64,000 nt of DNA from Allohoeflea poritis (GTDB lineage Bacteria > Pseudomonadota > Alphaproteobacteria > Rhizobiales > Rhizobiaceae): NCBI RefSeq assembly GCF_027889715.1, contig NZ_JAPJZH010000006.1, positions 1-64,000 of the forward strand, read 5' to 3'. Position numbers and translations under genes: made by a program. The notes beneath the pieces are model-generated. The model ran no database searches. It saw only the letters and a program-made list of their open reading frames with translations, and had not been told where the DNA came from. Below are positions 1 through 64,000 of the stretch, in pieces. Each line of letters begins with the position of its first letter. Position 1 is the stretch's first letter.

Positions 1-20
1 TCAGCGCCTTGACGAAGTAA
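1..20 (+). CDS. 3' end of an upstream NHLP-type precursor peptide gene (partial)
   Basis: The first 20 bases read in frame as the C-terminal residues SALTK followed by TAA. They are identical to the end of the complete precursor gene that stops at 407. The next 66 bases are also identical to the sequence after that stop. This shows at least one more precursor copy upstream, so the array has three or more members. Confidence 0.75.
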
Positions 21-86
21 TCTGTAACCGCATTCCAGAAATGGAGAAATACCATGTCCAAATTGAATATCAATCCGAGAGAAGCC
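1..86 (+). repeat. Direct repeat copy 1 spanning precursor end, spacer and next precursor start
   Basis: Bases 1-86 recur without a mismatch at 388-473, an offset of 387 bp. The repeat covers the last codons of one precursor gene, the 33-bp spacer with its GGAG ribosome-binding site, and the first eleven codons of the next gene. Such identity, next to divergent core regions, indicates recent tandem duplication or gene conversion of the precursor array. Confidence 0.9.
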
Positions 87-407
87 CACGCCGCACAGGC
101 GGACTTCCTCAAAAGAGTCTGGACCGACGATGCCTTTGCAGACCGTCTGCAGAGCGACCCGAAAGCCGTCTTTGCCGAAATGGGCAGCCAGGTCGGTGAC
201 GATGTCGAGATCCGGGTCGTGCGCGACACCGAAAAGGTCAAGCACTTGCACATCCCGGCAGCGCCCTGGGAGGGCGAAATCGCTGACGGCGACCTTCTTA
301 GTGCCCAGGGCGGCACATCAGGCCCCTTGTGCTACATCACCGTTGTCACCGTGCTCGCCACCATTGGTGCTGGTGCTTCGGCCGGTATCAGCGCCTTGAC
401 GAAGTAA
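54..407 (+). CDS. NHLP-leader RiPP precursor peptide 1
   Basis: A 117-residue precursor. Residues 1-87 resemble the nitrile-hydratase-alpha-like leader (NHLP) family: an acidic helical start, the segment FADRLQSDPKAVFAEMG, then a DDVEIRVVRDT strand. The leader ends in a double-glycine site (AQGG). The predicted 30-residue core after it is hydrophobic, with Thr1, Ser2, one Cys at core position 6, and further Ser/Thr at 9, 12, 16, 22, 26 and 29. One cysteine allows at most one (methyl)lanthionine. GGAG lies upstream of the ATG. The downstream LanM would act on this peptide and the C39-peptidase transporter would cleave at Gly-Gly. The product structure is not determined. Confidence 0.85.
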   Translation: MSKLNINPREAHAAQADFLKRVWTDDAFADRLQSDPKAVFAEMGSQVGDDVEIRVVRDTEKVKHLHIPAAPWEGEIADGDLLSAQGGTSGPLCYITVVTVLATIGAGASAGISALTK

Positions 408-473
408 TCTGTAACCGCATTCCAGAAATGGAGAAATACCATGTCCAAATTGAATATCAATCCGAGAGAAGCC
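388..473 (+). repeat. Direct repeat copy 2 (identical to 1-86)
   Basis: Perfect copy of bases 1-86. It defines the 387-bp unit of the precursor array and carries the ribosome-binding site and start of the second complete precursor gene. Confidence 0.9.
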
Positions 474-794
474 TCGGACGCACGTGTGGAACTGCTCAAC
501 AAGGTCTGGACCGACGATGCGTTCGCGGACCGTCTGCAGAGCGACCCGAAAGCCGTCTTTGCCGAGATGGGCGGACAGATCCCCGATGATGTCGAGATCC
601 GGGTTGTCCGCGACACCGAGAACGTGAAGCACGTTTACATTCCGGCAGCGCCGTCGGAAGGTGAAATCGCAGACACAGACCTCCTCGGCGCCCAGGGTGG
701 CACATCGTTCGTTTGTATTACGACCGCAACGTTGCCGCTCAGCTACGTCTTGTCGGGATCGGTATCTGCACTAACAGTACTCACGCCTAAGTGA
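441..794 (+). CDS. NHLP-leader RiPP precursor peptide 2
   Basis: A second 117-residue precursor with a leader closely similar to the first (identical first eleven residues, same FADRLQSDPKAVFAEMG block, same AQGG site). The 30-residue core differs strongly: Thr1, Ser2, Cys at core position 5, then a TTAT stretch and a Ser/Thr-rich hydrophobic tail ending in LTPK. Conserved leader with a variable core is typical of combinatorial precursor sets served by one synthetase. As in copy 1 only one Cys is available, against many dehydratable Ser/Thr. The gene is 33 bp after copy 1 with the same GGAG ribosome-binding site. Confidence 0.85.
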   Translation: MSKLNINPREASDARVELLNKVWTDDAFADRLQSDPKAVFAEMGGQIPDDVEIRVVRDTENVKHVYIPAAPSEGEIADTDLLGAQGGTSFVCITTATLPLSYVLSGSVSALTVLTPK

Positions 795-1453
795 ACGAAC
801 TGAGACGTGTTTTCAGGACATTCGTTGGAATGGCCTCCTATCGGAGGGTTTGGGCGCATCCGTCCCAATCTCTGTCTGCAGGCCACACCGCCAGCGCCGC
901 CGCCAGGCAGAGTTCATGGCGGCGGCATATCTGTGAGCGCATGCAATGTGCCCGCCAACCAATCAAACAATGATGGCCTCCACCAGCTTCGTGTCTTCTG
1001 CCGTAGTGTCGGCCCACCACTCGGCGAAAACTGCCTAATTCGGCGAAGCTGTCAGCGGCAGCCCGCCGGCGCAGCGGGTAACCATCACAAGGGCAGGCCA
1101 ACGATGTCCCAGGCCGAAACCGCCTCGCCCGACGGGTGGGGCAAATGATCCAACCCAATCACATCCAGGCTGCCTGAACGCCCGTGACAAATGGCAATAC
1201 CGCCGGCCCGCAGAGCCGGTGGTTTCACTGTGCGCAATGGCCTGTGGCAATGCGGCGCCGGAACAGCCCGGACGATAGCATTTCTTCTATCGGGTAGATC
1301 GGAACAAAAGATTGGTGCCACCTGCCTGCCCCACTTACATCCAGATTCATCCAGGGGACGCCAGCGTGCGGTAGACAACACCCCGCAGACACGACGGCGT
1401 CCACTAAAAAACACGCGGTTCACACCGCGACGCAATAACGCCGGAGACACGAA
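795..1453 (+). promoter_or_regulatory. 660-bp gap between precursors and lanM, with two hairpins
   Basis: No convincing gene is seen. CCTCC/GGAGG at 834-847 forms a short hairpin soon after the precursor stop. GCCGCCGCC at 896-904 pairs perfectly with GGCGGCGGC at 918-926 across a 13-base loop. Neither has a clear U-tract. They could be attenuators or processing signals making precursor mRNA more abundant than lanM mRNA. A GGAG ribosome-binding site precedes the lanM ATG. Confidence 0.35.
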
Positions 1454-4400
1454 ATGGCCAACCAAGCGAAAATGCCCGATCAGCTACAGGTTCTCGATAA
1501 TACGCCGCACGCTGAAGCGTTCAGCGATGAGGAATTGCTGGCTCTCGCCGCGCGCGCCAGCACACTCGACGAACGCCTGTCAGGCAATTATGTGCCGATC
1601 GCGCCGGATCAATCCGACGCCAGAGCGGACGCGTCTTTTAATGCCTGGAGTTCGTCGGCGTCCGGCGGCGACCCGGGGCTGTTGGACAAGATCTGCGCGC
1701 ATCGAGGACTTGATGCCGGTCGGATCAAACCCTTGTTCGGCGACGTTGCTCTGGCGCCGGCTCAACCACGGCCCGATTGGATCGATACCTTTGCATGGCT
1801 GTTTCCCGCCCTTCAGGCGGAACCTGCGCCACAGGACAGTGTCACGCCGGACGGTGAACCGCTGCAGCCTTTCGAGCAGCTGTTCTACCCGCTGGTCGCC
1901 GCAGCGCGACAACGGCGCGATGAGCAGGCCGACGACCGGTGGCTGTCGCTCTTCCATGAACAGGCGCTCCGCGATCTGGACCGCGCCCTGCTCAAGCCGT
2001 TGACTGATATTTGTGTGCGGGCATTAAACGACAGGTTCAGTCTGACACTTCACGCGGCCGAAGGCGGTCTCGGCCTCATGGCTTTTGCGGGCAACCATAC
2101 ATCGGCCAGCCTCGAGGAACGGGTCGCGGATTTCGCCGCGGACCTGCGAAAACAAGGACTCAAGGCCTTCTTTTCGGATCGTCCGGTGCTTGCCCGGCTG
2201 TTGTCGAGCGTCGTCGGGCAGTGGCAGTCGGTAACCCTGGAATTCATGGAGCGGCTGTATGGCGATCTGACCACGGAGATCGCCGCCATCAGCGGTGGAG
2301 CGGCGACTGACCGGGTCGCCCGCATCGGAGCGGGTCTTTCGGATCTGCACAATGGCGGCCGATCGGTTTACAAGGTCACATTCGAAAGCGGCCTTCGCAT
2401 CGGTTACAAGCCGAAGGATCTCAGCATCGATCTGGCCTGGGCCGATCTTTTGGACTGGCTTGACAGCAACCAGGCGCCGGCATCGGCCGGCAGGCCGAAG
2501 GCCCGAGCCTGCGACGGCTATGGCTGGGTCGAGTGGCTGTCGCCGAAAGACTGTGCGAGCCTTGACGAGGCACGACGCTTCTTCCACCGCTCCGGCGCGA
2601 CTCTGTGCCTTATCCGGATGCTGCAGGGTAACGATTTTCACTTCGAGAACGTAATCGCCTGCGGATCCGTACCGGTTCCGGTTGATCTGGAGACGATCAT
2701 GGTGGCGCGAACGAAGGACGTGCCGGTGATCGACGACTCGGAACGGGCCCTGCTGGACGCCTTCAAACGCCTTGACGACTCCGTCTATTCGACCGGCTAC
2801 CTGCCGGGTTGGATAGGCATTCCAGGCGGCGCAGCGGTTCTCATGGGCGGGCTCGATATCCATGAACCGCCGGCCACGGTGAAAGCCGCCAACGCCGCTG
2901 GAGAACAGGGCAAGTCGGGCAAGCCCGGCGCCGGCGGTTCGGATGCTCCGAGCAACGTGCCGAGCCTGGACGGCACACCCCTGCGGGTGAAGGATTTCGA
3001 GGGCGATTTGATTGCCGGCTACGAGGCGATGTTCGATTTCCTGTGTCGGCGCGGGGCCGACATCGCGGCGCCCGGCGGTCCCCTGGACAGCTTCGAGAAT
3101 GTGACGTTCCGGCCGGTGTTAAGGCCGACCCGGATCTACGCCATGCTGCAGCAGCGCGCACTGGGGCGCAACTCGGTCTGCGACGGCGCCGCCTGGAGCC
3201 AGAACTTCGATTTCCTCTACCGCTCGTCGCTGACGCAGGATGTCGTGCTGCCTATCGCTCAAGTCTGCGCCTATGAGCGCACCTCAATGTCGGAGTTCAA
3301 CATTCCCTTCTTTGAGGCACGCACCACGTCGAAGGATCTCATCTGTGGCGATGGTACCGTGGTCCGCGACTACTTCCGGGCGCCATGTCTCGACGAAGTG
3401 CGCCTGCGCCTGCGCTCTCCGGAGCGAGATCTTCTGCGTCGCGACCGCCTGATAATCGAGCAGGCGCTGAATGCCACCGCAACGGTCGCCAACGCCAGCG
3501 GACCGCAGATCGCGGCAGCGGACATTCCGTTGAGGTCGGCCTCGAAGGAACGACTGGTGGGCGCCGCGCTGGACCTTGCGGATTCTATCGAACAGGCGTC
3601 GATCTGCGCCGGCAAGGGTGTCACGTGGCTGGGCCTCGCACCGATTTCGTCGGATGAGCGAACGCTGCAGCTTCAGGCCCTTGGACCATCGCTCTTTACC
3701 GGAACCATGGGTATCTCCTTGTTCTATGCAGCGCTCTACCGCGCCACGGAAGATGACATCTACCGAACCCGTTCGCTTTCAACGATTGCCTCCTTGCTCG
3801 ACGCCGCTGCTGACGATCCGCACAGGCTGCAGGCGGCGATGCGCATCGCACCGCTCGGGCTCGACGGTGGTGTCGGCGGACTGATTTACGGTCTCGTGAA
3901 TCTCGCGACTTTGCTGGACGAACCACGACTGCTTGACACGGCCCTGACCTATGCCGGAAAGCTGACTGATGAGATCATCAAGGACAGCAAGGAATACGGG
4001 CTGTTCTCAGGAGTGGCCGGCGCGTTGATCGGCCTCGCGACCTTATACCGCCAGCACCCCCATGCGGCTATCGAAAGCCACATCCGAACCTGCGCTGACC
4101 TGATTGTGGCGCGCCGCACCAGCACCATGTTTGGCGGTCAGGCATGGCGGGACCGGACGTGGATGCTGCCGCAGGCGGGGCTGATGCACGGCGCAAGCGG
4201 GATTGCCCTGGCGCTCGGGCGGGCCGGGCAGCTTCTTGGCACATGCGCCTATAACGAGGCTGCGCGGCAGGGGCTCGATTACGAGCACGACCTGCTTGAA
4301 CGCTGCGGTGGCTGGCCGGACCTGCGAAATGTTGCCGACAAGGAGATGGTTTCCGACGCCCCGTGCGTTCCCGACTACGCCAACGGTGCGGCCGGGGTGG

Positions 4401-4795
4401 GCATGGCAAGGCTGGAGCTCGCAAAGATCGACGGATTGTCGGACGGCTGTGCGAGGGATGTGGAGCGGGCGGTACGAACCGTACGTGATGCACCGATAAC
4501 GCAAGTCGACGAACTGTTCTGCGGCAACATGGGCCGCGCCAGCTTTTTAATGGAAGCAGCACGGACGGCACAGGACAACGCTCTTCAGCGTGACGCCGAC
4601 GCCCTGGTCGCCAAGGTTCTGTCGATAGCCGAAGACAATGGCACCTTCCAGTGGCGCGCCGGAAAGGACGGCGACAATCCGTGCTTCTTCAATGGAGCTG
4701 CTGGCATTGGTTGGGCACTGCTGCGGCTCGCCGATCCGAGCCTTGTACCGAATGTGCTGGCCGTGACGGCCAGCGACAGAAGCCTCGCAACGTAA
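1454..4795 (+). CDS. lanM: LanM-type class II lanthipeptide synthetase with degenerate cyclase zinc site
   Basis: A 1113-residue bifunctional enzyme of LanM architecture. The N-terminal dehydratase domain (DUF4135) keeps its motifs: SDLHNGGRSV with Asp297 and His299, the YKPK lysine, NDFHFEN (Asp394, His396, Asn399), the VDLET motif (Asp411), and the later VLRPT arginine. It should phosphorylate and eliminate Ser/Thr of the NHLP cores. The C-terminal LanC-like domain keeps the MHGASG motif and the terminal NGAAGIG...LLRLADP motif. However, the WC(H/N)G zinc ligand site reads YANG (Ala976), and the C(H/C)G site reads FCG (Phe1022, Cys1023). Only one of the three usual zinc ligands is present; Cys971 is nearby but out of register. 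Cyclization may be lost or altered. The next gene follows after 32 bp. Confidence 0.85.
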   Translation: MANQAKMPDQLQVLDNTPHAEAFSDEELLALAARASTLDERLSGNYVPIAPDQSDARADASFNAWSSSASGGDPGLLDKICAHRGLDAGRIKPLFGDVALAPAQPRPDWIDTFAWLFPALQAEPAPQDSVTPDGEPLQPFEQLFYPLVAAARQRRDEQADDRWLSLFHEQALRDLDRALLKPLTDICVRALNDRFSLTLHAAEGGLGLMAFAGNHTSASLEERVADFAADLRKQGLKAFFSDRPVLARLLSSVVGQWQSVTLEFMERLYGDLTTEIAAISGGAATDRVARIGAGLSDLHNGGRSVYKVTFESGLRIGYKPKDLSIDLAWADLLDWLDSNQAPASAGRPKARACDGYGWVEWLSPKDCASLDEARRFFHRSGATLCLIRMLQGNDFHFENVIACGSVPVPVDLETIMVARTKDVPVIDDSERALLDAFKRLDDSVYSTGYLPGWIGIPGGAAVLMGGLDIHEPPATVKAANAAGEQGKSGKPGAGGSDAPSNVPSLDGTPLRVKDFEGDLIAGYEAMFDFLCRRGADIAAPGGPLDSFENVTFRPVLRPTRIYAMLQQRALGRNSVCDGAAWSQNFDFLYRSSLTQDVVLPIAQVCAYERTSMSEFNIPFFEARTTSKDLICGDGTVVRDYFRAPCLDEVRLRLRSPERDLLRRDRLIIEQALNATATVANASGPQIAAADIPLRSASKERLVGAALDLADSIEQASICAGKGVTWLGLAPISSDERTLQLQALGPSLFTGTMGISLFYAALYRATEDDIYRTRSLSTIASLLDAAADDPHRLQAAMRIAPLGLDGGVGGLIYGLVNLATLLDEPRLLDTALTYAGKLTDEIIKDSKEYGLFSGVAGALIGLATLYRQHPHAAIESHIRTCADLIVARRTSTMFGGQAWRDRTWMLPQAGLMHGASGIALALGRAGQLLGTCAYNEAARQGLDYEHDLLERCGGWPDLRNVADKEMVSDAPCVPDYANGAAGVGMARLELAKIDGLSDGCARDVERAVRTVRDAPITQVDELFCGNMGRASFLMEAARTAQDNALQRDADALVAKVLSIAEDNGTFQWRAGKDGDNPCFFNGAAGIGWALLRLADPSLVPNVLAVTASDRSLAT

Positions 4796-4827
4796 TCAGC
4801 AACGGCTTGATCAGAAAGGAAAGTCCA

Positions 4828-6003
4828 ATGAGACAGCTTTGCATCATCGGCCCAGACTACACCGGCGGCCAAATTGTGGAAGGCACCGAGAGTATCTTCG
4901 AGCTGGAGGGCGTTCCTCTACGCAACGCCATCATCGAAACCGAAGCACTCCGTTTTGATCCGGATGCGGCGGAGAATGCGGACAGGGTGTTTTTCAAGGT
5001 TCACGCCTTTTCCTGCAACTACCGCGACCGGGCCCTGGCGCTTCATATGGCGAAACCGCAACACCGAAAGAACTACTATGTGATCGGGTCGGAATTCGTC
5101 GGCGAGGTTCTGGCCACGGGCCGTCAGGTGACGGACTTGAAACCCGGTGACCGTGTCATCGGTGATGGCGCCTATCCCGACAGCGGTGTTCAGGGAGTGA
5201 TGCCCGGGCTGCCGACCAATCAGGGCTCGCGCGAACTGCAAATCATGCATCGGCGCAAGCTGATCCGGCTCCCCGAAGGCATCCCTGACCATATTGCAGC
5301 AGGTTTTACAATTGGAGGTCAGACGGCCTACAGCATGATCCGCCGCCTAAACCTTCAAGATGGCGACAAGGTGCTGGTGACCAGTGCAAAATCGAGCACC
5401 TCCCTGTTCGCCATCTGTGCATTGCAGAACCACCCGGTCGAGGTCTACGGCCTGTCCACGTCAGAATGCCATCGTGATGAACTTTTGGCGCTCGGCTTGC
5501 GCGAACTGATCGTCGTTGACCCCAGCCAGCGGGGATGGTCCGACAGCCCGGATCTCATGAAGCGCATCGGCGCATTCGGTGGCTTCAATGCGGTGATTGA
5601 CCCGTTCTCCGACGTCTATGTCCCGGAAATCACCAACCTGATGGCCATGGGCGGACGCTATACCACCTGCGGCATCGCCGACCAGCACTCCTCGCTGATT
5701 GGCCGGGACTCCGATATTGCACCCATCAACCCGACTAATCTCATGGCCGGTCTTATGATGAAGAACATCACGATCATCGGTAACTGCCTTGGGCAAACCG
5801 GCGATCTGCAGGCCGCCTTGGACGACTGCGCGGCGGGCCGGCTGCCCGTTCCGGTCCACTCCCGCATTGCGCCAAGCGACACGGGAGCATTCCTGACGGA
5901 CACCTATCTCAACAAGGACCGTTTCGGAAAAGTGATCTTCGAGTACGACCGCTCGCCCATGGTCTCCGCCGTTCAAGAAACGCGAACAATGGAGCCCGTG
6001 TAG
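4828..6003 (+). CDS. Medium-chain dehydrogenase/reductase, candidate LanJ-like dehydro-amino-acid reductase
   Basis: A 391-residue protein of the MDR (quinone oxidoreductase/alcohol dehydrogenase) superfamily: GroES-like N-terminal domain with FKVHAFSCNYRDRAL, then GSEFVGEV and the KPGDRV strand, then an NAD(P)-binding domain. The usual catalytic-zinc His of GHE is Ser here, so it is probably a zinc-independent reductase. An ATG with GAAAGGAAAG upstream at 4828 sets the start; the frame is open further upstream but that part overlaps lanM. LanJA enzymes (LtnJ type) of lanthipeptide clusters are MDR proteins that reduce dehydroalanine/dehydrobutyrine to D-Ala/D-Abu, so this role is a reasonable inference from location between lanM and the exporter. 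It could also act on an unrelated substrate. Confidence 0.7.
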   Translation: MRQLCIIGPDYTGGQIVEGTESIFELEGVPLRNAIIETEALRFDPDAAENADRVFFKVHAFSCNYRDRALALHMAKPQHRKNYYVIGSEFVGEVLATGRQVTDLKPGDRVIGDGAYPDSGVQGVMPGLPTNQGSRELQIMHRRKLIRLPEGIPDHIAAGFTIGGQTAYSMIRRLNLQDGDKVLVTSAKSSTSLFAICALQNHPVEVYGLSTSECHRDELLALGLRELIVVDPSQRGWSDSPDLMKRIGAFGGFNAVIDPFSDVYVPEITNLMAMGGRYTTCGIADQHSSLIGRDSDIAPINPTNLMAGLMMKNITIIGNCLGQTGDLQAALDDCAAGRLPVPVHSRIAPSDTGAFLTDTYLNKDRFGKVIFEYDRSPMVSAVQETRTMEPV

Positions 6004-6155
6004 AGGTCGAGAGGTCTGGTCCGGCGTCGGCAAGCCCGGGTGGTCGGTTTCAGCCGCAATGCGCAGACGCCGAGCCATCTCCCATCCTGGTCGGCCCGGT
6101 GAACAGTGTGACGTCAGAATTCGGCCGCCCGTGCGCCACCACAGTGGAGTGAACA

Positions 6156-7397
6156 ATGTTGTATCGCCCTGAAGCACTCAAAAGGCTTTCATCGCCCGAG
6201 GAACTGAGAGAAGCCATCAAAGTCACGTCTCCCATGACATGGCTGCTTGTTGTGGTGCTGTTCTTCGGGTTTGGTGTCGTTCTTGCCTGGAGCGTTATGG
6301 GCACCATCCACACAAGCGTGCGCGGGCCGGCATTCATTATTTACGAGGACACCGAACTCACAGAGGTAGTGGCGGAGGGCAGCGGCACACTTGCCCGGCT
6401 CAATGTGCAGCAGGGCGACGTGGTCGCCGCCGGCGACGTCGTGGGCATCGTTTCGAACCCGGGACTGGCTGGTCGCCTGGAGGAGGCCCGGCGCCTCGCC
6501 GATGAAGCTCACAACGCGATCGACGACAACCTGACAACGAAAAGGACCGAGCTTGCCGAATATGACCGGCTGCAACGATTGCGCCGGACGGCGTTGGAAA
6601 GCCGCCTCGCCCAGGCAACCGAAATGGCCGAAGCCTATGAAAAGCGCCTGGCTGGCCAGGAGGAACTCCTGGAGCGCGGATATACGGTCGTCGCCAGGGT
6701 CGACGAGATCAGAACCGAGTACTTTCAGTCACAACAGGAAATGGAGGCTGTCCGGAACGAAATCGCTCAACTTTCGCTGGAGCGCGAAGAAAGGGTTACA
6801 CAGTGGAACCAAAAAATCCTGGAGTTGGAGACTCGGCACTCCGAACGGCTTGCAAATGTTCATGAACTTGAAGATGAGCTTGAGCGGACCGGGACAATCC
6901 GAACTCCTGTCTCGGGCGAAGTGTCCACGATCATCGCAATCGAAGGCACGTACCTGAACGCCGGCAATCCGGTTCTGACGGTCATCATGCCCAGCGCGCA
7001 CCTGGACACCCTGGCTTTCCTCAACGCAACGGATGCAAAACTGGTTGAACCGGGGATGCCAGTATGGATTTCACCTGCGACGTTCAAGCAGGAGGAGTAT
7101 GGCACGATCATCGGCTCGGTGACCGAAGTCTCACGGTTTCCGATGTCGGCGGAAGCTTTGTTCGCAACCCTGCGGAACCGTGAGCTGGTTGACCAGTTCA
7201 TGCAAGGGGGTGCGCCTCTTCTTGCGCATGTGGCAATGAAGCGCACGCCGGATGGAAAGCTCGTCTGGACCTCGGATAAGCCGACACCGGCTGCCGTTAC
7301 AGCGGGAACGCTGGCCAGCGTGTCTGTGGTCGTCCGTGAGCAGTCACCGATCACCCTCGTACTGCCAACCCTCAAACGGTGGAGCGGTTTACAATGA
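6156..7397 (+). CDS. NHLM-type secretion protein, HlyD-family membrane fusion protein
   Basis: A 413-residue adaptor. One membrane segment lies near residues 27-50 (WLLVVVLFFGFGVVLAW). It is followed by a biotinyl-lipoyl-like half (VVAEGSGTLARLNVQQGDVVAAGDVVG), a long coiled-coil region rich in Glu/Arg/Gln at about residues 110-240, and a beta-barrel region. This matches HlyD-like proteins of NHLM bacteriocin export systems that link the inner-membrane ABC exporter to the periplasm. Its stop codon overlaps the start of the next gene by ATGA, indicating translational coupling. About 150 bp without a gene separate it from the upstream reductase. Confidence 0.85.
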   Translation: MLYRPEALKRLSSPEELREAIKVTSPMTWLLVVVLFFGFGVVLAWSVMGTIHTSVRGPAFIIYEDTELTEVVAEGSGTLARLNVQQGDVVAAGDVVGIVSNPGLAGRLEEARRLADEAHNAIDDNLTTKRTELAEYDRLQRLRRTALESRLAQATEMAEAYEKRLAGQEELLERGYTVVARVDEIRTEYFQSQQEMEAVRNEIAQLSLEREERVTQWNQKILELETRHSERLANVHELEDELERTGTIRTPVSGEVSTIIAIEGTYLNAGNPVLTVIMPSAHLDTLAFLNATDAKLVEPGMPVWISPATFKQEEYGTIIGSVTEVSRFPMSAEALFATLRNRELVDQFMQGGAPLLAHVAMKRTPDGKLVWTSDKPTPAAVTAGTLASVSVVVREQSPITLVLPTLKRWSGLQ

Positions 7398-9535
7398 GCC
7401 GCGTGCACACACCCACCGTCATCCAGATGGAGGCTGTCGAGTGCGGCGCAGCCTCGCTTGCGATCATATTGGAGTATTTCGGCAAATGGGTTCCACTGGA
7501 TGAGCTGAGAGCCGTTTGCAATGTCTCCAGGGACGGCTGCAATGCAGCGGACATCGTTCGGGCAGCGCGTGGCTACGGGCTTGAAGCCAAGGGTTATCGC
7601 TACGACCTGGCGAAGACCTCCCGGCTTCGCGCACCGTTCATCGTCTTTTGGGAATTCCGGCATTTTCTTGTCGTCGAAGGTTTTGGCAGGGGATGTGTGC
7701 ATCTGAATGACCCGGAATCCGGCCCGCGCACGGTCACGCTGGACGAGTTCAGCGGCTCCTACACCGGATTGGCGCTAGCCTTCGAGCCCACTACGTCATT
7801 TGAACGCTCAGGAAGACGTCCAGGAGTCACCCGCGATATCCTCTCGCGATTGCAGCAGGCCCGCGGCGGCGTGATCATGCTTATTCTGGTCAGCCTGCTT
7901 CTGATCGTCCCCGGTCTGGCGGTTCCCACCTTCTCAAAGATTTTCATCGACAACATCCTGATACAGGATGTCGACCAGATGCTGCGTCCATTGCTGTTGG
8001 CGATGATTGTCGCCGTGATCGCTTACGCGACAATGGCCTGGCTGCAAGAATGGTGCCTGATGCGCATCGAGAGCAAGCTCTCATTGACCGGGTCCGCGGA
8101 TTTCATCATCCGGTTGCTGAAGCTACCGATTCGGTTCTTCACCCAACGCAATCCCGGCGACCTGGTGGCCAGGCTCCTGGCCAATGACTCGATCGCTCAA
8201 TCGCTCGGCGGCCAGGTTGGGCGCATCTTTGCAAACTTCCTGAGCGTCGCTTTCTTTGCCGCAGTCATGCTGGCCTACGATGTCCGGCTCACGGTCATTG
8301 GTATTGGCATCAACGTGATTGCTGCGATCGCAAGCATCAAGGCAAGGCGCATATTGCGAAACACCAGCCTGAAACTCGAAACTGAGAATGGAATGCTGCT
8401 GGGTCTGGGGCTGCTTGGCATTCGCTCAATGGACACGGTCAAGGCCAGCGGCGGCGAGGATCAGGTTTTTTCGCGTTGGGCCGGCAACCATGCGAAAACG
8501 GTCAATACCGAGCAAAAACTGGGTCGGATCACAAACCTGATCGGCATCCTGCCAAGCATGGCTTTGACGTTGACGACTGCGATCATACTGGGCTTTGGCA
8601 GCTTCCGAATTGTCGAAGGCGCCCTTACGATTGGCGGTCTCGTCGCCTTTCTGGCGCTGATGACCGCCTTTTCCCGGCCTTTCGAAGGGCTGGTTCAGTT
8701 CATAAGTGAGTTGCAGAGCGTGAGCGCGTCACTCACCCGGGTCAATGACATCTTGAAACATGATGCTGCCCCGCGGTTCACGCGTCCGACTGTAAAAATG
8801 GCGGCGGACAAAACCAAATTGTCAGGCCGCGTCGAGCTGAGAAATGTGACTTTCGGCTTTTCGCAGTCAGGGCCTCCCCTCATAGAAAACCTGGACATGG
8901 TCATCGAGCCCGGCACGCGGGTCGCGCTCGTCGGCACCACGGGCAGCGGAAAATCAACGGTCGGACAACTTGTCGCCGGCCTTTACAGGCCGCTTGACGG
9001 TGAGATTTTGTATGACGGTATTCCCATTCATGAAATCCGACCGTCGCTTCGCGAGAGTTCAATTGGCTGGGTCTCGCAGGACATCTTCCTGATTGAGGGA
9101 TCCGTCTACGACAATCTGACCCTCTGGGATTCGACGATCTCCCTGGAAACCGTCATCCGGGCGGCGAAGGATGCCGAAATCCACGATGTCATTGATCGCC
9201 GGCCGGGCGGTTATGGAGACCATCTCCTGGAGGGCGGATCCAATCTCAGCGGAGGCGAGGCACAGAGGCTTGAGATTGCGAGAACCCTGGCTTTGGAGCC
9301 GAGCCTCGTGATTCTTGACGAGGCCACCAGTTCGCTTGACGCGTTGGTCGAGCAAAGGATTGATCGAAACATACAAAGGCGGGGTTGCAGTTGCCTGATC
9401 ATCGCCCATCGGCTGTCGACCATTCGCGACGCCGAAGAGATTCTGGTGCTTGATCAGGGCAATGTTGTCGAGCGGGGGACACACCGTTCATTGATGAAGG
9501 CAGGAGGCCGTTATCGCAACCTTGTTGAATACTGA
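7394..9535 (+). CDS. Peptidase C39-containing ABC exporter (NHLM leader-cleaving transporter)
   Basis: A 713-residue fusion. The N-terminal C39 peptidase has Cys17 in EAVECGAAS, His90 in FRHFLVV and Asp106 in LNDPESG, the expected catalytic triad for cleaving after double glycine. Transmembrane helices follow from about residue 155 to 440. The C-terminal ATPase has Walker A GTTGSGKS, signature LSGGEAQRLEIARTL, Walker B LVILDEATSSLD and the H-loop IAHRLST. It would remove the NHLP leader at AQGG and export the modified core. An alternative in-frame ATG lies at 7379; 7394 is preferred because it gives the ATGA overlap with the upstream stop. Confidence 0.9.
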   Translation: MSRVHTPTVIQMEAVECGAASLAIILEYFGKWVPLDELRAVCNVSRDGCNAADIVRAARGYGLEAKGYRYDLAKTSRLRAPFIVFWEFRHFLVVEGFGRGCVHLNDPESGPRTVTLDEFSGSYTGLALAFEPTTSFERSGRRPGVTRDILSRLQQARGGVIMLILVSLLLIVPGLAVPTFSKIFIDNILIQDVDQMLRPLLLAMIVAVIAYATMAWLQEWCLMRIESKLSLTGSADFIIRLLKLPIRFFTQRNPGDLVARLLANDSIAQSLGGQVGRIFANFLSVAFFAAVMLAYDVRLTVIGIGINVIAAIASIKARRILRNTSLKLETENGMLLGLGLLGIRSMDTVKASGGEDQVFSRWAGNHAKTVNTEQKLGRITNLIGILPSMALTLTTAIILGFGSFRIVEGALTIGGLVAFLALMTAFSRPFEGLVQFISELQSVSASLTRVNDILKHDAAPRFTRPTVKMAADKTKLSGRVELRNVTFGFSQSGPPLIENLDMVIEPGTRVALVGTTGSGKSTVGQLVAGLYRPLDGEILYDGIPIHEIRPSLRESSIGWVSQDIFLIEGSVYDNLTLWDSTISLETVIRAAKDAEIHDVIDRRPGGYGDHLLEGGSNLSGGEAQRLEIARTLALEPSLVILDEATSSLDALVEQRIDRNIQRRGCSCLIIAHRLSTIRDAEEILVLDQGNVVERGTHRSLMKAGGRYRNLVEY

Positions 9536-12446
9536 GCGGCCGAAGATCGGTCTTCCGGAGACTGTCAGCTTGCGCTCGCTATGCATGCGCGAGGGGGTTC
9601 CGGTTTCGTCTTGTGGTGCCGGTCCCGTCTCCCTGATCGGTCCTTCGACTTGCTGGTATGTGGCTGAGGGCACGGTCGATCTTTTCGTGACAAAACTGAA
9701 TGAGAACGGCAATCCAACCGGGCTGCGGACCTACGTCCTGACAGCGGAGACTGGCGATTTGCTATTCGGCATCGAACCGGGTGAAAACTGCGCCACAGGC
9801 GGCCTTATTGTACGCGGTCACGCGGATACGTCGCTCGTCACGCTGCCTCTCGCCAGGCTCGAAAGGGAAACGGGCATCACACCGGCACTCGTCAACGGCA
9901 TTAATGGCTGGGTCGACGGCCTGACCGCGGCCATGTGCGCCTGCGCCTCACCAAAGCCGGTGATGGGTGAACATCTTTCGAGAAACCGCGCCGTCGTTGC
10001 CAAGCCTCAAAACCGCTACGCACCGGATGGAGAAACCCTGTGGATCCATGGCCTGGACAGATTTGTCTATTGCGACACGGTTGAGGTGACCCCTGGCGTT
10101 GATGTGTTTCCGGTATCCGGGAACGCCTGGATAATGCCGGAGACAGGAGGGCCGCTGGCGATCTTCACGACCAGGCAAGTGGTTGATGAGGGGCTGCTAT
10201 GGCCGGCCCTCGCACAGTTTCACAGCAGCGTCCTCAAGGGCATTGCCAGGGGCATCGACCTGAACCGGGCTGACACGCTGGAACGCCAGCGCCGCCGTGA
10301 GCAACGGGACGATGAACTGCTCGGCAATGCCTTCAGCGACGCCCTTGTCGTCAACCGGCAAGCGAAATCGGTCGCACATGAACTCAGCTCGGCAGACGAT
10401 CTGACAAAGGCTGTCGCGCATCTGGCGGCAATCCTCAACACCGGCGCGCCAAAAGGCGACATCAGTGCCGGCGCGACAGACGCACCACCGCGCTTGAGTC
10501 AATTGTTTGCATCCGCCAATCTGGCAAGCCGTGTAGTCCAATTGTCCGGTCAGTGGTGGAAATCAGCCGGTGCTCCCATGATCGCGTGGACCAAGACCGG
10601 GCAACCTTTGGCAATGTGGTCGGCAGACCGCAGCGGCTATTCCTGTTTCGACCCCGCAACCGGACAAACCGTTCGCGTCGACGGCAGGCTGGCCGAAGAG
10701 GTGTCGGAGTTGGCACGTGCCGTATATCCGACGCTTCTGAAAGACAGGATCGGGTTCCGCGATCTGGTCAAAACGGGAATGCGCGGTAGCAAGCGGGACC
10801 TTGCGTTCCTTTTGCTGTTTGGCGTGACCGGCGCGCTGGTTGGTCTCATAACCCCTTCTGTTACGGCGTTCCTGATCAATAGCGCGATACCACAAAGCGC
10901 TCAGCGGCTGGTCGTTGAGATGTCCGCGGTCCTAGTCTCCGTCGCGATCGTCGTGGCCATTTTCCAGTTCCTCCAGGCGACGGCCCTGCTGAGGATGGAA
11001 ACGATCTTCGAGGCGCAGACACAGGCGGCGCTGTGGCATCGGCTCATGCACTTGCCCACAAGTTTCTTCCGAAGGTTCAATTCCGGTAATCTGGCGATGC
11101 GCGCCATGGGACTGTCGCAGATGCGGATGGTTTTGTCGCAGGGCGTGGTAACAGCCGCGCTGGGCGGCGTCTTCTCGTCATTGAATTTCGTGGTCATGAT
11201 CGTTTATGGCGGCTGGCTGACCATCGCCGCCGTGTTGATAACCGTGTTGACAGTTACGGTGGCAGTTGTCGCGAACCTGCTGAAACTGCGGCAGTTACGC
11301 AAGGCGATCGCGGTGCAGGACAACCTCGCCGGGTTGTCGGCACAGGTCCTAGCGACGATAAAAAAACTCCGCGTGGCAGGCGCCGAAAATCGCATCGCAT
11401 CCAAACTGATCAGCCTGCACAACCAGCAGCGCATACATGACTACAATGCACGCTCGATCGAGAACGTGCTGCGTGCCTTCAACATCGTTATCCCGTTGTT
11501 TGCAAGTGCGGTCTTTTTTGCCGTTGTTGAATTCCTGTTCAATGAACTGCCCGCGACGGGGCATTTTGTTGCCTTCACTACCGCTTTCGGCAGTTTTCTC
11601 GTCGGTATTACCGGGATGCTGAACAGCGTTCCATTAGGATTGATCGCCGTTGTTCTCTTTGAGCGATTGAAACCGATCCTGGACACACAGCCGGAAACCT
11701 CGGCCGAATCCCTACCGCCGGGCGAACTCCTCGGCCGCATTGAGTTAAATGGCGTCACCTCCGGCTATCTCGAGGAAGGCCCTGCCATCATCAACAACGT
11801 GTCATTGAAAATCGAACCCGGTCAGTTCGTCGCTATTGTCGGCCCTTCGGGCTCCGGCAAATCGACATTGCTTCGGCTGCTGCTCGGATTCGAGCAACCG
11901 CAGAGCGGAAGTGTCCTTTACGATGGCAAGGATCTCTTCAAACTTGATATCGGCGCTGTCCGGCAGCAATTCGGAGCCGTCCTGCAAAATGCAGAGGTTT
12001 TGGGTGGAACGATCTTTGAGAACATCGCCGGCTCGCGCCCGCTTAGCATGGAGGCCGCCTGGGAGGCCGCGAGGAAGGCTGGCCTCGATCAGACGATCAA
12101 GGCCATGCCGATGCAGATGCACACCGTTCTCAACGATAGCGGGACTATATCGGGTGGGGAGAGACAGCGATTGATGCTCGCGCGGGCCCTGGCCGGCAAT
12201 CCGCGTATTCTATTCATGGACGAAGCGACCAGCGCTTTGGACAATGCCACACAGGCCATAGTTGCCGACTCGCTTGCGAGACTGGACCTGACGCGGGTGG
12301 TCATCGCGCACCGCCTTTCCACGATAAAGGATGCGGACGTGATCCTGGTCATGCAAAACGGCAGTATCGTCGAGTCCGGGAATGCCGAGACCCTGCTCAA
12401 GAAGGGCGGCCTGTTTTCGAAATTTGTTGAACGGCAGCGGTTCTGA
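9522..12446 (+). CDS. NHLM-type ABC exporter, large second subunit
   Basis: A 974-residue ABC protein. The N-terminal ~420 residues are not peptidase-like and match the extended N-terminus of the second ATP-binding protein of NHLM bacteriocin systems. A membrane domain lies at about residues 430-700. The ATPase has Walker A GPSGSGKS near residue 775, signature ISGGERQRLMLARAL, Walker B ILFMDEATSALD and H-loop IAHRLST. It probably forms a heterodimer with the C39-bearing protein. The start is a TTG overlapping the end of the previous gene by 14 bp, again suggesting coupling. The operon lanM-to-here ends at 12446. Confidence 0.88.
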   Translation: MLNTERPKIGLPETVSLRSLCMREGVPVSSCGAGPVSLIGPSTCWYVAEGTVDLFVTKLNENGNPTGLRTYVLTAETGDLLFGIEPGENCATGGLIVRGHADTSLVTLPLARLERETGITPALVNGINGWVDGLTAAMCACASPKPVMGEHLSRNRAVVAKPQNRYAPDGETLWIHGLDRFVYCDTVEVTPGVDVFPVSGNAWIMPETGGPLAIFTTRQVVDEGLLWPALAQFHSSVLKGIARGIDLNRADTLERQRRREQRDDELLGNAFSDALVVNRQAKSVAHELSSADDLTKAVAHLAAILNTGAPKGDISAGATDAPPRLSQLFASANLASRVVQLSGQWWKSAGAPMIAWTKTGQPLAMWSADRSGYSCFDPATGQTVRVDGRLAEEVSELARAVYPTLLKDRIGFRDLVKTGMRGSKRDLAFLLLFGVTGALVGLITPSVTAFLINSAIPQSAQRLVVEMSAVLVSVAIVVAIFQFLQATALLRMETIFEAQTQAALWHRLMHLPTSFFRRFNSGNLAMRAMGLSQMRMVLSQGVVTAALGGVFSSLNFVVMIVYGGWLTIAAVLITVLTVTVAVVANLLKLRQLRKAIAVQDNLAGLSAQVLATIKKLRVAGAENRIASKLISLHNQQRIHDYNARSIENVLRAFNIVIPLFASAVFFAVVEFLFNELPATGHFVAFTTAFGSFLVGITGMLNSVPLGLIAVVLFERLKPILDTQPETSAESLPPGELLGRIELNGVTSGYLEEGPAIINNVSLKIEPGQFVAIVGPSGSGKSTLLRLLLGFEQPQSGSVLYDGKDLFKLDIGAVRQQFGAVLQNAEVLGGTIFENIAGSRPLSMEAAWEAARKAGLDQTIKAMPMQMHTVLNDSGTISGGERQRLMLARALAGNPRILFMDEATSALDNATQAIVADSLARLDLTRVVIAHRLSTIKDADVILVMQNGSIVESGNAETLLKKGGLFSKFVERQRF

Positions 12447-12554
12447 ACCCACTTGCACAGATGATGCATCGCCACGACATCGAAACATCGCGATGCGTGC
12501 AGCAAGGCAATTGGCCGACCGTCTTCGGAAAAGCGGTCCGCTGAGGCATTGTGC

Positions 12555-13472
12555 TTACAGCGTGCCCCTCATGTCTTCCAGTGTTTTATTGAACTGCTCA
12601 AACAGCTCTTCATATTGCGAACTGCGTACACAGCCGTCGCGCCACGCCAGGCCGACCGATCGGGTCAATGTCCTTCCTTCGACCTCCCGGAATACGATCC
12701 TGTTGTCGTCACAGAGGTTCGAAGTGATGTAGGATCGGGGAAGCAGCGCCATCCCTTTGCCGGTGGACACCAACTGGCTCAATCCGTCAAGCGTGGTGCC
12801 CTCATAGTCATGGTTTACCTCGGCGCCGATGGAGTCGTGGAATTGCCGTACGCTGGGCGGCATTCCGTGTTCCGATCCTAACGTCATCATCTGTTGACCC
12901 GTCAACATTTCGGGACGGATGATGGGCTCAGCGGCCAGCGGATGATCAGCCGGGATGCCGAGCCACATCGGATCGGAAACCAGTTCCCGAAAGACAAGGG
13001 TCCCCTGCTCTTCGGGCGCCCGTGTCAGGGCACAGTCAAAAGTGCCGGCAAGAAGTCCCTGCTCCAATTGCTGCGGCCGTTCCTCGCGGATGATAACTTC
13101 TAGTCCCGGATAGTCCTCACTCAACCGCGGCAACAAATACGGCAGGAAGTATGGCCCAACGGTCGATAAGGTGGCCAGCCTGATCAGCCCGCCCAGATTG
13201 TCGGCCGCTTTGCGGGTGACATTTTCGATCTCTTCAATCGTGGCCAGCGCATGGCGTGACAGTCCGACGACAATTTCCCCAAGAGGTGTTGGCCGCGCGC
13301 CGCTCGGTGAACGGTCGAGCAGCTTGGCATGAAGCCGGTCTTCCAGAAGTTGAATCTGCGCGGACAAAGTGGGCTGTGTAACATTGCAGCGGCGTGCAGC
13401 AGCACCGAAATGTCCGGTATCGGTGACCGCTACGAGGTATTCCAACTGACGGTGTGTGGGATGCATCGACAT
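12555..13472 (-). CDS. LysR-family regulator, OxyR-like but lacking the redox cysteines
   Basis: A 305-residue LysR-type regulator. The N-terminal winged helix-turn-helix has HFGAAARRCNVTQPTLSAQIQLLE; the effector domain follows. Overall sequence, including TLGSEHGMPPSVRQF and the C-terminal VGLAWRDGC block, resembles OxyR. The two redox-active cysteines of OxyR, expected around this SEHGMPP segment, are absent, so a disulfide-based peroxide switch is unlikely. It converges on the exporter gene. It could control the lanthipeptide cluster or be a separate passenger; nothing in the sequence decides this. Confidence 0.85.
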   Translation of the reverse strand: MSMHPTHRQLEYLVAVTDTGHFGAAARRCNVTQPTLSAQIQLLEDRLHAKLLDRSPSGARPTPLGEIVVGLSRHALATIEEIENVTRKAADNLGGLIRLATLSTVGPYFLPYLLPRLSEDYPGLEVIIREERPQQLEQGLLAGTFDCALTRAPEEQGTLVFRELVSDPMWLGIPADHPLAAEPIIRPEMLTGQQMMTLGSEHGMPPSVRQFHDSIGAEVNHDYEGTTLDGLSQLVSTGKGMALLPRSYITSNLCDDNRIVFREVEGRTLTRSVGLAWRDGCVRSSQYEELFEQFNKTLEDMRGTL

Positions 13473-13711
13473 GGCTCCTAAGTACCTGTTTTTTATCGGA
13501 CCAATCCGAAGTGCCCCACGTTTAGATATGCATGCCGAATCACCATTTCAAGTTGCAGTACAGGCTCAACTCACCCCGATATGCCAATCTTTACGGGCCA
13601 ATAAGTCAAGCTGCCTCGCCGGGTCACACAGCGGATTTCCTTGATCTTGCTTTTCCTTTCAGATGCTTAATTTCTGGATCGGCGAGCATACGGCCTTCTT
13701 CGGCACAAAGG

Positions 13712-13981
13712 TACCGTCAGCCCTATTCGGGGCCGTTTTCACAATATTTCTTCAATGAGTTCAGCTCGATGGCACTCAAAGATACCGTCAAGAGCGACCA
13801 TATCGGTGACGGTACCGGCAGGAGTCGCCAAAATCAGGGGCATGGAGGTCCGTCAAATATACCGTCAATATTTTTTGCTTCACCGCAATGTCCGCACATG
13901 GCGGACATTGGATGATGATGGAAAAATTCTTGATATCAATTGCTTGTGAGAACACTGGTCAACCGCGATCAACACGGATCC
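13712..13981 (+). repeat. Right-end repeat with TACCGTCA arm-type octamers, copy 1
   Basis: TACCGTCA occurs at 13712, 13783 and 13860, all in the same orientation. A near-match TACCGGCA is at 13813, and a degenerate octamer at 13848 lies 12 bp before the 13860 copy. The surrounding sequence, down to AACACGGATCC ending at 13981, is clearly homologous to 46473-46742 and 60871-61140. Compared with those copies, about 94 extra bases separate this end from its core at 14086. Confidence 0.85.
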
Positions 13982-14085
13982 AAGTGCCATAGCGCCAGCC
14001 CTTCGAGCGCAGCTCTCAGGGCGTTCGTCGCTCGAAAAGGTCCACCGGATCTTTGCGTTGAAGTGCTGCGCGCTTCAACCGCTCC

Positions 14086-14105
14086 TCACTCCCATTCGAT
14101 GATCA
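14086..14105 (-). other. Attachment-site-like core 1 (guaA 3'-end mimic)
   Basis: On the minus strand this reads IIEWE followed by TGA, mimicking the guaA C-terminus TIEWE-stop. It shares CTCCCA(C/T)TCGATGATCAATT with the cores at 28026 and 46754. It is the most divergent of the four (CAT for CAC, TGA for TAG), consistent with being the oldest junction or a different attP variant. Confidence 0.7.
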
Positions 14106-14160
14106 ATTGGGCAGATAAGTCGCTGATTTCATGGCAATCTTGTCTGCGGCAATTCGCGCA

Positions 14161-14180
14161 TACCGTCAGAAATACCGTCA
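14161..14180 (+). repeat. Left-end paired TACCGTCA octamers, copy 1
   Basis: TACCGTCA at 14161 and 14173, 12 bp apart, exactly 75 and 87 bp from the core start. The preceding GCGGCAATTCGCGCA block is shared with the copies at 28101 and 46829. Confidence 0.9.
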
Positions 14181-14401
14181 ATATTCTAAGCCTTTGAAAT
14201 TGCTTACGCTAATTTCTCACACTGCTAATAAAAACATGTGGAAAATCACCAAACGCGCGACCGGAGACCTTCCAACCGTGTCGGGCAGGCATTGCAGGTT
14301 CAAATCACGGGCCAGTAACCAACGCGGTCAGGAGAGTCTTTTACAAGCGGCGGCCTGGTCGTCCGCGCCGATCTGGCCCATCTGTCAGTTTGCGCGTATC
14401 G

Positions 14402-14944
14402 CTAATCGATCCTCGCGTAAGCCGCCGTGAAACCCGCCAGCGTGAAATTGGCGTCGATCTTCTGTTTCTGAAGATCGAAAAAGCTCAGGACAAGCTGGCT
14501 GCCGGCGCGCAGGGCGGAAAGCAGTGCCTGATCGACGATATGTCCGCCGTAGCAGCCATTGGCGTCGCAGGTCTGGATGGGAATCGTGATCGGTGCGGCC
14601 TGGTCCACCTGCATGGACAGGCCGTCGACGATGGACAATCCCAGGGGAACCTGCAGCAGCAGCGATGCGAAACCGTCCTCGGCGGCTTTTGTCGTCTTGA
14701 TCGTCAGGCGCGCCAGCCGCTGACCGGTCTCGCGGACAATGATCTGCTGTTCCATCGTGCATGCCAAGGTGTCCTCGCGGCCGGCGGACACGCAGACGAC
14801 ATTCCAGTTCCTGGCATTGTCCGGCGCGCCACCATCTTGGGCCTTTGCCGTGGAATTCAAGACAAACCCGGTTATCGAGACCAAGAGTGCAGCCATCGGC
14901 ACTGCACTCCTGCCGTCACCAAATCTGAGAAACATGTTGTTCAT
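14402..14944 (-). CDS. Invasion-associated locus B (IalB) family protein
   Basis: A 180-residue secreted protein. An N-terminal signal peptide ends near STAKAQD. The mature part has the IalB pattern: NWNVVC...CTMEQQI, the RLTIKTTKA strand, a GLSIVDGLSMQVDQ segment, TCDANGCYGGHI with paired cysteines, and a C-terminal FTLAGFTAAYA. IalB-type proteins are periplasmic or surface proteins of alphaproteobacteria first linked to erythrocyte invasion in Bartonella; their biochemical role is unclear. It lies 49 bp downstream of the giant autotransporter on the same strand, so the two are probably co-transcribed and may act together at the surface. Confidence 0.85.
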   Translation of the reverse strand: MNNMFLRFGDGRSAVPMAALLVSITGFVLNSTAKAQDGGAPDNARNWNVVCVSAGREDTLACTMEQQIIVRETGQRLARLTIKTTKAAEDGFASLLLQVPLGLSIVDGLSMQVDQAAPITIPIQTCDANGCYGGHIVDQALLSALRAGSQLVLSFFDLQKQKIDANFTLAGFTAAYARID

Positions 14945-14993
14945 CCCCCTTGTTGTCGCGGTTCACCGACGGATGTCCGCCACCCCGTCCGAA

Positions 14994-17900
14994 TTAGTAG
15001 GGAACCGTCAATTTCAGCGAACCCTGCTTGTTCGTGGTGTTCGGGCCGAACTGGCCGCTGACATTCGCCTGCAGGCTGACGCCGTTGGCGGCGATCCAGT
15101 CCAGACCGGCGGCAAGAGTCAGCAGCGTATCATCCTGGCCGGCTTTGATAATGGCGGAGGGAACGCCGGCCGGGGTTCCGTCGATCCTGGCCGCGACCGC
15201 CGGCACCTCTCCGATATGCTGCAGCACGCCGACATTGGCCTTGGCCCGGAGCACCGACGCGCCGAGATCGAGTTCACCGCCCGCCTCCAGGTGCGGTGCG
15301 ATCCACCCGTAGATCTGCGAGCTGCTGTCGATGGTCAGATTGGTGAGGCCGCCGCCGGTTTCGGTAAACCCCTTCTGGTGCATGTAGGTAGCCGCGCCGT
15401 CGACCGTCGGCATCAGATAGATGCCGCCGAAATCGTAGAGATGTGCCAGCCTGACATTGAGCGACAGATACCCCACCTTCTGCGTCGCCGTGGCAATGCC
15501 GCCCACCGTGCCGACATTGACAACGCGGCTCGTGTCGAAGGAACCGAGGCCGCCGATGAGCGATCCGGCCACCTTTGTGCCGCCATCGACATATTTCAAG
15601 ACGAGGCCGGCTTGCGGACGCTCACCCTGCCCGCTGGCGTTGGAACCCGACCGGAATGAGGCCTGCTCGTAGGAGCCGGCCATGCCCAGATACAGTTTTT
15701 CATTGATATCGCCCTGAAACCCCGCGGCGAAGCCTTGGCTGGTCTCGTTGTAGGCGAAATTCTCAATGGTGCCGCGATAGTTCTGTTCGACTGCGGTGAT
15801 CCGCGCCCAGGCGCAAGTGTGTTCGGCGATGAACCGGTACTTCCCGTCCCTGTCGCTGCAGCTCAGCATCGCGTCAGCGAAATTGCCGACACTGACGGTG
15901 GTCGTGGCCAGGCTCGTGGCATAGGGCTCCGGGCTGAGTGAATTGTAGGCCTCCTTCAGGCCATCAAGTGTTTCGATCTTGAAAACAGTCCCGACAAGAT
16001 CGGCAAATTTGGAGGAGCCGCCGGCAAGCTGGACGTTGTTGATGTAATCGCCGAAGGAAGTCTGGTTCCGGTTCAGGCCGGCGGGCGAGAAGTCGATCAC
16101 ATATTCGAACTTCGCGTCCCGCAAGCTCGGATACAGGATGTCATACTCGGCGACGGCCGAAACCGGCGCGTTCAAAACCAGGTTCTGCGATGTCATATCC
16201 TGTTGCGTGGTGAAGAACGTGACCTCATGGGTGCCGGGCGCGGCGGCATTCGGATTGACCACGAACAAATCGAATGTGCCGTCGAGCGACGCCGAACCGG
16301 TCGCGTCGATGCGGTCGATCTTGCCGACCTTGGTGTCGCCCGAGACGAAGTCGAAATCGGCCATGATGTTGGCCGTCGCCGTCTGAACGAATGTGCCGCC
16401 GAGGCGGGTGGTGGACACCGTCTCGATCTTGCCCGTATCGGCGAGTTCGATGATCCCGTTGTTGAACAGCCGGTTGGAGGCCAGCCCCAGATCGACGGTC
16501 TTGCCCATGTTGAACCGGGCGGCGTCAACCCTGTTGTTGAACGCGTTGATGCCGCCGGCCAGTTCGATATTGCCCGTCACCCGACCGTTGTTCTCGATGG
16601 TGTCATTGCCAGTGGTTCCAGAAACAGCCAGGCCGTCAACCAAAGCGGTGGTGGTGATGAAACCGTCATTGGTGACGGTGTTGTCAGCGCCTTCCCTGAG
16701 GTCCACGCCAATGCCCTTCGCACCGCCGGCGATCAACCGGCCGGTCTTCAGGTGGATCGCAATGTTGCCGCCCGATGTTCCGGCGCTTTGAGCCAGGACA
16801 GCCGTCGATGTCTCGTGGCTTGTCTCGACATTGCCATCGAGCGTGAGACTGACCCCGGCGCCTGTCCCGCTACCACCGGCAGTGCCGGAAAAAATCCCGT
16901 CGATGAAGCCACCGCCGCCGCCAAGGCTCTGCAGCACGATGCCGAAAGATTCCCGGCCGCTGGTGGCGACATTGCCGCTCTGCACCAGTGTGACGGCGCC
17001 GCCGTCTCCGGAATTGGCACCACTGAGTGTCATGTTCACCTGGCTGGCATCGGCGTCGTGGAACGCAGTGCCGCCGCCGCCGCCGATGGATTGCAGGACA
17101 ATCGCGTGCGAACGGCTGCCGGCGGTGGAAGCGATGCCGGTATTGTTCAGCGTCACCGCGCCGCCATCGCCGTTCGCGGCGGACTGGCCGCCAACCGTCA
17201 CGTTCAGCTGCGCGCCGCCGGCACTCACCTGCTCGATGCCGCCGCCGGCGCCGATGCTCTGATGCACGAGTGCGCTGGAATTGTCGCCCGCCGTCGCTGT
17301 GTCGCCGAGCCTGGTGATATTGACGGCACTGCCGTCATTGCCGGTGCCGCCATTGGAGCCGAGCACGATATCGACGGGCGGCGGGACAGCGAGCGCGGCA
17401 GCGGCAAAGCCTGCCGGCGCCGGTGCGGCGGGTGCCGCCGCGGCGGACACGGAGGAAGGTGGCGGTGTCGTGTCGAAGGTCTGGTAGCCGCCGCCGCCGC
17501 CGATGGACTGCGCAAGGACGCCGACGGACTGTTCGCCGATGACGATAACGTCATCGTCAATCTGATAGGTCACCGTTCCGCCGGCTTCGGACGTGCCGTT
17601 GGTGCCGCCGGCCCTTAACGCCGATAGCCCGATCTCGCCGTCTGTCGTATCGACGGTGAATGTCGAGCGCCCGCCGCCGCCGCCGATGCTCTGCAGCAGG
17701 ACACCCTGGGTATCCGCGCCAAGGGCAATCAGCCCGCCTGCGTGGCGTCCTGTGATGGCGGCGCCGTTGTTGTTCTTGCCGTTTTCGCCGCCAAGCGTGG
17801 ATACGATTTCGATCGCGCCCGCGATCTGTCCGGCGGTCTGCGCGAGGACGAGCTGTGTGAGCGTCGTGCCGCCGCCGCCGCCGATCGCCTGGATGCTGCT

Positions 17901-20900
17901 GCCGGTATTGTGATGGCCGGTCAGGCCGAACGTTCCGGTCGTGTTGACGGATACCGCCGCGGCGACCGCGTTCTCCGTACCCTTGCCGCCGGCGATGATT
18001 TCGAGCGCCGGTTTGGAACTGACCGATGTGCTGCCCCCGCCGATTGGAATGAGCGAACCGGGTCCCAGCGCCGTGGCACGTTTCAGGTCCAGGACGAGAC
18101 CGCCGCCGCCGCCATTGATGCTTTGCGCCTTGATCGCCTGCGAGCCCTGACCGGTGACCGTGATGTCGCCGGAGTGGTTGACCGTCACCTTGCCGCCCAG
18201 GCCACCGGACCCGCCGCCACTGCTTCCGACAAGCATCGAAAGGTTGTTCGCAATCAACGTTGAAATCGCGTTGCCGCTGCCATTGGCGACCGCCAGACCG
18301 AGCGAGGCGTTGCCGCCGCCGCCACCGATGGATTGGGCCAGAATGCCGTGGCTGCTCTTGCCTTCGGTGCGAATGGTTCCGGTGTTGTTGACGACGACAT
18401 CGCCCGCGTCCTCACCGGACCCTCCCTTGCCGCCTATGGCAACCAGGGGGCTGAGGCGGTTTATGTCTTTTGCCAGCACGACGCTCCGTGCAATGCTGGT
18501 CCCGCCGTTGCCGCCGCCGCCGCCGATGGATTGGGCAAATATGCCGTGGGCCTGATCGCCCAAAGTCTGGACCGCCCCGTCATTGGTGACGAGCACGTTT
18601 CCGGATCTGCTGCCGCTGCCGCCGTCGCCGCCTATGCTGATTCCGGCAAGAATGCTCTTTTGTCCCGTCGCGATGTTCTGCGTGAATATAGCGCTGCCAT
18701 TGCCGCCGCCGCCGCCGATCGCCTGTGCGAAGATGCCGTGGGCGTTTTCGCCGCCGGTATCGATGCGGGCGGAATTGGTGTTCGTGACCGTCACATTTCC
18801 GCTGCTGCCGCCGGTTCCGCCGCTGCCGCCGATATTGATGTCCAGCCTGTTGGCGGCCGATCCGGCCATCGGCTTGGATGTGGTGTCGTTGACCACCAGG
18901 CTGCCATTGCCGCCGCCGCCGCCGACCGACTGCGCCTGAATGCCATGGGACCGCTTGCCGGCGGTCTTGATATTGCCGGTGTTTTCGACCGTGACCGTCC
19001 GGCTCAGGCCTCCGGTGCCGCCGCTGCCGCCGATCCCCAGATTGGCGGCATTGCTATTCTGTCCGCCGACGAACGTCTCGTTGATGACGAGGCCGCCGCT
19101 GCCGCCGCCGCCGCCGATGGATTGGGCGACGATACCGGCAGACTGACCCGCTTTCGTCTCAATGGTCCCCGAACTGACGATTTTGACCTTTTCCGCCTCC
19201 GCGCCGCTGCCGCCGCTGCCGCCGACACCGACCGTGACGGAGTTGGACCCATTGGCCGATGCACTCCCGACAAGCGGCGCGAATGTCACGGCACTGCCGC
19301 CGGTGCCGCCAGCACCGCCGATGGACTGGCCGAGAATACCGTGCGAATCCGCTTTGTTTGTCACAATATCCGCGGTGCTGGTCACGTCGACCGTATCGGA
19401 TTTGGCACCGGCTCCGCCGCTGCCGCCAACGCCGACTTTGGCAGAGGCACTTTCCCGGAACAGGATGTTGGTGACAAAGCCGCCGGTCCCGCCGCCGCCG
19501 CCGATGCTCTGGGCATGAATGCCATGCGAGGCCTGGCCGTTTGTGGAAACGACGCCATCCACCGTGACGATCACCTTGCCGCCCGTGCCGCCACTGCCGC
19601 CGTCAAGCCCCACCGACAATTGCGCGGCCGCTGATTTCTTGGTCTTTTCGGTGCCTGACTGAGCGCCGACGGCCACCGTTGTCGCCGTGCTTCTTCCGCC
19701 GCCATTGCCGAGGCTCTGCGCGATGATGGCGGTCGCCATGTCTCCCGCCGTTGTGAAAACGCCGTCCGCCGTCACCGTGACGTTCCCGCCGGCGCCGCCG
19801 GTCCCGCCTGTGCGTCCGATGGTGAGGTCCAGGGACTTGCCGGTGCCCGGATTGAGGATCAGGCTCAGAGCCGTGTTGCCGCCACCCCCGCCGATGCTTT
19901 GGGCGATGATTGCGGATGCGCCAAGACCAGCCGTCGTGATGTTGCCGGTCTGATCGACCGTGACGGCGCCGCCGGTTCCGCCATTGCCGGCGCCGCCACC
20001 GATGGCGAGGTTGACCGCCTTTGCGTCCTTGTTGAAGCCGGCGCCGATGTTGAAATTGGCATTGCCGCCGCCGCCGCCGATCGACTGGGCGAGCAGGCCG
20101 ACGGACTGGTTTCCGGCGGTTTTGATTTCTCCCTTCTGGTTCACCGTGACCGTCGATGCCGAACCCGAGGCGCCGCCCGAGCCGCCCAACGCCAGGATCA
20201 GGGACTGGCTGCCGAGCGGATTGGCAAGGCTGGCGGCCAGGACAATATTGATTCCGGCATCGCCGCCGCCGCCGCCGACGGACTGGGCGGTCAGCGCATT
20301 GGCGTTGTTTCCAATGGTCTGCAGCAGGGCCTGGCTCGTCTGTCCTCGGTTGACCAGGACCGCGCCCGCATTGCCGCCCGCACCCCCGCTTCCACCGACA
20401 CTGGCGGCCAGAGGGCTGCCGGACGGCGAAATGGCGCCCGCGACATTGACGCCGCCGGACCCGCCACCGCCGCCGACCGACTGGACCAGGATGCCGTTGG
20501 CGCGGTCCGCGAAGTTCGTACCGGCCGGTCCGAGAGGCGTTCCTCCAAACGGGTTGTTGGACGTGCGGGCACCATTGACCGTCACCGCGCCGTCGCTGGT
20601 CAGGGTGACCATTTTGGAATTGGCGCCGGCGCCGCCATTTCCGCCGATGCCGATCGTGGCGTTGTAACCGCTGCCGGCGGTCACATCGGCCGAGACGTTG
20701 AGGCCGCCGGACCCGCCGCCGCCAGCAACGGACTGAGCCAGGATGCCGATGGCCTCCACGCCGGTGGCAACGACGGTTCCGCTCTGCGTTGCCGTCACCG
20801 TGCCGCTGGCGTTGGCGCCGCCCCCGGCACCGCCCAGACCAAATACGAGTGAGGGCTTCGCCGATGCTTTGTTGGCCTGAATGCCGCCGCTGATGTTGAT

Positions 20901-23900
20901 GGCGCCGTCACCGCCGCCGCCGCCGATGGATTGTGCTGCAAAACCACGGGACCGCGCACCAAACGCCGACACATCGCCGCTGACGGACGCAATCACCGTG
21001 TTGCCGATGCCGGCGCTGCCCCCCGATCCGCCGATGCCGGCCGTGATCCCGCCATCGATGCTGATGCCGCCCGACACATTGATGGCGCCATTGCCACCGC
21101 CACCGCCGAGGCTCTGTGCCAGGACGGCGGATTTTCCGAATCCTCTGGACTGGATAACCCCTTGCGCGACAACTGTTCCCGAAACTTCCTTTCGCTCGGC
21201 AAGGACCGCCAGGTCGACGGTGCCTGCATTGCCGCCCGCGCCGCCGAAGCCGCCCAGGCCGAGCGTCACCGCATAATTGCCGCCGCCGGCCGGTGAGCCG
21301 AGCGACAGGCCGCTCGCGATATTGACACCGCCATTGCCGCCGCCGCCGCCGACCGACTGCGCGACAACGCCGTTGGAGCCTTGCGCCCGAAGCAGCGCCA
21401 ACATTTCCGACGGCACACCGGCCGGGATGTTGACGCCCAGGGCCAGGACGTCGCCCGTCACGCGGCCCTTGACATTGCCTGCGGCGCCGCCGTTGCCGCC
21501 AAAACCGCCAACGCCGATGTTCACGGCGGCGGACGTGCCCGATGTGGTCCCGGCAATGCCGCTGCTGATGTTCATGGCGCCGTTGCCGCCGCCGCCGCCG
21601 ATGCTCTGAAACGTCACCGCGTCCGACAGCACGCCGGTGGTGACCGTGTTTCCGGTGCGGCCGAAATCGACATTGCCGCCGGTCCCCCCGATTCCGCCGA
21701 AACCGCCGATGCCGACCGACGCCGTTCCTGAGAGTTTGGTCGCGAGACTGAGTGTGCCGGAGATATTGACGCCGCCCCGGCCGCCGCCGCCGCCGACCGA
21801 CTGCGCCAGGACGCCGAACGCATTGGCACCGGATGTGCGCACCGTGCCGTCAACCCTGCCATCGACGTTCTGGCCGCTGCCACCGCTGCCACCGAAACCG
21901 CCGACACCGGCCCCGATCGCTCCGCTGTTGCCGATCGACATGGAGACCGTTCCGCTGACGTTCAGGCCGCCGCTGCCGCCACCGCCGCCGAGACTCTGTA
22001 CCAGCGCGCCATAGGCGTTGTCCTTCGTGGTGGTGATGTCGCCTGTCATCCGTAAGGTGGCAGCGCCCGCCTGGCCGCCGCCGCCGCCAAAACCGCCGAC
22101 CCCGACACCGACCGTCGCGGCGCCCTGGCTCGATGCGGCAAGGCCGCCCGTCACGTTGAATGCGCCGTTGCCGCCACCGCCGCCAACTGACTGGACAAGT
22201 ACCCCGTTGGCATCTTTGCCACCGGTGGCGATGTTGCCGGCAATGTCCGCGATGACACGCCCGCCGGATCCGCCACCGCCGCCGAAGCCGCCGACACCGA
22301 CACCGACGGACGCGGCGCCCGTGCTGGTAGAAGCCGACACGGCCGACGAGACATTGAAGCCGCCATTGCCGCCGCCGCCGCCAATGGACTGGCTGACGAA
22401 GGCGCTGGAGGCGGCGCCCATGGTGGTTATGTTTCCGGTATGGTTCATGGTCACGGTGCCGCCGCTCCCGCCGCTACCGCCCGAACCGCCAACTCCGACG
22501 GATACGGCGCCCGCACCGGTGCCCGAGCCTGAAAGCGAGCCCGATACGTTGAATGCGCCGTTGCCGCCGCCACCGCCGACCGACTGTGCCACGATCCCGC
22601 TCGACCGGGCGGCGTCCGTTCGCACGCTGCCGCTAATCAGGCCGGCGACCAAACCGCCTTGACCGCCGCCGCCGCCGGAACCTCCCACACCGGCGGTGAC
22701 CGCACCCGCGGCGGTGCCTGCGCCTGCGACGGCACCGGAGACATTGAAGCCTCCGTTGCCGCCGCTGCCCCCGACCGACTGCAGTAAAATCCCGGTCGAA
22801 TCGGCCTGCCTGGTCGTCACGGTACCGGCATAGTGGACATCCACCACCCCGGCGCTGCCGCCATTACCGCCCCGGCCACCAATACCGACGGCCACGCCAA
22901 CGGCGGCCGTGTCGGAGGCCGCGCCCGAAAGGGAGAGAGAGTATCCACCATTGCCGCCGCCGCCGCCGACGGATTGGGCGATCAGCCCGTCCGACATGAC
23001 GCCGTTCGTTGTGATGGAGCCGCCGGAACGGATCTGAACCCTGTCGCCGATGCCGCCGGCGCCGCCCGAACCGCCGACACCGAAGGATGCGGACACCGCG
23101 CCGCCCTTGCCTGCCGCAACCGCGACGGAAGTCACCGAGCCGCCATTGCCACCGCCACCGCCGACGCTCTGCGCCAGAATGCCGTCAGCATTCACGCCCT
23201 GTGTCGTCACCGCGCCATTGCCGTTGATATGAACCTGGCCGCCGGCCCCGCCTGAACCGCCGGTACCGCCGACACCGACGGACAGCGCTCCGAACACCCC
23301 GGCCGCGATGGATGTCGAGAAGCCGCCATTGCCGCCGCCGCCGCCCACCGACTGCGCCAGAATTCCGTTGGACCGGTCACCTTCGGTCGTGATGAGCGGG
23401 TCGATCTGGGTCGGCACGCCATTGATGACGACCGTGCGCGGACCGAGATTGACCGTGGTTGTTCCACCGACCCCGCCATTGCCGCCGCTGCCGCCAATGC
23501 CGACGGACGCAAAAAGGCCGACGGCGAAGGAATTTCCACCGCTGCCGCCGCCGCCGCCGACGGATTGCGCGAAGATACCGTGCGAATCGTTTCCGCCGGT
23601 TGAGATGCGCCCGGAATTTGTCGCCGTGACAATGCCGCCATGACCACCCGCACCACCCGCCCCGCCGATCGATACCGGCCCCCCGACGGAACCACCATCG
23701 CCGCCGCCGCCGCCGATGGATTGAAGCTGAATGCCGTGGGAAACATTTCCGGAGGTGCCGATTTGACCGCTGTTGCTGACAATCACATTCCCGCCGCTGC
23801 TGGCGACACCGCCCGAACCCCCGAGAGCGACGGCACCGCCTGTATCTCCGCCGGATCCGCCGCCGCCGCCGATCGATTGCGCAAGGATGCCCCGCGCACG

Positions 23901-25874
23901 CCTGCCGGATGTCGCCAATGTGCCGCTGTTAGCGACACTGACCGTGCTCCCCGATCCGCCCTGTGCGCCCGAACCTCCCAACGCGACAAGGCCGCCGCTG
24001 GCGGCGCCCGAACCGCCGCCGCCGCCGATCGATTGCGCCAGAATCGCGTCGCTGCCGATTCCGCTGGTTTCGATGGCACCGGAGTTGTCGACCGTGACAA
24101 CGCCCCCGTTGCCGCCGGACCCGCCGCCACCGCCAAGCGACATGACGCCACCGGTGCCCGAGGCCGAGCCGCCGCCGCCGCCGATGGACTGGGCGAAAAT
24201 TCCTTTCGCTTCATGATTTCTCGTGATTATGAAACCGCGGTTTACGACGAGGATCTGACCGCCATGGCTGGCTGCTCCCCCACTGCCGCCCAAGGCAACC
24301 AAACCGCCCGCGGACCCGCCGGTCCCGCCGCCGCCGCCGATGGACTGCGCCAGGATGCCATGGCCGGATATCCCTTCCGTCTGTATGGAGCTCCCGGCCT
24401 GTGTCCGCACATCAACAGTGCCGCCATGGCCGCCGCGCGAACCGCCGGAGCCCAGCGCGAGAAAGCCGGCGGCGAAGCCGCCATTGCCGCCGCCGCCGCC
24501 GACCGACTGCGCGAAGATGCCCATTGAACCGTTGTTCTTGGCCAGAATGCGGCTCCCGGTATTGTTGCGAACGAAAACGGCACCGCCATTGCCGCCGCCG
24601 GCGCCGGGCGTCGACCCGCCAAGGGCGACAACGCCGATGGCATCACCCGCATTGCCGCCGGTTCCGCCAATGGACTGGGCTTGGATGCCGTGGGCGTCCA
24701 AACCGCGTGTCTCGATTTCGCCGGCGTTGGTGACGCTGACCGTATTGCCATGACCGCCGACACTGGCTGTACCGACATCGCCGACGATCCCGTAGCTGTT
24801 GCCGCTTGAACCGCCGCCGCCGCCGGTGGACTGGGCAAAGATGCCAACCGCACCATTGCCGATGGTCAGGATCTTGCCGGTATTCGTTACGGTGACGGTT
24901 CCGCCGGCGCTTGCCGGCCCGCCACTGCCACTTCCGGCGAAGATAAAACCGCTGCCGCCATTTCCGCCGCTGCCGCCGCGGCTCTGGGCGAAGATACCGT
25001 GCCCTCCGGCACCCTGTGTTGAAATATCGACGCTGGAGGCAAGGTTGACGGGGCCGCCCAGACCGGCCGCGCCACCGTGCTTGGCACTGATATTCGCCCC
25101 GTATGCGTCGCCGCCCTTTCCCCCGTTTCCGCCCTGGCTGATGACCGTGATGCCGGCCAGGCCCGGCGTTACCGATTGGATATTGCCATTATTTCCGACT
25201 GTTATGTTGCGCACGACTGCCGGCCCGTTATGGCCGGGATCGCCCGGATTGCCATCACGGCCGACGGTAAAGCAGGTCTTGAACTTCCAGGCTCCGATGC
25301 AGACACCGACGCCATAGCCATTGCGGCCGCTGGAGCCGCTCGGACCCGCTCGGTGGTCGTGGACGACATTGACATTGCCTGCCGGTATCGCGACCGAAAC
25401 AGGACCACCCGGATCGCCGGGTATGATGCCTGCGGTTCCGCCATTGGGATCATCCACGAAGGGCTGCAGCACCGGCTGTGCAATCGTCGCGGTGCCGCCG
25501 CTTTCCTTCAGATTAAGGGTGACAATGTGCCCGGCACCGTTTTTCACGACGGAATCAACGGCGTAGCTGACGCCGTCGACATCGTATATTTCGCCGACCC
25601 CGACACGCGTGAAGATGACGTTGTTCTGGTTGGTCAGCACAGAACCGTCAGCCTGAACCTGTACCACGGTCTCAAAGGCGCCTGTGACCGGGTTGAGCAC
25701 AGGATCACCGACGGAAATGGCGTAAGCGCTGGCCGGCAGGAGCATCAGCACAAGTAAAAGGAATCCACAAAATCGAGAAATGGTTCCTAGAGCGGAAAAT
25801 TCTTTTCCGGTATCGACGCGCCCGGATGCATCACACATCGGATTCCCGAATGTTATTAAAGCGTTAATTTGCAA
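14994..25874 (-). CDS. Giant glycine-rich autotransporter adhesin (type V secretion)
   Basis: A 3626-residue protein, by far the largest here. An extended signal peptide with a hydrophobic core (FLLLVLMLLPASAYA) ends near residue 52. After a non-repetitive part of ~200 residues, the passenger is built from about 44 copies of a ~45-70-residue module ending in G(I/V)xAQS(I/V)GGGGGxGG, separated by strands of the type VTVxNxGxIxTxGxxSxG; this is expected to fold as a long beta-helix. The C-terminal ~290 residues look like an autotransporter beta-barrel, ending in LTVPY with a terminal aromatic residue. The gene is extremely rich in GCC/GGC triplets, producing long spurious open frames on the plus strand. 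The start is not certain: an ATG lies twelve codons further in. Confidence 0.88.
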   Translation of the reverse strand: MQINALITFGNPMCDASGRVDTGKEFSALGTISRFCGFLLLVLMLLPASAYAISVGDPVLNPVTGAFETVVQVQADGSVLTNQNNVIFTRVGVGEIYDVDGVSYAVDSVVKNGAGHIVTLNLKESGGTATIAQPVLQPFVDDPNGGTAGIIPGDPGGPVSVAIPAGNVNVVHDHRAGPSGSSGRNGYGVGVCIGAWKFKTCFTVGRDGNPGDPGHNGPAVVRNITVGNNGNIQSVTPGLAGITVISQGGNGGKGGDAYGANISAKHGGAAGLGGPVNLASSVDISTQGAGGHGIFAQSRGGSGGNGGSGFIFAGSGSGGPASAGGTVTVTNTGKILTIGNGAVGIFAQSTGGGGGSSGNSYGIVGDVGTASVGGHGNTVSVTNAGEIETRGLDAHGIQAQSIGGTGGNAGDAIGVVALGGSTPGAGGGNGGAVFVRNNTGSRILAKNNGSMGIFAQSVGGGGGNGGFAAGFLALGSGGSRGGHGGTVDVRTQAGSSIQTEGISGHGILAQSIGGGGGTGGSAGGLVALGGSGGAASHGGQILVVNRGFIITRNHEAKGIFAQSIGGGGGSASGTGGVMSLGGGGGSGGNGGVVTVDNSGAIETSGIGSDAILAQSIGGGGGSGAASGGLVALGGSGAQGGSGSTVSVANSGTLATSGRRARGILAQSIGGGGGSGGDTGGAVALGGSGGVASSGGNVIVSNSGQIGTSGNVSHGIQLQSIGGGGGDGGSVGGPVSIGGAGGAGGHGGIVTATNSGRISTGGNDSHGIFAQSVGGGGGSGGNSFAVGLFASVGIGGSGGNGGVGGTTTVNLGPRTVVINGVPTQIDPLITTEGDRSNGILAQSVGGGGGNGGFSTSIAAGVFGALSVGVGGTGGSGGAGGQVHINGNGAVTTQGVNADGILAQSVGGGGGNGGSVTSVAVAAGKGGAVSASFGVGGSGGAGGIGDRVQIRSGGSITTNGVMSDGLIAQSVGGGGGNGGYSLSLSGAASDTAAVGVAVGIGGRGGNGGSAGVVDVHYAGTVTTRQADSTGILLQSVGGSGGNGGFNVSGAVAGAGTAAGAVTAGVGGSGGGGGQGGLVAGLISGSVRTDAARSSGIVAQSVGGGGGNGAFNVSGSLSGSGTGAGAVSVGVGGSGGSGGSGGTVTMNHTGNITTMGAASSAFVSQSIGGGGGNGGFNVSSAVSASTSTGAASVGVGVGGFGGGGGSGGRVIADIAGNIATGGKDANGVLVQSVGGGGGNGAFNVTGGLAASSQGAATVGVGVGGFGGGGGQAGAATLRMTGDITTTKDNAYGALVQSLGGGGGSGGLNVSGTVSMSIGNSGAIGAGVGGFGGSGGSGQNVDGRVDGTVRTSGANAFGVLAQSVGGGGGRGGVNISGTLSLATKLSGTASVGIGGFGGIGGTGGNVDFGRTGNTVTTGVLSDAVTFQSIGGGGGNGAMNISSGIAGTTSGTSAAVNIGVGGFGGNGGAAGNVKGRVTGDVLALGVNIPAGVPSEMLALLRAQGSNGVVAQSVGGGGGNGGVNIASGLSLGSPAGGGNYAVTLGLGGFGGAGGNAGTVDLAVLAERKEVSGTVVAQGVIQSRGFGKSAVLAQSLGGGGGNGAINVSGGISIDGGITAGIGGSGGSAGIGNTVIASVSGDVSAFGARSRGFAAQSIGGGGGDGAINISGGIQANKASAKPSLVFGLGGAGGGANASGTVTATQSGTVVATGVEAIGILAQSVAGGGGSGGLNVSADVTAGSGYNATIGIGGNGGAGANSKMVTLTSDGAVTVNGARTSNNPFGGTPLGPAGTNFADRANGILVQSVGGGGGSGGVNVAGAISPSGSPLAASVGGSGGAGGNAGAVLVNRGQTSQALLQTIGNNANALTAQSVGGGGGDAGINIVLAASLANPLGSQSLILALGGSGGASGSASTVTVNQKGEIKTAGNQSVGLLAQSIGGGGGNANFNIGAGFNKDAKAVNLAIGGGAGNGGTGGAVTVDQTGNITTAGLGASAIIAQSIGGGGGNTALSLILNPGTGKSLDLTIGRTGGTGGAGGNVTVTADGVFTTAGDMATAIIAQSLGNGGGRSTATTVAVGAQSGTEKTKKSAAAQLSVGLDGGSGGTGGKVIVTVDGVVSTNGQASHGIHAQSIGGGGGTGGFVTNILFRESASAKVGVGGSGGAGAKSDTVDVTSTADIVTNKADSHGILGQSIGGAGGTGGSAVTFAPLVGSASANGSNSVTVGVGGSGGSGAEAEKVKIVSSGTIETKAGQSAGIVAQSIGGGGGSGGLVINETFVGGQNSNAANLGIGGSGGTGGLSRTVTVENTGNIKTAGKRSHGIQAQSVGGGGGNGSLVVNDTTSKPMAGSAANRLDINIGGSGGTGGSSGNVTVTNTNSARIDTGGENAHGIFAQAIGGGGGNGSAIFTQNIATGQKSILAGISIGGDGGSGSRSGNVLVTNDGAVQTLGDQAHGIFAQSIGGGGGNGGTSIARSVVLAKDINRLSPLVAIGGKGGSGEDAGDVVVNNTGTIRTEGKSSHGILAQSIGGGGGNASLGLAVANGSGNAISTLIANNLSMLVGSSGGGSGGLGGKVTVNHSGDITVTGQGSQAIKAQSINGGGGGLVLDLKRATALGPGSLIPIGGGSTSVSSKPALEIIAGGKGTENAVAAAVSVNTTGTFGLTGHHNTGSSIQAIGGGGGTTLTQLVLAQTAGQIAGAIEIVSTLGGENGKNNNGAAITGRHAGGLIALGADTQGVLLQSIGGGGGRSTFTVDTTDGEIGLSALRAGGTNGTSEAGGTVTYQIDDDVIVIGEQSVGVLAQSIGGGGGYQTFDTTPPPSSVSAAAAPAAPAPAGFAAAALAVPPPVDIVLGSNGGTGNDGSAVNITRLGDTATAGDNSSALVHQSIGAGGGIEQVSAGGAQLNVTVGGQSAANGDGGAVTLNNTGIASTAGSRSHAIVLQSIGGGGGTAFHDADASQVNMTLSGANSGDGGAVTLVQSGNVATSGRESFGIVLQSLGGGGGFIDGIFSGTAGGSGTGAGVSLTLDGNVETSHETSTAVLAQSAGTSGGNIAIHLKTGRLIAGGAKGIGVDLREGADNTVTNDGFITTTALVDGLAVSGTTGNDTIENNGRVTGNIELAGGINAFNNRVDAARFNMGKTVDLGLASNRLFNNGIIELADTGKIETVSTTRLGGTFVQTATANIMADFDFVSGDTKVGKIDRIDATGSASLDGTFDLFVVNPNAAAPGTHEVTFFTTQQDMTSQNLVLNAPVSAVAEYDILYPSLRDAKFEYVIDFSPAGLNRNQTSFGDYINNVQLAGGSSKFADLVGTVFKIETLDGLKEAYNSLSPEPYATSLATTTVSVGNFADAMLSCSDRDGKYRFIAEHTCAWARITAVEQNYRGTIENFAYNETSQGFAAGFQGDINEKLYLGMAGSYEQASFRSGSNASGQGERPQAGLVLKYVDGGTKVAGSLIGGLGSFDTSRVVNVGTVGGIATATQKVGYLSLNVRLAHLYDFGGIYLMPTVDGAATYMHQKGFTETGGGLTNLTIDSSSQIYGWIAPHLEAGGELDLGASVLRAKANVGVLQHIGEVPAVAARIDGTPAGVPSAIIKAGQDDTLLTLAAGLDWIAANGVSLQANVSGQFGPNTTNKQGSLKLTVPY

Positions 25875-25988
25875 CTATCGCGATAGGCTATAGGGGCGTT
25901 TCTTGCACCTGTCATGATGCGTGTGTACTATGAACCGCATATTCTTGCGCTAACTTGTTAAATACATTGAGAAACCCCGCGAGGTTGC

Positions 25989-27674
25989 ATGAAGTCGCCC
26001 AAGGGCCTGTCGCCGAAGCAGGCCGACCTGCTGCACAAACATGATCTGGCGATGCGCAACCTGGACGACTACAGCGCGTTCCTGGAAGCCTGGCAGACAC
26101 TGATTGACGAGAACGACACGGACGAATTGCCCGATCTCCAGGGGTTTGCGGATTTCGAACGCTATGCCACCTACGCTGTTCACAGCTTCCTGGAAACCGG
26201 TCACACATTATCCGGCGGCGATCTGGGGCAGCACGAATGTGGTGCCGCCCTGGTGACCGGTGAGGGCATGATCAAACAGGTCAATGCATTTGCGGGCCGG
26301 TCTCAAAAACTAACGCCGGGCCGCAGTCTGTCGAATTGCGGAATCATGTTCGAGGGCGACAGCGCCGTCGGAACGCTGTTGCAGAAAATGGAAAAGGACC
26401 GGCGATCGACCTTTCATCTGGTTCAGGCGGAGGACAGACGTTCAGGCACCCCGGTGGTTCTGGCGATATCAAGAATAGACGCGGATGGCGAAGACGCTTC
26501 CCTTTTTCTCGTACTTTTTATCGTTCCGCCCGACGTTCAGTCCACGGTCGCGATCATGGCCAACAAATTCGGTTTCACATCCGCGGAAGCGGAAATAGCG
26601 GAGGCGTTTCTGGAAGGGCGGGCCTTGCGCGACATCGCCACGCAACGCGGAAGATCCTATGTAACCATACGCAATCAGTTTCAGCGAATCCTGGAGAAAT
26701 CCGGCTGTGCATCGCAGACAGAGCTGTTTCGGTTGTCGTTCAGCCTGTTTTCGCTGATCGGCAATCCGGTCGAGACGCGTCAGGGCAGCGGCCGTAAGGT
26801 GAGCCGGACAATGACGTTGCCGCGCCCCAATGGCCGAGTTGTGGAACTGACCCTGAGCGGTGACGAGGCGGGGCGACCGATCCTCAACCTGCCCAGCCTG
26901 TTCGGTCACGGTGTCACCCCCGAGATCGAAGACCTGTTGCGGGACCGCGGCGTCCTGTTCGTCAGCCTGATGCGCCCGGGATTTGGCGGCACCAGCCCGC
27001 CGGCGCAGGATCAGGACCTGTATAGCTGCCTGGCAGGGGATGTCCGGGCCATTCTCGACAGTCTGGAGATCCCACGCTGCCCGTGCGTCGCCCGCGCGTC
27101 GGCGGGGCGGCCATTCTATAACCTGGCGGCGCAATTGCCGGACCGCATCGACCGCGGGATTGTCGTCAACGGCTTGATCCCGCGCGAATACATAGAAGGC
27201 AAAAGCGTCGTCTCAAAATGGACGACCGCCTTGATGAGCGCCTCCATCGTCTCCTATCCGGTGGCCATGCTCATTTTGGGAACGGGCAACAGCCTGCTCA
27301 CCCGGTCACACGGCGCGTCCTTCCTGAAGAGGATGTATCAGAATTCGGAATCCGATTGCGCGGCTCTCGATGATCCGGACGCGGTGGCCTGCATTCGGGC
27401 CGGCGTTCACCAGGTGACGCAACAGGGACTTGGTGCGGGCGTTCAGGAAATGGTTGACGCGTTCCAGAACTGGTCTGCGGAACTGCGGGCGTTGCGGACG
27501 CCGGTCACCGTTTACCACGGAGTGCACGACCCCAATGTACCGATCGCAGGTGTCCGCGAGTTCGTCAGCGACAATGCCCGTTGTCTGACGCTCGTGGAGG
27601 AAACCGAAGGGGGCGGACTGTTGAACCATTCCCACACGGCAAGGATCATCGATCTGGCGCTCGAGGATGAATGA
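25989..27674 (+). CDS. LuxR-type HTH domain fused to alpha/beta hydrolase
   Basis: A 561-residue two-domain protein. Residues 1-190 are a sensor-like region I do not recognise. Residues ~195-250 (FTSAEAEIAEAFLEGRALRDIA and following) form a LuxR/GerE helix-turn-helix. Residues ~290-561 resemble an alpha/beta hydrolase: RPGFGG oxyanion region, nucleophile elbow ARASAG with Ser371, HGVHDPNVP with the acid Asp, and a C-terminal NHSH histidine. It could be a transcription factor with a ligand-binding hydrolase fold or an active enzyme. It is divergent from the giant adhesin gene with a 114-bp intergenic region, so it is a good candidate regulator of that gene. Confidence 0.75.
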   Translation: MKSPKGLSPKQADLLHKHDLAMRNLDDYSAFLEAWQTLIDENDTDELPDLQGFADFERYATYAVHSFLETGHTLSGGDLGQHECGAALVTGEGMIKQVNAFAGRSQKLTPGRSLSNCGIMFEGDSAVGTLLQKMEKDRRSTFHLVQAEDRRSGTPVVLAISRIDADGEDASLFLVLFIVPPDVQSTVAIMANKFGFTSAEAEIAEAFLEGRALRDIATQRGRSYVTIRNQFQRILEKSGCASQTELFRLSFSLFSLIGNPVETRQGSGRKVSRTMTLPRPNGRVVELTLSGDEAGRPILNLPSLFGHGVTPEIEDLLRDRGVLFVSLMRPGFGGTSPPAQDQDLYSCLAGDVRAILDSLEIPRCPCVARASAGRPFYNLAAQLPDRIDRGIVVNGLIPREYIEGKSVVSKWTTALMSASIVSYPVAMLILGTGNSLLTRSHGASFLKRMYQNSESDCAALDDPDAVACIRAGVHQVTQQGLGAGVQEMVDAFQNWSAELRALRTPVTVYHGVHDPNVPIAGVREFVSDNARCLTLVEETEGGGLLNHSHTARIIDLALEDE

Positions 27675-28025
27675 TGCCATTTGAACCGGGCATGCTTCAG
27701 TGAACCGGCAGATGCAAGAGGCCGACACTGCGCCGCTGTAGAGTTTCATGGCAGCAAATCCAGTTGCTCCCTGACCGGCTCATAAATGAGTTTATCATCG
27801 CTGGGCGAACAAACGGATTTGCTCTGCCAATGATCGCCGCATCGGGTCGCCGCCTCATTCAACAAGCTCGGCTTCAAACACATCCGATCGATCACGGGAC
27901 AGCCTCTGACAATTAGTAGAGAACCATATTATTCACTTTGCGGACATTGGACGGCGATGAAAATTCTTTGATGGCAACCCCTTGCGGGAGCGCATGTCAA
28001 TCGCCATCAACGCAGGTCCATCCCC
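27675..28025. other. Gene-free right end of element A
   Basis: No gene is seen. From about 27935 (TTGCGGACATTGGACGG) to 28025 the sequence matches the last part of the other right ends, but the octamers expected at -132, -209 and -281 from the core are missing, so this end is truncated or replaced. Confidence 0.6.
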
Positions 28026-28045
28026 CTACTCCCACTCGATGATCA
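28026..28045 (-). other. Attachment-site-like core 2 (guaA 3'-end mimic)
   Basis: CTACTCCCACTCGAT begins at 28026; on the minus strand it reads IIEWE then TAG. It is identical over this stretch to core 3 at 46754, and its first eleven bases to the guaA end at 61152. Confidence 0.85.
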
Positions 28046-28100
28046 ATTGTGCAGGTAAGCGGTTGATTTCATGACGAATTTGTCTGCGGCAATTCGCGCA

Positions 28101-28120
28101 TACCGTCAGAAATACCGTCA
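28101..28120 (+). repeat. Left-end paired TACCGTCA octamers, copy 2
   Basis: TACCGTCA at 28101 and 28113, again 75 and 87 bp from the core start and 12 bp apart. Confidence 0.9.
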
Positions 28121-28867
28121 AATCGCTAAGCTTCTGAATTCGCTCAATAAATCCCCTCCCCTTGTGGAAAGAGCCGCGGATAAAAGCTGACATAAAATTG
28201 GATATCTCGTTAGCCTTGTCCACAGAGATTTTGGGTTCCAATCGCGGACTCGCAACTGGAGCCGTAAGCAGAGGTACTTCCAAAGGGCTGCGTGATGATC
28301 CCCTTCGATCCGATTTGATCTCCGGTAATGCGCGATGGACTTGCATATGCTGCACAGATGTCAGACGCGGGGAGCAGGCATGTCGCCGGGATCAAGGGGA
28401 AGATCGAACCCAAAGTGCACTTTTCCCAAGCCATGTATTCGGCTTAGTCGTGCCAGGAGTTTGAGATGATTATAATCTCCCGAGACGCAAATATCGATTG
28501 CGAACTTTTTTCAAATCGCCAAAGACTCAATAATCATCCACTCCAGCAAAAATTAGGAACGAGAATGGAACCTGCTCATTTCTTGCCCGGTGTTAGCACC
28601 TCTGCGATAGCTGTGTAGCACGCCGCCGCCAACGGTGATGGTGCCAAAAACCTACGGATATTCATCCAATAAAACTAGAATGGAGGTAGCATCAGATCTG
28701 CAACAACCTTCATTGTGGAGCGGTCGCCATCCCTTCCTTCTGCTTTTTCAGGGCTGGCATGAAGCGTTGTCTTTTCGGATTTTCCGAAGGGCGTTGAAGG
28801 TGGACGCACGAACGACTTCACAACATTACCCAGCAGAGCAAGCCACTCCTTCATTTTGTTGAGCCAC
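28121..28867. other. Gene-free 750-bp stretch at left of element B
   Basis: I see no convincing gene. A 109-codon minus-strand frame (28355-28026) runs into the core and ends in IIEWE, but this is explained by the core mimicking guaA. No inverted repeat or known RNA was recognised. Confidence 0.4.
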
Positions 28868-29746
28868 CTATGTCCCGAATCTTGGCTCCGGCATTCCCTC
28901 AACGCCAAGGCCGGTAATTGCGAAGAGGCTGCCGCGCAACACGCCGTCTTCGGGAAAGCGCGGTAGTGGTGGCTTGGCCATGGAGGTGACATACAGAATG
29001 TCCATGTTCGGCCCTCCAAAATTCACACTGGTCACTTTCTTGACCGGCAGTTCGATAACGCGATCAACACAGCCGTCCGGTGTGAATCTGACCAGCTTGC
29101 CCGCATAAACCAGCGCGTTCCAAAGGAAGCCTTCAGCATCAACGGTTGACCCGTCTGCCGCACCACCATCGGATTGGTCTACATCCGCAAAGACCCGTCT
29201 GTCAGCGAGATTGCCGGTTTCCAGATCATAGTCGTAGGCCCAGATCTCGCCGGCCCAGGAATCATGGAAATAGAAGGTTCGGTCATCTGGAGAGAAACAC
29301 GGACCGTTTGAGACGACGAATCCCCTGTCGATCTCGTGAACCGTAAAATCGCAGTCCAGCCGATAAAGGGCACCCGAGGCGCTCTCTTCGCTCATGTCCA
29401 TCGAACCGGCAAAAAACCGGCCACGACGATCGGTTTTTCCATCATTCAGGCGGTTGTTCGGTTTGTCGCTCTCGATTTCGACAACTTTTTCGATTTCGCC
29501 GGTCCTGAAATCGAGCAGGCTGAATGTGTTGTCCAACGCGATGACTGCGCCGGATCCATCCTTGCGCAGTGCGATCGCACCGACTTTCCCGGGAACGTCC
29601 CATGCCCTGATTTCGGTTCCGTTCGCCGTGCAGGAGAAAATGCGGCCATCTGCCAAATCGACGAAAAAGAGACGCTGGAGATCGACGTCCCACAGCGGAC
29701 CTTCTCCAAGCGTTGTTTTGACATCCAGTAAAACGTCGATCTTCAT
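28868..29746 (-). CDS. SMP-30/gluconolactonase-family lactonase
   Basis: A 292-residue beta-propeller lactonase. Metal-binding residues are visible in LGEGPLWD (Glu), in NNRLNDGKTDRRG (Asn) and in SDGGAADGSTVDAEG (Asp). It would hydrolyse an aldonolactone to the free sugar acid, the second step of oxidative pentose/uronate pathways. The frame is open further upstream into the neighbouring gene; ATG at 29746, 14 bp after the upstream stop, is chosen because the SMP-30 domain begins there. It is the last gene of the leftward operon. Confidence 0.85.
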   Translation of the reverse strand: MKIDVLLDVKTTLGEGPLWDVDLQRLFFVDLADGRIFSCTANGTEIRAWDVPGKVGAIALRKDGSGAVIALDNTFSLLDFRTGEIEKVVEIESDKPNNRLNDGKTDRRGRFFAGSMDMSEESASGALYRLDCDFTVHEIDRGFVVSNGPCFSPDDRTFYFHDSWAGEIWAYDYDLETGNLADRRVFADVDQSDGGAADGSTVDAEGFLWNALVYAGKLVRFTPDGCVDRVIELPVKKVTSVNFGGPNMDILYVTSMAKPPLPRFPEDGVLRGSLFAITGLGVEGMPEPRFGT

Positions 29747-29760
29747 ATTCTCACATTCCC

Positions 29761-31266
29761 CTAGCCGATTGCATCTTCCGGAAGCAGTTCTCCCGGCAAC
29801 GCCTGATAGCAAACCGGACGCAACCAGCGGCGGATAGACAGTGTGCCGACCGACGTTGCCCCGAAATTCGTCGATGCCGGATAAGGACCGCCATGCACCA
29901 TCGTGTCGCTGACTTCCACGCCAGTCGGAAATCCGTTGACCAGAATTCGCCCGGCCTTGCGTTCGACGATCGGAACCAGCGTTTTGGCGAGTGCGGTGTC
30001 GCCTTCGTCGACGTGCAGGGTGCAAGTCAATTGGCCGGCAAATGCGCGGGCAACATCGGCAAAATTTTCGGCTGACGGCACACGCACGACGATACCCAGT
30101 GGCCCGAAAACCTCTTCTGCCAGATGATGTTCGGCTGACCAGGTATCCAGCGTCGTTTCAAACAGATATGGCAGTGCATTGCGGCCTGGGCAGGCGCGCC
30201 CCACGATCTCATTCAGATTGCCGGTATTTTGAAGCCGCGCCGCCCCGCTGCGATACGCTTCGGCAATTCCGTCCGTCAGCATGATCTGTTCCGCTGTCTC
30301 GGAAAGTGCCCTTGCCGCGGCGCTGATGAATGCATCCGCACTGGCTGTTTCGACAAAAACGACGCCCGGATTCGTGCAAAACTGGCCGGCGCCCATGGTC
30401 AGGGATCCAGCCCAGGCTGCACCAATGTCTGCGGCGCGGTTCCTGGCTGCATCCGGCAGCACGAAAACCGGATTGATCGAGCCGAGTTCGCCAAAGAACG
30501 GGATCGGCTTCGGCCGCGAGGCACACAAGTCAAACAGTGCCCGACCGCCTCCATGCGAACCGGTAAAGCCGACGGCATTGATGAGCGGGTGCTGGACCAG
30601 CGCTTCTCCGACATCGCGGCGGCCGCCCTGAACGAGCGAGAAAACACCGGGGGGCATGGCGCAGGCGACAATCGCTGCCGCAATAGCTTGAGCGACGATC
30701 TCCGATGTGCCCGGATGAGCCGAATGGCCCTTGACAACAACCGGGCAACCGGCCGCCAATGCGCTGGCCGTGTCGCCACCGGCTACAGAAAATGCAAGCG
30801 GGAAATTCGAAGCGCCAAACACGGCGACCGGCCCGATTGGGCGCTGTATCATATGCAGTTCCGGTCGCGGCAGAGGCGCACGGTCCGGCAAGGCTTCGTC
30901 ATAACGGCGATCCAGATAGTCGCCTTTGCGAATATGAGATGCGAACAGACGCAATTGGCCCACCGTGCGGCCGCGCTCACCTTCCAATCGTGCGACTGGC
31001 AGGCCAGTTTCCGCACTGCCTGTTTCGTTAATTGCTTCGCCGCGCTTATCGATTTCATCGGCAATTTTCTCAAGAAAATCCGCCCTGGATTCACGCGTGA
31101 TGGAGCCATAGGTCTCAAAGGCCGCCTCAGCCGCCGCAACCGCCCTGTCGACCAGCGCAGGCGTTCCGATACAGAACTCGCGCGCGCCTCCCGTCACGGG
31201 TTGAGAGGAAAATTTTTCGTCACTCTCGACCCATTCCCCTGCGATGTAGTGCTTGCCTGTCAGCAT
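29761..31266 (-). CDS. 2-oxoglutarate semialdehyde (2,5-dioxopentanoate) dehydrogenase
   Basis: A 501-residue NAD(P)-dependent aldehyde dehydrogenase. The catalytic Cys is in GQFCTNPG (about residue 300), the general-base Glu in FFGELGSINP, and cofactor-binding features in GASNFPLAFS and VGFTGSHGGG. The SHGGG and GQFCTNPG variants are those of the alpha-ketoglutarate semialdehyde dehydrogenase group. It would oxidise 2-oxoglutarate semialdehyde from the upstream XylX-like enzyme to 2-oxoglutarate. It starts 10 bp after that gene. Confidence 0.85.
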   Translation of the reverse strand: MLTGKHYIAGEWVESDEKFSSQPVTGGAREFCIGTPALVDRAVAAAEAAFETYGSITRESRADFLEKIADEIDKRGEAINETGSAETGLPVARLEGERGRTVGQLRLFASHIRKGDYLDRRYDEALPDRAPLPRPELHMIQRPIGPVAVFGASNFPLAFSVAGGDTASALAAGCPVVVKGHSAHPGTSEIVAQAIAAAIVACAMPPGVFSLVQGGRRDVGEALVQHPLINAVGFTGSHGGGRALFDLCASRPKPIPFFGELGSINPVFVLPDAARNRAADIGAAWAGSLTMGAGQFCTNPGVVFVETASADAFISAAARALSETAEQIMLTDGIAEAYRSGAARLQNTGNLNEIVGRACPGRNALPYLFETTLDTWSAEHHLAEEVFGPLGIVVRVPSAENFADVARAFAGQLTCTLHVDEGDTALAKTLVPIVERKAGRILVNGFPTGVEVSDTMVHGGPYPASTNFGATSVGTLSIRRWLRPVCYQALPGELLPEDAIG

Positions 31267-31276
31267 TATTCGTTCC

Positions 31277-32437
31277 CTAGATCAGTTGGCGTTGCGCCAG
31301 ATTGCGCATGAAAGCGGATGGTCCGAAGGTCCATGGCGGGCACTCGCTGCTCTTACGAACGAAATTGGTCAAAGTACCCATTCCGGTCGCCGTTATCTCG
31401 ACTTTGTCACCCGTCTTGTGAGTAAATCCTTCGCCGGGCACATCCCGATCCTCCGTGGGAGCGAACAGCGTTCCCAGGTAGAGCATGAATCCATCCGGAT
31501 ATTGGTGGTTTTCGTTGATCGTCTCGGCAACGATGTCGGCAGGATCCCGGCTGATTTCCGCCATGGCCGAATGACCTTCAAGCACATAGCCGTCCGGCCC
31601 GGTGACCGTCATTGCAAGTTCCGCCTCACGAACGTCGCCCATGCTGAATTGTCCATCAAACAAACGGATGAGCGGACCTATGGATGCCGAGGCATTGTTA
31701 TCCTTTGCCTTCGACAGCAGAAGAGCCGAACGGCCTTCGAAATCCCGAAGGTTCACATCGTTTCCGATTGTCGCGCCCTGGATTTCGCCGCGACTGTTGA
31801 CCGCCAGGACGATTTCGGGCTCAGGATTGTTCCACACCGATTTGGGATGGAGGCCGACCGGCGCGCCCCAGCCAACCGCCGAAAGCACCTGAGCCTTGGA
31901 AAACACTTCGGCATCAGGGCCGATTCCAACTTCCAGATATTGCGACCAGAGACCTTCCGCGATCAGCGCTTCCTTGACCCGTTCCGATTTCGCCGAACCC
32001 GGCACTATGTTCGCAAGGCTGGCACCGATCAGGTCACCGATTCGCGCACGTATGGCATTGGCTGCCTGCGGGTCGCCCGCCGCTCGCTCTTCGATCACGC
32101 GTTCGACCATTGACCGGGCAAATGTAACGCCCGCGGCCTTGACCGATTGCAGGTCATTTGGGGCAAGGAAGTGTCGCTTGTGCGGATTGGACTGCGCATT
32201 CAGGCTTTCGGATTCAAGCGCGTTCAGGGTTGCAATCCAAGCGCCCGAAACATTTGCGACATAGTCTGCCGGATCATTGAGTTCCAGCAGGTCCCGCATG
32301 GTCGGCACATCACGCGAGGTGATATCAAAAAGCTCGCCATTGCGAAGCGCAATCAGGATGGGGCCCAGTTCGGGAACCCAGACCCGGCCGACAAACACAC
32401 CATCGCTTGCAGCCAATCCCGTTGTCGCCATCCTCAA
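31277..32437 (-). CDS. FAH-family 2-keto-3-deoxy-sugar-acid dehydratase (XylX-like)
   Basis: A 386-residue protein of the fumarylacetoacetate-hydrolase superfamily, close in layout to Caulobacter XylX: N-terminal VGRVWVPELGP...DITSRDVPTM, then the metal site region around PEPEIVLAVNSRGEIQGATIGNDVNLRD. XylX converts 2-keto-3-deoxy-D-xylonate (or -arabinonate) to 2-oxoglutarate semialdehyde. Together with the next gene this gives the end of a Weimberg-type pathway. Its start overlaps the stop of the upstream aldehyde dehydrogenase by 4 bp. The exact sugar acid is not determined. Confidence 0.8.
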   Translation of the reverse strand: MRMATTGLAASDGVFVGRVWVPELGPILIALRNGELFDITSRDVPTMRDLLELNDPADYVANVSGAWIATLNALESESLNAQSNPHKRHFLAPNDLQSVKAAGVTFARSMVERVIEERAAGDPQAANAIRARIGDLIGASLANIVPGSAKSERVKEALIAEGLWSQYLEVGIGPDAEVFSKAQVLSAVGWGAPVGLHPKSVWNNPEPEIVLAVNSRGEIQGATIGNDVNLRDFEGRSALLLSKAKDNNASASIGPLIRLFDGQFSMGDVREAELAMTVTGPDGYVLEGHSAMAEISRDPADIVAETINENHQYPDGFMLYLGTLFAPTEDRDVPGEGFTHKTGDKVEITATGMGTLTNFVRKSSECPPWTFGPSAFMRNLAQRQLI

Positions 32438-33924
32438 TTCACCCAGTGTTCACGGTCACCCAGAACCACGTGAATCGACTTGGTTTCCATATACTCTTCC
32501 ACGCCCATCATGCCGCATTCACGACCGGTTCCAGATCGCTTGAAGCCACCCATGGGCTGCTCCGGTCCGCCGACAATGGTTGTGTTGACCCAACACCGTC
32601 CGGCCCGCATTTTGCGGATGACACCGATGGCCTTGTCGATATTCTTGCTCCAGACCGAGGCGGCCAAACCGTATTCGGTATCGAGTGCCATATTGATGGC
32701 CTCGTCGGCGGTCTCGAAAGTCATGATCGAAAGGACCGGCCCGAAGATTTCATCCCTGGCGACAGCCATGTCGGCTTCAACTCCGGAAAACACCGTCGGC
32801 AATATGAATTCGCCGCCGCTGACCTCGGCAGACGTGCCGCCAATTTCCAGATTGGCGCCTTCCGCGGTGCCCTTCTCCACGTAACCAAGGATCTTGTTGA
32901 AGTGCTGGGGCGAGACAATCGCTCCCATCTGGGTCTCCGGGTCCAACGGGTCGCCCAGTTTCACCTTCGACAGCTTGTCGAGAATCTTCGCTTTGAGCGC
33001 GTCGGCTGCCGATGCCTCGACGATCAAGCGAGAACCGGAAACACAGCATTGGCCGGCATTGAAACACATGCCGAAGACGATCCCGTCCGCGGCATCATCA
33101 AGGTTGGCATCCGCAAACACGATCTGAGGATTTTTGCCGCCGAGCTCCAGGCCGACCTTTTTGAGGTTTGACTTTGATGCTTCCAGAACCCGTTCCCCGA
33201 CCGCCGTCGAGCCGGTGAAGGAAATCATGTCTACATCAACATGATTGGACAATGCCTCACCGACCTCAGGTCCGACACCGGTCACAACATTGTAAACACC
33301 ATTGGGCAATCCGGCCTCGGCCAGAATGTCTGCAAACATCAAGCTTGTGGTCGACGTCATTTCGGACGGTTTCAAGACCACGCAACAGCCAGCTGCCAAT
33401 ATGAACGGAAGGCGTTCTGCCAGGACGATGAACGGAAAGTTCCATGGCGTGATCAAGCCGACGACACCAATGGGCTGTTTGGTCACGAGACCTATCATGC
33501 CCTCGCCATAAGCATTGTGGGTCTCGCCCGTAATCAATCGGGCCATCCCGGCTGCCGCCTCATAATGATCGGCGGCGGCTTCGATCTCCGCCTTCGATTG
33601 ACTGATGGGTTTTCCCGTTTCCAAAGTCTCCCAATAGGCCATCTCATCGAGTTGCGCTCGGATGCCCTGGGCGGCCTTCAACAGTATACGCCCACGCTCC
33701 GCGCCAGGCGTTTCGGACCAGAAGCCTTCAAAAGCCGTTCGGGCCGCGGCGACCGCCTTGTCGGTATCTTCCGCCGTGCACAGTGTAACAGAACTGACAA
33801 CGGCGCCATGGCCGGGACTGACCCGATCCAGCCGCTTATAATCGGAACCGCTGTTCCAAACACCATCGACAAAGAAGCCATTGGCACGTGGTTCATTGGG
33901 CAAAGAGAGCTTTGACGACATCAC
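32434..33924 (-). CDS. Aldehyde dehydrogenase (betaine-aldehyde/lactaldehyde-like)
   Basis: A 496-residue aldehyde dehydrogenase: TPWNFPF cofactor motif, SFTGSTAVGE, catalytic Glu in LELGGKNPQIVF and catalytic Cys in FNAGQCCVSGSR. A C-terminal block GGFKRSGTGRECG is typical of the superfamily. The family is broad; an aldehyde from the sugar substrate (for example an aldose or lactaldehyde) is likely by context. It directly follows the permease gene and is coupled to the XylX-like gene by a 4-bp overlap. Confidence 0.85.
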   Translation of the reverse strand: MMSSKLSLPNEPRANGFFVDGVWNSGSDYKRLDRVSPGHGAVVSSVTLCTAEDTDKAVAAARTAFEGFWSETPGAERGRILLKAAQGIRAQLDEMAYWETLETGKPISQSKAEIEAAADHYEAAAGMARLITGETHNAYGEGMIGLVTKQPIGVVGLITPWNFPFIVLAERLPFILAAGCCVVLKPSEMTSTTSLMFADILAEAGLPNGVYNVVTGVGPEVGEALSNHVDVDMISFTGSTAVGERVLEASKSNLKKVGLELGGKNPQIVFADANLDDAADGIVFGMCFNAGQCCVSGSRLIVEASAADALKAKILDKLSKVKLGDPLDPETQMGAIVSPQHFNKILGYVEKGTAEGANLEIGGTSAEVSGGEFILPTVFSGVEADMAVARDEIFGPVLSIMTFETADEAINMALDTEYGLAASVWSKNIDKAIGVIRKMRAGRCWVNTTIVGGPEQPMGGFKRSGTGRECGMMGVEEYMETKSIHVVLGDREHWVN

Positions 33925-34890
33925 TCAATTCCTTTGTTTCGAGAAGCGCAGCCGCTTGAGCATCTCGCGCAGATTACCGCTGGAGTAGCTGGCGACCGCA
34001 ATCGCCAGCACGATGCCAATGACGATGCGCTGCCAATAGGGATTGACGCCCAGCAGGTTGAAGGCATTGGCCATCATTCCAATGATCAGGGCGCCGCAAA
34101 GGGTGCCGACAACGGTGCCGATACCACCCATCAGCGACACACCACCGATCGCGGCGGCTGCGATGGCGTCCAGTTCCCAGCCAACACCTGTTCTGACAGC
34201 CTCGCCGGACTGCATTCGCGCAACCAGCATCAGTCCGGCAAAAGCCGAGAGGAACCCGCTGATTGCATAGGTGACGATTTTCACACGCGCGACGTTGATT
34301 CCGGCAAGCCGCGCGGCCTCTTCATTGCCGCCCACCTGATAGATTTGCCGGCCGAGATTGGTGTATCGCAGGAACAGGGCAGCGATCGCGCAGGCCAGAA
34401 AGAAAAGCAGGGCTGGCACGGGCAGGCCGAACACAACGCCATCTGCCAGCAGGAACAATTCGTCAGGCAGTGTCCCGAAGATCGGACGGCTGTCCGAATA
34501 GGCCATCGCAATACCGCGCACGATCGCCATCGAAGAAATCGTCACGATTATCGGCTGAAAATTGAACGCGGTAACAAAGTAGCCATTTGCAACGCCGACC
34601 AGAATACCCGCCAACAATGCAACATGGATTCCCACAATCGGGGGCAAGGTCGCGGACAGACCCGCAATCAGCACCGAGGACAAGGCAACAACCGAGCCCA
34701 CGGACAAATCCAGCCCGCCGCCGATAAGCACAAAACAGGTTCCCAGGGCAACGAAGCCAAGAAGCGATGCCTGCTTTAGAATGTTTGAAAGGTTGCCGGC
34801 TTCGAGGAATGTCGGCGAAAGGAAACCAAAGACCAAAGCCATCACGACCAGTACGACGATGAAGGGATAGGTCCTGAAAAATCCGGTCAT
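33925..34890 (-). CDS. Ribose-type ABC transporter permease (second permease)
   Basis: A 321-residue RbsC-family permease with 8-10 hydrophobic helices and the family motifs IGGGLDLSVGSVVALSSV and ELDAIAAAAIGGVSLMGGIGT. It would pair with the long permease encoded just upstream to form the channel for a monosaccharide or sugar acid, energised by the double-ATPase protein and fed by the binding protein at 40370-41326. Genes are separated by two bases. Confidence 0.9.
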   Translation of the reverse strand: MTGFFRTYPFIVVLVVMALVFGFLSPTFLEAGNLSNILKQASLLGFVALGTCFVLIGGGLDLSVGSVVALSSVLIAGLSATLPPIVGIHVALLAGILVGVANGYFVTAFNFQPIIVTISSMAIVRGIAMAYSDSRPIFGTLPDELFLLADGVVFGLPVPALLFFLACAIAALFLRYTNLGRQIYQVGGNEEAARLAGINVARVKIVTYAISGFLSAFAGLMLVARMQSGEAVRTGVGWELDAIAAAAIGGVSLMGGIGTVVGTLCGALIIGMMANAFNLLGVNPYWQRIVIGIVLAIAVASYSSGNLREMLKRLRFSKQRN

Positions 34891-34892
34891 GA

Positions 34893-36755
34893 CTACTCCT
34901 CCACCGTGATCGACTTGACGATGCCATATTCCAGGACATCGAAACTGCGCTCGACATCCAGGTCGAAGTCGAATTTCCCCGGCTTGATTGCCTCAAGAGT
35001 CGCCTTGATCTCCAACGGCTCACTGATCTTGCCGTAGCTCCATGCTCGCTTGCCCCAGAACTCGGATATGGACCTTGGGTTGGGCGCTGCCTTGATCAGT
35101 TTGAAGCCGCGCCAAAAACTCAACGGCGACATGATGGAAAAGTCGGAGGCGTGATCCGCGTTCGGTTCGACCTTGATGATGACATCAAATCGGTCGCCGA
35201 GTTTCACTGTTTCAGGCAGGGTTACTCCATCAGCGACCACGATGACCGGTGCATTCTCGGGGATTTCGCCGGAACCGGCCGTATCTTGCGCCGCCTTTAT
35301 CTGCTCCAGATAGATCCTGCCCTCACGTGTCGCATCGCTGTCCGGAAACCCCTCTTCCAGTAGCGCGAAAATCTCCTGGAATTTTTCGCTATCGCTCGTC
35401 TGCTGCAGCAGGGTTACATAATTCTTCAGAACATCGAATGAGAGGTTTTCCGACATCGCGCCGCTGGTGACCTCGGCCAACAGGTCCGCGTAAGATTCCT
35501 CGGCCCGTTGCAGGTCACCGCTGCCGCGGGCGGAATTGGCGATCCCGATCCGTGAAAGCAGCGCATACTCACTGTCGGGAAAGCGTTCGATTACGTCTTC
35601 ATAAATCGGAATGGCGCGATGATAGACCCGCGTCAGTTCCAGGTTTTTTGCACGCGTGTAAGGCGCTTTGGCGAGGTCGATCTGAAACAGTGAGTTCGTT
35701 GTTTGGTATAAAACACCGTTCAGTACGACAAGGAGAACGCCGAGTGCCGCAAGCGGTTTCCACCATCCGACCAAGGAGCCGAACTGCGGAACCATGTTTC
35801 TCCAATCGATGCCGTCCTGCCCGCGATCGCTCAACGCCTGCAACATGACCGCAAGAATGATGATCGCCCCTTTGGCCACCTGCTGCCAGGCCGGTCCGAC
35901 GCCCAGGAGATTGAACAAATTCGCAACGATCCCGATGATCAACGCGCCAACGAAAGCACCCCAGATAGAACCGCTGCCGCCGCGGATGGACGTGCCTCCG
36001 ATGACCACCGCTGCAATGGCATCGAGTTCCCAGAAAATTCCGGCCTGGCCCGGCTCGCCAGACTCCATCCGACTTGTCAGGACCAGTCCTGAAATGCCGG
36101 CAAGCAAAGCGCAGTAGAGATAGGTTTTGAACTTCACGCCGGCGACGTTGATGCCGGACAATCGGGCGGCGGTTTCGTTTGCACCAACAGCGTAGACTTC
36201 GCGCCCAAACACGCGCCATCGCATGATGTACCAGGTGATCAACGCCGCCGCCAGAAACAGCACCGAGGGCACGGGAATGCCAAATACGTCACCCCGCGAA
36301 ATCAACATGAACACATCGGGATAGTCGGCATAAACCGGTTGGCCACCGGTATAGACCAGGCCGGCCCCTCGAGCGACGGTCATCAGGACAAGCGTGGCTA
36401 CGAATGGCTGCAGACCAAGCCAACTGACCAGCGCTCCATTCGCGAAACCGACGGACAGCGCAACGAGGATCGGCACCGCCAAAAACAAAAAGAAAGGTGC
36501 GCCGCTTACCCAGAACGTGGCCGCCACGGCGCCCGTCAGAGCAACGACCGACCCGACAGACAGGTCGATGCCGCCGCCTATGATAACCACGTTCATACCT
36601 ATGGCGATGATACCGATCAACGAGGCCGCACGAATGACATTCAAGATATTTTCGGCAGTCCAGAAATGTTCCGAGACCAAGCCGGCGGCAATGACAAGCG
36701 CGGCAAGAATGACAAAGTTGCCGCGGGAGACAAATGATTTGACGGCTGCAATCAT
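34893..36755 (-). CDS. ABC sugar permease fused to a C-terminal TPR-like periplasmic domain
   Basis: A 620-residue protein, about twice the usual permease length. Residues 1-~325 are an ordinary RbsC-type permease (IGGGIDLSVGSVVALTGAV; ELDAIAAVVIGGTSIRGGSGS). An extra membrane helix (PLAALGVLLVVLNGVLYQTT, about 328-347) follows a positively charged loop, placing the rest outside the cytoplasm. Residues ~355-490 look like tetratricopeptide-type helices (YHRAIPIYEDVIERFPDSEYALL). Residues ~500-620 appear beta-rich with no family I recognise. The fusion is in one uninterrupted frame with the same codon character, so it is not an obvious sequencing artefact. Start overlaps the ATPase stop by 4 bp. 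The extra domain may dock the binding protein or another periplasmic partner. Confidence 0.8.
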   Translation of the reverse strand: MIAAVKSFVSRGNFVILAALVIAAGLVSEHFWTAENILNVIRAASLIGIIAIGMNVVIIGGGIDLSVGSVVALTGAVAATFWVSGAPFFLFLAVPILVALSVGFANGALVSWLGLQPFVATLVLMTVARGAGLVYTGGQPVYADYPDVFMLISRGDVFGIPVPSVLFLAAALITWYIMRWRVFGREVYAVGANETAARLSGINVAGVKFKTYLYCALLAGISGLVLTSRMESGEPGQAGIFWELDAIAAVVIGGTSIRGGSGSIWGAFVGALIIGIVANLFNLLGVGPAWQQVAKGAIIILAVMLQALSDRGQDGIDWRNMVPQFGSLVGWWKPLAALGVLLVVLNGVLYQTTNSLFQIDLAKAPYTRAKNLELTRVYHRAIPIYEDVIERFPDSEYALLSRIGIANSARGSGDLQRAEESYADLLAEVTSGAMSENLSFDVLKNYVTLLQQTSDSEKFQEIFALLEEGFPDSDATREGRIYLEQIKAAQDTAGSGEIPENAPVIVVADGVTLPETVKLGDRFDVIIKVEPNADHASDFSIMSPLSFWRGFKLIKAAPNPRSISEFWGKRAWSYGKISEPLEIKATLEAIKPGKFDFDLDVERSFDVLEYGIVKSITVEE

Positions 36756-38260
36756 TGCACAGCCTCGATGTCTTCGGACGTCTTGCCCATGGCGTTCAAC
36801 ATGATGCGGCTAAGGTCAAAGTCACCGCGATCATAGGTTTGCGTCACACGGCCAAGATGGAGGCACATGATGCGATCGCACACGCGGATCAATTCCTCAA
36901 TCACGGAGGAAATAATGATGACTGAATTGCCCTGAGCGGTCAGATCCCAGATCAAGTCAAAGATGGCTTCCTTTGCGCCGATATCGATGCCGCGCGTCGG
37001 CTCGTCCAACAGGTAGATGTCGGTTCCCGCTCCCAGGAGTTTCGCCAGGACCACTTTTTGCTGATTGCCGCCACTCAACGTACCTACCGCATGATTGATG
37101 TCGGCATATTTCACAAAAAGTCTCTTGCAGAGCTCCTCGGCAGCTCTGTTTTCCTTGGCAAGATTGATTCCGAGCGTGCCGCCATGACTCGCCAGCGAGG
37201 GCAGTGTCGTGTTCTGTCCTATGGACATCGAGAGAACCAGCCCCTGGATTTTTCGATCCTCGGGCGCCAAACCCAGACCATGATCCAACGCGGCGCGCGG
37301 CGAGCCGACATAGGTCAACTTGCCATTGATTGAAAGCTCTCCGCTGTCCAGAAGATCGGCCCCGTATATTGCTCGGACAAGTTCGGTTCGTCCCGCCCCC
37401 ATGAGTCCGGCAATGCCGAGAACTTCTCCCCGGCGCAGGGTCAGATTGATGTTGTCAAGGTATGGTGATCGCGTGAGGTCTTTTGCATGCAATACGATTT
37501 CATCGCCGATCGCGGCTCTGTGCCGGCTGTCGTCCTCGGTTTCGACCTTGTGACCCAGCATCATCTCGACCAGCCCGGCTTCATCGATGTCCTTGATATT
37601 CGAAGCGCCGACATACTCGCCATCGCGCAGCACAATCAGCCGATCGCAAATCTCGAAAATCTCGTGAAGGTGATGGGTAATCAATACCACAGCGATGCCA
37701 TCGGCCTTCAGCGAACGCACCAGCTCGAAGAGGTTCGCAACCTCCTCCTTTGAAAGAGATGCCGTCGGCTCGTCCATGATCAAAAGGCGAGACTTGCGGC
37801 TCAATGATTTCGCAATCTCGATCAATTGCTGTTCGGCGACACTAAGATCGCCGGCCTTTGCGTCGAGTGAAGCCGTAAGTCCCAAACGGTCCAGAATGGC
37901 CTGCGCTTCCTTGCGCATGACCGGCCAATTCAGAAATCCGCGTCTTTCCTTCAGGTGGCCCAGAAAAACGTTTTCCACGACCGACAATTCGGGAACGATC
38001 ATCAATTCCTGATAAATCGTACAAATTCCACGCGATTGGGCCTCCAACGGACCAGAAAAACTGACCGGCTCATTATCGACAAGCAACTCCCCCTGGTTGG
38101 GTTGAATGGCGCCGGCGATGATCTTCATCAATGTGGATTTGCCGGCGCCATTTTCTCCAACGACCGCAACAACTTCGCCAGCATCTATGTTGAAATCCAC
38201 ACCCTTGAGAGCTTTGACACCTGGATAGAACTTGCTTACGCCCCTGACTTCCAAAAGCAT
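36752..38260 (-). CDS. Ribose-type sugar ABC transporter ATPase (double domain)
   Basis: A 502-residue RbsA/MglA-like ATPase with two nucleotide-binding halves. The first has Walker A GENGAGKST, a signature-like LSVAEQQLIEIAKSL and Walker B LLIMDEPTASLS. The second has a degenerate Walker A region (GLMGAGRTE), signature LSGGNQQKVVLAKLL and Walker B IYLLDEPTRGID. This arrangement is normal in the carbohydrate-uptake-2 family. It powers the two permeases encoded next. Confidence 0.92.
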   Translation of the reverse strand: MLLEVRGVSKFYPGVKALKGVDFNIDAGEVVAVVGENGAGKSTLMKIIAGAIQPNQGELLVDNEPVSFSGPLEAQSRGICTIYQELMIVPELSVVENVFLGHLKERRGFLNWPVMRKEAQAILDRLGLTASLDAKAGDLSVAEQQLIEIAKSLSRKSRLLIMDEPTASLSKEEVANLFELVRSLKADGIAVVLITHHLHEIFEICDRLIVLRDGEYVGASNIKDIDEAGLVEMMLGHKVETEDDSRHRAAIGDEIVLHAKDLTRSPYLDNINLTLRRGEVLGIAGLMGAGRTELVRAIYGADLLDSGELSINGKLTYVGSPRAALDHGLGLAPEDRKIQGLVLSMSIGQNTTLPSLASHGGTLGINLAKENRAAEELCKRLFVKYADINHAVGTLSGGNQQKVVLAKLLGAGTDIYLLDEPTRGIDIGAKEAIFDLIWDLTAQGNSVIIISSVIEELIRVCDRIMCLHLGRVTQTYDRGDFDLSRIMLNAMGKTSEDIEAVQ

Positions 38261-38266
38261 GTGTTG

Positions 38267-39454
38267 CTAACCTTGTCCGATAGCGCCCTTTTCGAGCAGC
38301 CTTGCTTGTTCTTCGGTGGAAATACCCAAATCATTCAGGATTTCCGATGTCTGCGCACCAAGTTTCTGCGGCGCGAGGTGCACCGGGGCGGTTTGTCCGT
38401 CGTAGCGCACCGGGTTGGCCAGCAGGGTTATTTCCTCTCCATTCCATGCCTCGACCTTGACGAGGTCGCCATTGTGCAGAATCTGCGGATCGCGGGCGAG
38501 GTCCTCGTAATCGTTGACCTGAGTGAACCAGATGCCGCGCTCTTCGAATATCGAAGCCCAGTCCTCGAAGGATTTTTCGCGCAGCTTTTCGGCAAAGAAT
38601 GCCGAAATCTCTTCGCGCCGGGCAAAAGCTTCGTTCTGTTCGGCGTGGAATTCACCCTCGGCGCCCACTGCATCCAGCATAAGGGGCAAATTGCCAAGCG
38701 ACAGACCGATAAACTTATCGGAAGTCGCGTAGATCCCGTAAGGCGCTTCGTGATACCAACTTCCGACATGGCTTGGTTGCTGGGCGCTTTCCGGTTTCTC
38801 GCCATTGAAGTAGCAAACCAGCGATTCTGCCTGCAGGTTCAAAGCCGCGGAAAACAGATTGACATCGACACGCCCGCCTTTGCCGGTTCTGGCCTTCTTG
38901 ACCAGGGCGCCCAGAATGCCGGCAGCAAAGATCATCGCACCATGATGATCGATGGCCGAGGTTCCGACCAGGCGTGGGATTTCCCCCTCCTTGCCCGTTA
39001 TCCAGGCCAGACCGGAAAGAGATTGTGCGATCATATCCTGCCCGGGTCTATTGACGTAAGGGCCATCCGGACCAAAGCCGCTGGCAGAGGCAAATATGAT
39101 TTCCGGATTGTCCTTCCTCAGCTCTTCGTAGCCGAGGCCCAGCTTTTCCATGACACCGGGCCGAAAGTTCTCTGCCACGATGTCGGCGCTCGCTGCCAAT
39201 TTGCGAGCAATTTCGACAGCTTCCGGTTTCTTCAGGTCCAGGCAAACGCTTTTCTTGTTGCGGTTTGCCACAAGCTCCAGGGTCGTTTCGCCGCCGGCCT
39301 TCTTTGCGTCGCTGCCGCCCCAGTGTCGTTGAAATGCACCCTTCAGCGGCTCAATTGCGATTACTTCCGCACCAAGATCCGCAAGAAACTGGATTCCCAG
39401 GGGACCCATCAGGAAGTGATTGAAGCTGACGATTCGAATGCCTTCAAGCTGCAT
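38267..39454 (-). CDS. CaiB/BaiF-family (family III) CoA-transferase
   Basis: A 395-residue family III CoA-transferase. N-terminal GIRIVSFNHFLMGPLGIQFLADLGAEVIAIE, the KSVCLDLKKPE block, and the active-site Asp segment in TSAIDHHGAM followed by KGGRVDVNLFSAAL are characteristic. It would move CoA between carboxylic acids. A CoA-transferase with a crotonase inside a sugar operon is unusual and suggests that part of the substrate, or a side-group such as an acyl or lactyl chain, is degraded as a CoA thioester. Substrate unknown. Confidence 0.85.
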   Translation of the reverse strand: MQLEGIRIVSFNHFLMGPLGIQFLADLGAEVIAIEPLKGAFQRHWGGSDAKKAGGETTLELVANRNKKSVCLDLKKPEAVEIARKLAASADIVAENFRPGVMEKLGLGYEELRKDNPEIIFASASGFGPDGPYVNRPGQDMIAQSLSGLAWITGKEGEIPRLVGTSAIDHHGAMIFAAGILGALVKKARTGKGGRVDVNLFSAALNLQAESLVCYFNGEKPESAQQPSHVGSWYHEAPYGIYATSDKFIGLSLGNLPLMLDAVGAEGEFHAEQNEAFARREEISAFFAEKLREKSFEDWASIFEERGIWFTQVNDYEDLARDPQILHNGDLVKVEAWNGEEITLLANPVRYDGQTAPVHLAPQKLGAQTSEILNDLGISTEEQARLLEKGAIGQG

Positions 39455-39510
39455 GGTGTGGTCCCTGTCGATGTCGCACCTTCAAAGTCGAAAATGCCGG
39501 TTCTGAAATC

Positions 39511-40296
39511 TTACTCATCCTTGAATTCCGGTTGCCGCTTCTCAAAGAATGCGGACATTCCTTCTGACTGGTCCTTGGTCGTAAAGGCCAATGCGATGTT
39601 GCGTCGTTCGCGTTCCAATCCAGCCGAAAGTGACAGTTCGTCCGATGCCCTGACCGCGTCTTTCGCGAATCCAAGCGCCTTGAGCGAATGTCGCGCGATC
39701 AAAGATGCAATCTCGAGCGCGCGATCTTCGCTGTTTTCTGCGGCGACGACTTCAGCCGCCAAGCCCAATTTCAGGGCTTGTTGCGCGTCAACGGTCTCAC
39801 CGGTCAAAATCATTTGCATAGCCGCATACTTGCCCACAATTCGCCGAAGGCGCTGTGTTGCTCCATCTCCGGGAATGTGACCGAGTTTTATCTCCGGCTG
39901 GCCAAACACGGCTGTATTCGAGGCAATGACAATATCGCAAAGCATCGCGAGCTCATGACCGCCACCGAGACAAATGCCATTGACGGCCGCAATCATCGGA
40001 ATTCGTGTAGTTTCCAAAACAGTCCAGTTTTCGCTGCGTGAGCGGTTTTGTATCGCTTCAATGCCGGCGTCGCGCATTTCCTTGATATCCGCACCGGCTG
40101 AAAAACAGGTCTCTCCGCCCGAGATAACGATGCATCGGACATGCTGGCTTTGCTCCGCGAAGCGGACCTGATCCGCCAAAACCTGGAGCATTTCGTTGCT
40201 GATTGCGTTTCGCTTGTCCGGGCGATTGAGCCGGAGCAGCCAAACTTTATCGCGCGACGTGTCAGCAAGCACTGGGGACGTGCCTTCAGCAACCAT
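39511..40296 (-). CDS. Enoyl-CoA hydratase/isomerase family protein (crotonase)
   Basis: A 261-residue crotonase. The oxyanion-hole segments CFSAGADIKEM and GGGHELAMLCDIVIAS are visible, as is LGHIPGDGATQRL. An in-frame TTG lies 27 bases upstream, but ATG at 40296 is preceded by AAGGAG at good spacing and is preferred. It follows the binding-protein gene and a hairpin and precedes the CoA-transferase gene. The acyl-CoA substrate is unknown. Confidence 0.85.
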   Translation of the reverse strand: MVAEGTSPVLADTSRDKVWLLRLNRPDKRNAISNEMLQVLADQVRFAEQSQHVRCIVISGGETCFSAGADIKEMRDAGIEAIQNRSRSENWTVLETTRIPMIAAVNGICLGGGHELAMLCDIVIASNTAVFGQPEIKLGHIPGDGATQRLRRIVGKYAAMQMILTGETVDAQQALKLGLAAEVVAAENSEDRALEIASLIARHSLKALGFAKDAVRASDELSLSAGLERERRNIALAFTTKDQSEGMSAFFEKRQPEFKDE

Positions 40297-40327
40297 CAAT
40301 CCGCTCCTTGGGAAATCGAGCAAGTAA

Positions 40328-40356
40328 GTCAGGCCCCCGATTATCGGAGGCCTGAC
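40328..40356 (-). terminator. Intergenic hairpin after the binding-protein gene
   Basis: GTCAGGCC pairs perfectly with GGCCTGAC over 8 bp, extended after one mismatch by 4 bp, with a 3-base loop. It lies 13 bp after the binding-protein stop on the transcribed strand. There is no strong U-run after it. Such hairpins commonly stabilise or partially terminate mRNA so that binding protein is made in excess over the transporter. Confidence 0.65.
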
Positions 40357-40369
40357 AAAATCTCACATG

Positions 40370-41326
40370 TCACCGGACATACTGCGAGTTGGCGTCGTAG
40401 AAATCGTCTACGTTGTCCTTGGTGATCACAGGCGTCTCGGTGATGATCCGCTTGGGAACAGGCTCGCCTTTCAAAACGCGAACAGCCATGTCGAGGCCGA
40501 GCGCGCCGCCGGTCGCATAGATTGCCGTCGCTTGCAGCCAGCCCTCTTTGATGGCCTCGAAAGCCTCGCGCTGACCGTCAACGCCGACGAGGAAGACATC
40601 TCCCGGCTTGTAGCCGGCTTCCTTGAGCACATTGATGGCGCCCAGGATCATGGGGTCATTATGCGCATAGATCACGTCGAACTGGCCTTTGTATTTGGTG
40701 AGCCAGTCTTCGACGATCGGAATGGCCGGCGCCAGATCATAATTCGCAGGCTGGGCATCGAGGCGTTCCGTTTTTCCCTCGATCTGGGACGTAAAGCCCT
40801 CATGACGCTGGATTGTTGGCGTTGCGCCCGGAATTCCTTCAAGCTCCAGGTATTTGAAGCTGTCTCCGGCGTTGGCTTTGGTAAATTTACCGAGTTCTTC
40901 GCCAATCTGCAGATTGTTGCCGCCGATGAACACGTCGTAGTCTTCGCCGACGATCTCTCGGTCCAACACGACAAGCGGTATGCCAGCCTTCTTGATTGCA
41001 TTGACCGCTGGCACCAGAGCCTGCGCCTCGCGAGGGCTCATCATGATCAGATCAACGCCGCGCGAAATAAGGTCCTCGACGTCGGCAATTTGTTTTTCAT
41101 TGGAGCCACCGGCATCGGTGAAGATGAACTCTTTGATCTCGTCGGGATATTTCTTTGCCTGCGCTTCAGCCGACGTCACCATATAGGCGCGCCAGGGGTG
41201 GTCCATTGTGTCCTGACTAAATCCGATTGTCCAAGGCGGACCATCAGCCAAAGCCGGAGCCCCGACTCCAATACTCAACGCCACGGCTGATATCATCGAC
41301 AGCATATCGCGTCTGTTAAACATCAC
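40370..41326 (-). CDS. Periplasmic sugar-binding protein of ribose-type ABC transporter
   Basis: A 318-residue RbsB-type binding protein. The signal peptide (NRRDMLSMISAVALSIGVGAPALA) contains a twin arginine and might use the Tat route. The mature part has IGFSQDTMDHPWRAYM, a DLIMMSPREAQALVPAV strand pair, VVLDREIVGEDYDVFIGGNN, and the AHNDPMILGAINVLKEAG segment typical of periplasmic-binding-protein-like I folds. It is the first gene of the leftward operon and should determine the transported sugar, which cannot be read from sequence alone. Confidence 0.9.
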   Translation of the reverse strand: MMFNRRDMLSMISAVALSIGVGAPALADGPPWTIGFSQDTMDHPWRAYMVTSAEAQAKKYPDEIKEFIFTDAGGSNEKQIADVEDLISRGVDLIMMSPREAQALVPAVNAIKKAGIPLVVLDREIVGEDYDVFIGGNNLQIGEELGKFTKANAGDSFKYLELEGIPGATPTIQRHEGFTSQIEGKTERLDAQPANYDLAPAIPIVEDWLTKYKGQFDVIYAHNDPMILGAINVLKEAGYKPGDVFLVGVDGQREAFEAIKEGWLQATAIYATGGALGLDMAVRVLKGEPVPKRIITETPVITKDNVDDFYDANSQYVR

Positions 41327-41674
41327 ATTCCTCCCTTTGAGGTTTAGGTTTCGCTGCTTCTCCCGGGCTCATGACCAGACCTTAAAAGACGGTTCTTTCG
41401 CAACCCAACAGGCCGATGGCTCGGCTGAACGGCAACACCATATTCAGTCGATCGCAAAAGTCAATTTTTTATTGAAAAATTTACTAAATGCGTCAATTTA
41501 GTGCAAAATCATCATATCATTAGCGGTTTTCCAAACCTGAAGGCGCGTAATCGGAATACGGACAATTGTTTTGGCTAAATATTTTACTAAATTTCTTGAA
41601 TCGGCAACCGATGTGCACTATAGCTGACTCGCCATTCTATCTGGGGCCCGCAATGGCATGGGAGAGCATAGAAC
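41327..41674. promoter_or_regulatory. Divergent intergenic region with operator-like inverted repeat
   Basis: The 348-bp space between the two divergent operons is AT-rich. ACTAAAT at 41483-41489 and ATTTAGT at 41496-41502 form a perfect 7-bp inverted repeat around a 6-bp spacer. A third ACTAAAT lies at 41586-41592, 103 bp away, so looping between operators is possible. The LacI-family regulator at 43315 is the natural candidate to bind here and control both operons. Confidence 0.55.
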
Positions 41675-43306
41675 GTGTATGATTACATTATAGTGGGAGC
41701 AGGATCTGCCGGTTGTGTGCTAGCCAATCGCCTGTCGGCAAATTCCGAAGTTCGGGTGTTGCTTCTGGAGGCCGGCGGCCCGGACAACGACCCGATGATC
41801 CATGTGCCGGGCGGCTTTGCATTGCTGCAAAAACCAAGCGTCAACTATTGCTATACCACCGCGCCGCAGAAGCACCTCAACAATCGTGAGCTCTGGTTTC
41901 CGCTGGGCAAAACACTCGGCGGCTCAAGCTCGATAAACGGCATGATTTACATTCGCGGCCAAAAAGAGGACTACGACAGCTGGGCCGGCGACGGAAATAC
42001 GGGCTGGTCCTATGAAAACGTTTTGCCTTATTTCCGCAGGGCAGAGAACAACAACACGATTGCCGACGCCTATCACGGCACTGACGGGCCGCTCCATGTT
42101 TCGAACCAGCGCTCGCCGCATATTATCTGCAAAGACTATATCCGTGCCGCCCAACAGGCGGGGTACAAACTCAATCCGGATTTCAACGGGGACGATCAAC
42201 TGGGAACCGGTCTCTACCAGGTCACCCAGCACAATGGCCGCCGGGCATCGGCCGCGGTTTGCTATCTGAAACCCGCAATGAAGCGTCCCAATCTGACGGT
42301 GGTTACGCACGCCCAGAGCAAAAGGGTCATTATCGAACGCCGCCGCGCCGTTGGCATTGAATATGTCAAGGGCGGGAAAGTGGAGACGGTTCGTTGCGAA
42401 CGTGAAGTTCTGGTGTCCTCCGGCTCCATCGGCACGGCCAAATTGTTGCTGCTTTCAGGCATAGGGCCCTCGGACGAACTGAAGGCGCTTGGAATAGACA
42501 TGCAGCACCACATGGATGGGGTCGGAAAGAATTACCAGGACCATCTCAACACATATGTTGTTTGCGACTTGAACAAACCGATCTCCTATGATGGCCAGCA
42601 CAAGTTTCCGCAGAACATTAAACACGGAATTCAGTATGCGCTCTATCGAACGGGAGCGCCAACATCACCCGTGGCCGAAGGAGGTTGCTTCATCGACGTT
42701 CATGGAACCGGACGGGCGGACCTGCAGACGCACATCCTCCCGGCTTATGTGGTCAACGGCGCCCGAACCTTTGTTCCCGGCCACGGGTTGACGATCAATA
42801 CGTGCAACATGCGCCCCACAAGCCGCGGGAGCGTTACGCTGAGGTCTTCGAACCCGGAGGACATGCCGGTCATAGATCCGAACTATCATGATACGGAATA
42901 TGATCGCGACATGTCGGTTCAGGCAGTCAAACATGTCCGCGAGATTCTGGCACAGCCTGCGATAGCGCAGCACATCAAGCGCGAACGATATCCGGGGGCC
43001 GACGCGAAGACGCCGGAGCAAATTCTTGAATATGCGAGAGAGTTTGCGTCCGTGGATTATCACCCCGTCGGCACCTGCAAGATGGGAACCGACGACATGG
43101 CGGTGGTCGACCCCGAGCTGAAGGTTCACGGCATCGAAGGATTGCGGGTGTGCGACAACTCGATAATGCCCTACCTGAACAGCGGCAACACGAATGCTCC
43201 AGCCATCATGATTGGTGAAAAAGCGGCAGCAATGATCCTGGAAGAACCGCCGCTGACCCAGAAGGTGCCGAAACGCACCTATTTTCCGCAAACTGCTTCT
43301 GCCTAG
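41675..43306 (+). CDS. GMC-family FAD oxidoreductase (choline-dehydrogenase-like)
   Basis: A 543-residue flavoprotein. The N-terminal FAD site is VGAGSAGCVLANRL; the GMC signature is GKTLGGSSSINGMIYIRG; a second signature SSGSIGTAKLLLLSGIGP follows; the C-terminus has the catalytic-type His in YHPVGTCKMG and Asn in NSGNTNAPAIM. It oxidises an alcohol or sugar hydroxyl. No signal peptide is visible. First gene of the rightward operon; the LacI regulator starts 8 bp after it. It might produce the aldonolactone used by the SMP-30 protein. Confidence 0.88.
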   Translation: MYDYIIVGAGSAGCVLANRLSANSEVRVLLLEAGGPDNDPMIHVPGGFALLQKPSVNYCYTTAPQKHLNNRELWFPLGKTLGGSSSINGMIYIRGQKEDYDSWAGDGNTGWSYENVLPYFRRAENNNTIADAYHGTDGPLHVSNQRSPHIICKDYIRAAQQAGYKLNPDFNGDDQLGTGLYQVTQHNGRRASAAVCYLKPAMKRPNLTVVTHAQSKRVIIERRRAVGIEYVKGGKVETVRCEREVLVSSGSIGTAKLLLLSGIGPSDELKALGIDMQHHMDGVGKNYQDHLNTYVVCDLNKPISYDGQHKFPQNIKHGIQYALYRTGAPTSPVAEGGCFIDVHGTGRADLQTHILPAYVVNGARTFVPGHGLTINTCNMRPTSRGSVTLRSSNPEDMPVIDPNYHDTEYDRDMSVQAVKHVREILAQPAIAQHIKRERYPGADAKTPEQILEYAREFASVDYHPVGTCKMGTDDMAVVDPELKVHGIEGLRVCDNSIMPYLNSGNTNAPAIMIGEKAAAMILEEPPLTQKVPKRTYFPQTASA

Positions 43307-43314
43307 GACTTGAT

Positions 43315-44373
43315 ATGCCCAACTCGAAAAAAGTCACAATCAAAGACGTAGCGCAGCTGGCCGGGGTCTCTCCCGCCACCGTGTCTTTGGTCGTTCAGGG
43401 TAAGGGCAACCTCAAAACCGAAACCCGGCAACTCGTTGCCCAGGCGATCGAGGATACCGGTTACGCACGCAAGCCCTCGACCGCTCGTCACAGCAGAGGC
43501 CTGCAGTTCGCAATTATCGTCGATGACATCTCGAACCCCTACTTCCACACTCTTTACGAGGGCATGGAAACGGAGCTCGTGACGGCCGGGCATTATGCGA
43601 CGCTTCTGTCGTCTCACGACTCGGTTGATCGTCAACGGCAATTGCTGCGGGATCTCTGGGAAACCGAGATTGGCGGTGTCGTACTGGTCCCGGCAACCGG
43701 TACCAAGCAATCTGATCTCAGCGAATTTGAGAATCGCAGAAGGCCGCTTCTGATGGCCGTTCGGCGGATCGGCAAGACGCCGTTCGACTACGTGGGAGCC
43801 AATCCCATGGTGGGTATGCAGATCGCCACCGAGCATCTGATATCACTCGGCCATACGGCAATCGGTTTTGTCGGCGGGTATCAGAAGAACTTTGCCTACG
43901 GCGAAAGATATGCAGGGTTTGCCTCCTCCCATATGAGCCATGGATTGACACTCAGGTCCGAACTGGTCGCCAATGGTGGTTCAACCCGCGAATTTGGAAG
44001 GGAGGCAGCCGAAAGGTTGCTTAACAAGTCTCGCAGGCCAACGGCGCTGATCGCCTATAACGATCTGGTGGCTATTGGGATTATGGATGCCATCACGAAT
44101 GCCGGCCTGAAACCCGGTCGGGACATCGCGGTTATCGGATATGACGATATTCCCGAAGCAGAACTACAGCCTGTGCCACTTTCGTCCATTGCCACACCCG
44201 CGGGAAAACTCGGCGAGCTCATCGGACAAGCTCTGCTGAACTGGTCAACGGACGGTGCTGACCGGAGCCCGCTCGATATCACATATCCGCCACGTTTGGT
44301 GATGCGGGCAAGCTGCGGTGCGATTGACCGCGATCTTTCGGATGGAGACCTTGATGCAGTCGCTGATTTGTGA
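43315..44373 (+). CDS. LacI-family transcriptional regulator
   Basis: A 352-residue regulator. The N-terminal helix-turn-helix and hinge is VTIKDVAQLAGVSPATVSLVVQ and following; a periplasmic-binding-like ligand domain covers residues ~60-335 (FAIIVDDISNPYFHTLYEG; LIAYNDLVAIGIMDAI; AVIGYDDIPEAELQPVPLSSI). It probably represses both divergent operons in the absence of the sugar, acting at the inverted repeat near 41483. Its C-terminal end overlaps the next gene by 20 bp. Confidence 0.9.
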   Translation: MPNSKKVTIKDVAQLAGVSPATVSLVVQGKGNLKTETRQLVAQAIEDTGYARKPSTARHSRGLQFAIIVDDISNPYFHTLYEGMETELVTAGHYATLLSSHDSVDRQRQLLRDLWETEIGGVVLVPATGTKQSDLSEFENRRRPLLMAVRRIGKTPFDYVGANPMVGMQIATEHLISLGHTAIGFVGGYQKNFAYGERYAGFASSHMSHGLTLRSELVANGGSTREFGREAAERLLNKSRRPTALIAYNDLVAIGIMDAITNAGLKPGRDIAVIGYDDIPEAELQPVPLSSIATPAGKLGELIGQALLNWSTDGADRSPLDITYPPRLVMRASCGAIDRDLSDGDLDAVADL

Positions 44374-44926
44374 GGGCCAATGGCTTAACCCTCCTCCAAA
44401 ATGGTCTCTGGAAAGGAACGCCCTGACATTGGAGACCGGAGACAAGACCGATTTCTGGCGCCACACGCATTATGGATTTGTTCGCGATGACGGTCATTTC
44501 TGGCATGTGCCGGCGCCTTCAAGCTTCACTGCAACGGTAACTTTTGCCGGCAAATATGAGACGCTCTACGATCAGGCCGGACTGATGCTGCGCGTCGATC
44601 CTGACAATTGGATCAAGCTTGGCATTGAACACTCGGACGGGATGACAAATTTCAGCATCGTCGTCACTCGCGGCCGCTCCGACTGGTCGGTGATCGCCCG
44701 GCCGTTGATCTCCGGCCCGCAGACCGTGCGACTCACGGTAAAAAACAACGCAGCCCTTGCGCATTTCAAGAATGAAAATGGATGGCAACTCATGCGCGTT
44801 GCTGACTTTCCGGCCTTTGACAAAGCCCATATTGGCCCGATGGCTTGTTCGCCGGAACGAAGCGGATTTGAAGCCAGCTTCAGCGAATTTCAGCTCACCG
44901 ACCCTATCGAAAATCCGCTTCATTGA
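44354..44926 (+). CDS. DUF1349-family protein (concanavalin-like fold)
   Basis: A 190-residue protein matching the DUF1349 pattern: KTDFWRHTHYGFVRDDGHFW, FAGKYETLYDQAGLMLRVD, NWIKLGIEHSDGM, FSIVVTRGRSDWS and a terminal GPMACSPERSGFEASFSEFQ. These proteins adopt a jelly-roll fold and often accompany sugar-utilisation genes; the activity is not established. The ATG at 44354 has GGAG upstream and overlaps the LacI gene, indicating coupling. Confidence 0.8.
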   Translation: MQSLICEGQWLNPPPKWSLERNALTLETGDKTDFWRHTHYGFVRDDGHFWHVPAPSSFTATVTFAGKYETLYDQAGLMLRVDPDNWIKLGIEHSDGMTNFSIVVTRGRSDWSVIARPLISGPQTVRLTVKNNAALAHFKNENGWQLMRVADFPAFDKAHIGPMACSPERSGFEASFSEFQLTDPIENPLH

Positions 44927-44944
44927 CCGAATACAGGGGAACAG

Positions 44945-46129
44945 ATGCCCGATACCGTTTCGCCAAATATCAAGTCTGCGCTTGATCTGATTGCAAAGAA
45001 GACCCTGGAAGACGAAACCACCATCGGTTCCGCATTTCCGTATGTCACGCATCCGGATGGGTCGTGGGATACGATGTCAGTGAGTATTTCAGCCGGCTAT
45101 ACCGGTGAGGATTGGAGCCACGGAAACTGGTTTTGCGGCTTTTGGGTCGGCATGCTCCTGACGAGCTATTTGCATACCGGCGATGAAACCTATCTGAAAC
45201 TGGCCAGTGATCGCATGGTCCTGGTGGAGGAACGCGCCGGCGACGGCAACACCCATGACATCGGCTTCATCTTCCTCAGTTCAGCCATGCCTTTCTACCG
45301 GATCACCGGCGATATGCGCCACCGCGAAACAGCCTTGCGCGCCGCCGACAAGCTGCGTTCAAGGCTCGTTGTAACGGAACGGGGATCATACGTGTCGTCC
45401 TGGGGACCAATGACGGATCCACGCGGTCGCGCAGCGTCCGCCATTGATACGATGGCAAACATTCCCCTGCTCTACTGGGCAGCCAAAGAAGCGGATGACG
45501 CCAGCTTCCGCCTTGCGGCCGAAGAGCATGCAAAGATGACGATGCTGTCCTTCAACCGGTCCGACAACACGCAGTTCCACGCCGTTGAGTACAATACGAC
45601 AACGGGAGAGCGAAAACGCGGATATACGTTCCAGGGAGCCCATGACGACAGCTACTGGTCCAGGGGTACAGGTTGGGCGGTCATGGGGTTGGCCGTGACG
45701 GCCGCAAACTCCGGAAACGCCGCGTATCTCGATCAGGCGATTGCAATTTCGGAAAAATGGTTTGAGGCACTCGGAGATAAAGTCGTTCCGCCATACGACT
45801 TTGATGCGAGCGGAAACAGTGTGCCCGAAGACTCTGCCGCCAGCGCTATCATGGCTGCTGGCCTGTTGGATGTTGCGGCTCTTCATCCTGACCGAAACGT
45901 TGCTGACGCATGGCAGAAAAAGGCTGAATGGTTGATCGACGGGCTTTGTGAGAGCTACCTTGCAACCGATCCGTCGCATCGAGGCATATTGATGCATGGT
46001 TGCTACTCTGAACCACATAATATCGGACCCGACGCGGCGGTGATGTTCGGGGATTACTTCTTCGCTGAAGCATTGTGCCGGATAGCATTCCCTGGAAAGT
46101 TCGTCGAGCAGTACGATAGGCTGTCATAG
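44945..46129 (+). CDS. Glycoside hydrolase family 88-type unsaturated uronyl hydrolase
   Basis: A 394-residue (alpha/alpha)6-barrel protein. The family's two key aspartates are visible in THDIGFIF and in SAIDTMANIPLLYWA; other landmarks are WSHGNWFCGFWVG, SRGTGWAVMGLA and PEDSAASAIMAAGLL. GH88 enzymes remove 4,5-unsaturated uronic acid from the non-reducing end of oligosaccharides made by polysaccharide lyases. No signal peptide is visible, so it acts in the cytoplasm on imported disaccharides. It is the last gene of the rightward operon and the best clue that the substrate derives from a uronate-containing polysaccharide. Confidence 0.85.
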   Translation: MPDTVSPNIKSALDLIAKKTLEDETTIGSAFPYVTHPDGSWDTMSVSISAGYTGEDWSHGNWFCGFWVGMLLTSYLHTGDETYLKLASDRMVLVEERAGDGNTHDIGFIFLSSAMPFYRITGDMRHRETALRAADKLRSRLVVTERGSYVSSWGPMTDPRGRAASAIDTMANIPLLYWAAKEADDASFRLAAEEHAKMTMLSFNRSDNTQFHAVEYNTTTGERKRGYTFQGAHDDSYWSRGTGWAVMGLAVTAANSGNAAYLDQAIAISEKWFEALGDKVVPPYDFDASGNSVPEDSAASAIMAAGLLDVAALHPDRNVADAWQKKAEWLIDGLCESYLATDPSHRGILMHGCYSEPHNIGPDAAVMFGDYFFAEALCRIAFPGKFVEQYDRLS

Positions 46130-46472
46130 CTAAACCACAGCCTTGTGTCTGGTCTGATCTCGATAGGCTTCCGACACACAGTCTAATTGACCGCGGAGTC
46201 ACAAAACGACAACCCTCCGATTTTCTGGAAAGGCCAGCGTTCAAAACTGGGAGTTTTATCTGATCACTTTTCAACTTACTAATGGTCTGCAATCACCTAG
46301 CGGCAATATCCAATCGGCAGAGACAAACGGGCATATTTCAACGATACTTGACTTCAGAGGCTGTCTCTCCGCTTTTGCGGAGATCGATGCTGAGAAGTAG
46401 GGCGGCAGCTTTACTGGCGAAGGATGCTTAGTCTCTAAGTCTATGAGCTTGCGGCCTTATTCGGCACAAAAG
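46130..46472. other. Gene-free stretch before right end of element B
   Basis: I see no gene, hairpin or known element. The rightward operon ends at 46129 and the conserved right-end repeat begins near 46473. Confidence 0.4.
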
Positions 46473-46742
46473 TACCGTCAGCCATTTTCAAGGAAAGTTT
46501 CACGACATTTTCGCAATGAATTCAGCTGGTTCGCTCTCGAAAAATACCGTCAAGAGCGACGACACCGGTATCGTTACCGGCAGAAATCGCAGAACTCAAG
46601 GGCGTGGAAGTCCGTCAAAAGTACCGTCAGATTATCTCGCTTCACCGCAATATCCGTATATGGCGGACATTGGACGGTGATAGAAAATTATTTGACATCA
46701 ATTGCTTGTGAGAACACCGGTCAACTGCCTTCAACACGGATC
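46473..46742 (+). repeat. Right-end repeat with TACCGTCA arm-type octamers, copy 2
   Basis: TACCGTCA at 46473, 46545 and 46622, with TACCGGCA at 46575. These are 281, 209, 132 and 179 bp before the core start, the same offsets as the copy next to guaA. The repeat ends in AACACGGATCC. Confidence 0.9.
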
Positions 46743-46753
46743 CATGCGAATCC

Positions 46754-46773
46754 CTACTCCCACTCGATGATCA
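46754..46773 (-). other. Attachment-site-like core 3 (guaA 3'-end mimic)
   Basis: CTACTCCCACTCGAT begins at 46754. On the minus strand it encodes IIEWE-TAG. Upstream AATC before the core also matches the guaA junction (AATCCCTACTCCCACTC). Confidence 0.85.
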
Positions 46774-46828
46774 ATTAGGCTGATAACCGACTGATTTCAC
46801 AAGGAATTTATCTGCGACAATTCGCGCA

Positions 46829-46848
46829 TACCGTCAGAAATACCGTCA
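46829..46848 (+). repeat. Left-end paired TACCGTCA octamers, copy 3
   Basis: TACCGTCA at 46829 and 46841, 75 and 87 bp from the core start. Confidence 0.9.
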
Positions 46849-47633
46849 AAATCCTAAGCTGTTGAAATTGTTGTATTATATTCTTCGCGCCGCAAAGGAA
46901 ATGATGCGGATAATCGCCAGTCGATGGCCTTCTCCATGTGGTCGGCGGCAACGGAATTCATCAGATCGATCGAGACAACCCTGACGGCACTCCAGCATGC
47001 AGAGCAGAACGTCATGGATTGGGTCGAACATGACACTTCCACTCGACTCCGAGGCGAAATCGGTTTTGGCCTGGCCGGCCTCCAGCACGCTGCCTGAACG
47101 CACAATTGCGGCACAGCCAAACAGGATATCGAACTTGCGCGGACTCGGTCGCCAAACGCCCAACGCTTGCCCGTCCAATACTTTGGGCGGCAGATGTTGC
47201 GATGGCAGTGTTCCCGGTGGTGATCTTAAGCCTGGTTTTTGTGCATTTTGTTCTATTGCCCGCAGACACTCAGAAATGGATCGGCACGAATAAGTTCGTG
47301 ACGGTCCCCGCGAGAAGCAGCAACAGAAACGAAACCGCGACCAGAATTATTTGCACAGCAAAAGGCAAGCTCTTCATTGACATTGAATCATGCACGCCGG
47401 AGTGCCCTTGATGAGACATCTGCTCGTCAAGATGAGCCTTGCTCACCGTCCCGGACATTTCCGGGTTTGTCTCGGGAGATCGATGACCCAGGTGGGGCAC
47501 ATCCTTGCCGGGAAGGGTCATGCAGCCGTGCAACGGAGGTCTTTTGGTGACTGCCGGCTACGTTCGCGCAACCCGGTTTCAACGGTCGACATTGCCGGGG
47601 GCCCTTCCCCCTTGTTCCTCAATTGCCTGCGCT
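46849..47633. other. Low-information stretch at left of element C
   Basis: Several overlapping short frames exist on both strands between 46854 and 47411, none with a recognised product or a clear ribosome-binding site. The only plausible small gene is described at 47270-47533. The stretch looks like decayed sequence. Confidence 0.4.
47270..47533 (-). CDS. Small single-pass membrane protein, uncertain
   Basis: An 87-residue frame with a His/Ser/Met-rich hydrophilic N-terminal part and one strong hydrophobic segment near the C-terminus (FAVQIILVAVSFLLLLLAGTV). I do not recognise a family. It lies just downstream of the truncated HlyD fragment on the same strand. The hydrophobic segment is the only argument for it being real. 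Confidence 0.3.
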   Translation of the reverse strand: MHGCMTLPGKDVPHLGHRSPETNPEMSGTVSKAHLDEQMSHQGHSGVHDSMSMKSLPFAVQIILVAVSFLLLLLAGTVTNLFVPIHF

Positions 47634-48133
47634 TCAGCTCTCGCGCATCGCATGGGCTATCTGATCGACGATCGGTTCCGTAAGAAAACTCAGAACGGTG
47701 CGGTCCTCAGTCGTTACAAATGCCTCGACCGGCATTCCGGGCACGAGTTCTTGCCCAGCCAGTTTCTGCAGCTCATCCTTCGGTATCCCCAGCCTGATCC
47801 GATAATAGCGTTGCTGTGTGTTTTCATCATGCGTCTGGTCTGCGGCAACGGTCCGGACCCGCGCCGACAGTTTTGGTGTCGTGCGATGGTCAAGGCCCGG
47901 AAACCTGATTTCAGCTAACTGCCCCACCTGCACCTGATCGATGTCGGTCGGCGTCACCCTGGCATCGACAACAAGCGTGTCGTTCCTGGGTACAAGTTGC
48001 AGCAATGTAGCGCCAGGCGGCACCACCCCGCCGACGGTATGGGCGGCGAGTTGATGCACAAAACCTGCTTGCGGGGCCCGTATCTCCAATCGCCGGAGCT
48101 CATCCTGAGCCTTCACTTTGATGTCATATGGCA
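47634..48133 (-). pseudogene. C-terminal remnant of a HlyD-family type I secretion adaptor
   Basis: About 165 residues match the C-terminal part of HlyD/PrsE-type membrane fusion proteins: ELRRLEIRAPQAGFVHQLAAH, VPPGATLLQLVPRNDTLVVDARV, TPTDIDQVQVGQLAEIRFP and a final GMPVEAFVTTEDRTVLSFLTEP. The N-terminal membrane anchor and coiled coil are missing, replaced at about 48133 by the end of the malic enzyme gene. It is a deletion remnant. Confidence 0.8.
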
Positions 48134-49920
48134 GACACCGGACAGTAGACCGGCCACCACTCGCTAATGCGCACCGCCTCGATAGGGTCGTCGATGTCGG
48201 CGGTGGCGACGCCCTGTTCAATCGCCATGCGGACAACAGCGGTCGCAACGACGCTCGAGGTGGTGCGCAGCGCGCCGTTCGACGGCAGAAGCGAAGCGCC
48301 CGGCTCAGCGAGATTGGCCTCGTCCGCAACCGCGTGCGCTGCGGCAAGGATCATTTCATCGGTAATTTTTGATGCCCGGGCAACGATTGCTCCGAGTCCC
48401 AATCCAGGATACAGCGCGGCATTGTTGGCCTGGCCAATCCGGTGGGTGACACCCTTGTGCGTCACGTCTTCAAAGGGCGAGCCGGTCGCGACCAAGGCAT
48501 TGCCGTCCGACCAGGTCAGCAGCTGTTTGGGCGTGGCCTCGGCAAGATGGGTCGGGTTTGAAAGCGGAAATATGATTGGTCGCTCGACGGCGGCCGCCAT
48601 CGTGCGCACAATGTCCTCGGTGAACATACCGGGGGTTGTGGAAGTGCCGATGAGTATCGTCGGCTTCACCCGCTCCACAACGGTGGCGAGGTCGATAATG
48701 CCGCCGCCGTTAGCAGCCTCGGCACGCAGACCCGCCATTGCCGGCCAGCGCAAAGCGGCCTTGCGGTTTTCGTCACATGGTGTGCGGGTCCAGTCGGCAA
48801 CCTCGTCATCGGGCCGGACGTAGGGACGCTGGTAGTCAAGCAGTCGGTCGGACATTGAGGTGGTCAGCAGGCCCGGCAGGTCGACGATCCAGATTCGGGC
48901 CGTCGCATCGTCGGCGGACAGGCCATGGCGAACCATCTCATCGCGCGCCTGATCGACAATGCCGCAACCTGCCGTACCGCCGCCAAGCACGACGATACGC
49001 TGATCGCGCCACGTTGTCCTGCTGAGCTCTACGGCGTTAAACAGACCGGCCATCGTGATTGCGCCAGTACCCTGCATATCGTCGTTAAACATTGGGGCAG
49101 ATCCGCGATACCGATCGAGAATGCGTCGGCAATTTGTGGATCCAAAATCCTCCCAATGTAACATCGCATTGGGGAACAACTTGCGGGCGGCGGCGACATA
49201 TGCGTCAATCAGGGCATCATACTCTTTATTGGAAACCCGCGCGCGGCGCGCCCCTGTGTACAGGGGGTCGTGCAATAGTTTCTCGTTGTTGGTGCCGGCG
49301 TCGAGCATCACGGGGATGACGCGGTGCGGGTCAATTCCCGCGGCGGCCGAGTACACGGCAAGCTTGCCGATGGAAATGTCCACGCCATTTGCGCCCCAGT
49401 CACCGATACCGAGGATTTCCTCCGCATCGGTCGCCACGAGCAAGTCAATGTCGTCGGCCGACGCACCAAAGTTCGCCAAGCGCTGCTCAACCGTATCGAT
49501 TGCGTCTACCGAGAGAAATACGCCGCGCGGCCGGGTCCAAATCTCGGAGTAATTCTCGATCGCCTCACCAACAGTGGGATCGTAAACGACCGGCAGCATC
49601 TCAAGCAGGTGCCGCTGAATGAGTGCGAAAAAAAGTACGGAATTGTTGTCGTGCAATCTCCATGCATAAATGTGCTTATCAAGATCGGTGGGTTGTGCGC
49701 AGTAATTGCGATAGGCCCAGTCGAGCTGAGGCTCCAGGTCAGTGACAACGGCATCCGGAAGCAGACCTTCCAGACCCAGTGCTGCGCGCTCTTCCGCGAC
49801 AAAGGCCAATCCCTTGTTGAGCGCCGGGTCGCGAAGCACCTCGTAACCTCGGGCCGTCGTCGAAACCTTCCGGTTAGTTCCCCGCCCTGTGACCTTTGCA
49901 AGTCCGCTATACATTGTCAC
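48124..49920 (-). CDS. NAD-dependent malic enzyme
   Basis: A 598-residue malic enzyme of the large type. N-terminal half: GLEGLLPDAV, YAWRLHDNNSVLFFAL, PVVYDPTVGEA, and LGIGDWGANGVDISIGKLAVYSAAAGIDP. Metal/substrate region: LHWEDFGSTN and FNDDMQGTGAITMAG. The nucleotide-binding site is VVLGGGTAGCGI. It converts malate to pyruvate with CO2 release. The last residues (WWPVYCPV and three more) run into the HlyD remnant, so the extreme C-terminus may be altered by the deletion, although the core enzyme is complete. No partner gene lies next to it. Confidence 0.88.
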   Translation of the reverse strand: MTMYSGLAKVTGRGTNRKVSTTARGYEVLRDPALNKGLAFVAEERAALGLEGLLPDAVVTDLEPQLDWAYRNYCAQPTDLDKHIYAWRLHDNNSVLFFALIQRHLLEMLPVVYDPTVGEAIENYSEIWTRPRGVFLSVDAIDTVEQRLANFGASADDIDLLVATDAEEILGIGDWGANGVDISIGKLAVYSAAAGIDPHRVIPVMLDAGTNNEKLLHDPLYTGARRARVSNKEYDALIDAYVAAARKLFPNAMLHWEDFGSTNCRRILDRYRGSAPMFNDDMQGTGAITMAGLFNAVELSRTTWRDQRIVVLGGGTAGCGIVDQARDEMVRHGLSADDATARIWIVDLPGLLTTSMSDRLLDYQRPYVRPDDEVADWTRTPCDENRKAALRWPAMAGLRAEAANGGGIIDLATVVERVKPTILIGTSTTPGMFTEDIVRTMAAAVERPIIFPLSNPTHLAEATPKQLLTWSDGNALVATGSPFEDVTHKGVTHRIGQANNAALYPGLGLGAIVARASKITDEMILAAAHAVADEANLAEPGASLLPSNGALRTTSSVVATAVVRMAIEQGVATADIDDPIEAVRISEWWPVYCPVSAI

Positions 49921-49991
49921 CTCTATGTGTCTATCTTGATTGGAATGGAATTGACCGCTGTTCGTTCAACGACCGCCGGCCGAACCGAACG

Positions 49992-50160
49992 TCAATACCG
50001 ACTGCCCGGTGCGAAGCAGAGGACCAGCGCATTGTCCCTCGTTGAAAACCCATCCGGATTGATGACGTACTGAATATCAGGCTCGATATAGACGGCTGGC
50101 AGCAATTGCGCCCGATAGTTGATCTCCAGGATCGTTTCGGAACCTTGGTCGTCAAGCCGA
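49992..50160 (-). pseudogene. C-terminal remnant of an OprB-type carbohydrate porin
   Basis: In a different minus-strand frame from the urea-transporter remnant, about 53 codons read SETILEINYRAQLLPAVYIE, then PDIQYVINPDGFSTRDNALVL and a stop. This is the last two strands of an OprB-family outer-membrane porin, with its typical PDxQYxxNP motif. The rest of the gene is absent. The fusion point with the urea transporter is at about 50160. Confidence 0.65.
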
Positions 50161-50497
50161 TCGCTAAAGACGCCGGCAGAGAAACAGCGATCAGCGATGG
50201 ATTAAGGCCCGGCAACCCAGTCTCCAAACCTGCACCTCTGTCGCCCAGCAGCATGCGAGCGCTGGGAGCAATGATTGCCGCAGCCAGCATGTAGGCCGCG
50301 GCAATCGGCGATGCAACGAGGACAGCTGCCAGGAAAAACAGACCCGTAAGCTCATTGGACTGGAAACAAAGCTGGGAGCAACCGCGCAGCACCAGGCGCC
50401 AACAGGGCAACTGGCCGGGCTCGGCCGCCGGAAAAACGAAATCAACAGACGGCTTTTCCCTACTTCGAGATCGCAAGCCAATCGGTGTTTTGGCCAT
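50161..50497 (-). pseudogene. N-terminal remnant of a urea transporter
   Basis: About 110 residues from an ATG at 50497 resemble the start of bacterial UT-family urea transporters: LRGCSQLCFQSNELTGLFFL, a membrane segment, then LLGDRGAGLETGLPGLNPSL. The similarity stops at about 50160, where a porin fragment begins in another frame. It starts 25 bp after the biuret-hydrolase-like gene, so the two were once an operon for urea-type nitrogen. The present transporter cannot be functional. Confidence 0.65.
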
Positions 50498-50522
50498 GGC
50501 AGGCGCTCCCGCAAGAAATGCG

Positions 50523-51191
50523 TCAAAGCGATTCAAGATATTCGAGTATCTTGTGCGACATGCAGGTCCAACCCACGATGCCGCCCTGTGCGACAACGGC
50601 CTTCAGGGTTGATTCCTTGAATTCTGGGAAGAAGCTGTCTGTCCCGTCTTCGACCAGCAGGCAATCGTAGCCGCGATCGTTTGCGCAACGCATTGTTGTC
50701 TGCACACAAACCTCTGTCGTCACGCCCGTTATTATGAGGTTTGTTATGTTTCGCTTCATCAGGTAAGCGTGAAAATCGGTGCCGTAGAAGGTATCCTTGC
50801 CTGGTTTTGCAACGACCAGCTCATGCTCCAATGGCATGCACTGCGGAATGAAATCCGACCCTTCCTCGCCATCGATCAATATACGCCCCATTGGTCCGGG
50901 ATCGCCAATCTTTATTTTGGGATTGCCACGGTTGCGTTTCGCGGTGGGCAGGTCCGAGAGGTCCGGCCTGTGACACTCCTTGGTGTGGATAACGGGTAGC
51001 CCCGCCTTGCGGAATGCATCCTGAAGTCTGGCGATGACCGGGATGCATGGCTGTATGTTGCCGAGGTTGTTGCCCAATGACTCCGCGAACCCTCCCGGCA
51101 GGCAAAAATCGCGCTGCATATCGATGCAAACCAGGGCGATGTGATCGATATCGAATTCGTAGGCGAAAGGTACCGCATCTATGGTGACCAT
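50523..51191 (-). CDS. Isochorismatase-family cysteine hydrolase, biuret amidohydrolase-like
   Basis: A 222-residue cysteine hydrolase with the catalytic triad Asp24 (CIDMQRDF), Lys132 (AKPGKDTFYGTDF) and Cys162 (TGVTTEVCVQTTMR), preceded by the cis-peptide Val-Thr-Thr motif. HRPDLSDLPTAKR and IGDPGPMGRILI closely recall rhizobial biuret amidohydrolase (BiuH), which turns biuret into allophanate. The adjacent urea-transporter remnant supports a urea/biuret nitrogen role. Ureidoacrylate or another ureido compound remains possible. Confidence 0.8.
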   Translation of the reverse strand: MVTIDAVPFAYEFDIDHIALVCIDMQRDFCLPGGFAESLGNNLGNIQPCIPVIARLQDAFRKAGLPVIHTKECHRPDLSDLPTAKRNRGNPKIKIGDPGPMGRILIDGEEGSDFIPQCMPLEHELVVAKPGKDTFYGTDFHAYLMKRNITNLIITGVTTEVCVQTTMRCANDRGYDCLLVEDGTDSFFPEFKESTLKAVVAQGGIVGWTCMSHKILEYLESL

Positions 51192-51768
51192 CGAGTTTGC
51201 TTCCTGTATCTAACAATCTATAGTTGTTTTTCTGGCGATTAACTCTGGAGCGTTCAATCCCATCTGCCCCAGATTCCTTCTGTGGTTCAGCGAACTCCGA
51301 ACCAAATCAACCTCAGCTTTAGGATAACACAAAATACTTGGTAAGAATTTGAATTATATGCAAATAATGGAATGTGCGTATCGTTTTAATATAACATATG
51401 TCTCACAGCCGATTTTTCGCCAGACGCACCTCCGACTTGAGGACCTCGGTTAATGCTGTCCAACGAATTCGAATCGATGCAGTGTTGGCAACTTGAATAC
51501 ACTTTAAAAGTGCATACAAAGCCTGTGAAATGCCGACATGTCGATGTAACCGTCCGACCTGCTTCGGGCTACGCGATACCAAAAAATGGCGAGGTTCTTA
51601 TAGGCGTACGGCTTGTTTTCAGTTTCGTTCGTCGGCTCGGCGTTCAAGTACTTCCGATCAACGCTGTGCACGGTCGCTTCGTCAAACGGGGAGCCGTTGT
51701 CCGGATACCTGCACCGGCAACGGTGTTCTCATCGTCAGATCAGGGGCGACCGAGACAGGCACGTTTGC
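51192..51768. other. Gene-free stretch, AT-rich in part
   Basis: The first part (51230-51420) is AT-rich, likely holding the promoter for the amidase gene. A 117-codon plus-strand frame at 51453-51806 runs into the response-regulator gene on the opposite strand and has no recognised similarity; I do not call it. Confidence 0.4.
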
Positions 51769-52440
51769 TCAGAACACATACCCGACGCCATATATTGAAC
51801 GGATAATATCGTCGTCGGCTCCGGCAGCTCTCAATTTGGAACGGATGTTCTTGATGTGGCTGTCGATTGTCCGGTCAAAAACATCGCTGTCCTCGGGAAA
51901 CGCAAGCTCAATCAGTTGTGCACGTGAAAACACGCGTCCCGGCTGGCTCCAAAGAACATTCAGGAGTTGGAATTCACGGCGCGTCAAATCCAGTTTCCGG
52001 CTTTGAAATACTGCCGTCCACCGTTCTTTATCCAATCGAAGTCCGGATGAATTCGAACCGGGATCGTCTTGCCTTGTTCGCCTGAGAATTGCCTTGGCGC
52101 GGGCGACGACTTCCCTTGGCGACCACGGCTTGCAGATGTAGTCGTCGGCGCCAAGTTCCAGTCCGAACAGGCGATCCAATTCTTCCACTCGCGCACTTTC
52201 CAGAATAATTGGCACTTCGCTTTCTGCACGCAACGCCCTGCAAACCGCCAACCCGTCTTTTCCGGGCAAATTAATGTCAAGAATAACAAGGTCCGGCTTG
52301 GCCTCGAGTATCTTCTCAACGGCTCCGGCCCCGGTATGAAGAACGCTCGTTTTGGCACCTTCCCGAATAAAATAGCTGCTCAGCACAAACGCCAGCGGCG
52401 GCTCATCCTCCACAATGAAAATATGACGGTTGCTGAGCAC
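51769..52440 (-). CDS. OmpR-family response regulator (BaeR-like)
   Basis: A 223-residue two-domain regulator. Receiver domain: acidic pocket VEDEPP, phospho-acceptor Asp55 in LVILDINLPG, Ser at the usual Thr switch position (ESARVEE) and Lys in YICKPWSP. Winged-helix DNA-binding domain from about residue 130 (LDLTRREFQLLNVLWSQPGRVFS; DRTIDSHIKNIRSKL; IYGVGYVF). Its likely partner is the BaeS-like kinase at 58118-59707, same strand and in the normal kinase-then-regulator order, but separated by 5.7 kb of genes on the other strand. Confidence 0.9.
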   Translation of the reverse strand: MLSNRHIFIVEDEPPLAFVLSSYFIREGAKTSVLHTGAGAVEKILEAKPDLVILDINLPGKDGLAVCRALRAESEVPIILESARVEELDRLFGLELGADDYICKPWSPREVVARAKAILRRTRQDDPGSNSSGLRLDKERWTAVFQSRKLDLTRREFQLLNVLWSQPGRVFSRAQLIELAFPEDSDVFDRTIDSHIKNIRSKLRAAGADDDIIRSIYGVGYVF

Positions 52441-53048
52441 TGAAACGAGGCCCCCTGGGGCATGGTTTGACTGGAAATATCGCCTATGCCGAAGTCAAGT
52501 GAGCAGTAAGCCGGCTTTCGTCAAACCAGGCGAGCGATCAGGTGTCCGTGTAACGGTTGAACCACCTGATATGCAATGCGATTGTCCCATCTGCATTGTG
52601 CAGATATCCAGACGCTTCTCAAGGCCGTCAAGTTCGCGCCGTGTATCCCGCCTGTCTCAAGCCGCAAACTACACATCGAGTTCGAAAAACGCCTTCTACA
52701 AGCAGCGAGACAGGGCCGAAAATACTTCTAATCTGTTCAAGGACTGGCGTCCGACCGCCATATAATATGGCCTATCTCCTCATTACAGCCAGACGCTGGC
52801 GACATTCATTATCTGCCGGTGCAAACAATCGCCCCTCAGGCCGGTAGGGTGATACAAATCACATGTTTTTTTGAGACAATGCTACATTGACGAAAAAGCG
52901 AATAACTTAAATAATACAAAGTAATACAAGAATTTTTCCCAGCATTTATAAGACATTGGCAAGATTTGGGCGATTATGAGAGCAATCCGCCAGTCGTGAC
53001 CTTTTGGTCGAAATTCAGAACCCTCAACCTTACTGATATGGAACGGCA
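52441..53048. other. Gene-free stretch upstream of acetolactate-synthase-like gene
   Basis: Divergent space between the response regulator and the TPP enzyme gene. Short frames are present without recognised products. The last 170 bases are AT-rich and may contain the promoter of the plus-strand gene. Confidence 0.4.
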
Positions 53049-54701
53049 ATGACATCCAAGCTGGTAGCTGAAATCCTTGTGGACTGTCTTGAGAATGAGG
53101 GCGTTGAGTTTGTTTTCGGCATTCCCGGAGAAGAAAACATTCGACTGGTCGACGCCTTGAACGGATCCCCCATCCGCTTCGTTCTTGCAAGGTCCGAGCA
53201 GGGCGCGTCATTTATGGCGGACATGTACGGCCGCGTGACCGGGCGTCCCGGTGTGTGTACGGCGACACTCGGGCCCGGCGCCATCAACCTCCTGCTCGGT
53301 GTGGCCGACGCACAAATGGACAGCACTCCACTCGTTGCCATTACGGCACAGGTTGGTCTCAACAGGATATACAAGGAGACGCATCAATTCGTCGATCTTC
53401 TCGGCATGTTCAAGCCGGTGTCGAAATGGGCCGATATGGTCCATACACCTTCAGCTGTTCCCGAGATGGTGCGCGCCGCGTTCAAGGCCGCCCAGGCAGA
53501 GCGCCCCGGTGCCGCTTATCTGGCAGTGCCCGAGGACGTCGAAGCAATGCACGCGCCGCGGGACATTCAGCCACTTGCCATAAACTCCGTGCGTCCCGAC
53601 GCACCGTCTCCGAGCCAGGTCGAACGTGCTGCGGCAGTGCTCGACGCCGCCGAACGGCCAATCTTGCTCGTCGGCCATGGCGCGGCACGCGCCGGCGCGC
53701 AAGATGCGCTCGTCCGCTTCTCCGAAAGGCTCGGCATACCCGCCGCGACCACTTTTCACGGTAAGGGCGTCATGCCTGACGACCATGAAAACGCGCTCGG
53801 CGCGATCGGCTTCATGGTGCACGATTATACCAATTTCGGCTTCGATCGCGCAGATCTGATCATAAGCGTCGGTTACGAACTCCAGGAGTTTCCGCCCTCG
53901 CGGATCAATCCCGACGCGGACAAGCCGATCCTGCACATCCATCGTTTTCCCGCCGAGGTGGACGCCAATTACGGGCTCTCCGTCGGCGTTGAGGGCGACA
54001 TTTCAAAAAGCCTCGATGCGCTGCGTGCCGCCTCGTCTAAGACATTTGCCGTTGACCCTACAAACTCATCCATCCGCAAGCTGGTTCAAAATGAGTTGGA
54101 CAACGGACGCGCTGACGATTCGTTTCCCGTCAAGCCACAGAGGATCGTGGCCGATATCCGAGAGGCGATGGGGCGGAGCGACGTCGTGCTTGCAGATACC
54201 GGTGCGATCAAGATGTGGATGGCGCGGCTCTATCCGACATATGAGCCGAACACGTGCCTGATCTCGAATGGTCTGGCGACGATGGCCTTTGCACTTCCGG
54301 GCGCAATAGGCGTGAAGCTCGCCGATCCGCGGCGCAAGGTATTGGCGGTTATGGGTGACGGGAGCTTCCTGATGAACTCCCAGGAAATAGAGACTGCGAT
54401 CCGCGAGAAAACGCCGATCGTGATTCTCATCTGGCTCGACGGAAGCTATGGCCTGATCAAGTGGAAGATGGACCTGGAGATTCAAAGACACTCGCACGTC
54501 GATTTCAACAACCCCGATTTTGTCGCATACGCGGAAAGCTTCGGGGCGAAGGGATACCAGGTGAGTGCTGCGCACGAGCTCTTGCCGACACTCCGCAAGG
54601 CTTTGGAAGACGACAGCGTCTCAGTCATCGTCTGCCCGGTGGACTACTCCGAGAACGACAAGCTGACCGGCCGGCTCGGAACGCTCACCCAGCCAATCTG
54701 A
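53049..54701 (+). CDS. Thiamine-diphosphate enzyme, acetolactate synthase-like
   Basis: A 550-residue TPP-dependent enzyme. N-terminal PYR domain: VFGIPGEENIRLVDAL, catalytic Glu in ARSEQGASFMADMYGRVTG; the KETHQFVDLLGMFKPVSKW segment recalls catabolic acetolactate synthases. Middle domain: ILLVGHGAARAGA. C-terminal PP domain: GDGSFLMNSQEIETAI...LIWLDGSYGLIKWK, the GDG-N TPP/metal motif. It probably condenses two pyruvates to acetolactate; other pyruvate-using TPP enzymes are possible. Monocistronic on the plus strand, inside the split two-component system. Confidence 0.82.
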   Translation: MTSKLVAEILVDCLENEGVEFVFGIPGEENIRLVDALNGSPIRFVLARSEQGASFMADMYGRVTGRPGVCTATLGPGAINLLLGVADAQMDSTPLVAITAQVGLNRIYKETHQFVDLLGMFKPVSKWADMVHTPSAVPEMVRAAFKAAQAERPGAAYLAVPEDVEAMHAPRDIQPLAINSVRPDAPSPSQVERAAAVLDAAERPILLVGHGAARAGAQDALVRFSERLGIPAATTFHGKGVMPDDHENALGAIGFMVHDYTNFGFDRADLIISVGYELQEFPPSRINPDADKPILHIHRFPAEVDANYGLSVGVEGDISKSLDALRAASSKTFAVDPTNSSIRKLVQNELDNGRADDSFPVKPQRIVADIREAMGRSDVVLADTGAIKMWMARLYPTYEPNTCLISNGLATMAFALPGAIGVKLADPRRKVLAVMGDGSFLMNSQEIETAIREKTPIVILIWLDGSYGLIKWKMDLEIQRHSHVDFNNPDFVAYAESFGAKGYQVSAAHELLPTLRKALEDDSVSVIVCPVDYSENDKLTGRLGTLTQPI

Positions 54702-55456
54702 GCTTTTCGGTACGCCTCCTGCGCCTCGTAACGGCGAATGCGCCATGGCGCTGGCTGCGTTGGCGGCCAACCTAATTCAGGTGTCGGCCCCCTCCCCGGA
54801 CCGCGACAGATGATCATGCTGCCATTAGACAGCCACTGGCAATCGTCCCCATATCGGAGATCGCCAATGGTCGACATTCTGTAAGACGCATGGTGATCTG
54901 AAATTCCTGTCGGGTGACCGCGATACGATTGACGAGAAGCATAACATCAGGCTCAGACAGCCTTGATCGCAACCTTCCTTGGGGAAACAAGCTCATGGCA
55001 CTTTTCGGGAATGATACCAGCAGGGAAGCCGACGACTGAGGCCTACAGCTGAGACAAATCTACGACCCAAGTCGAGACAAAAGTCCATAGACAAAACAGC
55101 ATTCTCGTAAAGAATGAGACTATGTCTGGCGATTGGTGTGACACCAAAGCTCAGCCTCTCTCGGACGATCGCACGTGAAATGCTGATCGTCAGACAATTC
55201 CCGACCCGCCATTGCTTCGTTGTGCGAGGCGGTGCGCAGGCAAGGCGAATACGAAAGCCAAGCAAGGAGAGACGTTACCCGTGCGGCCGGCATGCCTTTC
55301 AGCATTTCTCCTCGCGAAACGAAACTGCGCGCCTGCAAAACCGCTCGGCACAGCAAAGTGGAAAGGCAGATCTGCTGATAGGAGAAAAGTGGATCGCCGG
55401 CGATACCGGGTAGGTTTGAATATGAAATCATACCTTTGCCGAAAGATACATTCAAA
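54702..55456. other. Gene-free 750-bp stretch
   Basis: Short overlapping frames on both strands without recognised products or convincing ribosome-binding sites. No hairpin of note was found. It may contain decayed gene remnants and the promoter of the first AraC gene. Confidence 0.35.
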
Positions 55457-56488
55457 ATGACGACTGACAATTGCACGGTTCCGTCAATTCAGCTCGATGC
55501 GACTGTGGTTGGCGCGAAGCATTGTTACGATGCCTGGAGAGAATCCGTGCGCGCAGTTTATGACGTCGAGCCGGCCGCTGATGTCAAAAGCACCACCGAA
55601 AGCATCAAAGCCTGGCTTCTGAAGGAATTGATATTCTCAGATGTCAGCTTTTCGCCACAACAGTTCAGACACTGCAGGCGGCTGGCAAAAGACTCCAATT
55701 ATATCTCGCTGCAGATCTATAAAAGCGGTCGCTGTCTTGGCACTGCCGGAGACCAGACTTGGCAAGTTGCTCCCGGTGATGTTCACATTTTTGATTTTTC
55801 GCGAGAATTTTCTTCCGTGGCATCCAAGTCCACGGTCATTGGCTGTCTGATACCTCATGAATTTGTCGGGTACGATCCGGCCAGACACCCAGCGCACATA
55901 ATGTTCTCCGGCAGTACGCCCGTCGGGCAGTTTCTCGCCAGTACTATGTTCGCACTCCTGAGCCAATTGCCGCGGGTCGGAATCAGCGAAGCTGACGATC
56001 TATCAAACGGTTTTTGCAGTCTGTTACAGGGCCTGATCGAACCGCAACTGCCACCGAAGGAAAAGGAGCGGAATGCCGGCGAAGAGCGCCGAAATGACAT
56101 GCGTTCGTATCTCGACAGGAATCTTTCCGATCCGAACCTGAACGTCAATCACTTATGCAGAGTTTTTAATATCTCCAGACCGTCCGTATACCGGTATTTT
56201 GCGGAACATGGCGGCGTCGCGCAATATATCGTGCAACGCAGGCTGAAGCGCGCGTATTTCCAACTTGCTTCCGTTCCGGAGTTCCACGGACGCGTCAAAG
56301 AGGTCGCGCATGGATTGGGCTTCAACGACGCAGCTCATTTCAGCAGATTGTTCCGTCGCAAATTTGGCGTAACCCCGAAACAAGCTGCAAATCTCAGCAG
56401 CGCAGGGAGACTGAGCCGCGACCGGAACCAGCTCCGCGAACAATCGATCAATTTCAGTCAATTGAGTGAATGGATCCAAAGTATCTAG
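55457..56488 (+). CDS. AraC-family regulator, paralog 1
   Basis: A 343-residue regulator. The N-terminal ligand/AraC-binding-like domain includes LQIYKSGRCLGTAGDQTWQV and GDVHIFDFSREFS. The C-terminal double helix-turn-helix has VNHLCRVFNISRPSVYRYF and the final GFNDAAHFSRLFRRKFGVTPKQA. An in-frame TTG at 55436 would add seven residues; ATG at 55457 aligns with the best start of the paralog. Related across its whole length to the regulator at 57083. Confidence 0.85.
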   Translation: MTTDNCTVPSIQLDATVVGAKHCYDAWRESVRAVYDVEPAADVKSTTESIKAWLLKELIFSDVSFSPQQFRHCRRLAKDSNYISLQIYKSGRCLGTAGDQTWQVAPGDVHIFDFSREFSSVASKSTVIGCLIPHEFVGYDPARHPAHIMFSGSTPVGQFLASTMFALLSQLPRVGISEADDLSNGFCSLLQGLIEPQLPPKEKERNAGEERRNDMRSYLDRNLSDPNLNVNHLCRVFNISRPSVYRYFAEHGGVAQYIVQRRLKRAYFQLASVPEFHGRVKEVAHGLGFNDAAHFSRLFRRKFGVTPKQAANLSSAGRLSRDRNQLREQSINFSQLSEWIQSI

Positions 56489-57082
56489 GAAAAGCCGGTG
56501 AAGTGGGAGATCACGCGCCTCTTCGAAGTTTACGGAACTTGATACCCAAAAGTACAGTTACCGCGGGCCGTTGATATGCTTGACCAATATCGGATGTTAA
56601 CCGATAGGCTCTGAACCCTTGGATACGGCGCATCCCTTATCAGCAAATGGCCAAGGGCTGGAAAGTCACCGACCTCGACCAACTTCGATTGAGCGCGATG
56701 GGTTTGCCCCGACAAAGACTCAAGATCCGCATCCTGTCAAACAGCGAATCATTATGTGCCGAATCGTCCGGAAACCCTCAATTAAAGTCGGGTAGAGGCA
56801 AAGATATGCCAGATTCGTTCAGTTCTGGATTGCCGGACTCAGCGAATTTCGATGTTGCCGTTCTTAGAAGCTCATCATAATTGTTATTTTAAATCAAAAT
56901 ATTATGGCCAGGGCGGCGATAACAATCATCGTTCGGCCCTCTACTCTGACGTGTCAAATCCATACTCGCTGCATATTTGCGTTCCATTTTGAGGACCATA
57001 CGAGGTTGGCTGCGAAACTGTTGTAAAAAAAACGATTTTTCGCAGCCTGATGGTTCATGATTTTCGACGATTGGGGGCGGAC
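56489..57082. other. Gene-free stretch between the AraC paralogs
   Basis: No convincing gene. A 77-codon plus-strand frame at 56647-56880 has no recognised similarity. The part from about 56870 to 57030 is AT-rich and probably holds the promoter of the second regulator gene. Confidence 0.35.
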
Positions 57083-58102
57083 ATGTCGGCGAACAGGCTC
57101 GTAACAGACCTGGAAGAACATCAATCAGATGTTGGAAAAAAACATTGCTCAAGCAGCCTTTGGAAAGCGCTTCATGCTGTCTACAATGCCCATACAAGCG
57201 AAGATGAAACCGTAAGGTCGTCCATCCTAAAAGTTCGGACGCTGGACAATCTGATCTTTCTGGATCTCAGACTTTCCGGTCAGTCTCTCAGGCATGAGAG
57301 CAAACACGCCAAAGACGCAGACTTTCTGATCTTGCAGATATTCAAAAGCGGGCGTGCAACGGGGGTTCTAGGCGATCAGTCCTGGGAGATCAATTCTGGT
57401 GAAATTCATATTCTCGATTTTTCGAGAGAGCTATATTCGACCGCAACGCACGCTGAAATGGTGAGTGTCATAATTCCACACGACGCTATCGGATACAATC
57501 CGGACAAGCACCCTCCTCACATTCACTTGTCGGGGAAACCGTCCATCGCACAGTTTATCCTGAGTACCGTACTTTCGCTCGTCATGCAGCTTTCGGATGT
57601 CAGCGCCAAGGATGAAAGGAGCTTCTCGCAGGGTTTTTGCAATCTCATCCGCTGCGCGCTCCTGACTGAATCGGCAACTTTGTCGGTTAACCAAAATTAT
57701 CGCAAAGAACGGCGTCAGCGCATGCAAACCTATATCAGCCAGCACCTTTCAGACCCCGAGTTGGACGCAGAGCACCTTTGCAAAACCTTTCATGTTTCCA
57801 GGCCAACCATATACAGGGACTTTGCCGAAGCGGGGGGCGTCGCCAAATTCATTACCCAGCGGCGCCTTGAAAGGGCCTATTATCGGCTTACTTCGTCCGG
57901 CTCTTCGCCCATTCGTGTAAGCAATGTGGCATTCGAACTGGGCTTTATGGACCCTGGTTATTTCAGCAGGATCTTTCGCCGAAGGTTCGGCATCAGCCCT
58001 AAAGAAGCGGCAAGCTCGAACTCCGACTTTCGGCAAAACAGTGTGACTTTCGAAGAACTTTGCGAGCATAAAGAACATTTGCGGCGTTCCGGGACAAGTT
58101 AA
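57083..58102 (+). CDS. AraC-family regulator, paralog 2
   Basis: A 339-residue paralog of the previous regulator with matching blocks (LQIFKSGRATGVLGDQSWEI; GEIHILDFSREL; AEHLCKTFHVSRPTIYRDF; GFMDPGYFSRIFRRRFGISPKEA). The frame is open 33 bases further up, but ATG at 57083 has a GGGGGCGG ribosome-binding site and matches the paralog's start. It converges with the histidine kinase gene, whose end is 15 bp away. Confidence 0.85.
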   Translation: MSANRLVTDLEEHQSDVGKKHCSSSLWKALHAVYNAHTSEDETVRSSILKVRTLDNLIFLDLRLSGQSLRHESKHAKDADFLILQIFKSGRATGVLGDQSWEINSGEIHILDFSRELYSTATHAEMVSVIIPHDAIGYNPDKHPPHIHLSGKPSIAQFILSTVLSLVMQLSDVSAKDERSFSQGFCNLIRCALLTESATLSVNQNYRKERRQRMQTYISQHLSDPELDAEHLCKTFHVSRPTIYRDFAEAGGVAKFITQRRLERAYYRLTSSGSSPIRVSNVAFELGFMDPGYFSRIFRRRFGISPKEAASSNSDFRQNSVTFEELCEHKEHLRRSGTS

Positions 58103-58117
58103 ACTTCGTAGCAGGAT

Positions 58118-59707
58118 TTACCGCCTTGAGAACAGCCGGGTGTGGCGGTCTGACTTGAATGGGTTCCGCCGTCGGAGGTCTCGCGTACCGGTGGCGGTCA
58201 ACGTCACTTGTATAGCTTGGTCCCTTGGCACCGACGAGGGCATTGCTCGCTTCATTTTGATTGGAATACGCACGGTGACGCCAAGACCGCCCAACCCGGA
58301 AATCTCCGCCGTAATCGCGCCGCCGTGGTCTTTTACTATTGCCTGACAAACAGCCAGTCCGAGGCCGACACTTCCCAAGGCATGGGAATGGGTTTCTTCG
58401 ACACGGTAAAACCTGTCAAAAAGACGCTTCAAATTGTCCTTGGGCGGTGAAGGCGCACTGTCGGCAACGGTGAGAACAATTTCATGGTCAGATCGGGTCA
58501 GCCGAATTTGAACAGTGCCCGGTGCTTCGGTGTAACGCCTGGAGTTTTCAAGAAGGTTACCGATCATTTGCCGAATTCGCATCGGATCGACATCGCCGAT
58601 AACACCGGATTGAATGGAGACGTCCAGCGTAAGCCCGGCGTCCTCCATCACCGACCGGGTCATTTTGGTTGTTTCGCCAACAATCCTGGAGATATCCTGG
58701 TTTTCAATTTTTTGAACCAGTTTTTCTTCCCTTGCATAAGATAATAAACTCAACGCCTCAACGAGTTCGGATACGCGCATTACTGCGCAGTGGAGCGTGG
58801 CGTAGGTGCCTTGGCCCGCCAGACGCACACCGTCTTGCAAGGCCTCAATTTCAGCCCGTAGAATGGACAAGGGGGTTTTCAGTTCGTGGGACGTGTCCGA
58901 AATCCATTGTTTTTCGGCTTTTGCTGCCCGCTCCAGGTTGCGGGCAAGCAGGTTGAAGTCTTTGATAAGCTCTCCAACTTCATCAGTGCGCGCAGAGCGA
59001 AGCTGTATGCCATAGTCGCCATTTGCCAACCGTCTTGTACTTCCGGCAAGCATCTGCAAAGGAGCAATCAGCTGTTTCGAAAGAAACGTAGCAAAGAGGG
59101 TCGATGCTATAAGAGCGAACAAGGATGCCCAACCCAACGTTCTGAACTGACCGCACAAATAGATTGAATCGGCTAGAGTTCGACCCTCATTAGGAGATCG
59201 TACGCCAAAATAACCGACAACAGCTTCGCCTGCTTCACCCCTGTTAACAATGATGGGCTCAATCAATGCGCCTTCGACCAGGCCGGGTGCTCCACCCACT
59301 AGGTTGCGATCCGCATCGAGCAGAAAAGTTCTGGGACCAATTCCCAGTGGGTCATCGGTGGCCGGTTGAACCGGTCCGTCACCGATTTTTACGTCCGATG
59401 GCATCCCGCCTACCGGAGCGGAGGCAGTCAGCCGATCCGGCCTGAAGGGATCAAGCTCCATTCTGACATATTCCAGGAATCCAATGGGGGTGCCGTCAAA
59501 TTGAGGCCAGCCGCCCGCCTCTTCGTCATAGTCTTCTGTCAGGGCAGTTTTGACCGGCCGCAACCGATCCATATCGGCAGCCAAAATATAATGGGTCAAG
59601 CCTTCGCGAAATGAAATCCCGACCATACCGGCCATGATGACTATGACCAGCATTGCGGTGACTGCAATCGCCAGGCAGAGCTTCCCTCTCATGCTAAGAT
59701 GAAACAA
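58118..59707 (-). CDS. Sensor histidine kinase (BaeS-like)
   Basis: A 529-residue sensor. Two membrane helices (about 10-32 and 190-212) flank a periplasmic domain of ~155 residues. A HAMP region follows (LIAPLQMLAGSTRRLANGDYGIQL), then HisKA with phospho-acceptor His274 in ISDTSHELKTPLSIL, and the ATPase domain with IRQMIGNLLENSRRYTEAP and GLGLAVCQAIVKDHGG. The last ~35 residues after VTVRIPIKMKRA are an Arg-rich tail not usual for BaeS. It is probably the partner of the regulator at 51769-52440. BaeS-type kinases sense envelope stress or toxic compounds; the signal here is unknown. Confidence 0.88.
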   Translation of the reverse strand: MFHLSMRGKLCLAIAVTAMLVIVIMAGMVGISFREGLTHYILAADMDRLRPVKTALTEDYDEEAGGWPQFDGTPIGFLEYVRMELDPFRPDRLTASAPVGGMPSDVKIGDGPVQPATDDPLGIGPRTFLLDADRNLVGGAPGLVEGALIEPIIVNRGEAGEAVVGYFGVRSPNEGRTLADSIYLCGQFRTLGWASLFALIASTLFATFLSKQLIAPLQMLAGSTRRLANGDYGIQLRSARTDEVGELIKDFNLLARNLERAAKAEKQWISDTSHELKTPLSILRAEIEALQDGVRLAGQGTYATLHCAVMRVSELVEALSLLSYAREEKLVQKIENQDISRIVGETTKMTRSVMEDAGLTLDVSIQSGVIGDVDPMRIRQMIGNLLENSRRYTEAPGTVQIRLTRSDHEIVLTVADSAPSPPKDNLKRLFDRFYRVEETHSHALGSVGLGLAVCQAIVKDHGGAITAEISGLGGLGVTVRIPIKMKRAMPSSVPRDQAIQVTLTATGTRDLRRRNPFKSDRHTRLFSRR

Positions 59708-60017
59708 GTTAATTTCCCGCCCCCGTCAGTCAGACCTTTGATTTTGAAGCCGTCTCGATGTCAATCGATCGATGCCCGGGACACATTTGAGGCTGTCATT
59801 CGGGCTAGAACATTCGGCTATTGGAAGCCGTTTGCCGGGGTTTTCTCATACTTGACGACAAGTACAGGCTGACATTGGAACTGCGGTTCCTCTTGCAGGC
59901 GGATACAAGGATTCACGGCAAACGCGATCACCTTCCTAATTCGAGAATGATCATTCCTGTTTATATGTTGTGGTTGTCGCATTGGTCAAGTACCCCTCAA
60001 GGAAGAAGGAGCCGTCG
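59708..60017. other. Divergent intergenic region
   Basis: A 310-bp space between the histidine kinase and TetR genes. GAATGATCATTC at 59944-59955 is a perfect 12-bp palindrome 63 bp before the TetR start codon and is a candidate operator. Nothing else is recognised. Confidence 0.4.
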
Positions 60018-60698
60018 TTGAACAAAACCCGAGAAGGAAACACCGGTCGTATCGCTCAGAGGAGAATGGCTCTGAAGCGTCGCCTTATGGCCAGAGGCTT
60101 GGAATACTTTGCGAAAAAAGGCGTTGACGGGACCGGCATGAGCGAGCTTCTAGCCGCGGCCGAAACATCGCCCGGAGCATTCTACAAGCTTTTTGACAGC
60201 AAGGAGGCCTTTGTCCGCGCGCTGATCGAAGAAACCATAAACCCCATTGGAAACGTAATTGACGAAGCGGGCAAAGAAGCCGACGAATCCATACAGGCGA
60301 TTGCCCTGGGCCTCAGAATTACACTTGAGATCGCCCGACGATATCCTGACTGGGGTCGGTTTGTGTCTCAGACGGCCTTGGTCGGCTTCGAGAGCCAAAC
60401 AGGTTTTGCTCCTCGCGTCGCGCGCGACGTAAGCAAGGCGAAGTCGACAGGCGAAATTGACGACGCCGACGATCTTTTACTGAACGCCATTGCCCTGGGG
60501 GCTTTCCTGTCAGGCGTCGCAGCGGCCGGGTATGGCCTTCTTAATCCCGACATGATTTCCGGTCTGACGGAACGCGCGCTTGTGGCAATGGGAGCAGATC
60601 GTGAACGCGCCCATAGAGCAGTTAAACCTGAGATCGATGCCTATGTTGACGCGGCAATTGCAAAAGGGCGCACTCAAGGTATTTTTGAGGTGCAATAA
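60018..60698 (+). CDS. TetR-family transcriptional regulator
   Basis: A 226-residue TetR-type regulator. The N-terminal helix-turn-helix is RLMARGLEYFAKKGVDGTGM followed by SELLAAAETSPGAFYKLFDSKEAF. The C-terminal ligand domain is helical. The TTG at 60018 is preferred as the start because AGGAAGAAGGAG precedes it; the frame is open 48 bases further up. No target gene is adjacent except the kinase, which is divergent. Confidence 0.85.
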   Translation: MNKTREGNTGRIAQRRMALKRRLMARGLEYFAKKGVDGTGMSELLAAAETSPGAFYKLFDSKEAFVRALIEETINPIGNVIDEAGKEADESIQAIALGLRITLEIARRYPDWGRFVSQTALVGFESQTGFAPRVARDVSKAKSTGEIDDADDLLLNAIALGAFLSGVAAAGYGLLNPDMISGLTERALVAMGADRERAHRAVKPEIDAYVDAAIAKGRTQGIFEVQ

Positions 60699-60870
60699 CC
60701 AGTCGTGGCAATCAAAAATTTCCTCAATTCACTATCGCCTCGATAACTAATCTTCTTCCACTTCAGCGCGGAGCCCTTGGTATTGGCCTCATCCGGCCTG
60801 GTCTTGTCGTGTCGTTGGAGACGTTCCACGATCCTTTACCTTCAGACAGGCGGCATCCTTCTGCATAATA
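60699..60870. other. Short gene-free stretch
   Basis: Space between the TetR stop and the right-end repeat of element C. Nothing recognised. Confidence 0.4.
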
Positions 60871-61140
60871 TACCGTCAGCCCACTGCAAGGCCGTTTTCA
60901 CGACATTTTCCCAATGAATTCAGTTGTTTCGCTCTCGAAAAATACCGTCAAGGGCGCCGATATCGGTGACAGTACCGGCAAGAATCACCGAAATGAAGGG
61001 CGCAGAAGACCGTCAAATATACCGTCAATAATTTTTGCTTCACCGTCATATCCGCGCATGGCGGAACTTGGATGACAATAGAATATATTTTGATATCAAT
61101 AGTTTGTGGGAAAACCGGTCGACCGCCATCAACACGGATC
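60871..61140 (+). repeat. Right-end repeat with TACCGTCA arm-type octamers, copy 3 (next to guaA)
   Basis: TACCGTCA at 60871, 60943 and 61020, with TACCGGCA at 60973: 281, 209, 132 and 179 bp from the guaA stop codon, identical offsets to the copy at 46473. It ends in AACACGGATCC, 12 bp before the guaA stop. Confidence 0.9.
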
Positions 61141-61151
61141 CACCGCAATCC

Positions 61152-61166
61152 CTACTCCCACTCAAT
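61152..61166 (-). other. Attachment site at the guaA 3' end
   Basis: The last five codons of guaA (TIEWE and TAG) form the core shared with the three junctions to the left, identical over CTACTCCCACTC. guaA is a known integration target of genomic islands in other bacteria. The island DNA lies on the downstream side, leaving the gene intact. Confidence 0.8.
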
Positions 61167-62714
61167 CGTGCCGGGAGGTTTGGAGGTGACGTCGTAGACG
61201 ACGCGGTTGATGCCGCGGACTTCGTTGATGATGCGGGTGGCGGCGCGGCCGAGGAATTCCATGTCGTAATGGTAGAAATCGGCTGTCATGCCGTCGACAG
61301 AGGTCACGGCGCGCAAGGCGCAGACATATTCATAGGTGCGCCCGTCGCCCATCACTCCGACGGTCTGGACCGGCAACAGCACGGCAAAGGCCTGCCAGAT
61401 CGTATCGTAGAGGCCGGCATTGCGGATCTCTTCGAGATAGATGGCGTCGGCCTCGCGCAGGATGTCGAGCTTGTCGCGGGTCACACCCCCCGGGCAGCGG
61501 ATGGCAAGGCCGGGTCCGGGAAACGGGTGCCGGCCGATGAAGCTTTCGGGCAGGCCGAGCTCGCGGCCGAGCGCCCGCACCTCGTCCTTGAAGAGTTCGC
61601 GCAGCGGCTCGACGAGTTGCATGTTCATGCGTTCCGGAAGGCCGCCGACATTGTGGTGCGACTTGATCGTCACCGATGGTCCGCCGGTAAAGGAGACGCT
61701 CTCGATCACATCCGGATAAAGCGTTCCCTGGGCGAGGAAATCGGCACCGCCGAGCTTCTTCGCCTCCGCCTCGAAAACATCGATGAACAGCCTGCCGATG
61801 GTCTTGCGCTTGGTCTCGGGATCGGCCTCGCCCTCCAGCGCATCGATGAAGGTGTCGGATGCATCGACGAGGGTGAGCGGGATGTTGTAGTGCTCGCGGA
61901 ACATGGCCATCACGTCGGCGGCCTCATTCTTGCGCATCAACCCGTGGTCGACGAGGATGCAATTGAGCTGATCGCCGACGGCCTCGTGGATCAACAGCGC
62001 TGCAACGGAGGAATCGACGCCGCCGGAAAGCGCGCAGATGACTTTCTTGTCGCCCACCTGCTCGCGGATGGCGGCAACAGCCTGCTCGCGATAGGCGGCC
62101 ATCGACCAGTCCCCTTCCAGCCCGGCGATCTTGTGGACAAAATTGCCCAGCAGCTTGGCGCCGTCGGGCGTATGAATGACTTCCGGATGGAACATCATGC
62201 CGTAGGTCTTGCGCTCGACATTGCCGAAGACGGCATAGGGCGCACCCTCGGAGCGGCCGAGAATTTCGAAACCGGGTGGCAGATCGATAACGCGATCGCC
62301 GTGGCTCATCCAGACCTGGTGGCGCTGGCCTTGCGTCCACACATCCTCGAAAAGCGGGCAATCCCTGAGCACCTCGACATAGGCGCGGCCGAATTCGCGG
62401 TGATCGGAGGATTCGGCCTTGCCGCCCATCTGCACGCACATGGTCATCTGGCCATAGCAGATGCCGAGGATCGGGACACCGGCTTCGAAAATCGCCTGCG
62501 GGGCGCGGGGCGAGCCGATGTCGCCGGTCGATGCCGGGCCGCCGGAAAGGATGACCGCTTTCGGCCGTATGCGTTCGAAACCGGCTTGCGCGGACTGGAA
62601 CGGAACGATCTCGCAATAGACGCCGGCCTCGCGCACGCGCCGCGCGATGAGCTGGGTGACCTGCGAGCCGAAATCGATGATGAGGACGGAATCGGGATGG
62701 GACGGGCTGTTCAT
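61152..62714 (-). CDS. guaA: GMP synthase (glutamine-hydrolysing)
   Basis: A full-length 520-residue GuaA. N-terminal class I glutamine amidotransferase with nucleophile Cys86 in GICYGQM and the MFHPEV histidine region; ATP-pyrophosphatase domain with PP-loop SGGVDSS; C-terminal dimerisation domain with [12 protein letters not shown] and a final GTIEWE. It converts XMP to GMP, the last step of guanine nucleotide synthesis. Base composition and codon use are more GC-rich than in the neighbouring elements, as expected for backbone. Its 3' end is the integration site. Confidence 0.97.
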
Positions 62715-62762
62715 GGCAAGGCTTTAGTGATTCGTTGGCGCGAGCGCAAGGCTGCGACCGGA

Positions 62763-63401
62763 TCAGACCTTGATGCGCCCTTTTTCGATGGCATTTTCAA
62801 CCCGGTCGACCGCTTCGGCCAGCTTCTCGTCGATGATATGCAGATATTGCGTCCAGTCATCGACGTGCTTCAGGTCTTCCTTGCCGTCCGAAATACCGCG
62901 CAGGCCAATCATCGGGATATCGAAGTGGTGACAGGCCCTCAGCTTGGCGAAGGTCTCCATATCCACCATATGCGCGTCGATGCCCCGATAGGCGTCGCCC
63001 GAAACGATATTGGCGCCCGTCGAAAGGGAGGCTGACGGAACGTCCGGAACCGCAATCGGCATCTCCACGGTCACAGGCAGATCCAGAAACGGCGTCTGGC
63101 CCTTTTCGAAACCAAGGGCACTGGCATCCATGTCGCGATAGGAAACGGAAGAGACCTGATAGATGCCGGTCTGTTCCAGCTCGGCAGAACCGGCTGACCC
63201 CAGCGACACCACCAGATCCGGGCATGCCCCCGTCGCCTCCAGCTTTTCCAGCGCCGAGGTCAGTTTGACGGCCGCTTCCACCGGGCCAACGCCGGTGATC
63301 AGTGGCGAGAAGCGCTTCTTCAGCTCCGGTCCGTATTCCTGTTCGGCGGCCATGACGTAAAGCAGCCGACGGCCGGCGACGATTTTCGTAAGATCCTTCA
63401 T
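62763..63401 (-). CDS. 5'-methylthioadenosine/S-adenosylhomocysteine nucleosidase-family protein
   Basis: A 212-residue nucleoside-phosphorylase-fold protein. VMAAEQEYGPELKKRF, LITGVGPVEAAVKLTSAL, the GSAGSAEL turn and VDMETFAKLRACHHFDIP (substrate-binding Met-Glu) fit the MTA/SAH nucleosidase family. It would cleave adenine from MTA or SAH in methionine salvage. It is translationally coupled by a 4-bp overlap to the upstream thioesterase gene and lies 48 bp before guaA. Confidence 0.85.
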   Translation of the reverse strand: MKDLTKIVAGRRLLYVMAAEQEYGPELKKRFSPLITGVGPVEAAVKLTSALEKLEATGACPDLVVSLGSAGSAELEQTGIYQVSSVSYRDMDASALGFEKGQTPFLDLPVTVEMPIAVPDVPSASLSTGANIVSGDAYRGIDAHMVDMETFAKLRACHHFDIPMIGLRGISDGKEDLKHVDDWTQYLHIIDEKLAEAVDRVENAIEKGRIKV

Positions 63402-63856
63402 CCCTCGATCCCTTCGCGGCCGGTGACGGCCATCATGGTTCCGGTCATGGTCGCCACAAGCTTTTCCGTGCCGTCTTCGCGCAGCGCGAAGGCCTTTCCG
63501 TCCGCAACGGTGATGGTGCTGCCGGGCTTGGTGACCTCGGCCCGGAAGATGAAGCGCTCGCCCCTTGCCGGCGAAAGCAGGTTGATCTTGAATTCGATGG
63601 TCAGCACGGCGGCGTCGGCCGGCATCAGCGAAAAGGCGGCATAGCCGCAGGCCGAATCCAGCGCTGTCGAAATGATGCCCGCATGCATGAAACCGTGCTG
63701 CTGGGTAAATTCGGGAAGGAACGGCATTTCCATCTCGACCCGGCCCGGACCGACGCTCACAAGCTTCATGCCGAGCGTTTCCATCGCCTTCTGGCGCTCG
63801 AAACTGCGTTTTGAACGAGCCTCGAAATCAGGGTTCTTCGGTTGAAAGTCAGGCAA
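63398..63856 (-). CDS. PaaI-type hotdog thioesterase
   Basis: A 152-residue hotdog-fold protein with QQHGFMHAGIISTALDSACGYAAFS, the catalytic-type Asn/Asp helix region of PaaI thioesterases, and the KINLLSPARGERFIFRAEV strand. It hydrolyses acyl-CoA thioesters; substrate unknown. The start is a TTG with GGGGAGG six bases upstream, 11 bp after the rsmB stop. Confidence 0.85.
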   Translation of the reverse strand: MPDFQPKNPDFEARSKRSFERQKAMETLGMKLVSVGPGRVEMEMPFLPEFTQQHGFMHAGIISTALDSACGYAAFSLMPADAAVLTIEFKINLLSPARGERFIFRAEVTKPGSTITVADGKAFALREDGTEKLVATMTGTMMAVTGREGIEG

Positions 63857-63867
63857 TGCAGCCTCCC

Positions 63868-64000
63868 CTACTGGCGCTTCTGCAACACGGAAAAGAAAAA
63901 GCCGTCCGTTTTTGTGGCGGCCGGTGTCAGCGTGACCGTCTTCATGTCCGCCGACCAGGGCTGCAGAGGGTTCTCGCCGAAAAGGTCCTGCCAGACCTCG
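63868..64000 (-). CDS. rsmB: RsmB-like 16S rRNA (cytosine-C5) methyltransferase, C-terminal end (partial)
   Basis: The last 43 codons of a minus-strand gene running off the right edge. The visible end, KTDGFFFSVLQKRQ, is the characteristic C-terminus of RsmB/Sun-type rRNA methyltransferases. Identification rests on this short stretch and on the neighbourhood. Confidence 0.7.
   Translation of the reverse strand, partial: EVWQDLFGENPLQPWSADMKTVTLTPAATKTDGFFFSVLQKRQ

Follow-up and report, generated by a model that had tools for sequence, protein, structure and literature searches.

The guaA gene is said to have been described as a hotspot by Song et al. in 2012. GIsul2 is inserted at the guaA 3′ end with the core GAGTGGGA, encodes its own integrase and was shown to excise, according to the available part of its description, which also names the Acinetobacter plasmid pAB3 as a GIsul2 carrier and reports that plasmid copies can occupy sites without conserved att sequences (PMC9376610). 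Judged by that part, the locus analysed here shares with GIsul2 the guaA 3′ end, the core, the integrase family and a third att site, located internally, which divides off separate units; it differs in that GIsul2 has its integrase and excises, whereas here the integrase is gone and the units probably number five. ICERspD18B is likewise found at the guaA 3′ end, with GAGTGGGA in direct repeats, a P4-type integrase and AlpA nearby (PMC7775301). In the accessible portion of that paper it resembles our locus in target and core, but is a single element with integrase and transfer genes, and no defective stack is described.

A second kind of precedent is provided by the cis-mobilizable elements (CIMEs) of streptococci, which have kept their att sites, have lost recombination and transfer genes, and occur in tandem at a single gene's 3′ end (PMC7563491, PMC5704250). 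As far as the portions available of these two papers go, each stack there comprises two or three elements, and CIMEs were detected by the method used only where an ICE or IME lay next to them. The likeness lies in att-bearing units without a recombination gene, stacked at one gene end; the difference is that here there are probably five units, none with an integrase, in an alphaproteobacterium. In the part seen of another paper (PMC13310844), guaA figures solely as a typing locus.

Going by these partial texts, the guaA 3′ end as a hotspot, its GAGTGGGA core and P4 integrases with AlpA are thus already in print (PMC9376610, PMC7775301), and so is CIME accretion in streptococci (PMC7563491, PMC5704250). 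Neither an all-defective guaA stack of such length nor the TGACGGTA arm motif described below was found in the literature searched, part of it available as excerpts, which does not prove novelty. The mechanism itself is known; the unusual features are how long the row is and that no island retains an integrase gene.

Junction anatomy behind guaA

The window, that is, the whole stretch of 64,000 nucleotides that was analysed, lies at the start of contig C51 in an Allohoeflea poritis genome (G000; 5.58 Mb in 54 contigs). The target gene, guaA (GMP synthase; Pfam GMP_synt_C and GATase), occupies positions 61152..62714 of the minus strand, and its frame is open to the terminal ...IEWE-stop. A preliminary description of this DNA had placed four guaA-end cores at 14086, 28026, 46754 and 61152, separated by 13.9, 18.7 and 14.4 kb. 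All four are at these places and in one orientation, and the spacing is as claimed. Read on the minus strand, the 8-bp core is GAGTGGGA at 28030-28037, 46758-46765 and 61156-61163, and GAATGGGA at 14090-14097. The insertion is therefore in the last guaA codons with a core at both ends, and att sites are kept on either side of each unit (three distal sites plus the guaA end), the left module of unit E1 being truncated. The IIEWE frame behind the distal cores was not accepted as a genuine gene, since the 109 aa that it spans without interruption at 28026 are broken by stops in the corresponding stretch at 14086 and 46754. No tRNA was found in the window, and a tRNA-type integration site was rejected because of this.

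Comparison of the window with itself revealed two kinds of module flanking the cores, left and right, which differ in sequence and each of which keeps to its own side of every core. The left modules (13662-13982, 46423-46744, 60850-61150 and approximately 27934-28020) are 69-79% alike, and the right modules (14083-14373, 28028-28310 and 46751-46919) 67-77%. The proposed resemblance of the right ends, in the same orientation, is borne out by this similarity and by matches of 116-117 nt at the three distal cores to R1, a sequence profile of 13 right modules, the window's own sites being among its training sequences. The corresponding proposal for the left ends holds in full at three of the four junctions; at 28026 the left module is truncated and without TGACGGTA.

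The motif TGACGGTA occurs 17 times in the window, against 0.72 copies expected (17 was reached in none of 100 shuffles), and 16 of the 17 copies sit in junctions. Each right module has two copies with 12 bp spacing, and the left modules at the 14086, 46754 and 61152 junctions have three or four each. All junction features lie on the minus strand. At the guaA end itself, the proximal junction J4 has its core GAGTGGGA at 61156..61163, named as such in the available part of PMC9376610, and is followed by the left arm module of unit E3 (60850..61151; TGACGGTA at 60871, 60943 and 61020). The distal junction J3 (46756..46871) combines the core at 46758-46765 with a right arm bearing TGACGGTA at 46829 and 46841 (R1 E-value 5.6e-30, training site), next to the left arm module of E2 (46423..46744; TGACGGTA at 46473, 46545 and 46622). 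At J2 (28028..28143; core at 28030-28037) the right-arm copies are at 28101 and 28113 (5.8e-29, training site), and the left module of E1 is reduced to its first ~90 nt (27934..28020). Finally, J1 (14088..14204) has the GAATGGGA core at 14090-14097 and right-arm copies at 14161 and 14173 (1.4e-29, training site). Between this core and the left arm module of E0 (13647..13982; TGACGGTA at 13712, 13783 and 13860, and at 13807 on the plus strand) lies a 96-nt repeat cassette (13992..14087), which in congeners is also found beside guaA or att cores. As a hairpin element this cassette was dropped, its predicted fold being no better than those of shuffled sequences (z 0.01; 98 of 200 fold at least as well).

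Units, cargo and extent of the stack

The cores delimit four units, given here without strand. E3 (46766..61155, core to core) has matches in Pfam to malic enzyme, a TPP enzyme, AraC and TetR regulators, a histidine kinase and a response regulator, as well as to the isochorismatase family and a urea transporter. E2 (28038..46757) encodes an ABC transporter, aldehyde dehydrogenases, SMP-30, FAA hydrolase, CoA-transferase, enoyl-CoA hydratase and GMC oxidoreductase proteins, LacI and GH88 (all by Pfam), a cargo that we read as sugar uptake and oxidation. E1 (14098..28029) contains a 3626-aa repeat-rich ORF, an IalB-family ORF and a 561-aa ORF; neither the 3626-aa nor the 561-aa ORF has a Pfam match, so the label 'adhesin' given earlier to this unit is unconfirmed. 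E0 (1..14089), cut by the contig start, carries a LanM-type lanthipeptide cluster and LysR by Pfam, with LanM-like and C39-ABC genes and precursor-like ORFs that include a nitrile-hydratase-like stretch. Conjugation or mobilisation genes were absent among the 37 window ORFs scanned with Pfam.

The preliminary description spoke of complete elements, and this word has to be dropped: no block contains an integrase gene, and the units are not complete because the integrase has been lost, a loss of the recombination gene as seen in CIMEs. In a six-frame search of the whole genome, Phage_integrase had no match in the window and thus no P4-type integrase gene adjoins guaA there; the nearest match on the guaA contig is at C51:80332, on the far side of guaA. 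With an integrase found next to guaA elsewhere (locus L077) as query, G000 gave no orthologue, the best full-length match being 30% identical, with one in-frame stop, on another contig. A broken integrase remnant with stops adjoins a junction at C17:34365-34671, and the inner end of the E0 left module is similar to the start of an integrase fragment found behind guaA in genome G004 (window 13647-14060 against locus L067).

Right modules are also found outside the window. R1 detects seven sites in G000: the three in the window, C33:434970 (E 1e-27), a decayed site at C33:381166 (E 9e-12), C17:35012 and C21:26185. The latter two have no link to the guaA contig and are the main loose end. The orientation of both C33 sites agrees with a contig order in which C33 continues into C51. 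At its right end, C33 holds one precursor-like ORF and the start of another, which is 94% identical over 81 nt to the ORF at the C51 start. The simplest reading would be that C33 runs into C51 across an unassembled lanthipeptide precursor array, a join based on related precursor-like ORFs at both ends, without exact overlap. The distal core of E0 would then lie at C33:434970, and the stack would probably consist of five units in series of about 54, at least 16, 13.9, 18.7 and 14.4 kb, approximately 117 kb altogether. No left module follows the outermost site, and protein comparison found no outer chromosomal flank common to G000 and either G006 or G007.

As to the distribution of the cargo, 590 nt of E3 (window 47530-48119) recur with 98% identity at C33:393585-394174, between the two C33 sites. 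The 19.7 kb from 41400 to 61100, made up of almost the whole of E3 and the 5 kb of E2 nearest guaA, were searched in 297 family genomes and were absent as a whole from the other 296, each scored on its two best candidates, with partial matches in five; there is thus no sign of these units travelling as such today. Region 13690-14190 was not found in a plasmid collection.

Integrases and arm sites in other genomes

An empty and a filled site behind guaA were found among congeners of the window's species, which include G002, G005 and G007. In G002, guaA is directly followed by DNA that in G005 is located 9.2 kb away (96% identity over 4453 nt), where it is preceded by a decayed right arm (R1 E 0.017) and another GAGTGGGA core. 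An exact core-to-core join of the kind that the preliminary description had proposed to look for is therefore seen, with G002 empty and G005 filled; these are congeners, not members of the same species, which is sampled by one strain, and absence of the window's own units was therefore not observed. Apart from G002, only G005 has the G002 downstream gene behind guaA; G000 has a 55% identical relative on another contig. When window positions 1-61000 were compared with the guaA-downstream regions of relatives, all 21 blastn matches (E up to 1e-20) fell in junction modules. At J1, the order is core, 96-nt cassette and E0 left module, and the same order exists at guaA in G007 (84% over 269 nt); judged from this similarity, the G007 arrangement would be what J1 looked like before E1 arrived.

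An integrase ORF of 378-437 aa, starting ~220-320 nt behind the guaA stop, was found at nine of 33 guaA ends from other proteobacteria, four of the 33 stretches being shorter than 450 nt and hardly able to show such an ORF; in G004, one among the 33, a fragment only is present. Most of the nine loci have arm sites in the interval from core to ORF, at distances that recur. The domains (Arm-DNA-bind_3, Phage_int_M and Phage_integrase) are those of a P4-type tyrosine integrase, and AlpA is beside it in two of three records inspected. The guaA-adjacent integrase is 56.5% identical to the pAB3 integrase; the pAB3 sequence up to 1 kb from int yielded no TGACGGTA, and the motif thus belongs to part of the guaA integrase family. 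The integrase of Salmonella phage SPN1S (NC_016761) is 49.4% identical, and here the likeness extends to the layout: right arm, core, left arm and int follow one another, with TGACGGTA on both sides and a 63-nt gap equal to that of our right modules, in an attP-like arrangement. SPN1S differs in being a phage and not an island, and its right-arm pair has an imperfect second copy. The L077 integrase had no match in G006 and distant matches only in G007, with no orthologue in either.

The arm-core pattern was sought in 84,980 species, one genome per species, as two TGACGGTA copies, a free gap of 55-85 nt and GARTGGGAGTRRGG. It returned 47 stretches, whose records carry alpha-, beta- and gammaproteobacterial titles and are in many cases MAGs. 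Arms being required by the pattern, their presence in the matches is no evidence; the fixed gap is, at 63 nt in 39 matches, 64 in seven and 62 in one. Fourteen of the 47 share a contig with an identified guaA, and all fourteen lie downstream on the guaA strand at 3.1-34.8 kb; the remaining 33 are on contigs without identified guaA, which was located by protein in 36 of the 43 genomes searched, the stretches L042, L050, L051 and L052 coming from genomes outside that search. Viral contigs gave no match to the arm-core pattern. No gene common to all stretches beside the right arm was found in loci L005-L063, where the largest family covers eight loci.

R1 was run over 12 genomes with E up to 0.1 and gave 27 matches, of which 11 are its own training sequences and 16 are new, including C33:381166, those in G005, G110, G003, G113, G128 and G026, and the third G006 site. 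Eighteen of the 27 (eight of them training sequences) lie on guaA contigs of seven genomes, all downstream on the guaA strand: three in G000, one each in G004, G005 and G026, six in G006, and three each in G007 and G110. The other nine are on different contigs (four in G000, two in G003, one weak match in G004, and one each in G113 and G128); G001 and G002 had no match. In G006, an assembly of two contigs, the six sites are 40-108 kb from guaA, three strong and three partial, and in G113 and G128 guaA and an integrase share one contig with the R1 site on another. The preliminary description had counted repeats at places other than guaA against its proposal, and the proposal withstands this wherever a match shares a contig with guaA, every such match being downstream of the gene. 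The point is not fully settled, because four of the seven G000 sites are on other contigs, two of them (C33) tied to the guaA contig by the presumed join and two (C17, C21) without a link.

Origin of the stack and its biological meaning

We consider it highly probable that the stack arose by serial integration of guaA-specific islands which later lost their integrase and came to resemble CIMEs. The serial integration proposed earlier is supported by the arm-core-arm anatomy, the cognate integrase elsewhere, the phage layout and the empty and filled congener site. By this mechanism, a P4-type tyrosine integrase would bind the TGACGGTA arm sites that flank the core and would recombine the island core with the same sequence in the last guaA codons. 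The island would supply its own copy of these codons, so that the GuaA end would be kept and a new target made ready for the next arrival. Each newcomer would land beside guaA and displace older units outward; the oldest unit should therefore be the farthest. In G000 the integrase has been lost while cores and most arm sites remain, so that the units now resemble cis-mobilizable elements. Directly shown are the anatomy of the junctions, the similarity of arms and cores, the lack of an orthologous integrase and the empty and filled congener sites; from these we infer that this integrase binds the arms, in what order the units arrived, that C33 joins C51, that the units are immobile at present and that an incoming integrase could mobilise them. 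Their parent could equally have been a phage or satellite as an ICE or IME.

It is extremely improbable that the blocks form one large island or ordinary chromosome in which the cores are dispersed repeats with another purpose, for example terminators. The 96-nt cassette adjoining several cores and the two sites on contigs without a guaA link would suit such repeats, but left and right modules differ and keep a constant facing round the core, the 18 guaA-contig R1 matches (seven genomes; eight training) are all downstream on the guaA strand, and the predicted fold of the cassette gives no advantage over shuffled sequence (z 0.01). Moreover, SPN1S has the same layout beside an integrase gene, and a core-bounded insert distinguishes G005 from G002 behind guaA. 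That same single insert, with a core at both ends, also argues against a stack made by duplication of island ends, or by homologous recombination between att modules importing cargo, and not by successive integrase events. The modules are 67-79% alike, and the 98% identity over 590 nt between E3 and C33 points to possible exchange from one unit to another. Against this origin, module sequences differ at about one position in five or more. In addition, among the six G000 right modules the arm pair has 18 of 21 columns invariant, against 13 of 38 coreward and 10 of 25 upstream, a contrast favoured by sampling, as three of the six were found by the arm pattern (≤3 mismatches). We therefore regard such an origin as very unlikely.

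A different matter is whether units without an integrase retain mobility as a class because the guaA-type integrase of a visiting phage or island acts on them in trans. Arms and cores have been kept in G000, G006 and G007 though none has an orthologous integrase, and a phage has a related integrase beside the same arm motif; that lack of an orthologue in the three genomes, however, also speaks against mobility, as do the truncation of several left modules and the failure to find E3 with the guaA-side 5 kb of E2 as one unit in any of the 296 genomes searched besides G000 (297 family genomes in all, with the two top candidates scored in each; five partial matches). Present mobility in trans thus appears doubtful. 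Going further, guaA in this lineage might be an accretion locus that serves as a passive reservoir of integrase-less cargo units, each framed by conserved arm-core-arm ends. Passing phages or islands with the matching integrase would add, remove and rearrange these units in trans, and the large multi-gene blocks would behave somewhat like giant gene cassettes; we think this proposal unlikely.

Serial integration with subsequent integrase loss, if true, would mean that the end of a housekeeping gene can gather more than 100 kb of unrelated multi-gene cargo without a matching integrase in the genome. A TGACGGTA pair ~63 nt from a guaA-like core would then be a signature for defective guaA islands that are missed by integrase searches.

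Dyad and repeat cassette at the att cores

Between the arm pair and the core of the right modules, a short TGCG-N8-CGCA dyad is found at 14145-14160, 28085-28100 and 46813-46828 of the window, and it recurs in 12 of the 59 right-module entries (two of the 12 being duplicates), all of which come from the window's genus or from one Rhodovibrionaceae MAG. As a guess, this dyad is perhaps a directionality-factor site. A 96-nt repeat cassette (13992-14087) has further copies at loci L102, L119, L073, L074, L067, L069, L071 and L114; among the stretches searched, it is positioned exclusively next to guaA or att cores, in the window's genus, and its folding was not better than that of shuffled sequence.

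guaA loci in other records

In the congener G001, guaA is followed by a left-module-like stretch (67% over 142 nt) and then by an ORF of >5,300 aa (L064, C5:1-18900). This locus is probably a further guaA island like those of the window, though searching G001 with R1, the profile built from 13 right modules, returned no site. Another record, L116 (NZ_CP155767.1), is a 3,975-bp 'plasmid' on which guaA is accompanied by alpA and an integrase of the guaA type; the record is probably a chromosomal contig that was circularised in error.

Contents of units E1 and E3

Unit E1 carries on the minus strand a repeat-rich ORF of 3626 aa (14994-25874), whose G+C reaches 70%, with internal repeats spaced at ~198 nt; a Pfam scan of it gave no match. 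In unit E3, 590 nt of a HlyD-like region (47530-48119) are 98% identical to positions 393585-394174 of C33, another contig of the same genome, where the counterpart is located between both right-module sites. This match may reflect recent exchange between stacked units.
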